This document shows, piece after piece, positions 1-64,000 of a stretch of 64,000 bases of DNA. The stretch comes from Chamaelirium japonicum. Taxonomy: Eukaryota > Streptophyta > Magnoliopsida > Liliales > Melanthiaceae. Each line of letters begins with the position of its first letter. Within the stretch, counting starts at the first letter, position 1. The notes beneath the pieces were generated by a model. It ran no database searches. It was not told where the DNA came from and saw nothing but the letters and a program-made list of their open reading frames with translations. The stretch spans positions 1,116,001-1,180,000 of the forward strand of contig CANTAL010000027.1 of assembly GCA_947650365.1 (NCBI GenBank). Reading direction: 5' to 3'. Both the position numbers and the translations under genes were made by a program.

Positions 1-344
1 TAATTCATTCATACGATGCACCCTAATTCCTTCGTATGATCCATTCTAATTCATTCGCTCGAATGTATCCATTCTAATTCATACGTACGATTCATTCTAA
101 TTCATTCATACGATCCAATCTAATTCATTCATACTATCCATTCTAATTCATGCGCACGAATGTATCCATGGGAATGAATCCATTCTAATTCATTCGTACG
201 ATCCATTCTAATTCATTCGTACGATCCACTCTAATTCATTTGCATGATTCATTCATACGATTCATTCTAATTCATTTGCACAATCCCTTCTAATTCATTC
301 GCACGATTCATTTGTATGATCCATTCTAATTCATTCGTACGAAT
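1..344 (+). repeat. Satellite block, F orientation
   Basis: F-oriented units, already running at the window edge. The block includes a CCACCC-type unit near the start (written CACCC here), a 28-mer with a CGCTCGAATGT linker, and a shortened stretch around 241-262. It ends at the palindromic join CATTCGTACGAAT. Confidence 0.9.
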
Positions 345-668
345 AGAATGAATTAGAATAGATACATTCGTGCGAATGAATTAGAATGGATCATATGAAT
401 GAATTAGATTGGATCGGAATGGATCGTACGAATAAATTGGAATGGATACATTTGTGCGAATGAATTAGAAAGGATCATATGAATGAATTAGAATGGATCG
501 TATGAAGGAATTAGAATGGATCGTACATATGAATTAGAATGTATACATTCATGTGAATGAATTAGAATGGATCGTACGAAGTAATTAGAATGGATCATAC
601 GAATGAAATAGAATGGGTCGTACGAAGGAAATAGAATGGATCATGCGAATGAATTAGAATAGAATGGA
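345..668 (-). repeat. Satellite block, R orientation
   Basis: R-oriented units with several 28-mers (GGATACATTCGTGCG). A GTACATATG unit is followed by a 28-mer reading ACATTCATGTGAATG, which is the CCCATGAATGT module in reverse. The block ends at a perfect palindromic join, GAATGGATCCATTC. Confidence 0.9.
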
Positions 669-803
669 TCCATTCTAATTCATTCGTACGATCCATTCTA
701 ATTCATTCACACAATCTATTCTAATTCATTCGTACGATCCATTCTAATTCATTTGTACGATCCATTCTAATTCGTTCGTATGATCCATTCTATTTCATTC
801 GTA
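669..803 (+). repeat. Short satellite block, F orientation
   Basis: About six F units, including a CACAATCTATTC unit and a TATTTC unit. It turns to R at CATTCGTATGAATG, a CGTACG-type palindrome with one change. Confidence 0.88.
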
Positions 804-835
804 TGAATGAATTAGAATGAATTATAATGGATCGT
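804..835 (-). repeat. Very short R block, about 1.5 units
   Basis: About 32 bp of R satellite between two F blocks. The right join is GGATCGTACAATC, again centred on the linker palindrome. Confidence 0.85.
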
Positions 836-992
836 ACAATCTATTCTAATCTATTCGTATGATCTATTCTAATTCATTTGCACGATCCATTCTAATTCCT
901 TTATACGATCCATTCTAATTCAATCGTACGATCTAATTTATTCGCACGAGCCATTCTAATTCATTCATATGATCCATTCTATTTCATTCGTA
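836..992 (+). repeat. Short satellite block, F orientation
   Basis: About seven F units. Several are irregular, for example two successive CTATTCTAATC cores and one unit missing several core bases at about 930. It ends in a TATTTC unit at the join CATTCGTACAAAGG. Confidence 0.88.
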
Positions 993-1365
993 CAAAGGAA
1001 TTAGAATGGATCATACGACAAATGAATTAGAATAAATTAGAATGGATCGTGCGAATGTAATTAGAATGGATCGTATGAAAGAATTAGAATAAATTAGAAT
1101 GGATCGTATGAATGAATTAGAATGGATTAGAATGGATCGTATGAATGAATTAGAATGGATTAGAATGGATCGTATGAAGGAATTAGAATGGTTCGTACGA
1201 ATGAATTAGAATGAATACATTCGTGCGAATGAATTAGAATGGATCGTATGAATGAATTAGATTGGATCGTATGAATGAATTATAATGGATCGTATGAATG
1301 AATTAGAATGGATAGTACGAATGAATTAGAATGGATCGTACGAAGGAATTAGAATGCATACATTC
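993..1365 (-). repeat. Satellite block, R orientation, with 33-bp units
   Basis: R units. Several are lengthened by 10 bp (GAATGGATTAGAATGG), giving 33-mers that repeat nearly identically around 1105-1170. One 28-mer is present. The block turns to F near 1366 at CATTCGTACGATCC. Confidence 0.88.
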
Positions 1366-1519
1366 GTACGATCCTTTCTAATTCATTCATACAATCCATT
1401 CTAATTTTTTCGCACGAATGTATCCATTCTAATTCATTCGTACGATCCACCCTAATTCCTTCGTATGATCCATTCTAATTCTTTCACACGAATGTATCCA
1501 TTATAATTCATTCGCACGA
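1366..1519 (+). repeat. Short satellite block, F orientation
   Basis: F units including a 28-mer, then the CCACCC unit followed by CCTTCGTATG and another 28-mer. This is the fixed-order CCACCC module found throughout the window. Confidence 0.88.
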
Positions 1520-1818
1520 TCATATGAATGAATTAGAATGGATCGTATGAATGAATTAGAATGGATCGTGCGAATGAATTAGAATGGATCGTAAGAATGA
1601 ATTCGAATGGATCATACGAATGGATTTGAATGGATACATTCATGCGTATGAATTAGAATGGATCATACGAATGGATTTCAATGGATACATTCGTGCGTAT
1701 GAATTAGAATGGATCATACGAAGGAATTAGGGTGGATCGTACGAATGAATTAGAATGGATACATTCGTGCGAAAGAATTAGAATGGATTGTATGAATGAA
1801 TTAGAATAGATCGTACAA
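1520..1818 (-). repeat. Satellite block, R orientation
   Basis: R units. Two nearly identical runs (about 1596-1660 and 1660-1720) each contain a GGATTTGAATGG or GGATTTCAATGG core, a 28-mer and a CATACG linker. The GGAATTAGGGTGG unit, the reverse form of the CCACCC unit, lies at about 1724. Confidence 0.88.
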
Positions 1819-2079
1819 ATGTATCCATTCTAATTCCTTCGTACGATCCATTCTAATGCATTCGTACGATCCATTCTAATTCATTCCCATTCTAATTCAT
1901 TCATACGATGCAATCTAATTCATTCATACGATCCATTCTAATTCATTCACACGAATGTATCCATTCTAATTCATTCGTACGATCCATTCTAATTCATTCG
2001 TACAATCCATTCTAATTCATTCATACGATCCATTCTAATTCATTTGCACGAATGTATCAATCTAATTCATTAGCACGAA
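1819..2079 (+). repeat. Satellite block, F orientation
   Basis: F units with two complete 28-mers. One unit is cut short (ATTCCCATTC near 1887). The block ends around an ATTAGCAC linker and a GAATTC palindrome, where the strand turns. Confidence 0.88.
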
Positions 2080-2624
2080 TTCATTAGAATGGATCGTACG
2101 AATGAATTAGAATGGATTAGAATGGATCGTATGAATGAATTCGAATGGATCGTACGAATGAATTAGAATGGATCGTGCTAATGAATTAGAAGGATCGTAT
2201 GAATGAATTAGAATAGATTGTGCGAATGAATTAGAATGGATCGTACGAATGAATTAGAATGGATCGTATAAATGAATTAGATTGGATCGTATGAATGAAT
2301 TAGAATGGATCGTACCTATGAACTAGAATGGATACATTCATGGGAATGAATTAGAATGGATCGTACGAATAAATTAGAATGGATCGTGCGAATAAATTAG
2401 AATGGATCGTACGAAGGAATTTAGAATGGATCGTATAAATGAATTAAATTGGATCGTATGAATGAATTAGAATAGATCGTATGAATGAATTAGAATGGAT
2501 CGTGCGAACGAATTTGAATGGATCGTATGAATGAATTAGATTGGATCGTATGAATGAATTAGAATGGATCGTATGAATGAATTAGAATGGATCGTACGAA
2601 TGAATTAAAATGAATTAGAATGGA
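2080..2624 (-). repeat. Satellite block, R orientation
   Basis: Mostly R 23-mers. One module reads GTACCTATG followed by ACATTCATGGGAATG at about 2310-2350, the reverse of the CCCATGAATGT module. The block ends at a GGATCCATTC palindromic join preceded by a 10-bp-lengthened unit. Confidence 0.9.
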
Positions 2625-3046
2625 TCCATTCTAATTCCTTCGTACGATCCATTCTAATTCATTCAATTCCCATGAATGTATCCATTCTAATTCATACTTA
2701 CGATCCATTCTAATTCATTCATAATGTACGATCCCTTATAATTCCTTCGTACGATCCATTCTAATTCATTCGTACAATCCAATCTAATTCATACAATCCA
2801 ATCTAATTCATTCATATGATCCATTCTAATTCATTCTAATTCATTTATACGATCCATTCTAATTTATTCATACGATCCATTCTAATTCACTCATACGATC
2901 CATTCTAATTCATTCATACGATCCATTCTAATTCATTCGCACGAATGTATCCATTCTAATTCATTCGTACGATCCATTCTAATTCATTCGCACGATCCAT
3001 TCTAATTCATTCGTACGATCCATTCTAATTCTAATTGATTCTAATT
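2625..3046 (+). repeat. Satellite block, F orientation
   Basis: F units. The left part carries the CCATGAATGT linker followed by a TACTTACG linker and an ATAATGTACG irregularity. The last units are lengthened (CTAATTCTAATTGATTC) just before the turn at TTCATTAGAA. Confidence 0.88.
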
Positions 3047-3974
3047 CATTAGAATGGATCGTACGAATGAATTAGAATGGATACATTCGTGCGAATGAAT
3101 TAGAATGGATTGTATGAATGAATTAGAATGGATTAGAATGGATACATTCGTACGAATGAATTAGAAATGGATTAGCATGGATCGTTTCAATTAGAATGGA
3201 TCGTATGAATGAGTAAGAATGGATCATGCGAATGAATTAGAATGGATCATGCTAATGAATTAGAATGGATCGTACGAATGAATTAGAATGGATCGTATGA
3301 ATGAATTAGAATAGATCGTGCGAATGAATTAGAATGGATCGTACGAATGAATTAGAATGGATACATTCGTGCGAATGAATTAGAATGGATCGCACGAATG
3401 AGTAAGAATGGATCATACAAATGAATGGATCGTACGAATGAATTAGAATGGATACATTCGGGCGAATGAATTAGAATGGATCGTACGAATGAGTAAGAAT
3501 GGATCGTACGAATGAAATAGAATGGATCGTACGAATGAATTAGAATGGATCGTGCTAATGAATTAGAATGGATCGTACAAATGAATTAGAATACATTGTG
3601 CGTTTGAATTAGAATGGATCGTACGAATGAATTAGAATGGATACATTCGTGTGAATGAATTAGAATGGATCGTATGAATGAATTATATTGGATCGTATGA
3701 ATGAATTAGAATGGTTCGTACCTATGAATTAGAATGGATACATTCATGGGAATGAATTAGAATGGATCGTACGAAGGAATTAGAATGGATCATACGAATG
3801 AATTAGAATAGATACATTCGTGCAAAAGAATTAGAATGGATTGTATGAATGAATTAGAATGGATCGTGCAAATGAATTAGAATGGATCGTACGAAGGATT
3901 TAGAATGGATCGTACGAAGGAATTATAATGGATCGTATGAAGGAATTAGAATGGATCGTACGAATAAATTAGAA
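3047..3974 (-). repeat. Satellite block, R orientation
   Basis: R units with many 28-mers and repeated GAGTAAGAATGG units (reverse of CTTACTC). The GTACCTATG / ACATTCATGGG module is at about 3719-3750, followed by CGAAGG-linked units to 3960. A 65-codon open frame reaching into the next block (3882-4079) is only repeat translation. Confidence 0.9.
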
Positions 3975-6533
3975 TCAATCCATTCTAATTTATATGTACG
4001 ATCCATTCTAATTCATTCTAATATCCATTCTAATTCATTTGCACAATCTATTCTAATTCATTCATACGATCCATTCTAAATCATTCGCACGAAAGTATCC
4101 ATTCTAATTCATTCATACGATCCATTCTAATTCATTCGTACGATCCATTCTAATTCATTCGTACGATCCATTCTAATTTATTCGCACGATCCATTCTAAT
4201 TCATTCATACAATCCATTCTAATTCTTTTGCACGAATGTATCCATTCTAATTCATTCTTACGATCCACCCTAATTCCTTCGTATGATCCATTCTAATTCA
4301 TTCGCACGAATGTATCCATTCTAATTCATTCGTACGATCCATTCAAATTCATTCATACGATCCATTCTAATTCATTCATACGATCCATTCTAATTCATTC
4401 GCACGAATGTATCCATTCTAATTCATTCATGCGATCCATTCTAATTCTTTCGCACAATCAATTCTAATTCATTCGTACGATCCATTCTAATTCATTCGCA
4501 CGATCCATTCTAATTCATTTGCACGATCCATTCTAATTCATTCATACAATCCATTCTAATTCTTTTGCATGAATGTATCCTTTCTAATTCAGTCGTACGA
4601 TCCATTCTAATTCCTTCGAACGATCCAGTCTAATTCCTTCAAACGATCCATTCTATTTCATTCGATGATCCATCCTAATTCCTTCATACGATCCATTCTA
4701 ATTCATTCCCATGAATGTATCCATTCTAATTCATACGTACGATCCATTCTAATTCATTCATACGATCCAATCTAATTCATTCATACGATCCATTCTAATT
4801 CATTCGCACGAATGTATACATTCTAATTCATTCGTATGATCCAGTCTAATTCATTCGCACTATCTATTCTAATTCATTCGTCCGATCCATTTCAATTTAT
4901 TTGTACGATCTATTCTAATTCATTCATTCGATCCATTCTAATTCATTCGTACGATCCATTCTTACTCTTTCGTACGATCCATTCTAATTCATTAGCACGA
5001 ATGTATCCATTCTAATTCATTCGTACGATCTATTCTAATTTATTCACACGATCCATTCTAATTCAATCGTACGATCCATTCTAATTCATTCGTATGATCC
5101 ATTCTAATTCATTCGCACGATCCATTCTAATTCATTCATACAATCCATTCTAATTCATTCATACAATCCATTCTAATTGTTTTGCATGAATGTATCCATT
5201 CTAATTCATTCGTACGATCCATTCTAATTCATTCGCACAATCTATTCTAATTCATTCGTACGATCCATTCTAATTCATTAGCACGATCCATTCTAATTCA
5301 TTTGTACGATCCATTCTATTTCATTCATACGATCCATTCTTACTCATTCGTACGATCCATTCTATTTCATTCATATGATCCATTCTAATTCATTCGTACG
5401 ATCCATTCTAATTCATTCGCACAAATAAATCCATTCTAATTCATTCATACGATCCATTCTAATTCATTCGCACGATCCATTCTAATTCATTCCTACGATC
5501 CATTCTAATTCAATCGTACGATCCATTCTAATTCATTCGCACGATCCATTCTAATTCATTCATACGATCCATTCTAATTCATTCATACAATCCATTCTAA
5601 TTCATTCGCAAGAATGTATCCATTCTAATTCATTCGTATGATCCATTCTAATTCATTCGCATGATCCATTCTAATTTATTCATATGATCCATTCTAATTC
5701 ATTCGTACGATCCATTCTAATTCATTCGCACAATCTTTTCTAATTCATTCGTACGATCCATCCTAATTCATTAGCACGATCCATTCTAATTCATTCGTAC
5801 AATCTATTCTATTTCATTCGTACAATCCATTCTTACTCATTCGTACGATCCATTCTAATTCATTCACACGAATGTATCCATTCTAATTCATTCATACGAT
5901 CCATTCTAATTCATTCGCACGATCTATTCTAATTCATTCATACGATCCATTCTAATTCATTCGTACGATCCATTCTAATTCATTCGCACAATCTATTCTA
6001 ATTCATTCGTACTATCCATTCTAATTCATTAGCACGATCCATTCTAATTCATTCGTACGATCCATTCTATTTCATTCGTACAATCCATTCTTACTCATTC
6101 GTACAATCCATTCTAATTTATTCGCATGAATTTATCTATTTTAATTCATTCGTACGATCCATTCTAATTCATTCGCATGATCCATTCTAATTCATTCATA
6201 CGCTCCATTCTAATTCATTCGTACGATTCATTCTAATTCATTCGCACGATCCATTCTAATTCATTCATACGATTCATTCTAATTTATTCATATAATCCAT
6301 TCTAATTCTTTCGCACGAATGTATCCATTCTAATTCATTCGTACGATCCACCCTAATTCCTTCGTATGATCCATTCCAATTCATTCGCACGAATGTATCC
6401 ATTCTAATTCATTCATACGATCCATTCGAATTCATTCATACGATCCATTCTATTTCATTCGTAAGATCCATTCTAATTCATTCGCACGAATGTATCCATT
6501 CTAATTCATTCGTACGATCCATTCTAATTCATT

Positions 6534-8377
6534 CGCAAGATCCAATCTAGTTTATTCGCATGATCCATTCTAATTCATTCATATGATCCATTCTATTTCA
6601 TTCGTACGATCCATTCTTACTCATTTGTACGATCCATTCTAATTCATTCGTACGAATGTATCCATTCTAATTCATTCGTACGATCCATTCTAATTCATTC
6701 GCACGATCCATTCTAATTCATTCATACGATCCATTCTAATTCATTCGTACGATCCATTCTAATTCATTCATACGATCCATTCTAATTCTTTAGCACGATC
6801 CATTCTAATTCATTCATACGATCCATTCTAATTCATATGATCCATTCTAATTCATTCATACGATCCATTCTATTTCATTCGTATGATCCATTCTAATTAA
6901 TTCATACGATCCATTCTATTTCATTCGTACAATCCATTCTTACTCATTCGTACGATCCATTCTAATTCATTCGCACGATCCAATCTAATTCATTCGCACG
7001 ATCCATTCTAATTCATTCGTACGATCCATTCTATTTCATTCGTACGATCCATTCTTACTCATTCGTACGATCCATTCTAATTCATTCGCACGAAGGTATC
7101 CATTCTAATTCATTCGTACGATCCATTCTAATTCATTCGTACGATCCATTCTAATTCATTCATACAATCTATTCTAATTCTTTCGTATGAATGTATCCAT
7201 TCTAATTCATTCGTACGATCCATTCTAATTCGTTCGCACGATCCATTCTAATTCATTCATATGATCCATTCTAATTCATTTGAACGTTCCATTCTAATTC
7301 ATACGTACGATCCATTCAAATTCATTCATACGATCCATTCTAATTCATTCATACGATCTATTCTAATTCATTCGCACGAATGTATTCATTCTAATTCATT
7401 CGTACGATCCATTCTAATTCATTCGCACGATCCAATCTAATTTATTCGCACGATCCATTCAAATTCATTCGTACGATCCATTCTATTTCATTCATACGAT
7501 CCATTCTTACTCATTCGTACGATACATTCTAATTCATTCGCACGAATGTATCCATTCTAATTCATTCGTACGATCCATTCTAATTCATTCGCACGATCCA
7601 TTCTAATTCATTCATACGATCCATTCTAATTAGTTCGTACGATCCATTCTAATTCATTCGCACAATCTATTCTACTTCATTCATATGATCCATTCTAATT
7701 CATTAGCACGATCCATTCTAATTCATTCGTACGATCCATTCTAATTCATTCATGAAAAAGAATTAGAATGGATTGCACGATTGTATCCATTCTAATTCAT
7801 TCATACGATCCATTCTAATTCCTTCGTACGATCCATTCTATTTCATTCGTACGATCCATTCTATTTCATTCGTATGATCCATTCTAATTCCTTCGTTCGA
7901 TCCATTCTAATTCATTCCCATGAATGTATCCATTCTAATTCATTCATATGATCCATTCATTCGTACGATCCATTCTAATTCATTCATATGATCCAATCTA
8001 ATTCATTCATACGATCCATTCTAATTCATTCGCACGAATGTATCCATTCTAATTCATTCGTACGATCCATTCTAATTCATTCGCACAATCTATTCTAATT
8101 CATTCGTACGATCCATTCTATTTCATTAGCACGATCCATTCTAATTCATTCGTACGATCCATTCTATTTCATTCTTACTCATTCGTACGATCCATTCTAA
8201 TTCATTCGCACGAATATATCCATTCTAATTCATTCGTACGATCCATTCAAATTCATTCACACGATCCATTCTAATTCATTCATACGATCCGATCTAATTC
8301 ATTCATATGATCCATTCTAATTCATTTGCACGAATGTATCCATTCTAATTCATTCGTACGATCCATTCTCATTCATT
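6534..8377 (+). repeat. 1.84-kb higher-order duplication, left copy
   Basis: This copy starts at a rare CGCAAGATCC linker followed by an ATCTAGTTTATTC core. The same rare units appear 1,844 bp downstream. Another rare landmark, a one-unit flip reading AAAAAGAATTAGAATGG, begins at about 7755 here and 1,844 bp later in the right copy. The spacing of CTTACTC units (322, 119, 452, 666) closely parallels the right copy (324, 116, 472, 620). A 17-bp extra piece near 7950 accounts for an offset of 1,827 further on. Confidence 0.9.
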
Positions 8378-10204
8378 CGCAAGATCCAATCTAGTTTATT
8401 CGTATGATCCATTCTAATTTATTCGTATGATCCATTCTATTTCATTCGTACGATCCATTCTTACTCATTTGTACGATCCATTCTAATTCATTCGCACGAA
8501 TGTATCCATTATAATTCATTCGTACGATCCATTCTAATTAATTCGCATGATCCATTCTAATTCATTCATACGATCCATTCTAAGTTATTCGTACGATCCA
8601 TTCTAATTCATTCATACGATCCATTCTAATTCTTTAGCACGATCCATTCTAATTCATTCATACGATCCATTCTAATTTATACGATCCATTCTAATTCATT
8701 CATACGATCCATTCTATTTCATTCGTATGATCCATTCTAATTAATTCATGCGATCCATTCTATTTCATTCGTACGATCCATTCTTACTCATTCGTACGAT
8801 CCATTCTAATTCATTCGCACGATCCAATCTAATTCATTCTCACGATCCATTCTAATTCATTCGTACGATCCATTCTTTTTCATTCGTACGATCCATTCTT
8901 ACTCATTCGTACGATCCATTCTAATTCATTCACACGAAGGTATCCATTCTAATTCATTCGTACGATCCATTCTAATTCATTCACACGATCCATTCTAATT
9001 CATTCGTACGATCCATTCTAATTCATTCATACAATCCATTCTAATTCTTTCGTACGAATGTATCCATTCTAATTCATTCGTACGATCCATTCTAATTCGT
9101 TCGCACGATCCATTTTAATTCATTCATATGATCCATTCTAATTCATTTGAACGTTCCATTCTATATCATACGTACGATCCATTCGAATTCATTCATACGA
9201 TCCATTCTAATACATTCATACGATATATTCTAATTCATTCGCACGAATGTATTCATTCTAATTCATTCGTACGATCCATTCTAATTCATTCGCACGATCC
9301 AATCTAATTTATTCGCACGATCCATTTAAATTCATTCGTACGATCCATTCTATTTCATTCATACGATCCATTCTTACTTATTCGTACGATCCATTCTAAT
9401 TCATTCGCACGAATGTATCCATTCTAATTCATTCGTACGATCCATTCTAATTCATTCATACGATCCATTCTAATTTGTTCGTACGATCCATTCAAATTCA
9501 TTCGCACAATCTATTCTACTTCATTCGTATGATCCATTCTAATTCATTAGAACGATCCATTCTAATTCATTCGTACGATCCATTCTAATTCATTTATGCA
9601 AAAGAATTAGAATGGATTGCACGAATGTATCCATTCTAATTCATTCGTACGATCCATTCTAATTCCTTCGTACGATCCATTCTATTTCATTCGTACGATC
9701 CATTCTATTTCATTCGTATGATCCATTCTAATTCCTTCATTCGATCCATTCTAATTCATTCCCATGAATGTATCCATTCTAATTCATACGTACGATCCAT
9801 TCTAATTCATTCATATGATCCAATCTAATTCATTCATACGATCCATTCTAATTCATTCGCACGAATGTATCCATTCTAATTCATTCGTACGATCCATTCT
9901 AATTCATTCGCACAATCTATTCTAATTCATTCGTACGATCCATTCTATTTCATTAGCACGATCCATTCTAATTCATTCGTACGATCCATTCTATTTCATT
10001 CTTACTCATTCGTACGATCCATTCTAATTCATTCGCACGAATGTATCCATTCTAATTCATTCGTACGATCCATTCTAATTCATTCACACGATCCATTCTA
10101 ATTCATTCATACGATCCAATCTAATTCATTCATATGATCCATTCTAATTCATTCGCACGAATGTATCCATTCTAATTCATTCGTACGATCCATTCTAATT
10201 CATT
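8378..10204 (+). repeat. 1.84-kb higher-order duplication, right copy
   Basis: It matches 6534-8377 unit for unit, including the CGCAAGATCC start, the paired TATTTC/CTTACTC units, the one-unit flip at about 9597 and a shared 18-bp-class deletion (TATTTCATTCTTACTC) at about 9993. It is not repeated a third time: at 10204 the sequence continues with CGCACAATCTATTC instead of CGCAAGATCC. Confidence 0.9.
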
Positions 10205-11504
10205 CGCACAATCTATTCTAATTCATTCGTACGATCCATTCTAATTTCTTAGCATGATCCATTATAATTCATTCGTACAGTTCATTCTTTTTCATTCGTA
10301 CGATCCATTCTTACTCATTCGTACGATCCATTCTAATTCATTCGCACGAATGTATCCATTCTAATTCATTCGTACGATCCATTCTAATTCATTCGCACGA
10401 TCCATTCTAATTCATTCATACGATCCATTCTAATTCATTCGTACGATCCATTCTAATTTATTCGCACGATCCATTCTAATTCATTCATACGATCCATTCT
10501 AATTCATTCATACAATCCATTCTAATTCTTTCACTCTAATGTATCCATTCAAATTCATTCGTACGATCCAATCTAATTCCTTCGTATGATCCATTCTAAT
10601 TCATTCGCACGAATGTATCCATTCTAATTCATTCGTACGATCCATTCGAATTCATTCATACGATCCATTCTAATTCATTCATAAGAACCATTCTAATTCA
10701 TTCGCACGAATGTATCCATTCTAATTTATTCGCACGATCCTTTCTAATTCATCCGCACAATCTATTCTAATTCATTCGTACGATCCATTCTAATTCATTA
10801 GCATGATCTATTCTAATTCATTCGTACGATCTATTCTATTTCATTCGTACGAGCCATTCTTACTCATTAGCACAATCCATTCTAATTCATTCGCACGATC
10901 CATTCTAATTCGTTCATACGATCCATTCTAATTCATTCATACAATCCATTCTAATTCTTTCGCACGAATGTATCCATTCTAATTCATTCGTACGATCCAC
11001 CCTAATTCCTTCGTATGATCCATTCTAATTCATTCGCACGAATGTATCCATTCTAATTCATTTGTACGATCCATTCGAATTCATTCATACGTTCTATTCT
11101 AATTCATTCATACGATCCATTCTAATTCATTCGCACGAATGTATCCATTCTAATTCATTCGCACGAATGTATCCATTCTAATTCATTCGTACGATCCATT
11201 CTAATTCATTCGCATGATCTATTCTAATTCATTCGTACGATCCATTCTAATTCATTAGCACGATCCATTCTAATTCATTCGTACGATCCATTCTATTTCA
11301 TTCGTACGATCCATTCTTACTCATTCGTACGTTCCATTATAATTCATTCGCACGAATGTATCCATTCTCGTACGATCCATTCAAATTCATTCGTACGATC
11401 CATTCTAATTCATTCGTACGATCCATTCTAATTCATTCGCACGATCCATTCTAATTCGTTCGCACAATCTATTCTAATTCATTCGTAATTCATTCGCACG
11501 ATCA

Positions 11505-11598
11505 TTCAGGTGTTTAGGTTGTGGCCTCAGACTTTGTATTTGGTTGAATACAAAGGTGCACCTTTGAATGTTAGTTGATCGTGGGGAGACCCTGTGTG
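11505..11598 (-). other. Element E, copy 1a, full length, reverse
   Basis: Read on the minus strand, the element runs from ACACAGGGTCTCCCCACG through AACATTCAAAGGTGCACC to CTAAACACCTGAATGATCG. It matches the 54.8-kb copy end to end with a few substitutions. It contains the 16-base perfect palindrome CAAAGGTGCACCTTTG (11551-11566) and an adjoining hairpin, CTTTGTATT with AATACAAAG around a six-base loop. Function unknown. Confidence 0.85.
11551..11566. other. Perfect 16-bp palindrome in E copy 1a
   Basis: CAAAGGTGCACCTTTG equals its own reverse complement. It overlaps a stem-loop (11530-11553) formed by CTTTGTATT and AATACAAAG, so CAAAG/CTTTG pairings alternate three times and could extrude as a cruciform. 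Confidence 0.9.
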
Positions 11599-11613
11599 AT
11601 CCATTCTAATTTA

Positions 11614-11677
11614 TTCAAAGGTGCACCTTTGTATTCAACCAAATACAAAGTCTGAGGCCGCAACGTAAACTCCTGAA
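11614..11677 (+). other. Element E, copy 1b, truncated
   Basis: Forward E, starting at TTCAAAGGTGCACC directly after 14 bases of satellite, so it lacks the ACACAGGGTC...CAACTAAC head. It keeps the palindrome (11616-11631) and the tail CTGAGGCCGCAACG...CCTGAATG, then passes into R satellite. Confidence 0.85.
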
Positions 11678-11703
11678 TGATTGTGCGAACGAATTACGAA
11701 TGA

Positions 11704-12673
11704 AGTAGAATGTATCGTGCGAATGAATTAGAATGGATCGTACGAATGAATTAGAATGGATCGTGCGAATGAATTAGAATGGATCGTGCGAATGAATTAG
11801 AATGGATCATACGAATGAATTAGAATGGATCGTACGAATGAATGGATCGTATGAATGAATTAGAATGGATACATTCGTGCGAATGAATTAGAATGGATCG
11901 TACGAATGAGTAAGAATGGATCGTACGAATGAAATAGAATGGATCATATGAATGAATTAGAATGGATCATGCGAATGAATTCGATTGGATCATGCGAATG
12001 AATTAGAATGGATTGTACGAATGAGTAAGAATGGATCGTACGAAAGAAATAGAATGGATCGTATGAAATGATTTAGAAATGGATCGTGCGAATAAGGATA
12101 CATTCGTGCGAATGAATTAGAATGGATCGTACGAATGAGTAAAAATGGATCGTACGAATGAAATAGAATGGATCGTACGAATGAATTAGAATTGATCGTG
12201 CGAATGAATTAGATTGGATCGTGCGAATGAATTAGATTGGATCGTACGAATGAATTAGAAAGGATATATTCGTGCGAATGAATTAGAATGGATCGTATGA
12301 ATGAATTAGAATCGATCGTATGAATGAATTCGAATGGATCGTACGAATGAATTTGAATGGATATATTCGTGCGAATGAATTAGAATGGATCATACGAAGG
12401 AATTAGAGTGGATCGTACGAATGAATTAGAATGGATACATTCGTGCAAAAGAATTAGAATGGATTGTATGAATGAATTAGAATGGATCATATGAATGAAT
12501 TAGAATGGATCGAGCGAATGAATTAGAATGATCATACGATGAATTAGAATGGATCGTATGAATGAATTCGAATGGATCGTACGAATGAATTAGAATGGAT
12601 ACATTCGTGCGAATGAATTAGAATGGATCATACGAAGGAATTAGAATGGATAGTACGAATGAATTAGAATGGA
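11704..12673 (-). repeat. Satellite block, R orientation
   Basis: R units beginning at island 1. The first 200 bp are close to consensus. Further right there are GAGTAAGAATGG and GAAATAGAATGG units, the GGAATTAGAGTGG module followed by a 28-mer, and a repeat of that string at about 12590-12660. The block ends at GGATCCATTC. Confidence 0.9.
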
Positions 12674-13050
12674 TCCATTCTATTCTAATTCATTCGCACG
12701 ATCCATTCTAATTCATTCATACGATCCATTCTAATTCATTCATACAATTTATTGTAATTCTTTTACACGAATGTATCCATTCTAATTCATTCGTACGATC
12801 CACCCTAATTCCGTCGTATGATCCATTCTAATTCATTCATACGATCCATTCTAATTCATTCGCACGTATGTATCCATGGGAATGAATCCATTCTAATTCA
12901 TTCGTACGATCTATTCTAATTCATTCGTACGATCCATTCTAATTCATTTGCATGATTTATTCATACGATTCATTCTAATTCATTCGCACAATCCATTCTA
13001 ATTCATTCGCACGATTCATTCGTATGATCCATTCTAATTCATTCGCATGA
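12674..13050 (+). repeat. Short satellite block, F orientation
   Basis: F units including TTTTACACGAATGT, the CCACCC module and a run of units with partly deleted cores (GCATGATTTATTCATACGATTC) at about 12950. That run matches 240-310 at the left end of the window, so this segment is a second copy of that region. Confidence 0.88.
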
Positions 13051-13919
13051 ATGGAATGAATTAAAATGGATACATTCGTGCGAATGAATTAGAATGGATC
13101 GTATGAATGAATTAGATTGGATCGGAATGGTTCGTACGAATGAATTAGAATGGATACATTCGTGCGAATGAATTAGAATGGATCGTATGAATGAATTAGA
13201 ATGGATCGTATGAAGGAATTAGAATGGATCGTACGTATGAATTAGAATGGATACATTCATGGGAATGAACTAGAATGGATCGTATGAAGGAATTAGAATG
13301 GGTCATACGAATGAAATAGAATGAATCGTGTGAATGAATTAGAATGGATCGTACGAATGAATTAGAATGGATTGTATGAATGAATTAGAATGGATCGTAT
13401 GAATGAATTAGAATGGATCGTGCGAATGAATTAGAATGGATCGTAAGAATGAATTAGAATGGATACATTCGTGCGAATGAATTAGAATGGATCGTACGAA
13501 TGAGTAAGAATGGATCATAAGAATGAAATAGAATGGATCGTACGAATGAATTAGAATGGATCGTGCTAATGAATTAGAGTGGCTCGTACGAATGAATTAG
13601 AATAGATTGTGCGAATGAATTATAATGGATCTTACAAATGAATTAGAATGGATACATTCGTGCGAATGAATTAGAATGGATCGTATGAATGAATTAGATT
13701 GGATCTTATGAATGAATTAGAATGGATCGTACGTATGAATCAGAATGGTTACATTCATGGGAATGATCTAGAATGGATCGTACGAAGGAATTAGAATGGA
13801 TCATACGAACAAAATAGAATGGATCGTACAAAGAAATTAGAATGGATCGTACGTTATGAATGAATTAGAATGGATCGTACGTATGAATTAGAATGGATCG
13901 TACGAAGGAATTAGAAGGG
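13051..13919 (-). repeat. Satellite block, R orientation
   Basis: R units. The first 250 bp repeat the R block at 345-600 (both have the unusual GATTGGATCGGAATGG join). Two copies of the ACATTCATGGGAATG module (about 13250 and 13750) are followed by CGAAGG linkers. A rare ACGAACAAAATAG unit at about 13806 recurs at about 17016. Confidence 0.88.
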
Positions 13920-14390
13920 ATCCATTCCAATTCATTCTAATTCATTCGTATGATCCATTCTAATTCATTCATACGATCCATTCTAATTCATTCATACGAT
14001 ACAATCTAATTCATTCATACGATCCATTCTTATTCATTCGCACGAATGTATCCATTCTAATTCATTCGTACAATCGATTCTAATTCATTCGCATGATCCA
14101 ATCTAATTCATTCACACGATCCATTCTAATTCATCATTCGCACAATCCATTCTAATTCATTCGTACGATCCATTCTAATTCATTAGCACGATCCATTCTA
14201 ATTCATTCGTATGATCCATTCTATTTCTTTCTTACGATCCATTCTTACTCATTCATACGATCCACTCTAATCCATTCGCACGAATGTATCGATTATAATT
14301 CATTCGTACGATCCATTCTTATTCATTCACACGATCCATTATAATCCATTCATACTATCTATTCTAATTCATTCGTACAATCCATTCTAT
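13920..14390 (+). repeat. Satellite block, F orientation, inside the 3.2-kb duplication
   Basis: F units bounded on the left by GGATCC and on the right by TCTATAGA. It contains ACAATCGATTC, a CATCATTCGCACAATCC junction unit, an ATTAGCAC linker, and the TATTTC / CTTACTC pair. Confidence 0.9.
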
Positions 14391-17158
14391 AGAATGGATA
14401 CATTCATGGGAATGAATTAGAATCGATCGTGCGAAGGAATTAGAATGGATCATACAAATGAATTAGAATGGATCGTATGAATGAATTCGAATGGATCGTA
14501 CGAATGAATTAGAATAGATTGTTCGAATAAATTAGAATGGATCGTACGAATGAATTAGAATGGATACATTCGTGCGAAAGAATTAGAATGGATTGTATGA
14601 ATGAATTAGAATGGATCGTGCAAATGAATTAGAATGGATCGTGCGAATGAATTAGAATGGATCGTACGAATGACTTAGAATAGATTGTGCGAATAAATTA
14701 GAATGGATCGTACGAATGAATTAGATTGGATACATTCGTGCGAATGAATTAGAATGGATCGTATGAATGAATTAGAATGGATCGTATGAATGAATTCGAA
14801 TGGATCGTGCGAATGAATTAGAATAGATACATTCGTGCGAATGAATTAGAATGGATCATACGAAGGAATTAGGGTAGATCGTACGAATGAATTAGAATGG
14901 ATACATTCGTGCGAAAGAATTAGAATGGATTGTATGAATTAATTAGAATGGATCGTATGAATGAATTAGAATGGATCGTGCGAATGAATTAGAATGGATC
15001 GTGCTAATGAATTAGAATGGATCGTACGAATGAATTAGAATAGATTGTGCGAATGAATTAGGATGGATCGTACGAATGAATTAGAATGGATCGTATGAAT
15101 GAATTAGAATGGATCGTGCAAATGAATTAGAATGAATCGTACGAATGAATTAGATTGGATACATTCGTGCGAATGAATTAGAAAGGATCGTACGAATAAG
15201 TAAAAATGGATCGTACAAATGAAATAGAATGGATCATACGAATGAATTAGAATGGATCGTGCTAATGAATTAGAATGGATCGTACGAATGAATTAGAATA
15301 GATTGTGCGAATGAATACATTCGTGCTAATGAATACATTCGTGCGAATGAATACATTCGTGCGAATGAATACATTCGTGCGAATGAATTAGAATGGATCG
15401 TATGAATGAATTAGAATGGATAGTATGAATGAATTAGAATGGATCGTATGAATGAATTCGAATGGATCGTACGAATGAATTAGAATGGATACATTCGTGC
15501 GAATGAATTAGAATGGATCATACGAATGAAATAGAATGTATCCATTCTAATTCATTCATAGAATGGATCGTACGATGGAATTAGAATGGACCGTACGAAT
15601 GAATTAGAATGGATCGTACGAATGAATTAGAATGGATCGTGTGAATGAATTAGATTGGATCGGGTGAATGAATTAGAATGGATCGTACAAATAAATTAGA
15701 ATGGATACATTCGTGCGAATGAATTAGAATGGATCGTATGAATGAATTAGAATGAATCGTATGAATGAATTCGAATGGATCGTACGAATGAATTAGAATG
15801 GATCGTGCGAATGAATTAGAATGGATCGTACGAATGAATTAGAATGGATCGTATGAATGAATTCGAATGGATCGTACGAATGAATTCGAATGGATCGTGC
15901 GAATGAATTAGAATGGATCGTAGGAATGAATTAGAATGGATCGTAGGAATGAATAAGAATGGATCGTATAAATGAATTCGAATGGATCGTACGAATGAAT
16001 TAGAATGGATACATTTGTGCGAATGAATTAGAATGGATCATACGAAGGAATTAGGGTTGTTCATACGAATGAATTAGAATAGATACATTCGTGCGAAAGA
16101 ATTAGAATGGATTGTATGAATGAATTAGAATGGATCGTATGAATGAATTAGAATGGATCGTGCGAATGAATTAGAATGGATCGTACAAATGAATTAGAAT
16201 GGATCGTATGAATGAATTAGAATGGATCATTCGAATGAATTAGAATGGATCGTACGAAAGAATTAGAATGGATACATTCGTGCGAATGAATTAGAATGGA
16301 TCGTACGAATGAGTAAGAATGGATCGTACGAATGAAATAGAATGGATCGTACAAATGAATTAGATTGGATCGTGCTAATGAATTAGAATGGATCATACGA
16401 ATGAATTAGAATAGATTATGCGAATGAATTAGAATGGATCATACGAATGAATTAGAATGAATACATTCGTGCGAATGAATTAGAATGGATCGTATGAATG
16501 AATTAGATTGGATCGTATGAATGAATTAGAATGGATCGTTCGAATGACTTAGAATGGATCGTACGAATGAATTAGAATGCATACATTCGTGCAAATGAAT
16601 TAGAATGGATCGTACGAATGAGTAAAAATGGATCGTACGAATGAAATAGAATGGATCGTACGAATGAATTAGAATGGATCGTGCTAATGAGTTAGAATGG
16701 ATCGTACGAATGAATTAGAATAGATTGTGCGAATGAATTAGAATAGATCATACGAATGAATTAGAATGGATACATTTGTACGAATGAATTAGAATGGATC
16801 GTATGAATAAATTAGATTGGATCGTATGAATGAATTAGAATGGATCGTACGTATGAATTAGAATGGATTCATTCATGGGAATGAATTAGAATGGATCGTA
16901 CGAAGGAATTCGAATGGATCATACGAATGAAATAGAATGGATCGTACGAAGGAATTAGAATGGATCGTACGAAGATATTAGAATGGATCGTACGAAGGAA
17001 TTAGAATGGATCATACGAACAAAATAGAATGGATCGTACGAAGGAATTAGAATGGATCATACATTATGAATGAATTAGAATGGATCGTACGTATGAATTA
17101 GAATGAACACATTCATGGGAATGAATTAGAATGGATCGTACGAAGGAATTAGAAGGGA
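14391..17158 (-). repeat. Satellite block, R orientation
   Basis: R units with many 28-mers and GGAATTAGGGT modules. It contains a run of four 18-bp units (15309-15380) and a one-unit flip to F at about 15540-15556. The right end has several CGAAGG-linked units and the GAACAAAATAG unit. Confidence 0.92.
15309..15380 (-). repeat. Four tandem 18-bp short units
   Basis: Four adjacent copies of GAATGAATACATTCGTGC (the second begins TAATG). The unit is the 28-mer minus 10 bp of core. The matching place in the right copy of the 3.2-kb duplication has one copy (18586-18603), and so does 63802-63819, so the run expanded locally. Confidence 0.93.
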
Positions 17159-20100
17159 TCCATTCCAATTCATTCTAATTCATTCGTACGATCCATTCTA
17201 ATTCTAATTCATTCGCACGAATGTATCCATTCTAATTCATTCGTACGATCCATTCTAATTTATTCGCACGAATGTATCCATTCTAATTCATTCGTACAAT
17301 CGATTCTAATTCATTCGCATGATCCAATCTAATTCATTCGCACGATCCATTCTAATTCATCATTCGCACAATGCATTCTAATTCATTCGTATGATCCATT
17401 CTAATTCATTAGCACGATCCATTCTAATTCATTCGTATGATCCATTCTATTTCTTTCGTACGATCCATTCTTACTCATTCGTACGATCCATTCTAATACA
17501 TTCGCATGAATATATCCATTCTAATTCATTCGTATGATCCATTCTAATTCGTTCGCACGATCCATTATAATCCATTCATACTATCTATTCTAATTCATTC
17601 GTACGATCCATTCTATAGAGTGGATACATTCATGGGAATGAATTAGAATCGATTATGCGAAGGAATTAGAATGGATCATACGAATGAATTAGAATGGATC
17701 GTATGAATGAATTCGAATGGATCGTACAAATGAATTAGAATAGATTGTTCGAATGAATTAGAATGGATCGTACGAATGAATTAGAATGGATACATTCGTG
17801 CGAAAGAATTAGAATGGATTGTATGAATGAATTAGAATGGATCGTGCAAATGAATTAGAATGGATCGTGCGAATGAATTAGAATGGATTGTACGAATGAC
17901 TTAGAATAGATTGTGCGAATGAATTAGAATGGATCGTACGAATGAATTAGAATGGATACATTTGTGCGAATGAATTAGAATGGATTGTATGAATGAATTA
18001 GAATGGATCGTATGAATGAATTCGAATGGATCGTGTGAATGAATTAGAATGGATACATTCGTGCGAATGTATTAGAATGGATACATTCGTGCGAATGAAT
18101 TAGAATGGATCATACGAAGGAATTAGGGTGGATCGTACGAATGAATTAGAATGGATACATTCATGCGAAAGAATTAGAATGGAATGTATGAATTAATTAG
18201 AATGGATCGTATGAATGAATTAGAATGGATCCTGCGAATGAAATAGAATAGATCGTACGAATGAAATAGAATAGATCGTACGAATGAATTAGAGTGGATC
18301 GTGCTAATGAATTAGAATGGATCGTACGAATGAATTAGAATAGATTGTGCGAATGAATTAGAATGGATCGTATGAATGAATTAGAATGGATCGTGCGAAT
18401 GAATTAGAATGGATCGTACGAATGAATTAGAATGGATACATTCGTGCGAATGAATTAGAATGGATCGTACGAATAAGTAAGAATGGATCGTACGAATAAG
18501 TAAGAATGGATCGTACGAATGAATAAGAATGGATCGTGCTAATGAATTAGAATGGATCGTACGAATGAATTAGAATAGATTGTGCGAATGAATACATTCG
18601 TGCGAATGAATTAGAATGGATCATATGAATGAATTAGAATGGATAGTATGAATGAATTAGAATGGATCGTATGAATGAATTCGAATGGATCGTATGGATG
18701 AATTAGAATAGATACATTCGTGCGAATGAATTAGAATGGATCGTACGAATAAAATAGAATGTATCCATTCTAATTCTAATTCATTCATAGAATGGATCGT
18801 ACGAAGGAATTAGAATGGACCGTATGAATGAATTAAAATAGATCGTACGAATGAATAAGAATGGATCGTGTGAATGAATTAGATTAGATCGTGTGAATGA
18901 ATTAGAATGGATCGTACGAATAAATTTGAATGGATACATTCGTGCGAATGAATTAGAATGGATCGTATGAATGAATTAGAATGGATCGTATGAATGAATT
19001 CGAATGGATCGTACGAATGAATTAGAATGGATCGTGCGAATGAATTAGAATGGATCGTACGAATGAATTCGAATGGATCGTACAAATGCATTAGAATGGA
19101 TCGTGCGAATGAATTAGAATGGATCGTAGGAATGAATTAGAATAGATCGTATGAATGAATTCGAATGGATCGTACGAATGAATTAGAATGGATACATTTG
19201 TACGAATGAATTAGAATGGATCATACGAAGGAATTAGGGTGGTTCGTACGAATGAATTAGAATGGATACATTCGTGCGAAAGAATTAGAATGGATTGTAT
19301 GAATGAATTAGAATGGATCGTATGAATGAATTAGAATGGATCGTGTGAATGAACTAGAATGGATCGTACAAATGAATTAGAATAGATCGTATGAATGAAT
19401 TAGAATGGATCGTGCGAATGAATTAGAATGGATCGTACGAAAGAATTAGAATGGATACATTCGTGCGAATGAATTAGAATATCTCGTACGAATGAGTAAG
19501 AATGGATCGTACGAATGAAATAGAATGGATCATACGAATGAATTAGAATGGATCGTGCTAATGAATTAGAATGGATCGTACGAATGAATTAGAATAGATT
19601 ATGCGAATGAATTAGAATGGATCATACGAATGAATTAGAATGGATACATTCGTGCGAATGAATTGGAATGGATCGTATGAATGAATTAGATTGGATCGTA
19701 TGAATGAATTAGAATGGATCGTTCGAATGACTTAGAATGGATCGTACGAATGAATTAGAATACATATATTTGTGCGAATGAATTAGAATGGATCGTACGA
19801 ATGAGTAAGAATGGATCGTATGAATGAAATAGAATGGATCGTACGAATGAATTAGAATGGATCGTGCTAATGAATTAGAATGGATCGTACGAATGAATTA
19901 GAATAGATTGTGCGAATGAATTAGAATAGATCATACAAATGAATTAGAATGGATACATTCGTACGAATGAATTAGAATGGATCGTATGAATGAATTAGAT
20001 TGGATCGTATGAATGAATTAGAATGGATCGTACGTATGAATTAGAATGGATACATTCATGGGAATGAATTAGAATGGATCGTACGAAGGAATTAGAATGG

Positions 20101-20160
20101 ATCATACGAATGAAATAGAATGGATCGTACGAAGGAATTAGAATGGATCGTACGAAGGAA
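17152..20160. repeat. 3.2-kb composite duplication, right copy
   Basis: It repeats the left copy from the GAAGGGATCCATTCC start through the TCTATAGA turn (about 17617), the one-unit flip (about 18768-18790), GTTCGAATGACTTAG (19724) and the ACATTCATGGG / CGAAGG string. It diverges after about 20150. The outer edge is approximate. Confidence 0.87.
17159..17616 (+). repeat. Satellite block, F orientation, inside the 3.2-kb duplication
   Basis: It has the same unit order as 13920-14390, including ACAATCGATTC, CATCATTCGCACAATG and TATTTC / CTTACTC. It has one extra 28-mer at the left. The right turn reads TTCTATAGAGTGG, one base off the perfect palindrome seen at 14390. Confidence 0.9.
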
Positions 20161-22515
20161 TTAGAATGCATACATTTGTGCAAACGAATTAGAATGGATT
20201 GTATGAATGAATTAGAATGGATCGTGCAAATGAATTAGAATGGATCGTGCGAATAAATTAGAATGGATCGTACGAATGAATTAGAATAAATTATGCGAAT
20301 AAATTAGAATGGATCGTACGAATGAAATAGAATGGATACATTCATGCGAATGATTTAGAATGGATCGTATGAATGAATTAGAATGGATCGTATGAATGAA
20401 TTTGAATGGATCGTTCGAATGAATTAGAATGGATCGTACGAATGTATTAGAATGGCTCATGTGAATGAATTAGAATGGATCTTGTGAATGAATTAGACTG
20501 GATTGTATGAATGAAATAGAATGGATCGTATGAATTAGAATGGATCGTACGAAGGAATTAAAATGGATCATACGAATGAAATGGAATGGATCGTACGAAG
20601 GAATTGGAATGGATCGTACGAAGGAATTAGAATGGATCGTACGAATAAATTAGAATGGATACATTTATGCAAAAGAATTAGAATGGATTGTATGAATGAA
20701 TTAGAATGGATCGTGCGAATGAATTAGAATGGATCGTACGAAGGAATTAGAATGGATCGTACGAAGGAATTAGAATGGATCGTATGAAAGAATTAGAATG
20801 GATACATTCGTGCAAAAGAATTAGAATGGATTATATGAATGAATTTGAATGGATCATGCAAATGAATTAGAATGGATCGTGCGAATGAATTAGAATGGAT
20901 CGTACAAATGAATTAGAATAGATTATGCGAATGAATTAGAATGGATCGTACGAATGGATTAGAATGGATACATTCATGCGAATGAATTAGAATGGATCGT
21001 ATGAAATAATTAGATTGGATCGTATGAATGAATTAGAATGGATAGTGCGAATGAATTGGAATGGATCGTACGAATGAATTAGAATAGATCGTACGAATGA
21101 ATTACAATGGATCGTGTGAATGAATTAGAATGGATCGTACGAATGAGTAAGAATAGATCGTAAGAATGAAATAGAATGGATCGTATGAATGAATTAGAAT
21201 TGATCGTGCGAATGAATTAGAATGGATCGTACGAATGAGTAAGAATGGATCGTACGAATGAAATAGAATGGATCGTACGAATGAATTAAAATAGATCGTG
21301 CTAATGAATTAGAATGGATCGTACGAATGAATTAGAATAGATTGTGAGTGAATTAGAATGGATCGTACGAATGAATTAGAATGGATCGTATGAGTGAATT
21401 AGAATGGATCGTACGAATGAATTAGAATGGATCGTACGAATGAATTAGAATGGATCCTACGAATGAATTAGAATGGATCGTATGAATGAATTAGAATGGA
21501 TCGTATGAATGAATTAAAATGGATCGTGCGAATGAATTAGAATGGATCGTACGAATGAATTAGAATGGATACATTCGTGCGAATGAAATTGAATGAATCG
21601 TACGAATGAGTAAGAATGGATTGTACGAATGAAATAGAAGGGATCGTACGAATAAATTAGAATGGATCATGCTAATGAATTAGAATGGATCGTATGAATG
21701 AATTAGAATGGATCATGCTAATGAATTAGAATGGATCGTACGAATGAATTAGAATGGATCGTAGTACGAAGGAATTAGAATGGATCGTACGAATGAATTA
21801 GAATGGATACATTCGTGCAAAAGAATTAGAATGGATTGTATAAATGAATTAGAATGGATCGTGCAAATGAATTAGAATGGATCGTGCGAATGAATTAGAA
21901 TGGGTCGTACGAATGAATTAGAATAGATTATGCGAATGAATTAGAATGGATCGTACGAATGAATTAGAATGGATACAATCATGCGAATGAATTAGAATGG
22001 ATCGTATGAATGAATTAGAATGGATCGTATGATTGAATTAGAATGGATCATGCGAATGAATTAGAATGGATCGTACGAATGAATTAGAATGGATACGTTC
22101 GTGCGAATGAATTAGAACGGATCGCACGAATGAGTAAGAATGGATCGTATGAATAAAATAGAATGGATCGTACGAATGAATTAGAATGGATCGTGCTAAT
22201 GAATTAGAATGGATCGTACTAATAAATTAGAATAGATTGTGCGAATGAATTAGATTGGATCGTACGAATGAATTAGAATGGATCGTATGAATGAATTAGA
22301 ATGGATCATGTGAATGAATTAGAAAGGATCGTACGAATGAATTAGAATGGATACATTCGTGCGAATGAATTAGAATGGATCGTACGAATAAGTAAGAATG
22401 GATCGTACGAATGAAATAGAATGGATCGTATGAATGAATTAAAATGGATAGTGCGAATGAATTAGAATGGATCGTACAAATGAGTAAGAATGGATTGTAC
22501 GAATGAAATAGAATG
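17617..22515 (-). repeat. Long satellite block, R orientation
   Basis: R units. The left half is the R part of the 3.2-kb right copy, including a one-unit F flip at about 18768-18790. From about 20160 there are repeated 28-mers with GCAAAAGAATTAG, and CGAAGG strings. A 70-codon frame (18879-19091) and a 62-codon frame (19995-20183) on the minus strand are repeat translations. It ends at GGATCGTACGTACGATCC. Confidence 0.92.
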
Positions 22516-23645
22516 GATCGTACGTACGATCCATTCTAATTCATTCATACGATCTATTCTAATTCATTCGCATGAATGTATCCATTCTAATTCATTCGTA
22601 GGATCCATTCTAATTCATTCGCACAATCTATTCTAATTCATTCGTACGATCCATTCTAATTCATTCGCACAATCCATTCTAATTCATTCGTACGATCCAT
22701 TCTAATTCATTCGCATGAATCTATCCATTCTAATTCATACGTACGATCCATTCTTACTCATTCGTATGATCCATTCTAATTCATTCGCACGATCCATTCT
22801 AATTCATTCGTACGATCCATTCTAATTCATTCGCACGAATGTATCCATTCTAATTCATTCGTACGATCCATTCGAATTCATTCGTATGATCCAATCTAAT
22901 TCATTCGCACGATCCATTCTTATTTATTCGTACGATCCATTGTATTTCATTCGTATGATCCATTCTTACTCATTCGTACGATCCATTCTAATTCATTCGT
23001 ACGATTCATTCTTACTGATTCATACGATCCATTCTAATTCATTCTAATTCGAATTCATTCATACCATCTATTCTAATTCATTCGCACGATCCATTCTAAT
23101 TTATTCATACGATCCATTCTAATTCATTCGTACGATCCATTCTAATTCATTCACACGATCCATTCTAATTCATTCATACGATTCATTCTAATTCATTCAT
23201 ACAATCTATTCGAATTCTTTCGCACGAATATATCCATTCTAATTAATTCGTACAATCCACCCTAATTCCTTCGTATGATCCATTCTAATTCATTCGCACG
23301 AATGTATCCATTCTAATTCATTCGTACGATCCATTCGAATTCATTCATGCGATCCATTCTAATTCATTCGCACGATCCATTCTAATTCATTCATACGATC
23401 GATTCTAATTCATTCGTACGATCCATTCTAATTCATTCGCACGATCCATTCGAATTCATTCATACGATCCATTCTAATTCATTCATACGATCCAGTCTAA
23501 TTCATTCGCACGAATGTATATATTCTAATTCATTCGTACGATCCATTCTAATTCATTCGTACGATCCATTCTAATTCATTCGCACGATCCATTCTAATTC
23601 ATTTGCACGATCCATTCTAATTCATTCATACAATCCATTATAATT

Positions 23646-24720
23646 CTTTTGCAATGTATCCATTCTAATTAATTCGTACGATCCATTCTAATTCCTTCGT
23701 ACGATCCATTCTAATTTCTTCGTACGATCCATTCTAATTCTTTCGTACGGTCCATTCTATTTCATTCGTATGATCCATTCAAATTCCTTCGTACGATCCA
23801 TTCTAATTCATTCCCATGAATATATCCATTCTAATTCTTACGTACGATCCATTCTAATTCATTCATACGATACAATCTAATTCATTCATGTGATCCATTC
23901 TAATTCATTCGCACGAATGTATCCATTCTAATTCATTCGTATGATCCAATCTAATTCATTTACACAATCTATTCTAATTCATTCGTACGATCCATTCTAA
24001 TTTATTAGCACGATCCATTCTAATTCATTCGTACTATCCATTCAATTTCATTCGTACGATCCATTCTTACTCATTCGTACGATCCATTATAATTCATTCG
24101 CACGAATGTATCGATTCTAATTCATTCATATGATCCATTCTAATTCATTCGCACGATCCATTCTAATTCATTCATACGATCCAATCTAATTCAGTCATAC
24201 GATCCATTCTAATTCATTCGCACAATGAATTAGAATGGATACATTATTACGAATGAATTAGAATGGATCGTATGAATGAATTAGAATGAATCGTACGAAT
24301 GAATTAGAATGGATCGATCCAACTAGTCTATTTCATTCGTATGATCCATTCATACTCATTCGTACGATACATTCTATTTCATTTGCACGAATGTATCCAT
24401 TCTAATTCATTCGTACGATCCATTCTAATTCATTCGTACGATCCACCCTAATTCCTTCGTATGATCCATTCTAATTCATTCGCACGAATGTATCCATTCT
24501 AATTCATTCGTACGATACATTCGAATTCATTCATACGATCTATTCTAATTCATTCGTACGATCCATTCTAATTCATTCGCACGATCCATTCTAATTCATT
24601 CATACGATCCATTCTAATTCATTCTAATATCCATTCTAATTCATTCGCACAATCTATTCTAATTCATTCATACGATCCATTCTAATTCATTCGCACGAAT
24701 GTATCCATTCTAATTCATTC
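23646..24720 (+). repeat. 2.6-kb higher-order repeat, left verified part
   Basis: Landmarks shared with the right copy are: TTTTGCA (23646 and 26383), CCCATGAA (23813 and 26530), the rare AACTAGTC (24321 and 26923) and CTAATATCC (24624 and 27226). The offset falls from about 2,717-2,737 to 2,602. The right copy has therefore lost roughly 115-135 bp, mostly from the R piece just before AACTAGTC. Confidence 0.87.
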
Positions 24721-25219
24721 GTACGATCCATTCTAATTCAATCGTACGATCCATTCTAATTCATTCGCACGATCCATTCTAATTCATTCGCACGATCCAT
24801 TCTAATTCATTCGCACAATCTATTCTAATTCTTTCGCACGAATGTATCCATTCTAATTCATTCGTACGATCCACCCTAATTCCTTCATATGATCCATTCT
24901 AATTTATTCGCACGAATATATCCATTCTAATTCATTCGTACGATCCATTCGAATTCATTCATACGATCCATTCTAATTCATTCATACAATCCATTCTAAT
25001 TCATTCGCACGAATGTATCCATTCTAATTCATTCGTACGATCCATTCTAATTCATTCGCACAATCTATTCTAATTCATTCGTACGATCCATTCTAATTCA
25101 TTCGCACGATCCATTCTAATTCATTCATACAATCCATTCTAATTCTTTTGCACGAATGTATCCATTCTAATTCATTCGTACGATCCATTCTAATTCCTTC
25201 GTACGATCCATTCTAATTC

Positions 25220-26230
25220 CTGTACGATCCTTTCTAATTCCTTCGTACGATCCATTTTATTTCATTCGTATGATCCATTCTAATTCCTTCGTACGATCCA
25301 TTCTAATTCATTCCCATGAATGTATCCATTCTAATTCATACGTACGATCCATTCTAATTCATTCGTACGATCCATTCTAATTCATTCATACGATCCATTC
25401 TAATTCATTCATATGTGTCCATTCTAATTCATTCGTACGAATGAGTAAGAATGGATCATACGAATGAATCGATTCAAATTCATTCTAATTCATTCATACG
25501 ATCCATTCTAATTCATTCGCACGATCCATTCTAATTCATTTGCACGAATGTATCCATTCTAATTCATTCTAATTCCTTCGTATGATCCATTCGTACGATC
25601 CATTCGTACGATCCATTCTAATTCATTCGTACGATCCATTCTAATTCATTAGCACGATCCATTATAATTCATTCATACGATCCATTCTATTTCATTCGTA
25701 CGATCCATTCTTACTCATTCGTACGATCGATTCTAATTCATTCGCACGAATGTATCCATTCTAATTTATTCGTACGATCCATTACAATTCATTCGCACGA
25801 TCCATTCTAATTCATTCATACGATCCATTCTAATTCATTCATACGATCCATTCTAATTCATTAGCACAATCCATTCTATTTCATTCAAATTCATTCATAC
25901 GATCCATTCTAATTCATTCGCACGAATGTAACCATTCTAATTCATTCGTACGATCCATTCTAATTCATTCACATGAATGTATCCATTCTAATTCATTCTA
26001 ATTCCTTCGTACGATCTTTTCATATGATCCATTCTAATTCCTTCGCACGAAAATATCTATTCTAATTCATTCGTACGATCCATTCTAATTCATTCTAATT
26101 CATTTGTACGATCCATTCGAATTCATTCATACGATCCTTTGTGCGATCCATTCTAATTAATTCATACGATCATTCATATGATCCATTATAATTCATTCAT
26201 ACGATCCATTTAAATTCATTCGCACGAATG
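25220..26230 (+). repeat. 5.3-kb higher-order repeat, left copy
   Basis: GATCCTTTC (tttc at 25231), ATGTGTCC (25413), the short R piece GAATGAGTAAGAATGG (about 25441) and TTGTGCGATCC (26141) recur at 30565, 30747, about 30771 and 31381. Offsets are 5,334 on the left and 5,240 on the right. The odd string CATACGATCATTCATATGATCC follows in both. Confidence 0.87.
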
Positions 26231-26382
26231 TATCCATTCTAATTCATTCGTATGATCCATTCTAATTCATTTGCACAATCTATTCTAATTCATTAGTATG
26301 ATCCATTCTAATTCATTCGCACGATCCATTCTAATTCATTTGCACGATCCATTCTAATTCATTCATACAATCCATTCTAATT

Positions 26383-27320
26383 CTTTTGCATGAATGTATC
26401 CATTCTAATTCCTTCGTACGATCCATTCTAATTCCTTCGTACGATCCATTCTAATTCCTTCGTACGATCCATTCTATTTCATTCGTATGATCCATTCTAA
26501 TTCCTTCGTATGATCCATTCTAATTCATTCCCATGAATGTATCCATTCTAATTCATACGTACGATCCATTCTAATTCATTCAAACAATCCAATCTAATTC
26601 ATTCATACGATCCATTCTAATTCATTCGCACGAATGTATCCATTCTAATTCATTCGTACGATCCAATTTAATTCATTTGCACAATCTATTCTAATTCATT
26701 CGTACGATCCATTCTAATTCATTACCACGATCCATTGTAATTCATTCGTACGATCCATTCTATTTCATTCGTACGATCCATTCTTACTCATTCGTACGGT
26801 CCATTCTAATTCATTCGCATGAATGTATCCATTCTAATTCATTCGTACGATCCATTCTAATTCATTCGCACGATCCATTCTAATTCATTCATACGATCCA
26901 ATAAATTAGAATGGATCGATCCAACTAGTCTATTTCATTCGTACGATCCATTCCTACTTATTCGTACGATCCATTTTAATTCATTCACACGAATGTATCC
27001 ATTCTAATTCATTCGTATGATCCATTCTATTTTATTCGTACGATCCACCCTAATTCCTTCGTATGATCCATTCTAATTCATTCGCACGAATGTATCCATT
27101 CTTTTTCATTCATATGATCCATTCGAATTTATTCATACAATCCATTCTAATTCATTCGTACGATCCATTCTAATTCATTCGCACGATCCATTCTAATTCA
27201 TTCATACGATCCATTCTAATTCATTCTAATATCCATTCTAATTCATTCGCACAATCTATTCTATTTCATTCATACGATCCATTCTAATTCATTCGCACGA
27301 ATGTATCCATTCTAATTCAT
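26383..27320 (+). repeat. 2.6-kb higher-order repeat, right verified part
   Basis: It matches 23646-24720 through the CCCATGAATGT module, the TATTTC/CTTACTC pair, GGATCGATCCAACTAGTC and ATTCTAATATCC. The R insert is reduced to about 27 bp here against about 90 bp in the left copy. Confidence 0.87.
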
Positions 27321-30300
27321 TCGTATGATCCATTCTAATTCATTCGTACGATCCATTCAAATTTATTCGCACGATCCATTCTAATTCATTCATATGATAC
27401 ATTCTATTTCATTCATAAAATCCATTCTAATTCTTTCGCACGAATCTATCCATTCTAATTCATTCGTACGATCCACCCAAATTCCTTCGTATGATCCATT
27501 CTAATTCATTCGCATGAATGTATCCATTCTAATTCATTCGTACGATCCATTCGAATTCATTCATACGATCCATTCTAATTCATTCATACGATCCATTCTA
27601 ATTCATTCGCACGAATGTATCCATTCTAATTTATTCGTACGATCCATTCTAATTCATTCGCACAATCTATTCTAATTCATTCGTACGATCCATTCTAATT
27701 TATTAGCACGATCCATTCTAATTCTTTCGTACGATCCATTCTATTTCATTCGTACGATCCATTCTTACTCATTCGTATGATCCATTCTAATTCATTCGCA
27801 CAAATGTATCCTTTCTAATCCATTCGTACGACCCATTCTAATTCATTCGCATGATCCATTCTAATTCATTCATACGATCCATTCTAATTCATTCGTACGA
27901 TCCATTCTAATTCATTCGCATGATCCATTCTAATTCATTCATACTATCCATTCTAATTCATTCATACGATCCATTCTAATTCATTCACACGAATGTATCC
28001 ATTCTAATTCATTCGTACGATCCATTCTAATTCATTCGCACAATCTATTCAAATTCATTCATACGATCCATTCTAATTCATTAGCACGATCCATTTTAAT
28101 TCATTCGTACGATCCATTCTATTTCAATCGTACAATCCATTCTTACTCATTCGTACGATCCATTCTAATTCATTCGCACGAATGTATCCATTCTAATTCA
28201 TTCGTACGATCCATTCTAATTCATTCGCATGATCCATTCTAATCCATTCATATGATCCATTCTAATTCATTCGTACGATCCATTCTAATTCATTCGCACA
28301 ATCTATTCTAATTTATTCGTACGATCCATTCTAATTCATTAGCACGATCCATTCTAATTCATTCGTACGATCCATTCTATTTTATTCATACGATCCATTC
28401 GTACTCATTCATACAATCCATTCTAATTCATTCGCACGAATGTATCCATTCTAATTCATTCGTACGATTCATTCTAATTCATTCGCACGATCCATTCTAA
28501 TTCATTCATACGATCCATTCTAATTCATTCGTACGATCCATTCTAATTCATTCGCATGATCCATTCTAATTCATTCATACGATCTATTCTAATTCTTTCC
28601 TACAATCCATTTTAATTCTTTCGCACGAATGTATCCATTCTAATTCATTCGTACAATCCACCCTAATTCCTTTGTATGATCCATTCTAATTCATTCGCAC
28701 GAATGTATCCATTCTAATTCATTCGTACGATCCATTCGAATTCATTCATACGATCCATTCTAATTCATTCATATGATCCATTCTAATTTATTCGCACGAA
28801 TGTATCCATTCTAATTCATTCATATGACCCATTCTAATTCATTCGCACAATCTATTCTAATTCATTCGTACGATCCATTCTAATTCATTCATACAATCCA
28901 TTTTAATTCTTTCGCACGAATGTATCCATTCTAATTCATTCGTACAATCCACCCTAATTCCTTCGTATGATCCATTCTAATTCATTCGCTCGAATGTATC
29001 CATTCTAATTCATTCGTACGATCCATTCAAATTCATTCATACGATCCATTCTAATTCATTCATACGATCCATTCTAATTCATTCGCACGAATGTATCCAT
29101 TCTAATTCATTCGTACGATCCATTCTAATTCATTCGCACAATCTATTCTAATTCATTCGTACGATCCATTCTAATTCATTCGTACGATCCATTCTAATTC
29201 ATTTGTACGATCCATTCTAATTATTTTGCACGAATGTATCCATTCTAATTCATTCGTACAATCCTTTCTAATTCCTTCATACGATCCATTCTAATTCTAT
29301 CGTATGATCCATTCTAATTCCTTCGTTCGATCCATTCTAATTCATTCCCATGAATGTATCCATTCTAATTCATACGTACGATCCATTCTAATTCATTGAT
29401 ACGATCCAATCTAATTCATTCATACGATCCATTCTAATTCATTCGCACTAATGTATCCATTCTAATTCATTCTAATTCCTTCGTACGATCCATTCGTACG
29501 ATACATTCTAATTCCTTCGCACGAATGTATCCATTCTAATTCATCCGTATGATCCATTCGAATTCATTCGCACAATCTATTCTAATTCATTCGAACGATC
29601 CATTCTAATTCATTAGCACGATCCATTCCAATTCATTCGTACGAACCATTCTATTTCATTCGTACGATCCATTCTAATTCATTCGCACGATCCATTCTAA
29701 TTCATTTGTACGATCCATTCTAATTCATTCGCACGATCTATTCTAATTCATTCATACGATCCATTCTAATTTATTCATACGATCCATTCTAATTCATTCG
29801 CACGAATGTATCCATTCTAATTCATTCGTACGATCCATTCAAATTCATTCGCACAATCCATTCTAATTCGTTCAAACGATCCAGTCTAATTCATTCGTAC
29901 GATCCATTCTAATTCATTCATACGAATGTATCCATTCTAATTCATTCGTACGATCCATTCTAATTCATTCACATGATCCATTCTAATTCATTCGAACGAT
30001 ACATTCTAATTCATTCGTACGATCCATTCAATTTCATTCGTACGATCCATTCTTACTCATTCGTACGATCCATTCAAATTCATACGTACAATCCATTCTA
30101 ATTCATTCGTACGATCCATTCTAATTCGTTCTCATAATCTATTGTAATTCATTCGTACGATCCATTCTAATTCATTAGCACGATTCATTCTAATTCATTC
30201 GTACGATCCATTCTATTTCATTCGTACGATCCATTCTTACTCATTCGTACGATCCATTCTAATTCATTCGCTCGAATGTATCCATTCTTATTCATTCATA

Positions 30301-30549
30301 CGTTCCATTCTAATTCATTCGCACGATCCATTCTAATTCATTCATACGATCCATTATAATTCTTTCGTACGATCCATTCTAATTCATTCATACGATCCAT
30401 TCTAATTCATTCGCACGAATGTATCCATTCTAATTCATTCGTACGATCCATTCTAATTCATTCGCATAATCTATTCTAATTCATTCGTACGACCCATTCT
30501 AATTCATTCGCACGATCCATTCTAATTCCTTCGTACGATCCATTCTAAT

Positions 30550-31470
30550 TCCTTCATACGATCCTTTCTAATTCCTTCGTACGATCCATTCTATTTCATT
30601 CGTATGATCCATTCTAGTTCCTTCGTATGATCCATTCTAATTTATTCCCAAGAATGTATCCATTCTAATTCATACGTACGATCCATTCCAATTCATTCGT
30701 ACGATCCATTCTAATTCATTCATTCGATCTATTCTAATTCATTCTTATGTGTCCATTCTAATTCATTTGTACGAATGAGTAAGAATAGATCGTACGAATG
30801 AATCCATTCTAATTCATTCATACGATCCATTCTAATTCATTCGCACGATCCATTCTAATTCATTCGCACGAATGTATCCATTCTAATTCATTCTAATTCT
30901 TTCGTATGATCCATTCTAATTCCTTCGCACGAATGTATCCATTCTAATTCATTCGTACGATCCATTCTAATTCATTCACACAATCTATTCCAATTCATTC
31001 GTACGATCCATTCTAATTCATTAGCATGATCCATTCTAATTCATTCGTACGATCCATTCTATTTCATACGTACGATCCATTCTTACTCATTCGTACGATC
31101 GATTCTAATTCATTCGGACGAATGTATCCATTCTAATTCATTCGTACGATCCATTCTAATTCATTAAATTGCACGATCCAGTCTAATTCATTCATACGAT
31201 CCATTCTAATTCATTCATACGATCCATTCTAATTCATTCTAATTCCTTCGTACGATCCATTCGTACGATCCATTCTAATTCCTTCGCACGAAAATATCCA
31301 TTCTAATTCATTCTTACGATCTATTCTAATTCATTCTAATTCATTCGTACGATCCATTTGAATCATTCATACGATCCATTGTGCGATCCATTCTAATTCA
31401 TTCATACGATCATTCATATGATCCATTCTAATTCATTCATACGATCCGTTCTAATTCATTCGTACGATCC
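30550..31470 (+). repeat. 5.3-kb higher-order repeat, right copy
   Basis: Counterpart of 25220-26230, with the same order of rare units. It is about twice the 2.6-kb spacing away, so this block seems to have grown by doubling a 2.6-kb segment and then a larger one. Confidence 0.86.
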
Positions 31471-31929
31471 ATTGTAATTTATTCGCACGATCCATTCTAA
31501 TTCATTCATACGATCAATTCTTACTCATTCGTACGATCCATTTTAATTCATTCGCACGAATGTATCCATTCTAATTCATTCGTACGATCCATTCTAATTC
31601 ATTTGCATAATCTATTCTAATTCATTCGTACGATCCATTCTAATTCATTCGCACGAACCATTCTAATTCATTTGTACGATCCATTCTAATTCATTCATTC
31701 AATCCATTCTAATTCTTTTGCACGAATGTATCCATTCAAATTCATTCGTACGATCCAATCTATTTCATTCGCACGATCCATTCAAATTCATTCATACGAT
31801 CCATTCTAATTCATTCGCACGATCCATTCTAATTCATTCGGACAATCCATTCTAATTCCTTCGTACGATCCAATCTAATTCATTCGTACGATCCATTCTA
31901 ATTCATTCGTACTTATGATCCATTCGAAT

Positions 31930-32879
31930 TCATTAGAATGGATCGTGCGAATGAATTAGAATGGATCGTATGAATGAATTAGAATGGATCTTATGAATGA
32001 ATTAGAATGGATCGTGCGAATGAATTAGAATGGATCGTACGAATGAATTAGAATGGATACATTCGTGCGAATGAATTAGAATGGATCGTACGAATGAGGA
32101 AGAATGGATCGTAAGAATAAAATAGAATGGATCGTACGAATGAATTAGAATGGATCGTGCGAATGAATTAGATTGGATCGTGCGAATGAATTAGATTAGA
32201 TCGTACGAATTAATTAGAATAGATACATTCGTGCGAATGAATTAGAATGGATCGTACGAATCAATTAGATTGGATTGTATGAATGAATTAGAATGGATCG
32301 TACGTATGAATTCGAATGGATACATTCGTGCAAAAGAATTAGAATGGATTGTATGAATGAATTACAATGGATCGTGCGAATGAATTAGAATGGATACATT
32401 CGTGCGAATGAATTAAAATAGATACATTCGTGCGAATGAATTAGAATGGATAGTATGAATGAATTAGATTGGATCGTATGAATGAATTAGAATGGATCGT
32501 ACGTATGAATTAGAATGGATACATTCATGGGAATGAATTAGAATGGATCGTACGAAGGAATTAGAATGTATCATACGAATAAAATAGAATAGATCGTACG
32601 AAGGAATTAGAATGGATCGTATGAAGGAATTAGAATGGATCGTACGAAGGAATTAGAATAGATTGTGCGAATGAATTAGAATGGATCGCACGAATGAATT
32701 AGAATGGATGCATTCATGCGAAAGAATTAGAATGGATTGTATGAATGAATTAGAATAGATACATTCGTGCGAAAGAATTAGAATGGATTGTATGAATGAA
32801 TTAGAATGGATCGTATGAATGAATTACAATGGATCGTGCGAATGAATTAGAATGGATCGTACGAATGAATTAAAATGGA
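31930..32879 (-). repeat. Satellite block, R orientation
   Basis: R units with several 28-mers. The GTACGTATG / ACATTCATGGG module is at about 32500-32540, followed by three CGAAGG or TGAAGG linked units, and there are paired GCGAAAGAATTAG 28-mers at about 32700-32790. It ends at AAATGGATCCATTC. Confidence 0.9.
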
Positions 32880-33512
32880 TCCATTCTAATTCATTCGCAT
32901 GATCCATTCTAATTCATTCATACGATCCATTCTAATTCATTCTTACGATCCATTTTAATTCATTCATACAATCCATTCTAATTCTTTCGCACGAATGTAT
33001 CCATTCTAATTCATTCGTACGATCCATTCTAATTCATTCGCACGATCCATTCTAATTCATTCATACGATCTATTCTAATTCATTCGTATGATCCATTCTA
33101 ATTCCTTCGTACGATGCATTCTAATTCATTCGTACGATCCATTCTTACTCATTCGTACGGTCCATTCTAATTCTTTCATACGATCCATTCTATTCCATTC
33201 GTACGATCCATTCTAATTCATTCATATGACCCATTCTAATTCATTCATACGATCCATTCTAATTCATTCGCACGAATGTATCCATTTTAATTCATTCGTA
33301 CGATCCATTCTAATTCATTCGCACAATCTATTCTAATTCATTCGTACGATCGATTCTAATTCATTAGCATGATCCATTCTAATTCATTCGTACGATCCAT
33401 TCTATTTCATTCGTACGATCCTTTCTTACTCATTCGTACGATCCATTCTAATTCATTCGCACAAATGTATCCATTCTAATTCATTCGTACGATCCATTCT
33501 TATTTGTACGAT
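32880..33512 (+). repeat. Satellite block, F orientation
   Basis: F units with two CACGAATGT 28-mers, a CACAATCTATTC unit, an ATTAGCATG linker, and the TATTTC / CTTACTC pair. It ends in an irregular TTATTTGTACGATACC before R units begin. Confidence 0.9.
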
Positions 33513-34427
33513 ACCTTCGTGCAAAAGAATTAGAATGGATTGTATGAATAAATTAGAATGGATCATATGAATGAATTAGAATGGATCGTGGAAATGAATT
33601 AGAATGGATCGTTTGAATGAATTAGAATGGATCATGCGAATGAATTAGAATGGATCATACGAAGGAATTAGGGTGGATCGTACGAATGAATTAGAGTGGA
33701 TACATTCGTGCGAAAGAATTAGAATGGATTGTATGAATGAATTAGAATGGATCGTACGAATGAATTAGAATGGATCATGCGAATGAATTAGAATGGATCG
33801 TGTGAATGAATTAGAATGGATACATTCGTGCGAATGAATTAGAATGGATCGTACGAATGAATTAGAATGGATCATATGAATGAATTAGAAAGGATCGTAT
33901 GAATGAATTCGAATAGATCGTATGAATGAATTAGAATTGATACATTCGTGCGAATGAATTAGAATGGATCGTATGAATGAATTAGAATGGATTGTGCGAA
34001 TGAATTAGAATGGATCGTACGAATAAATTAGAATGAATCGTACGAATGAATTAGAATTGATTGTGCGAATGAATTAGAATGGATCGTACGAATGAAATAG
34101 AATGGATCGTACGAATGAATTAGAATGGATCGTACGAATGAATTAGAATAGATCGTGCTAATGAATTAGAATGGATCATACGAATGAATTAGAATGGATC
34201 ATACGAAGGAATTAGGGTGGATCGTATGAATGAATTAGAATGGATACATTCGTGCGAAAGAATTTGAATGGATTGTATGAATGAATTAGAATGGAAAGTG
34301 CAAATGAATTAGAATGGATCGTGCGAATGAATTAGAATGGATCATACGAATGAATTAGAATAGATTGTGCGAATGAATTAGAATGGTTCGTACGAATGAA
34401 TTAGAATGGATCGTATGAATGAATTAG
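33513..34427 (-). repeat. Satellite block, R orientation
   Basis: R units with GGAATTAGGGTGG modules at about 33666 and 34210, each followed by a 28-mer with CGAAAGAATT. It ends at the recurrent turn GAATTAGCACGATCC, which is shared with 37260 and 42462. Confidence 0.91.
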
Positions 34428-37253
34428 CACGATCCATTCTAATTCATTCGCACGAATGTATCCATTCTATTTCATTCGTACGATCCATTCTAATTCTTTC
34501 GCACAATTCATTCTAATTCATTCAAACGATCCATTCTAATTCTTTTGCACAAATGTATCCATTCTAATTCATTCGTACGATGCATTCTAATTCCTTCGTA
34601 CGATCCATTCTAATTCCTTCGTACGATCCATTCTATTTCGCAGGATCCATTCTAAGTCATTCGTACGATCCATTCTAATTCCTTTGTACGATCCATTCTA
34701 TTTCGTACGATCCATTCTATATCGCAGGAATGCATCCATTCTAATTCATTCGTACGATCCATTCTAATTCCTTCGTACGATCCATTCTCTTCCGCACGAT
34801 CCAATCTAAGTCATTCGTACGATCCATTCTAATTCATTCGCACGATCTATTCTTATTCATTCGTACGATCCACTCTAATTCATTCGCACGATCTATTCTA
34901 ATTCATTCATACGAGCTATTCTAATTTATTCGTACGATCCATTCTAATTCATTCATACGATCCTTTCTAATTCATTCGCACGATCCATTCTAATTCATTC
35001 ATACGATCCATTCTAATTCATTCATACAATCTATTCTAATTCTTTCGCACAAATGGATCCATTCTAATTCATTCGTACGATCAATTCTATTTCATTCGTA
35101 CGATCCATTCTTACTCATTCGTACGATCCATTCTAATTAATTCGCACATCCATTCTAATTCATTCATTTGTTCCATTCTATTTCATTCGTACGATCCATT
35201 CTTACTCATTCGTGCGAATTCATTCTAATTCATTCGCACGATCCATTCTAATTCATGCATACGATCCATTCTAATTCATTCGTACGAAGGAATTAGAATG
35301 GATTGTGCGAATGAATTAGAATGGATCGTACGAATGAATTAGAATCGATACATTCGTGCGAATGAATTAGAATGGATCGTATGAATGAATTAGATTGGAT
35401 CGTATGAATGATTTTGAATGGATCATACGTATGAATTTGAATGGATACATTCATGGTAATGAATTAGAATGGATCGTACGAAGGAATTAGAATGGATACA
35501 TTCGTGCAAAAGAATTAGAATGGATTGTATGAATGAATTAGAATGGATCGTACAAATGAATTAGAATGGATCGTGCGAATGAATTAGAATGGATCGTATG
35601 AATGAATTCGAATGGATCGTATGAATGAATTCGAATAGACCGTATGAATGAATTAGAATGGATACATTCGTGCGAATGAATTAGAATGGATCGTACGAAT
35701 GAGTAAGAATGGCTCGTACGAATGAATTAGAATGGATCGTATGAATGAATTAGAATGGATCATGCGAATGAATTAAAATAGATCGTACGAATGAATTAGA
35801 ATGGATACATTCGTGCGAATGAATTAGAATGGATCGTACGAATGAGTAAGAATGGATCGTACGAATGAAATAGAATGGATCGTAAGAATGAATTAGAATG
35901 TATCGTACGAATGAATTCGAATGGATCGTACGAGTGAATTAGAATGTATTAGGAATTAGAATGGATCGTATGAATGAATTCAAATGGATCGTACGAATGA
36001 ATTAGAATGGATACATTCATGCGAATGAATTAGAATGGATCATACGAAGGAATTAGGGTGGATTTTACGAATGCATTAGAATGGATACGTTCGTGCGAAA
36101 GAATTAGAATGGATTGTATGAATGAATTAGAATGGATCGTATGAATGAATTAGAATGGATCGTATGAATGGATTAGTATGGATCGTATGAATGAATTAGA
36201 ATGGATCATAGGAATGAGTAAGAATCGATCATACGAATGAAATAGAATGGATCGTACAAATGAGTAAGAATGGATCGTAAGAATGAAATAGAATGGATCG
36301 TACGAATGAATTAGAATGGATCGTGCTAATGAATTGGAATGGATCGTACGTATGAATTAGAATAGATTGTGTGAATGAATTAGAATGGATCGTAGGAATA
36401 AATTAGACTGGATTCATTCGTACGAATGAATTAGAATGGATCGTATGAATGAATTAGATTGGATTGTATGAATGAATTAGAATGGATCATACCTATGAAT
36501 TAGAATGGATACATTCATGGGAATGAATTAGAATGGATCGTACGAAGGAATTTGAATGGATCATACGAATGAAATAGAATGGATCGTACGAAGGAATTAG
36601 AATGGATACATTCGTGCAAAAGAATTAGAATGGATTGAATGAATTAGAATGGATCGTGCAAATGAATTAGAATGGATCGTTCGAATGAATTAGAATGGAT
36701 CGTATGAATGAATTAGAATAGATTGTGCGAATGAATTAGAATGGATCGTACGAATGAATTAAAATGGATACATTCGTGCGAATGAATTAGAATGGATCGT
36801 ATGAATGAATTAGAATGGATCATATGAATGAATTCGAATGGATCGTACGAATGAATTAGAATGGATACATTCGTGCGAATGAATTAGAATGGATCATACG
36901 AAGGAATTAGGGTGGATCGTACGAATGAATTAGAATGGATACATTCGTGCGAAAGAATTAGAATGGATTGTATGAATGAATTAGAATGGATCGTATGAAA
37001 GAATTATAATGGATCGTGCGAATGAATTCGAATGGATCATACGAATGAATTAGAATGGATCGTACGAATGAATAAGAATGGATCGTACGAATAAGTAAGA
37101 ATGGATCGTACGAATGAAATAGAATGGATCGTACGAATGAATTAGAATGGATCGAGCTAATGAATTAGAATGGATCGTACGAATGAATTAGAATAGATTG
37201 TGCGAATGAATTAGAATGGATCGTACGAATGAATTAGATTGGATCGTATGAAT
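34421..37253. repeat. 2.8-kb composite repeat with inverted insert, copy 1
   Basis: It runs from the turn GAATTAGCACGATCC through an F insert, the turn CATTCGTACGAAGG (35281), and an R part with the rare GTATTAGGAATTAG unit (35946). All three landmarks recur in copy 2 (offsets 2,833, 2,774 and 2,820) and again in copy 3 (5,202, 5,157 and 5,254 beyond copy 2). Confidence 0.9.
34428..35285 (+). repeat. F insert, copy 1
   Basis: F units with a distinctive shortened type, CTATTTCGCACGATCC or CTATTTCGCAGG, in which most of the core is missing (about 34634-34790). A run of CACGATCTATTCTTATTC units follows. Related shortened units are in the insert at 37261-38059, and the ATCTATTCTTATTC run is in all three. 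Confidence 0.9.
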
Positions 37254-37260
37254 GAATTAG
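35286..37260 (-). repeat. Satellite block, R orientation
   Basis: R units. It contains the ACATTCATGG module near its start, GTATTAGGAATTAG at 35946, the GGAATTAGGGTGG module at about 36050 and 36907, a GTACCTATG / ACATTCATGGG module at about 36490, and a turn at GAATTAGCATGTTCC. Confidence 0.91.
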
Positions 37261-40200
37261 CATGTTCCATTCTAATTCATTCACACGAATGTATCCATTA
37301 TATTTCATTTGTACGATCCATTCTTACTCATTCGTACGATCCATTCAAATTCATTCGCACGAATGTATCTATTCTAATTTATTCGTACGATCCATTCTAA
37401 TTCAATCGCACGATCCATTCTAATTCATTTAAATAATCCATTCTAATTCTTTTGCATTAATGTATCCGTTCTAATTCATTCGTACGATCCATTCTAATTC
37501 CTTTGTACGATCCATTCTAATTCCTTCTTACGATCCATTCTTAGTCATTCGTACGATCCATTCTATTTCGCACGATCCATTCTAATTCCTTTGTACGATC
37601 CATTCTATTTCGCACGATTGTATCCATTCTAATTCCTTCGTACGATCCATTCTAATTCCTTAGTATGATCCATTCTCTTTCGCACGATCCATTCTAAGTC
37701 ATTCGTACGATCCATTCTAATTCATTTGCACGATCTATTCTTATTCATTCGTACGATTCACTCTAATTCATTTGCACGATCTATTCTAATTCATTCGTAC
37801 GATCCATTCTAATTCATTCGTACGATCCATTATAATTCATTCGCACGATCCATTCTAATTCATTCATACGATCCATTCTAATTCATTCGCACAAATGGAT
37901 CCATTCTAATTCATTCGCACGATCCATTCTTATTCATTCATATGATCTATTCTATTTTATTTGTACGATCCATTTTTACTCATTCGTGTGAATTCATTCT
38001 AATTCATTCGCACGATCCATTCTAATTCATTCATACGATCCATTCTAATTCATTCGTACGAAGGAATTAGAATGGATTGTGCAAATGAATTAGAATGGAT
38101 CGTACGAATGAATTAGAATGGATACATTCGTGCGAATAAATTAGAATGGATCATATGAATGAATTAGATTGGATCGTATGAATGATTTAGAATGGATCGT
38201 ATGTATGAATTAGAATGGATACATTCATGGAAATAAATTAGAATAAATTGTACGAAGGAATTAGAATGGATCGTACGAAGGAATTAGAATGGATTGTACG
38301 AATGAATTAGAATGGATACATTCGTGCAAAAGAATTAGAATGGATTGTATGAATGAATTAGAATAGATCGTACAAATGAATTAGAATGGATCGTGCGAAT
38401 GAATTAGAATGGATCGTCTGAATGAATTAGAATGGATCTTATGAATGAATTTGAATGGATCGTATGAATAAATTAGAATGGATACATTCGTGCGAATGAA
38501 TTAGAATGGATCGTACAAATGAGTAAGAATGGATCGTACGAATGAATTAGAATGTATCGTATGAATGAATTGGAGTAGATCATGTGAATGAATTAGAAAG
38601 GATCGTACGAATGAATTAGAATGGATACATTCGTGCGAATGAATTAGAATGGATCGTACGATTGAGTAAGAATGGATCGTACGAATGAAATAGAATAGAT
38701 CGTACGAATGAATTAGAATGCATCGTACGAATGAATTCGAATGGATCGTACGAATGAATTAGAATGTATTAGGAATTAGAATGGATCGTATGAATGAATT
38801 CGAATGGATCGTACAAATGAATTAGAATGGATACATTCGTGCGAATGAATTAGAATAGATCATACGAAGGAATTAGGGTGGATCGTACGAATGAATTAGA
38901 ATAGATACGTTCGTGCGAAAGAATTAGAATGGATTATATGAATGAATTAGAATGGATCGTATGAATGAATTAGAATGGATCGTATGAATAGATTAGAATG
39001 GATCGTATGAATGAATTAGAATGGATCGTATGAATGAGTAAGAATGGATCGTACGAATGAAATAGAATGGATCGTACGAATGAGTAAGAATGGATCGTAC
39101 GAATGAAATAGAATGGATCGTACGAATGAATTAGAATGGATCGTGCTAATGAATTGGAATGGATCGTACGAATGAATTAGAATAGATTTTGTGATTGAAT
39201 TAGAATGGATCGTACGAATGAATTAGAATGGATACATTCGTGCAAATGAATTAGAATGGATCGTATGAATGAATTAGATTGGGTCGTATGAATGAATTAG
39301 AATGGATCGTACCTATGAATTAGAATGGATACATTCATGGGAATGAATTAGATTGGATCGTACGAAAGAATTAGAATGGATCGTATGAAGGAATTAGAAT
39401 GGATCGTACGAAGGAATTAGAATGGATCGTACGAAGGAATTAGAATGGATACATTCGTGCAAAAGAATTAGAATGGATTGTATGAATAAATTAGAATGGA
39501 TCGTGCAAATGAATTAGAATGGATCGTGCGAATGAATTAGAATGGATCATACAAATGGATTAGAATAGATTGTGCGAATGAATTAGAATGGATCGTACGA
39601 ATAAATTACAATGGATACATTCGTGCGAATGAATTAGAATGGATCGTATGAGTGAATTAGAATGGATCATATGAATGAATTCGAATGGATCGTACGAATG
39701 AATTAGAATGGATACATTCGTGCGAATGAATTATAATGGATCATACGAAGGAATTAGGGTGGATCGTACGAGTGAATTAGAATGGATATATTCGTACGAA
39801 AGAATTAGAATGCATTGTATGAATGAATTAGAATGGATCGTATGAATGAATTAGAATGGATCGTGCGAATGAATTTGAATGGATCGTACGAATGAATTAG
39901 AATGGATCGTATGAATGAATTAGAATAGATCGTACGAATGAATTAGAATGGATCGTACGAATGAATTACAATGGATACATTCGTGCGAATGAATTAGAAT
40001 GGATCGTACAAATGAGTAAAAATGGATCGTACGAATGAAATAGAATGGATCGTACGAATGAATTAGAATGGATCGTGCTAATGAATTAGAATAGATTGTA
40101 CGAATGAATTAGAATGGATCATAGGAACGAATTAGAATGGATCGTATGAATGAATTAGAATGGATCGTGCGAATGAATTAGAATGGATCGTACGAATGAA

Positions 40201-42455
40201 TTAGAATGGATACATTCGTGCAAATGAAATTAGAATGGATCGTACGAATGAGTAAGAATGGATCTTACGAATAAAATAGAATGGATTGTATGAATGAATT
40301 AGAATGGATCGTACTAATGAATTAGAATGGATCGTACGAATGAATTAGTATGGATTGTGTGAATGAATTACAATGGATCGTACGAATGAATTAGAATGGA
40401 TCGTATGAATGAATTAGAATGGATCGTGCGAATGAATTAGAATGGATCGTACGAATGAATTAGAATGGATACATTCGTGCGAATGACTTAGAATGGATTG
40501 TATGAATGAATTAAATTGGATCGTATGAATGAATTAGAATGGATCGTACGAATGAATTAGAATGGGTCGTACGAATGAATTAGAATGGATCGTACGAATG
40601 AATTAGAATGGATCGTGCGAATGAATTAGAATAGATCGTACGAATGAATTAGAATGGATACATTCGTGCGAATGAATTAGAATGGATCATACGAAGGAAT
40701 TAGAATGGATCATACGAATGAAATTAAATTGATCGTACGAAGGAAATAGAATAGATCGTACGAAGGAATTAGAATGGATCGTACGAATGAATTAGAATGG
40801 ATACATTCGTGCAAAAGAATTAGAATGGATTGTATGAATGAATTAGAATGGATCGTATGAATGAATTAGAATGGATCGTGCGAATGAATTAGAATGGATC
40901 GTACGAAAGAATTAGAATGGATACATTCGTGCGAATGAATTAGAATGGATCATACAAATGAGTAAGAATGGATCCTACGAATGAAATAGAATGGATCATA
41001 CGAATGAATTAAAATGGATCGTGCGAATGAATTAGATTTGATCATGCGAATGAATTAGAATGGATCGTACGAATGAATTAGAATGGAAACATTCGTGCGA
41101 ATGAATTAGAATGGATCGTATGAATGAATTAGAATGGATCATATGAATAAATTCGAATGGATCGTACATATGAATTAGAATGGATCGTACGAATGAATTA
41201 GAATGGATCGAGAATGGATCGTACGAATGAATTAGAATGGATCGTACGAATGAATTATAATGGATCGTGCGAATGAATTAGAATGGATCGTATGAATGAA
41301 TTAGAATGGATACATTCGTGCGAAAGAATTTGAATGGATTGTATGAATGAATTAGAATGGATCGTACGAATGAATTAGAATGGATCGTATGAATGAATTA
41401 GAATGGATCGTGCGAATGAATTAGAATGGATCGTACGAATGAATTAGAATGGATACATTCGTGCGAATGAATTAGAATGGATCGTACGAATTAGTAATAA
41501 TGGATCGTACGAATGAAATAGAATGGCTCGTACGAATGAATTAGAATAGATCGTGCGAATGAATTAGATTGGATCGTACGAATGAATTAGAATGGATGGT
41601 ATGAATGAATTAGAATGGATCGTGCGAATGAATTAGAATGGATACATTCGTGTGAATGAATTAGAATGGATACATTCATGCGAATGAATTAGAATGGATC
41701 GTACGAATGAATTAGAATGAATCGTATGAATGAACTAGAATGGATCGTATGAATGAATTCGAATGGATCGTACGAATGAATTATGATGGATACATTCCTG
41801 TGAAAGAATTAGAATGGATCATACGAAGGAATTAGGGTGGATCGTACGAATGAATTAGAATGGATACATTCATGCAAATGAATTAGAATGGATTGTATGA
41901 ATGAATTTGAATGGATCGTATGAATGAATTAGAATGGATCGTGCGAATGAATTAGAATAGATCGTACGAATGAATTAGAATGAATCGTGCGATTGAATTA
42001 GATTGGATCGTATGAATTAGAATGGATTGTATGGATGAATTAGAATGGATCGTATGAATGAATTAGAATGGATCATGCGAATGAATTAGAATAGATTGTG
42101 CGAATGAATTAGAATGGATCGTGCGAATGAATTAGAATGGATCGTACGAATGAATTAGAATGGATCGTACGAATGAATTAGAATGGATCGTGCTAATGAA
42201 TTAGAATGGATCGTACGAATGAATTAGAATGGATCATACGATGGAATTAGGGTGGATCGTACGAATGAATTAGAATGGATATATTCATGCGAAAGAATTA
42301 GAATGGATTGTATGAATGAATTAAAAATGATCGTGCAAATGAATTAGAATGGATCGTGCGAATGAATTAGAATGGATCATACGAATGAATTAGAATAGAT
42401 TGTGCGAATGAATTAGAATGGATCATACGAATGAATTAGAATGGATCGTATGAAT
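37254..42455. repeat. Composite repeat with inverted insert, copy 2 (5.2 kb)
   Basis: It has the same left part as copies 1 and 3 but about 2.4 kb more R satellite before the next turn (42462). The extra R DNA repeats strings found elsewhere in the R blocks, such as GGAATTAGGGTGG modules at 39750, 41830 and 42246. The copy may therefore have been lengthened by internal duplication, or copy 1 may have been shortened. Confidence 0.82.
37261..38059 (+). repeat. F insert, copy 2
   Basis: It is closest to 34428-35285: shortened CTATTTCGCACG units at about 37565-37685, then ATCTATTCTTATTC and CACTCTAATTC units, and a right turn of CATTCGTACGAAGG. A 28-mer near 37450 has GCATTAATGT in place of GCACGAATGT. 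Confidence 0.9.
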
Positions 42456-42462
42456 GAATTAG
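38060..42462 (-). repeat. Long satellite block, R orientation
   Basis: About 4.4 kb of R units. GTATTAGGAATTAG is at 38766, CTATG / ACATTCATGGG at about 39310, and GGAATTAGGGTGG modules at about 38874, 39750, 41830 and 42246. The stretch 40480-41760 is close to consensus. One unit is cut near 41215 (GGATCGAGAATGGATCG). Confidence 0.92.
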
Positions 42463-43216
42463 CACGATCCATTCTAATTCATTCGCATGAATGTATCCAT
42501 TCTATTTCATTCGTATGATCCATTCTTACTCATTCGTACAATCCATTCTAAATCATTCGCACGAATGTATCCATTCTAATTCATTCGTACGATCCATTCT
42601 AATTCATTCGCACGATCCATTCTAATTCCTTCATACGATCCACTCTAATTCCTTCATACGATCCATTCTAATTCATTCATACAATCCATTCTAATTCTTT
42701 CGCACGATCCATTCTAAGTCATTCGTATGATCCATTCTAATTCATTCGCACGATCTATTCTTATTCATTCATACGATCCACCCTAATTCATTCGCACGAT
42801 CTATTCTAATTCATTCGTACGAGCTATTCTAATTTATTTGTACGATCCATTCTAATTCATTCGTACGATCCATTCTAATTCATTTGCACGATCCATTCTA
42901 ATTCATTCATACGATCCATTCTAATTCATTCATACAATCTATTCTAATTCTTTCACATGAATGGATCCATTCTAATTCATTAGTACGATCCATTCTATTT
43001 CATTCGTACAATCCATTCTTACTCATTCGTACGATCCATTCTAATTCATTCGCACGATCCATTCTATTTCATTCATACGATCATTTTATTTCATTCGTAC
43101 GATCCATTCTTACGCATTCATGCGAATTCATTCTAATTCATTCGCACGATCCATTCTAATTCATTCACACGATCCATTCTAATTGATTCATACGATCCAT
43201 TCTAATTCATTCGTAC
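42463..43216 (+). repeat. F insert, copy 3
   Basis: F units. It shares the CACGATCTATTCTTATTC run, the CACGAGCTATTC-like unit and the TATTTC / CTTACTC pairs with 34428-35285. It lacks most of the shortened CTATTTCGCACG units, which makes it the shortest of the three inserts. Confidence 0.9.
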
Positions 43217-45920
43217 GAAGGAATTAGAATGGATTGTGCGAATGAATTAGAATGGATCGTATAAATGAATTAGAATGGATACATTCGTGCGAATGAATTA
43301 GAATGAATCGTATGAATGAATTAGATTGGATCGTATGAATAAATTAGAATGGATCGTACGAATGAATTAGAATGGATACATTCATGGGAATGAATTAGAA
43401 TGGATTATACGAAGGAATTAGAATGGATCGTACGAAGGAATTAGAACGGATCGTACGAATGAATTAGAATAGATACATTCGTGCAAAAGAATTAGAATGG
43501 ATTGTATGAATGAATTAGAATGGATCGTACAAATGAATTAGAATGGATCGTGTGAATGAATTAGAATAGATCGTACGAATAAATTAGAATAGATTGTGCA
43601 AATGAATTAGAATGGATCGTACGAATGAATTAGAATGGATACATTCGTGCGAATGAATTAGAATGGATCGTATGAATGAATTAGAATGGATCGTATGAAT
43701 GAATTCAAATGGATCGTACGAATGAATTAGAATGGATACATTCGTGCGAATAAATTAGAATAGATCGTACGAATGAGTAAGAATGGATCGTACGAATGAA
43801 TTAGAATGGATCGTATGAATGAATTAGAATGGATCGTGTGAATGAATTAGAATGGATCGTACGAATGAATTAGAATGGATACATTCGTGCGAATGAATTA
43901 GAATGGATCGTATGAATGAGTAAGAATGGATCGTATGAATGAAATAAAATGGATCGTACGAATGAATTAGAATGCATCATACGAATGAATTTGAATGGAT
44001 CGTATGAATGAATTAGAATGTATTAGGAATTAGAATGGATCGTATAAATGAATTCGAATGGATCGTATGAATGAATTAGAATGGATACATTTGTGCGAAT
44101 GAATTAGAATGGATCATACGAAGGAATTATGGTGGATCGTATGAATGAATTAGAATGGATATATTTGTGCGAAAGAATTAGAACTGATTATATGAATGAA
44201 TTAGAATGGATCGTATGAATGGATTAGAATGGATCGTATGAATGAATTAGATTGGATCGTACGAATGAGTAAGAATGGATCGTATGAATGAAATAGAATG
44301 GATCGTACGAATGAGTAAGAATGGATCGTACGAATGAAATAGAAAGGATCGTACGAATGAATTAGAATGGATCGTGCTAATGAATTAGAATGGATCGTAC
44401 GAATGAATTAGAATAGGTTGTGCGAATGAATTAGAATGGATCGTACGAATGAATTAGAATAGATACATTCATGCGAATGAATAAGAATGGATCGTATGAA
44501 TGAATTAGATTGGATCGTATGAATGAATTAGAATGGATCATACGTATGAATTGGAATGGATACATTCATGGGAATGAATTAGAATGGATCGTACAAAGGA
44601 ATTAGAATGGATCGTACGAATGAAATAGAATGGATCGTACGAAGGAATTAGAATGGATCGTACGAATGAATTAGAATGGATACATTCATGCAAAAGAATT
44701 AGAATGGATTGTATGAAAGAATTAGAATGGATTGTGCAAATGAATTAGAATGGATCGTGCGAATGAATTAGAATGGATTGTACGAATGAATTAGAATAGA
44801 TTGTGCGAATGAATTAGAATGGATCGTACGAATAAATTAGAATGGATACATTCATGCGAATGAATTAGAATGGATCGTATGAATTAATTAGAATGGATCG
44901 TATGAATGAATTCGAATGGATCTTACGAATGAATTAGAATGGATAAGTTCGTGTGAATGAATTAGAATAGATCATACGAAGGAATTAGGGTTGATCGTAC
45001 GAATGAATTAGAATGGAAACATTTGTGCGAAAGAATTAGAATGGATTGTATGAATGAATTAGAATGGATCGTATGAATGAATTAGAATGGATCGTGCGAA
45101 TGAATTAGAATGGATTATACGAATGAATTAGAATGGACACATTCAAGCGAATAAATTAGAATGGATCATACGAATGAGTAAGAATGGATACATTCGTGCG
45201 AATGAATTAGAATGGATCATACAAATGAGTAAGAATGGTTCGTACGAATGAGTAAGAATGGATCTTATGAATGAATTAGAATGGATCGTACGAATGAATT
45301 AGAATGGATCGTGCGAATGAATTAGAATGGATCGTACGAATGAATTAGAAAGGATCGTACGAAGGAATTAGAATGGATCGTACGAATTAATTAGAATAGA
45401 TTGTATGAATGAATTAGAATGGATCGTATGAATGAATTAGAATGGATCGTGCGAATGAATTAGAATGGACCGTACGAATGAATTAGAATGGATACATTCG
45501 TGCCAATGAATTAGAATGGATCGTACGAATGCGTAAGAATGGATCGTACGAATGAATTAGAATGGATCGTACGAATGAATTTGAATGGATCGTATGAATG
45601 AATTAGAATGGATCATGCTAATGAATTAGATTAGATCGTACGAATGAATTAGAATAGATTATGCGAATGAATTAGAATGGTTCGTACGAATGAATTAGAA
45701 TGGATCGTATGAATGAATTAGAATGGATCGTGCGAATGAATTAGAATAGATCGTACGAATGAATTAGAATGGATATATTCGTGCGAATGAATTAGAATGG
45801 ATCGTACGAATGAGTAAGAATGGATCTTACGAATGAATTAGAATGGATCGTACAAATTAATTAGAATGGATACATTCGTGCAAAAGAATTAGAATGGATT
45901 GTACAAATGAGTAAGAATGG
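43217..45920 (-). repeat. Satellite block, R orientation
   Basis: R units with the ACATTCATGGG module at about 43378 and 44560, GTATTAGGAATTAG at 44020, the GGAATTAGGGT module at about 44985, and pairs of GAGTAAGAATGG units. It ends at GGATCCATTC after a GTAAGAATGG unit. Confidence 0.91.
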
Positions 45921-46228
45921 ATCCATTCTAATTCATTCGCATATATGTATCCATTCAAATTAATTCGTACGAACCATTCTAATTCATTCGTACGATCCAT
46001 TCTAATTTATTCGTACGATCCATTCTAATTCATTTGCACGATCCATTCTAATTCATTCGCACGAATGTATCCATTCTAATTCATTCGCATGAATGTATCC
46101 ATTCTAATACATTCGTACGATCCATTCTAATTCATTCGCACGATCCAATCTAATTCATTCGCATGATCCATTCTAATTCATTCGTACGATCTATTCTATT
46201 TCATTCGTATGATCCATTCTATTTCATT
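45921..46228 (+). repeat. Short satellite block, F orientation
   Basis: F units with three 28-mers close together (one with GCATATATGT), an ATCCAATC unit, and a TATTTC unit at the right. It turns at CATTTGTGCGAATG. Confidence 0.88.
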
Positions 46229-46924
46229 TGTGCGAATGAATTAGAATATATCGTATGAATGAATTAGAATGGACCGTATGAATAAATTAGAATGGATCGT
46301 ATGAATGAATTCGAATGGATTGTATGAATGAATTAGAATGGATACATTCGTGCGAATGAATTAGAATGGATCATAAGAAGGAATTAGGGTGGATCGTACG
46401 AATGAATTAGAATGGATACATTCGTGCGAAAGAATTAGAATGGATTATATGAATGAATTAGAATGGATCATATGAATGAATTAGAATGGATCATGCGAAT
46501 GAATTAGAATAGATCGTATGAATAAATTAGAATGGATTGTATGAATGAATTAGAATGGATCGTGCGAATGAATTAAAAAGGATCGTACGAATGAATTAGA
46601 ATGGATACATTCGTGCCAAATAATTAGAGTGGATCGTACGAATGAGTAAGAATGGATCGTACGAATGAAATAGAATGGATCGTACAAATGAATTAGAATG
46701 GATCGTGCTAATGAATTAGAATGGATCGTACGAATGAATTAGAATGAATCGTACGAATGAATTAGAATGGATCATGCTAATGAATTAGAATGGATACATT
46801 CGTGCGAATGAATTAGAATGGATCGTATGAATGAATTAGATTGGATCGTATGAATGAATTAGAATGGATCGTATGAATGAATTAGAATGGATCGTACGAA
46901 TGAATTAGAATGAATTAGAATGGA
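46229..46924 (-). repeat. Satellite block, R orientation
   Basis: R units with the GGAATTAGGGTGG module followed by its 28-mer (about 46382-46430), GTAAG and AAATAG units, and a lengthened final unit before the GGATCC turn. The same lengthening precedes the turn at 2624. Confidence 0.9.
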
Positions 46925-49900
46925 TCCATTCTAATTCCTCCGTACGATCCATTCTAATTCATTCCCATGAATGTTTCCATTCTAATTCCTACGTACGATC
47001 CATTCTAATTCATTTATAACGTACGATCCATTCTAATTTCTTCGTACGATCCATTCTATTTCATTCGTATGACCCATTCTAATTCCATCGTACGATCCAT
47101 TCTAATTCATTCTCATGAATGTATCCATTCTAATTCATACGTACGATCCATTCTAATTCATTCATACGATCCAATCTAATTCATTCATACGATCCATTCT
47201 AATTTATTCGCATGAATGTATCCATTCTAATTCATTCGTACGATCTATTTTAATTCATTCGCACAATCTATTCTAATTCATTCGTATGATACATTCTAAT
47301 TCATTAGCACGATCCATTCTAATTCATTCGTACGATCCATTCTATTTCATTCGTACGATCCATTCTTACTCATTCGTACGATCCATTCTAATTCATTTGC
47401 ACGATCCATTCTAATTCATTCATACAATCCATTTTAATTCATTAGCACGATCCATTTTAATTCATTCGTACGATCCATTCTATTTCATTCGTACGATCCA
47501 TTCTTACTTATTCATACGATCCATTCTAATTCATTCGCACGAATGTATCCATTCTAATTCATTCGTACGATCCATTCTAATTTATTCGCACGATCCATTC
47601 TAATTCATTCGTAAAATCCATTTAATTCATTCATACAATCCATTCTAATTCTTTAGCACGAATGTATCCATTCTAATTCATTCATATGATCTATTCTAAT
47701 TCATTCGCATGATCCATTCAAATTCATTCATACGATCCATTCTAATTCATTCGTATGATCCATTCTAATTCATTCGCACAATCCATTCTAATTCCTTCGT
47801 ACGATCTATTCAAATTTCTTCGTACGATCCATTCTATTTCATTCATATGATCCATTCTAATTCCTTCGTATGATCCATTCTAATTCATTCCCATGAATGT
47901 ATCTATTCTAATTCATACGTACGATCCATTCTAATTTATTCATACGATCCAATCAAATTCATTCATACGATCCATTCTAATTCATTCGTACGATCCATTC
48001 TAATTCATTCGCACAATCTATTCTAATTCATTCGTACGACCCATTCTAATTCATTAGCACGATCCATTCTAATTCATTCGTACGATCCATTCAAATTCAT
48101 TCGTACGATCCATTCTATTTCATTAGCACGATCCATTCTAATTCATTCGTACGATCTATTCTAATTCATTAGCACGATCCATTATAATTCATTCGCACGA
48201 ATGTATCCATTCTAATTCATTCGTACGATCCATTCTAATTCATTCGCACGTTCCATTCTAATTCATCCATACGATCCATTCTAATTCATTCATATAATCC
48301 ATTCTAATTGTTTTGCACGAATGTATCCATTCTAATTCATTCGTACAATCTATCCTAATTCCTTCGTATGATCCATTCTAATTCATTCGCACGAATGTAT
48401 CCATTCTAATTCATTCGTACGATCCATTGGAATTCATTCATACGATCTATTTTAATTCATTCATACGATCCATTCTAATTTATTTGTACGATCAATTCTA
48501 ATTCATTCGCACGAATGTATCCATTCTAATTCATTCGCACGATCCATTCTAATTCATTCGCACAATCTATTCTAATTCATTCGTACGATCCATTCTAATT
48601 CATTAGCACGATCCATTTTAATTCACTCGTACGATCCATTCTATTTCATTCGTACGATCCATTCTTACTCATTAGCACAATCCATTCTAATTCATTCGCA
48701 CTATCCATTCTAATTCATTCATACGATCCATTCTAATTAATTTATACAATCCATTCTAATTCTTTCGCACGAATGTATCCATTCTAATTCATTCGTACGA
48801 TCCACCCTAATTCCTTCGTATGATCCATTCTAATTCATTCGCACGAATGTATCCATTCTATTTCATTCGTACGATCCATTCTTACTCATTCGTACGATCC
48901 ATTCTAATTTATTCGCACGAATGTATCCTCATTCGCACGATCCATTCTAATTCATTTGCACGATCCATTCTAATCCATTCATACAATCCATTCTAATTCT
49001 TTCGCACGAATGTATCCATTCGAATTCATTCATACAATCCACCCAAAATCCTTCGTATGATCCATTCTAATTCATTCGCACAATCTATTCTAATTCATTC
49101 GTACGATCCATTCTAATTCATTCGCACGATCCATTCTAATTCATTTGCAAGATCCATTGTAATTCATTCATAAAATCCATTCTAATTCATTCGTACGATC
49201 CATTATAAATCCTTCGTACGATCCATTCTAATTCTTTCGTACGATCCATTCTATTTCATTCGTATGATCCATTCTAATTCATTCGTACGATCCATTCTAA
49301 TTGATTCCTATGAATGTATCCATTCTAATTCATACGTACGAAACATTCTAATTCATTCATATGATCCAATCTAATTCATTTATACGATCCATTCTAATTC
49401 ATTCGCATAAATGTATCCATTCTAATTCATTCATACGATCCATTCTAATTCATTCGCATAATCTATTCTAATTCATTTGTACGATCCATTCCAATTCATT
49501 CGTACGATCCATTCTATTTCATTCGTACGATCCATTCTTACTCATTCGTACGATCCATTCTAATTCATTCGCACGAATGTATCTATTCTAATTCATTCGT
49601 ACGATCCGTTCTACTTCATTCGCACGATCCAATCTAATTCATTTGCACGATCCATTCTAATTCATTCGTACGATCCATTCTAATTCATTTATACGATCCA
49701 TTCTAATTCATTCGCACGAATGTTTCCATTCTAATTCATTCTAATTCCTTCGTACGATCCATTCATACGATCCATTCTAATTCATTCGTAGAATCTATTC
49801 TAATCCATTCGCATGATCCATTCTAATTCATTCATACGATCCATTCTAATTCATTCATACAATCCATTCTAATTCTTTCGCAAGAATGTATCCATTTTAA

Positions 49901-50352
49901 TTTATTCGCACGATCCATTCTATTTCATTCGTACGATCCATTCTATTTCATTCGTACGATCCATTCTTACTCATTCATATGATCCATTCTAATTCATTTG
50001 CACGAATGTATCCATTCTAATTCATTCGTACGATCCATTCTAATTCATTCGCACGATCCATTCTAATTCATTCATACGATCCATTCTAATTCATTCGTAC
50101 GATCCATTCTAATTCATTCGCACAATCTATTCTAATTCATTCGTACGATCCATTCTAATTCATTAGCACGATCCATTCTAATTCATTAGTACGATCCATT
50201 CTATTTCATTCATAAGATCCATTCATACTCATTCGTACGATCCATTCTAATTCTAATTCATTCGTACGATCCATTCTAATTCATTAGCACGATCCACTCT
50301 AATTCATTCGTACGATCCATTCTATTTTATTCGTACGATCCATTCTTACTCA
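46925..50352 (+). repeat. Satellite block, F orientation
   Basis: About 3.4 kb of F units. The left 100 bp repeat 2625-2740 (CCATGAATGT, a TACGTACG linker, then ATAACGTACG in place of ATAATGTACG). The string CTTACTCATTAGCACAATCC at about 48664 and the CCACCC module after it match about 10858-11010 over roughly 300 bp. One unit is cut at about 48927 (GTATCCTCATTCG). Confidence 0.92.
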
Positions 50353-50655
50353 ATGAATTAGAATGGATCGTGTGAATGAATTAGAATGGATCATACGAAT
50401 GAATTTGAATGGATACATTCGTGCGGATGAATTAGAATGGATCGTACGAATGAGTAAGAATGGATCATACGAATGAAATAGAATGGATCGTACGAATGAA
50501 TTAGAATGATTCGTGCTAATGAATTAGAATGGATAGTATGAATGAATTAGAATAGATTATGTGAATGAATTAGAATGTATCGTACGAATGAATTAGAATT
50601 GATACATTCGTGCGAAGGAATTAGAATGGATCGTACGAATGGATCATACGAAGGC
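50353..50655 (-). repeat. Short satellite block, R orientation
   Basis: R units. The left join, CTTACTCAATGAATTAG, has no clear palindrome. The right join, CATACGAAGGCGTATGATCC, is an imperfect palindrome. Confidence 0.88.
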
Positions 50656-51566
50656 GTATGATCCATTCTAATTCATTCGCACAAATGTATCCATTCAAAT
50701 TCACTCGTACGATCCATTCAAATTCATTCATACGATCCATTCTAATTCATTCATACGATCCATTCTAATTCATTCGCACGAATTTATCCATTCTATCTTA
50801 TTCGTACGATCCATTCCGATCCAATCAAATTCATTCATACGATCCATTCTAATTCATTTGTACGATACATTCTTACTCGTTCGTACGATCCAATCTAATT
50901 TATTCGCACGAATGTATCCCTTCTAATTCATTCGTACGATCCATTCTAATTCATTCGCATGATCCATTCTAACTCATTCATACGATCCATTCTAATTTAT
51001 TCGTATGATCCATTCTAATTCATTCGCACGATCCGTTCTAATTCATTCATACATTCCATTCTAATTCATTCATACAATCCATTCTAATTCATTCGCACGA
51101 ATGTATGCATTCTAATTCATTCATATGATCCATTCTAATTCCTTCGTACGATCCATTCGAATTCATTCAAACGATCCATTCTAATTCATTCATACGATCC
51201 ATTCTAATTCATTCGCACAAATATATCCATTCTAATTCATTCGTACGATCCATTCTAATTCATTCGCACGATCCAATCTAATTCATTCGCACGATCCATT
51301 CAAATTCATCATTCGCACGATCTATTCTAATTCATTCGTACGATCCATTCTAATTCATTAGCACGATCCATTCTAATTCATTCGTACGATCCATTCTATT
51401 TCATTCGTACGATCCATTCTTACTCATTCGTATGATCCATTCTAATTCATTCGCACGAATGTATCCATTCTAATTCATTCGGCCAATCCATTCTAATTCA
51501 TTCACACGATCCATTCATATTCATTCATACGATCCATTCTAATTCATTTGTACGAACAATTCTATA
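50656..51566 (+). repeat. Satellite block, F orientation
   Basis: F units with one truncated join at about 50817 (ATTCCGATCCAATC). The right 300 bp, including CATCATTCGCACG, ATTAGCAC, the TATTTC/CTTACTC pair and the turn TCTATAGAATGG, match the F blocks ending at 14390 and 17616. Confidence 0.9.
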
Positions 51567-52507
51567 GAATGGATACATTCATGGGAAGGAAGTAGAATGG
51601 ATCATACGAAGGAATTAGAATGGATCATACGAATGAAATAGAATGGATCGTACGAAGGAATTATAATGGATCATACGAAGGAATTAGAATGGATCGTACA
51701 AAGGAATTAGAGTGGATCGTACGAATGAATTAGAATGGATACATTCGTGCTAAAGAATTAGAATGGATTGTATGAATGATTTAGAATGGATCGTGCAAAT
51801 GAATTAGAATGGATTGTGCGAATCAATTAGAATGGATCGTACGAATGAATTAGAATAGATTATGCGAATGAATTTGAATGGATCGTACGAATGAATTAAA
51901 ATGGATACATTCGTGCGAATGAATTAGAATGGATCGTATGAATGAATTAGAATGGATCGTATGAATGAATTCGAATTGATCATACGAATGAATTAGAATG
52001 GATACATTCGTGCGAATGAATTAAAATGGATCATACGAAGAAACTAGGGTGGATCGTACGAATGAATTAGAATGGATACATTCGTGCGAAAGAATTAGAA
52101 TGGATTGTATGAATGAATTAGAATGGATCATGCAAATAAATTAGAATGGATCGTGCGAATGAGGATACATTCGTGTGAATGAATTAGAATGGATCATACG
52201 AATGAGTAAGAATGGATCGTACGAATGAAATAGAATAGATCGTACGAATGAATTAGAATGGATCGTGCGAATGAATTAGATTGGATTGTGCGAATGAATT
52301 AGAATGGATTGTATGTATGAATGAATTAGATTGGATTATGCGAATGAATTAGAATGGATTGTGCGAATGAATTGGAATGGATCGTATGAATGAATTCGAA
52401 TGGATCGTACGTATGAATGAATTAGAATAGATCGTTTGAATGAATTAGAATGGATCGTATGAATGAATTAGAATGGATCGTGCGAATGAATTAGAATGGA
52501 TCTTGCT
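51567..52507 (-). repeat. Satellite block, R orientation
   Basis: R units starting with ACATTCATGGG as at 14391 and 17617, followed by four CGAAGG-type units. Unusual GTATGTATGAATGAATTAG (about 52310) and GTACGTATGAATG (about 52408) linkers are present. It turns to F at CTTGCTAATTCATTC. Confidence 0.9.
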
Positions 52508-54790
52508 AATTCATTCATACGATCCATTCTAATTCAATCGTACGATCCATTCTAATTCATTCTCACAATCTATTCTAATTCATTCGTACGATCCATTCTA
52601 ATTCATTCGCACGATCCATTCTAATTCATTTGCACGATCCATTCTAATTCATTCATACAATCCATTCTAACTCTTTCGCACGATTGTATCGATTCTAAAT
52701 CATTCGTACGATCCACCCTAATTCCTTCGTATGATCCATTCTAATTCATTCGTACGATCAATTCTAATTCGTTAGCATGATCCATTCTAATTCATTCGTA
52801 CGATCCATTCTAATTCATTCGCACGATCCATTCTAATTCATTCGCACAATCTATTCAAATTCATTCGCACGATCCATTCTAATTCATTCATACGATCCAT
52901 TCTAATTCATTCATATAATCCATTCTAATTCATACGATCTATTCTAATTCATTCACATGATCCATTCTAATTCATTCACACGATCCATTCTAATTCATTC
53001 ATACGATCCATTCTAATTCTTTCGCACGAGTGTATCCATTCAAATTCATTCATACGATCCACCCTAATTCCTTCATATGATCCATTCTAATTCATTCGCA
53101 CGAATGTATCTATTCCAATTCATTCGTATGATCCATTTGAATTCATTCATACGATCCATTCTAATTCATTCATACGTATCCATTCTAATTCATTCGTCGT
53201 ACGATCCAATCTAATTCATTAGCACGATCCATTCTAATTCATTCGTACGACCCATTCTATTTTATTCGTACGATCCATTCTTACTCATTCGTACGATCCA
53301 TTCTAATTCATTCGCACGAATGTATCCATTCTAATTCATTCGTACGATCCATTCTAATTCATTCGCACGATCCATTCTAATTCATTCATACGATCCATTC
53401 TAATTCATTCGTACAATCCATTCTAATTCATTCGCACAATCCACTCTAATTCATTCATACGATCCACTCTAATTCATTCATACAATCCATTCTAATTCTT
53501 TCGCACGAATGTAGCCATTCTAATTCATTTGTACGATCCACCCTAATTCCTTTGTATGATCCATTCTAATTCATTCATACGATCCATTCTAATTCATTCA
53601 CACGATCCATTCTAATTCATTCATACGATCCATTCTAATTCATTCGAACAATCCATCTAATTCATTTGCACAATCTATATAGTTCATTCGTACGATCCAT
53701 TCTAATTCATTAGCACGATCCTTTCTAATTCATTCGTATGATCCATTCTATTTCATTCGTACGATCCATTCTTACTCATTTGTACGATCTATTCTAATTC
53801 TAATTCATTAGCACGATCCATTCTAATTCATTCGTACGATCCATTCTATTTCATTCGTACGATCCATTCTAATTCATACGATCCATTCTAATTCATTTGT
53901 ACGATCCATTCTAATTCATTCATACAATTCATTCTAATTCTTTTGCACGAATGTATCAATTCTAATTCATTAGCACGATCATTCTAATTCATTTCATTCG
54001 TATGATCCATTCTAATTCATTCTAATTCATTCATACGATCCATTCTAATTCATTCATACGATCCATTCTAATTCATTCGCACGAATGTATCCATTCTAAT
54101 TCATTCGTACGATCCACCCTAATTCCTTGGTATGATCCATTCTAATTCACTCGCACGAATGTATCCATTCTAATTCATTCGTATGATCCATTCGAATTCA
54201 TTCATACGATCCATTCTAATTTATTCATACGATCCATTCTAATTCATTCGCACGAATGTATCCATTCTAATTCATTCGTACGATCCATTCTAATTCATTC
54301 GCACAATCTATTCTAATTCATTCGTACGATCCATTCTAATTCTTTCGCACGATCCATTCTAATTCATTTGTACGATCCATTCTAATTCATTCATACAATC
54401 CATTCTAATTCTTTTGCACGAATGTATCCATTCCAATTCATTCGTACGATCCATTCTAATTCCTTCGTACCATCCATTCTAATTCATTCCCATGAATGTA
54501 TCCATATAATTCATACGTACGATCCACGACCCATTCTAATTCATTCATAAAATCCATTCTAATTCTTTCGCACGAATGTATCAATTCTAATTCATTCGTA
54601 TGATCCACCCTAATTCCTTCTTATGATCCATTCTAATTCATTCACACGAATGTATCCAATCTAATTCATTTATACGATCCATTCGAATTCATTCATACGA
54701 TCCATTCTAATTCATTCATACGATCCATTCTATTTCATTCATGCGATCCATTCTTACTCATTCGTACGATCCATTCTAATTCATTCGTAG
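52508..54790 (+). repeat. Satellite block, F orientation, left of island 2
   Basis: F units with CCACCC modules at about 52711, 53058, 53536, 54114 and 54606. Many units are irregular or cut, for example CATTCGTCGTACG (53189), a core missing a T near 53655, ATTTCATTCG (53993) and ATCCACGACCC (54523). The irregular units increase toward the island. Confidence 0.9.
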
Positions 54791-54911
54791 AATCACACAG
54801 GGTCCCCCCACGATCAACTAACGTTCAAAGGTGCACCTTTCTATTCAACCAAATACAAAGTCTGAGGCCGCAACCTAAACACCTGAATGATCGTGCGAAT
54901 GAATTACGAAT
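54791..54911 (+). other. Island 2: element E, full length
   Basis: Satellite ends at CATTCGTAGA. E runs from ATCACACAGGG (about 54792) to CACCTGAATG (54889), then enters R satellite through ATCGTGCGAATGAATTACG. The head has six C in GGTCCCCCCACG where copy 1a has CTCCCC. The palindrome (54826-54841) is broken at its last base. It lies at an F-to-R switch, in the same order as islands 1 and 3. There is no coding potential. Origin unknown. Confidence 0.9.
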
Positions 54912-55273
54912 GAACTAGAATAGATTCTGCGAATGAATTAGAATGGAACGTGCGAATGAATTAGAATTGATCGTACAAATGAATTAGAATGGATACATTC
55001 GTGCGAATGAATTAGAATGGATCGTACAAATGAATTAGAATGGATCGTACGAATGAATTAGAATGGATCGTACGAATGAATTAGAATGGATCGTATGAAT
55101 GAATTAGAATGGATCGTGCGAATGAACTAGAATGGATCATACGAATGAATTAGAAAGGATCGTGCGAATGAATTAGAATGGATACATTCGTGCGAATGAA
55201 TTAGAATGGATCGTACGAATGAATTAGAATGGATCGTATGAATGATCGTATGAATGAATTAGAATGGATCGTA
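54912..55273 (-). repeat. Short satellite block, R orientation, right of island 2
   Basis: R units, nearly all close to consensus, with two standard 28-mers. The turn to F is a double-palindrome string, GTACGTATCGTACGTATG. Confidence 0.9.
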
Positions 55274-58200
55274 CGTATCGTACGTATGATCCATTCTATT
55301 TCATTCATATGATCCATTCTTACTCATTCATACGATCCATTCTAATTCATTCGCACGATCCATTCTAATTCATTCATACGATCCATTCTAATTCATTCGT
55401 ACGATCCATTCTAATTCATTCGCACAATTTATACTAATTCATTCGTACGATCCATTCTAATTCATTAGCACGATCAATTCTAATTCATTCGTACGATCCT
55501 TTCTATTTCATTCGTACGATCCATTCTTACTCATTCGTACGATCCATTCTAATTCATTCCCATGAATGTATCCATTCTAATTCATTCGTACGATCCATTC
55601 TAATTCATTCGCACGATCCATTCTAATTCATTCGCACGATCCATTCTAATTCATTCGCACGAATGTATCTATTCTAATTCATTCGTACGATCCATTCTAA
55701 TTCATTCGCACAATCTATTCTAATTCATTCGTACGATCCATTCTCATTCATTCGCACGATCCATTCTAATTCATTTGCACGATCCATTCTAATTCATTCA
55801 TATAATCCATTCTAATTCTTTTGCACGAATGTATCCATTCTAATTCATTCGTACGATCCATTCTAATCCCTTTGTACGATCCATTCTATTTCATTCGTAT
55901 GATCCATTCTAATTCCTTCGTACGATCCATTCTAATTCATTCCCATGAATGTATCCATTCTAATTCATACGTACGATCCATTCTAATTCATTCATACGAT
56001 CCAATCTAATTCATTCATACGATCCATTCTAATTCATTCGCATGAATGTATCCATTCTAATTCATTCGTACGATCTATGATCCATTCTAATTCATTCGCA
56101 CAATCTATTCTAATTCATTCGCACGATCCATTCTAATTCATTAGCACGATCCATTCTAATTCATTCGTACGATCCATTCTATTTCATTCGTACTATCCAT
56201 TCTTACTTATTCGTACGATCCATTCTAATTCATTCACACGAATATATCCATTCTAATTTATTCGTACGATCCATTCTAATTCATTCACACGATCCATTCT
56301 AATTCATTTATACGATCCATTCCAATTCATTCGTACGATCCATTCTAATTCATTCACAAGATCCATTCTAATTCATTCATACGATCCATTCTAATTCATT
56401 CATACAATCCATTCTAATTCTTTCACACGAATGTATCCATTTTAATTCATTCGTACGATCCACCCTAATTCCTTCGTACGATCCATTCTAATTCCTTCGT
56501 ACGATCCATTCTATTTCATTCGTATGAATTCCTTCGTATGATCCATTCTAATTCTTTTCCATGAATGTATCCATTCTAATTCATACGTATGATCTATTCT
56601 AATTAATTCATACGATCCAATCTAATTCACTCATACGATCCATTCTAATTCATTTGCACGAATGTATCCATTCTAATTCATTCGTACGATCCATTCTAAT
56701 TCATTCGCACAATCTATTCTAATTCATTCGTACGATCCATTCTAATTCATTCGCACGATCCATTCTAATTCATTTGTACGATCCATTCTAATTCATTCAT
56801 ACAATCCATTCTAATTCTTTTGTACGAATGTATCCATTGTAATTCATTCGTACGATCCATTCTAATTCCTTTGTACGATCCATTCTAATTCCTTCGTACG
56901 ATCCATTCTAATTCATTCCCATGAATGTATCCATTCTAATTCATACGTACATTCCATTCTAATTCATTCATACGATCCAATCTAATTCATTCATACGATC
57001 CATTCTAATTCATTCGCACGAATGTATCCATTCTAATTCATTCTAATTCCTTCGTACGATCCATTCGTATGATCCATTCTAATTCTTTCGCACGATCCAT
57101 TCTAATTCATTCGTACAATCTATTCTAATTCATTCATACGATCCATTCTAATTCATTAGCACGATCCATTCTAATTCATTCGTACGATCCATTCTATTTC
57201 ATTCGTACGATCCAATCTTACTCATTCGTATGATCCATTCTAATTCATTTGCACGAATGTATCCATTCTAATTCACTCGTACGATCCATTCTAATTCATT
57301 CGCACGATCCATTCTAATTCATTCATACGATCCATTCTAGTTCATTCATACGATCCATTCTAATTCATTCGCACGAATGTATCCATTCTAATTCATTCGT
57401 ACGATCCATTCTAATTCATTCGCACAATCTATTCTAATTCATTCATAAGATCCATTCTAATTCATTCGCACGATCCATTCTAATTCATTTGCACGATCCA
57501 TTCTAATTCATTCATACAATCCATTCTTATCCATTCTAATTCATTCGCACGATCCATTCTAATTCCATTGTATGATCCATTCTTTTTCATTCGTATGATC
57601 CATTCTAATTCCTTCGTACGATCCATTCTAATTCATTTCCATGAATGTATCCATTCTAATTCATACGTACGATCCATTCTAATTTATTCATACGATCCAA
57701 TCTAATTCATTCAAACGATCCATTCTAATTCATTCGCACGAATGTATCCATTCTAATTAATTCGTACGATCCATTCAAATTGATTAGCACGATCCATTCT
57801 TATTCATTCATACGATCCATTCTATTTTATTTGTACGGTCCATTCTTACTCATTCGTACGATCCATTCTAATTCATTCGCACGAATGTATCCATTCTAAT
57901 TCATCGTACGATCCATTCTAATTCATTCGTACGAATGTATCCATTCTTATTCATTCGTACAAATGTATCCATTCTAATTCATTCGTACGATCCATTCTAA
58001 TTCATTCGTACGATCCATTCTAATTCATTCGCACGATCCATTCTAATTCATTAATACGATCCATTTTAATTCATTCATACAATCCATTCTAATTCTTTTG
58101 CACGAATGTATCCTTTCTAATTCCTTCGTACGATCCATTCTAATTCATTCGTACGATCCATTCTAATTCATTCATACCATCCATTCTAATTCATTCATAC

Positions 58201-59425
58201 GATCCATTCTAATTCATTCGTACGATCCATTCTAATTCATTCGCACGATCCATTCTAATTCATTCATATGATCCATTCTAATTCATTCATACAATCCATT
58301 CTAATTCATTCGCACGAATATATCCATTCTAATTCATTCGTACGATCCACCCTAATTCCTTTGTATGATCCATTCTAGTTTATTCGCACGAATGTATCCA
58401 TTGTAATTCATTCGTACAATCCATTCGAATTCATTCATACGATCCATTCTAAATCATTTATACGATCCATTCTAATTCATTCATATGATCCATTCTAATT
58501 CATTCGCCCGAATGTATTCATTCGCGCAATCTATTCTAATTCATTCGTATGATCCATTCAAATTCATTAGCACGATCCATTCTAATTTATTCGTACGATC
58601 CATTCTATTTCATTCATACGAATATATCCATTCTAATTCATTCATACGAATATATCCATTCTAATTCATTCATACGATCTATTCTAATTCATTCGCACGA
58701 TCCATTCTAATTCATTCGCACGATCCATTCTAATTCATTCGTACGATCCATTCTAATTCATTCGCATGATCCATTCTAATTGATTCGTACAATCTATTCT
58801 AATTCATTCGTAATTCATTCGCACGATCCATTCTAATTCATTTGTACGATCCATTCTAATTCATTCATACAATCCATTCTAATTCTTTTGCACGAATGTG
58901 TCCATTCTAATTCATTCGTACGATCCATTCCAATTCCTTCGTACGATCCATTCTAATTCCTTCGTACGATCCATTCTAATTCATTCCCATGAATGTATCC
59001 ATTCTAATTCATTTATACGATCCATTCTAATTCATTCGCACAATCTATTCTAATTCATTCGTACGATCCATTCTAATTCATTTGCACGATCCATTCTAAT
59101 TCATTCGTACGATCCATTCTATTTCATTCGTACGATCCATTCTTACTCATTCGTTCGATCCATTGTAATTCATTCGGACGATCCATTCTAATTCATTCAT
59201 ACGATCTATTATATTTCATTTGTACGATCCATTCTTACTTATTCGTACGATCCATTCTAATTCATTCGCACGAATGTATCCATTCTAATTCATTCGTACG
59301 ATCCATTCTAATTCATTCGCACGATCCATTCTAATTTATTCTAATTCATTCGCACAATCCATGGTAATTCATTCGTACGATCCATTCTAATTCATTCGCA
59401 CGATCCATTCTAATTCATTCTAATT
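55274..59425 (+). repeat. Satellite block, F orientation
   Basis: About 4.2 kb of F units. The module TTTTGCACGAATGT ... CCCATGAATGT ... ATACGTACG recurs at about 55820, 56560, 56820, 57600 and 58890, spaced several hundred bp apart. The 62-codon frame at 55821-56009 is this module translated; its near twin lies at 19995-20183 on the other strand. The block ends with lengthened CATTCTAATTCAA units at island 3. Confidence 0.93.
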
Positions 59426-59515
59426 CAACTAACGTTCAAAGGTGCACATTTGTATTCAACCAAATACAAAGTCTGAGGCCGCAACCTAAACACCTGAATG
59501 ATCGTGCGAATGAAT
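59426..59515 (+). other. Island 3: element E, head-truncated
   Basis: E begins at CAACTAACGTTC, so the ACACAGGGTC...GAT head is missing. It keeps the body and tail to CACCTGAATG and the usual passage ATCGTGCGAATGAATTAC into R satellite. The palindrome (59437-59452) has one change (GCACATTTG). The left join is to CATTCTAATT satellite, a different breakpoint from the other copies. Confidence 0.9.
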
Positions 59516-62500
59516 TACAAATGAATTAGAATAGATTGTGCGAATGAATTAGAATGGATCGTGCGAATGAATTAGAATGGATCGTACGAATGAATTAGAA
59601 TGGATCGTATGAATGAATTAGAATGGATCATGCGAATGAATTAGAATGGATCGTACGAATGAATTAGAATGGATACATTCATGCGAACGAATTAGAATGG
59701 ATCGTACGAATGAATTAGAATGGATCGTACGAATGAATTAGAATGGATCGTATGAATGAATTAGAATGGATCATGCGAATGAATTAGAATGGATCGTACG
59801 AATGAATTAGAATGGATACATTCATGCGAACGAATTAGAATGGATCGTACGAATGAATTAGAATGGATCGTGCGAATGAATTAGATTGGATCGTGCGAAT
59901 GAATTAGAATGGATCGTATGAATGAATTAGAATGGATACATTCGTGCGAATGAATTAGAATGGATCGTATGAATGAATTAGAATGGATCGTATGAATGAA
60001 TTCGAATGGATCGTACGAATTAATTAGAATGGATACATTCGTGCGAATGAATTAGAATGGATCATACAAAGGAATTAGGGTGGATCGTACGAATGAATAA
60101 GAATGGATACATTCGTGCGAAAGAATTAGAATGGATTGTATGAATGAATTAGAATGGATCGTACGAATGAATTAGAATGGATACATTCATGCGAACGAAT
60201 TAGAATGGATCGTACGAATGAATTAGAATGGATCGTGCGAATGAATTAGATTGGATCGTGCGAATGAATTAGAATGGATCGTATGAATGAATTAGAATGG
60301 ATACATTCGTGCGAATGAATTAGAATGGATCGTATGAATGAATTAGAATGGATCGTATGAATGAATTCGAATGGATCGTACGAATGAATTAGAATGGATA
60401 CATTCGTGCGAATGAATTAGAATGGATCATACAAAGGAATTAGGGTGGATCGTACGAATGAATAAGAATGGATACATTCGTGCGAAAGAATTAGAATGGA
60501 TTGTATGAATGAATTAGAATAGATCGTATGAATGAATTAGAATGGATACATTCGTGGGAATGAATTAGAATGGATCATACGAAGGAATTAGGGTGGATCG
60601 TACGAATGAATTAGAATGGATACATTCGTGCGAAAGAATTAGAATGGATTGTATGAATGAATTAGAATGGATCCTGCGAATGAATTAGAATGGATCGTAC
60701 GAATGAATTAGAATGGATCGTGCGAATGAATTAGAATTGATCGTATGAATGAATTCGAATGGATCGTACGAATGAATTAGAATGGATACATTCGTGTGAA
60801 TGAATTAGAATGGATCAAACGAAGGAATTAGGGTGGATCGTACGAATGAATTAGAATGGATACATTCGTGCAAAAGAATTAGAATGGATTTTATGAATAA
60901 ATTAGAATGGATCGTATGAATGAATTAGAATGGATCGTGCGAATGAAATATAATGGATCGTACAAATGAATTAGAATGGATCGTATGAATGAATTAGAAT
61001 GGATCGTGCGAATGAATTGGAATGGATCGTATGAATGAATTATAATAGATACATTCGTGCGAATGAATTAGAATGGATCGTACGAATGAGTAAGAATGGA
61101 TCGTACAAATGAAATAGAATGGATCGTACAAATGAATTAGAATAGATCGTGCTAATGAATTAGAATGGATCGTACGAATGAATTATAAAAGATTGTGCGA
61201 ATGAATTAGAATAATCGTACGAATGAATTAGAATGGATCGTATGAATGAATTAGAATGGATCGTGCGAATGAATTAGAATGGATCATACGAATGAATTAG
61301 AATGGATACATTCGTGCGAATGAATTAGAATGGATTGTACGAATGAAATAGAATGGATCGTATGAATGAATTAGAATGGATCGTGCTAATGAATTAGAAT
61401 GGATCGTACGAATGAAATAGAATGGATCGTACGAATGAGTAAGAATGGCTCGTACGAATGAATTAGAATGGATACATTCGTGCAAAAGAATTAGAATGTA
61501 TTGTATGAATGAATTAGAATGGATCGTGCAAATGAATTAGAATGGATTGTGCGAATCAATTAGAATGGATCGTACGAATGAATTAGAATGAATACATTCG
61601 TGCGAATGAATTAGAATGGATCATACAAAGGAATTAGGGTGGATGTACGAATGAACTAGAATGGATATATTCGTACGAAAGAATTAGAATGGATTGTATA
61701 AATGAATTAGAATGGATCGTATGAATGAATTAGAATGGATCGTGCGAATGAATTAGAATGGATCATACGAATGAATTAGAATGGATCGTATGAATGAATA
61801 AGAATGGATCGTCCGAATGAATTAGATTGGATTGTATGAATGAATTCGAATGGATAGTACGAATGAATTAGAATGGATACATTCGTGCGAATGAATTAGA
61901 ATGGATCATACGAAGGAATTAGGGTGGATCGTACGAATGAATTAGAATGGATTGAATAAATGAATTAGAATGGATCGTATGAATGAATTAGAATGGATCG
62001 TGCGAATGAATTAGAATGGATCGTACGAATGAATTAGAATGGATCGTATGAATGAATTATAATGGATCGTGCAAATGAATTAGAATGGAACGTATGAATT
62101 AATTAGAATGGATACATTCGTGCGAATGAATTAGAATGGATCGTACAAATAAGTAAGAATGGATCGTACAAATGAAATAGAATGGATCGTACAAATGAAT
62201 TAGAATGGATCGTGCTAATGAATTAGAATGGATAGTACGAATTAATTAGAATAGATTATGCGAATGAATTAGAATGGATCGTACAAATTCATTAGAATGG
62301 ATCGTATGAATGAATTAGAATGGATCGTGCAAATGAATTAGAATGGATCGTACGAATGAATTAGAATGGATCGTGCGAATGAATTAGAATGGATACATTC
62401 GTGCGAGTGAATTAGAATGGATCGTATGAATGAATTAGAATGGATCATACGAATGGATTCGAATGGATACATTTATGCGAATGAATTAGAATGGATCGTA

Positions 62501-64000
62501 CGAATGAGTAAGAATGGATCGTATGAATAAAATAGAATGGATCGTACGAATGAATTAGAATGGATCGTGCTAATGAATTAGAATGAAAAGTACGAATGAA
62601 TTAGAATAGATTGTGCGAATGAATTAGAATAGATCGTAGAAATGAATTAGAATGGATCGTATGAATGAATTAGAATGGATTGTGCTAATGAATTAGAATG
62701 GATCGTACGAATGAATTAGAATGGATCATGCGAATGAATTAGAATAGATACATTCGTGCGAATGAATTAGAATGGATCGTATGAATGAATTAGATTGCAT
62801 CATATGAATAAATTAGAATGGATCGTATGTATGAATTAGAATGGATACATTCGTGGGAATGAATTAGAATGGATCGTACGAAATAATTAGAATGGATCAT
62901 ACGAATGAAATAGAATGGATCGTACGAAGGAATTAGAATGGATTGTATAAATGAATTAGAATGGATCGTACGAATGAATTAGAATAGATTTAGCAAATGA
63001 ATTAGAATGGATCGTACGAATGAATTAGAATGGATACATTCGTGCGAATGAATTAGAATGGATCGTATGAATGAATTAGAATGGATCGTATGAATGAATT
63101 CGAATAGATCGTACGAATGAATTAGAATAGATACATTCGTGCGAATGAATCAGAATGGATCATACGAAGGAATTAGGGTAGATCGTACGAATGAATTAGA
63201 ATGGATACATTCGTGCGAAAGAATTAGAATGGATTGTATGAATGAATTAGAATGAATCGTATGAATGAATTAGAATGGATCATGCGAATGAATTAGAATG
63301 GATCGTACGAAAGAATTAGAATGGATCGTATGAATGAATTAGAATGGATCGTGCGAATGAATTTGAATGGATCGTACGAATGGATTAGAATGGATACATT
63401 CGAGCGATTGAATTAGAATGGATCGTACGAATGAGTAAGAACGGATCGTACGAATGAAATAGAATGGATCGTACGAATGAATTAGAATGGATCATGCTAA
63501 TGAATTAGAATGGATCGTACGAATGAGTTAGAATATATTGTATGAATGAATTAGAATGGATCGTACGAATGAATTAAAATGGATCGTATGAATGAATTAG
63601 AATGGATCGTGCGAATGAATTAGAAAGGATCGTACGAATAAATTAGAATGGTTACCTTCGTGCGAATGAATTACAATGGATTGTACGAATGAGTAAGAAT
63701 GGATCGTATGAATGACATAGAATAGATCGTACGAATGAATTAGAATGGATCATGGTAATGAATCAGAATGAATCGTACGAATGAATTAGAATAGATTGTG
63801 CGAATGAATACATTCGTGCGAATGAATTAGAATGGATCGTATGAATGAATTAGAATGGGTAGTATGAATGAATTAGAATGGATCGTATGAGTGAATTAGA
63901 ATGGATCGTATGAATGAATTCAAATGGATCGTACGAATGTATTAGAATGGATACATTCGTGCGAATGAATTAGAATGAATCGTACGAATGAAATAGAATG
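59510..64000 (-). repeat. Satellite block, R orientation, to window end
   Basis: The first 1.4 kb after island 3 is the most regular DNA in the window, with exact or nearly exact 143-bp and 365-bp tandem duplications. Further right come GGAATTAGGGTGG modules (about 60588, 60829, 61630, 61919 and 63173). The last 250 bp match 18561-18770, including one 18-bp unit at 63802. Confidence 0.93.
59823..60552 (-). repeat. Nearly perfect 365-bp tandem duplication
   Basis: CATGCGAACG occurs at 59823 and 60188. Reading both 365-bp copies side by side I find about one difference in the first 320 bases (TTAATTAG against TGAATTAG) and a few near the end. The size equals eleven 23-mers plus four 28-mers. 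A smaller duplication of 143 bp (five 23-mers plus one 28-mer) lies just left, starting at 59680. Confidence 0.92.

What the first reader, a model, noticed from the sequence alone, without database searches (positions are those of the whole stretch)
11478..59515. One unknown element sits at three strand-switch points, always with the same end facing R satellite
The only non-satellite DNA in 64 kb is element E (about 100 bp). Its four copies lie in three islands (11.5, 54.8 and 59.4 kb), all exactly where the array turns from F to R. In every copy the tail CACCTGAATG passes into satellite through the same sequence, ATCGTGCGAATGAATTAC. The head end is joined to satellite at different points. A shared tail join with varying head joins suggests that E plus adjacent satellite was the original edge of the array, and that later inversions broke and rejoined the head side. 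Alternatively E is a hairpin that starts strand switching.
Basis: partly seen in the sequence, partly recalled or inferred. Interest (0 to 1): 0.85.

Follow-up and report, generated by a model that had tools for sequence, protein, structure and literature searches.

The report
Captured fragment marks satellite strand-switch points
A short piece of foreign DNA caught in a plant's huge 23-base satellite was seen only at points where the satellite flips strand, but it looks like a fossil passenger copied along with a few old flip points rather than the thing that causes flipping.

Summary
The window (C39:1116001-1180000 of a 1.52 Gb assembly, judged a plant) is a 23-bp satellite that changes strand 43 times. 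Element E is its only non-satellite DNA and lies at 3 of 22 F-to-R and 0 of 21 R-to-F switches. Genome-wide the E core occurs 540 times; three centre types account for that number: D, two inverted E (177); H, one full E (100); S, one short E (87). All 55 scorable sampled centres are F-E-R. So "always at a switch" rests on one to three founding joins plus amplification, not on hundreds of events. E is not needed for switching: one E-free palindromic F-to-R switch occurs 30,282 times and an R-to-F switch at GGATCC 12,169 times, and single E folds no better than shuffles. The head half of E is related to a dispersed repeat. Best reading: a captured repeat fragment beside the satellite, rejoined head-to-head by break repair, then copied with large satellite blocks. 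Conserved inversion sites are known in Tribolium; a captured non-satellite spacer is the variant here.

The parts
11503..11597 (-). E, full-length copy (95 bp) of the dual centre D; type 'DR'
   Evidence: sequence read; dual pattern found 177 times genome-wide
11598..11613 (.). about 16 bp of satellite sequence between the two E heads of the dual centre
   Evidence: sequence read; the same filler, with up to 4 mismatches over the 31-base word that holds it, in 30 of 30 sampled D centres
11614..11679 (+). E, head-truncated copy (66 bp) of the dual centre D; type 'DL', a clade of its own (30 of 30 DL, FastTree support 0.97)
11485..11502 (-). conserved tail join of the full copy to satellite
   Evidence: tail join with up to 3 mismatches 508 times genome-wide
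11680..11697 (+). conserved tail join of the truncated copy (2 differences)
54795..54889 (+). E, full-length single copy; centre type H (E may reach up to 8 bp further left)
   Evidence: H head join 101 times genome-wide, one of them the non-satellite relative at C2:55.90 Mb
54890..54907 (+). conserved tail join of H
59426..59500 (+). E, head-truncated single copy (75 bp); centre type S
   Evidence: S head join 87 times genome-wide
59501..59518 (+). conserved tail join of S
3969..11489 (-). F satellite arm left of the dual centre (7.5 kb)
   Evidence: segmentation
11695..12668 (+). R satellite arm right of the dual centre
   Evidence: segmentation
52496..54782 (-). F satellite arm left of H
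   Evidence: segmentation
54896..55277 (+). short R arm right of H, then R-to-F switch
   Evidence: segmentation; the short R arm recurs in other H loci
55278..59420 (-). F arm between H and S (4.1 kb); H and S form one composite
   Evidence: segmentation; S lies 2-9 kb downstream on the same strand in 70 of 99 H
59507..63993 (+). R satellite arm right of S
   Evidence: segmentation

Best explanation
E is a short fragment (about 95 bp) that became joined once to the 23-bp satellite. Its head half is related to a dispersed repeat family. Shown: the sampled E copies of every lineage carry the same tail join and the same unusual first satellite monomer, and the head joins are of three kinds (D, H, S), each putting satellite of the opposite orientation on the head side. 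Shown: these centres number about 364 and H and S mostly travel together. Inferred: breaks at or near the head of E were rejoined head-to-head, either to another E end (giving the inverted pair D) or to satellite ends (giving H and S), by microhomology end joining or fold-back template switching; H and S may instead be D after loss of one E copy. Inferred: the centres then spread as passengers of large satellite blocks through tandem amplification and exchange between chromosomes. E is a marker of a few old inversions, not the agent of strand switching, which often happens at self-complementary words of the monomer itself.
For: 540 E cores against 2x177 D + 100 H + 87 S = 541: little room for another large class. 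55 of 55 scorable sampled centres are F-E-R. The consensus of E plus the first 48 bp of satellite in S differs from the full D copy at 1 of 120 sites, in H at 3 of 120; the truncated D copy differs at 10 of 120, 5 of them at its head junction. S follows H at about 5 kb on the same strand in 70 of 99 H. H(+) recurs 7 times along C39, with S in 6 and a D(-) upstream in 4, the window's own included. The head half of E aligns to non-satellite DNA at C2:55.90 Mb (36 of 44 aligned columns identical; partly selected by the search), and to a second unit there that the search had not selected (score 20 against a maximum of 16 in 500 shuffles); that repeat has 1684 first-look candidates in the genome, 40 of them scored. 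E-free switches at TCGTACGA (30,282) and GGATCC (12,169) dwarf E centres; the two patterns fell on switches in 6 of 6 and 17 of 17 cases in the window and 20 loci, which were chosen around E.
Against: No ancestral state was found: neither R-E-R (0 hits at 0-1 mismatch; none of the 11 hits at 2 mismatches or the 89 shown at 3 carries the E head word; 595 of 695 hits were not shown) nor an E edge with unique DNA. Arms of D are not symmetric above satellite background beyond about 50-100 bp, so a palindromic origin must be older than satellite turnover or short. The second half of E has no relative in the 1.1 kb read at C2:55.90 Mb. The mode of spread is inferred from spacing only; 29 of 99 H have no S at the usual distance.
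Confidence: 0.7

Rival explanations
1. Only one founding inversion: D is ancestral, and H and S are D centres that lost the left E copy by a deletion across the centre, which is known to stabilise long palindromes (recalled).
For: E of H and S is nearly identical to the full copy of D, not to the truncated one. The word TAGAAT before the H head could be a remnant of the D filler with 4 bp lost.
Against: The bases before the H head also fit the non-satellite relative at C2:55.90 Mb, though that place was found by a search with those bases. Left arms of H and S were not tested for descent from the left arm of D.
Confidence: 0.13
2. Centres are the loops of a foldback-type transposon whose arms are satellite.
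For: Architecture F arm - loop - R arm on many chromosomes; known cases of foldback elements feeding satellites (Tetris, PMC4079207, passages read).
Against: No isolated copy outside satellite among the 55 centres scored; arms not symmetric above background in the 7 D and 11 S centres tested; the R-to-F junctions fall into at least 10 phase classes and carry no non-satellite island in the window.
Confidence: 0.05
3. E centres are kept because the inversion site itself has a role, for instance as a cruciform or protein-binding site in heterochromatin.
For: D folds as one strand at -90.5 kcal/mol, z -21.5; conserved inversion sites in Tribolium were read that way by their authors (PMC13081366).
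Against: The H and S centres of the window do not fold better than shuffles, while one of two plain satellite stretches does (z -3.09); more than 40,000 switches of two types have no E; clonal spread explains conservation.
Confidence: 0.06
4. E is an active insertion element that enters pre-existing switch points.
For: In the sample E is found only at switches.
Against: Same tail join and first monomer in all four lineages; three head joins account for about 364 centres; the other switches of the window show no E.
Confidence: 0.03
5. Assembly or read artefact (fold-back chimeras).
For: Inverted repeats are prone to such artefacts (recalled).
Against: The same three junctions recur in about 364 places with differing substitutions, 13 contigs among those sampled; arms are diverged rather than identical.
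Confidence: 0.03

Closest known systems
Macro-dyad symmetries with conserved inversion sites in Tribolium madens satellites (PMC13081366; passages incl. the abstract, and section 7 part 1 of 2 read)
   Same: Multi-kb satellite subarrays of opposite orientation; inversion sites fall into a few highly conserved types with thousands of copies, sequences from different contigs intermingled.
   Different: [quoted passage not shown] here the centres carry a non-satellite fragment, and the satellite monomer is 23 bp in what looks like a plant.
Foldback transposon Tetris of Drosophila virilis (PMC4079207; passages read)
   Same: Tandem repeats in inverted arms around a middle domain; link between element and satellite.
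   Different: Its complete copies have ends with 8-9 bp target-site duplications (9-10 bp in rearranged copies); no bounded copy was found here.
Helentron-type elements with central satellite-like repeats in oyster (PMC7492417; passages read)
   Same: Flanking sequence always in the same orientation to the repeats, read by its authors as a single event in repeat formation.
   Different: Those are bounded mobile units; here E lies inside long arrays and no bounded unit was found.
Fold-back templated inverted insertions at DNA breaks in yeast (PMC11724301; abstract and outline read)
   Same: Microhomology-based fold-back gives short inverted duplications at a break; a possible source of D and of switches at palindromic words.
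   Different: Events there are mostly 5-34 bp and observed directly; here the mechanism is inferred.

Membership tests
Satellite array with conserved inversion sites (macro-dyad type) | multi-kb subarrays in opposite orientation | tested here: met
   43 switches in 64 kb, segments from tens of bases to 7.6 kb
Satellite array with conserved inversion sites (macro-dyad type) | few inversion-site types, each in many near-identical copies | tested here: met
   D 177, H 100, S 87; mean within-type difference of the last 72 bp up to the tail 1.5-3.3 of 72
Satellite array with conserved inversion sites (macro-dyad type) | inversion site built from the satellite itself, no extrinsic sequence | tested here: not met
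   E is non-satellite; met for the E-free switches
Satellite array with conserved inversion sites (macro-dyad type) | pericentromeric position | not testable with these tools
   no centromere map for this assembly
Foldback transposon | inverted arms more alike than background | tested here: not met
   left-right scores: D 314-819, median 694 (n = 7 centres with pure arms), S 465-747, median 652 (n = 11), H none testable; random satellite pairs median 677, 90% point 737, maximum 1044 (n = 120)
Foldback transposon | bounded ends with target-site duplications | tested here: inconclusive
   no bounded copy found to test; array ends seen in L043 look like LTR insertions into the array
Foldback transposon | copies dispersed outside satellite | tested here: not met
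   all 55 scorable centres lie in satellite; so does the lone hit at C10:9.93 Mb; the sample is not random
Hairpin initiator of strand switching | present at most switches | tested here: not met
   3 of 22 F-to-R in the window; about 364 against 30,282 of one E-free type
Hairpin initiator of strand switching | single element folds better than shuffled sequence | tested here: not met
   z -0.23 and -1.02 for H and S of the window
Known structured RNA | Rfam match at gathering score | tested here: not met
   0 matches in L001, L043 and L059; the window itself was not scanned

The most novel reading that the evidence does not exclude
Strand-switch centres carrying a captured non-satellite fragment are themselves units on which spread or selection acts: the inverted E pair forms a cruciform that seeds breaks and long-range copying, so satellite blocks with E centres outcompete others and jump between chromosomes.
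Probability: 0.07. Interest if true: 0.7.

Novelty: new variant of a known kind. Interest (0 to 1): 0.4.

Why it matters
E works as a natural barcode inside otherwise anonymous satellite. Three inherited junctions, each in about ninety to a hundred and eighty copies, let one follow how blocks of a satellite that fills roughly 13% or more of this assembly multiply and move between chromosomes. The much larger E-free set shows that this satellite changes strand at self-complementary words of its monomer in tens of thousands of places, which makes the origin of inverted satellite subarrays testable with counts and raw reads.

Tried and rejected
Rejected: E as an LTR. Same-strand E pairs about 5 kb apart looked like two LTRs, but the DNA between them is satellite. 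Rejected: arm symmetry as a sign of a recent long palindrome (the first alignment, used free end gaps and was replaced). Rejected: origin of the satellite from the repeat family related to E (269 of 500 shuffles score as high). Rejected: E remnants at other switches of the window. Inconclusive: ancestral R-E-R. Led nowhere: printed satellite words in papers (four words, 0 papers); searches for a 23-bp or subtelomeric plant satellite and for inverted satellite arrays in plants (passages of PMC7004042 read, no match); Rfam. The species was not identified; 'plant' rests on the look of the LTR-type flanks and genome layout, recalled, not on a test.

Weak points of the sample: loci came from best or first-listed matches, so they are not a random draw. 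The 58 centres are distinct by sequence; one 'H' (L009) is a D cut by the locus end, and it also sits among the 16 H. Three of 58 were dropped from the orientation count because they lie near a locus end: L004 (D), L009, L036 (H). E tails with more than 5 mismatches are missed. Listings show at most 100 places, so D spacing used 100 of 177, and H used 99 of 100 after dropping the non-satellite hit. Genome counts stop at 3 mismatches.
Full report
What is there. The window is G000:C39:1116001-1180000, in an assembly of 1,518,659,071 bases. A segmentation by 8-mers of the 23-bp monomer (F = ATCCATTCTAATTCATTCGTACG, R = its complement) gives 22 F-to-R and 21 R-to-F changes and three non-satellite islands, each between F and R. 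The islands hold four copies of E. In the first island two copies lie head to head with about 16 bp of satellite between them; the second and third hold one copy each.

Genome-wide census. The tail word of E occurs 525 times with up to 3 mismatches, its reversed control 0. The E core occurs 540 times. The three head arrangements occur 177 times (D), 101 times (H; 100 after removing one non-satellite place) and 87 times (S). 2 x 177 + 100 + 87 = 541, so these three types account for the number of cores; I did not match every core to a centre one by one. The tail join with the next 23 bases occurs 508 times. Satellite monomers number 8,408,194 with up to 2 mismatches, about 193 Mb or 12.7% of the assembly at 23 bp each; scaled by the density in the window and 20 loci it would be nearer 360 Mb (extrapolation).

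Orientation. In window and loci I found 58 centres distinct by sequence (30 D, 16 H, 12 S); one of the 16 H is a D cut by its locus end. Scored with 150 bp on each side, 55 are F-E-R (29 D, 14 H, 12 S), 0 are anything else, and 3 lie too near an end. F-E-R reads the same from either strand, so the rule is that satellite runs outward from E in the same sense on both sides. This looks overwhelming but is not independent evidence: the copies share junctions. Counting head joins, there are at most three events; if each join could have faced either orientation, three of three has a chance of 1 in 8.

Descent. One search compared 87 E copies (30 left and 29 right copies of D, 16 H, 12 S) over the last 72 bases up to the E tail plus 48 bases of satellite. 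The consensus of S differs from the full copy of D at 1 site and H at 3. The truncated D copy differs at 10, 5 of them at its head junction, and forms a clade of its own (FastTree support 0.97, 30 of 30); several of the deeper nodes have no support. In all four lineages the first monomer after E is shortened in the same way; in the window that shortened word (up to 1 mismatch) occurs 5 times, 4 of them beside E. The tail join is exact or 1 base off in 74 of 88 copies. So E plus at least the first monomer was inherited as a block, and the heads were joined later or differently.

Where E comes from. The H search returned one place without satellite, C2:55,902,085. There (L059) the head half of E aligns with 36 of 44 columns identical, a match partly forced by the search, and a second unit about 120 bp further on, which the search had not selected, scores 20 against a maximum of 16 in 500 shuffles. 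L059 belongs to a dispersed repeat with tandem subunits and 1684 first-look candidates, 40 of them scored. The second half of E is not matched in the 1.1 kb read. The satellite itself is not related to L059.

Not a trigger. An E-free F-to-R switch centred on TCGTACGA occurs 30,282 times and an R-to-F switch at GGATCC 12,169 times, with up to 2 mismatches (the words are palindromes, so both strands give the same number). In the window plus 20 loci, chosen around E, these patterns fell on switches in 6 of 6 and 17 of 17 cases. TCGTACGA lies in the monomer and GGATCC arises where the GATC of R and F overlap, so a join or fold-back that uses shared words gives exactly these switches. Single E folds no better than its shuffles (z -0.23 and -1.02; plain satellite controls -1.07 and -3.09); D does because it is an inverted pair (z -21.5). 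The phases of switches lean to the TCGTACGA centre (9 of 31 distinct F-to-R junctions against 1.3 expected if all 23 phases were equal), but many junctions are related copies. These copies too may stem from few events; that was not tested.

Arms. The two sides of D are not more alike than random satellite beyond about 50-100 bp (7 D and 11 S centres with 1.2 kb of pure arms, no H). A palindrome, if D began as one, has been erased by satellite turnover, or the inverted part was short from the start.

Spread. S follows H about 5 kb further on the same strand in 70 of 99 H (median 4,966.5). On C39, H(+) recurs 7 times at intervals of about 150-330 kb, with S behind it in 6; a D(-) lies upstream in 4, the window's own D included. 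Where a listed D lies within 120 kb of an H (42 of 99), the nearest is upstream on the opposite strand in 24, upstream on the same strand in 13, downstream on the same strand in 5. The D list held 100 of 177, so this is partial. The simplest account is amplification of large blocks and exchange between chromosomes; it is inferred from positions only.

Compared with what is known. Tribolium madens has megabase satellites in inverted subarrays whose inversion sites fall into a few types with thousands of near-identical copies, built from satellite subunits (PMC13081366: passages and the first part of section 7). The case here is the same kind with a difference: one set of inversion sites carries a captured non-satellite fragment. 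Membership among foldback transposons fails on arm similarity and on dispersed copies in the sample. I found no paper on this satellite in the searches made, which cover only the held library.

Verdict. The feature is best read as a passenger and a useful marker; the wider fact, a satellite of about 193 Mb or more that changes strand at palindromic words of its monomer in tens of thousands of places, is the more general subject.

Noticed in passing
window 1-64000: E-free switches gather at self-complementary words: F-to-R at TCGTACGA and R-to-F at GGATCC, with tens of thousands of copies genome-wide.
   Followed up: partly
L043:1600-1620 and 7705-7725: The array ends flush against an LTR-like end on one side and an LTR-like start on the other at C4:5.04 Mb, so nested retrotransposons seem to interrupt the satellite (by eye).
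   Followed up: no
L047:6875-7225 and L048:3470-3820: Two 351-bp non-satellite inserts in F satellite at C10:60,889,374 and 60,894,469, 350 of 351 bases identical and each at the same distance behind an H centre: a recent 5.1 kb duplication that carried H and insert together.
   Followed up: partly
window 15296-15388: A unit GAATACATTCGTGCGAAT with a near-palindrome inside forms a small tandem run of its own, 5.2 copies of 18 bp.
   Followed up: no
L059:1-1100: Dispersed repeat with tandem subunits (a 71-bp unit by TRF; longer spacing of matches), 1684 first-look candidates in the genome; nature unknown.
   Followed up: partly
window about 58815 (minus strand): One copy of the shortened E-adjacent monomer without E beside it, about 0.6 kb from the S centre.
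   Followed up: no
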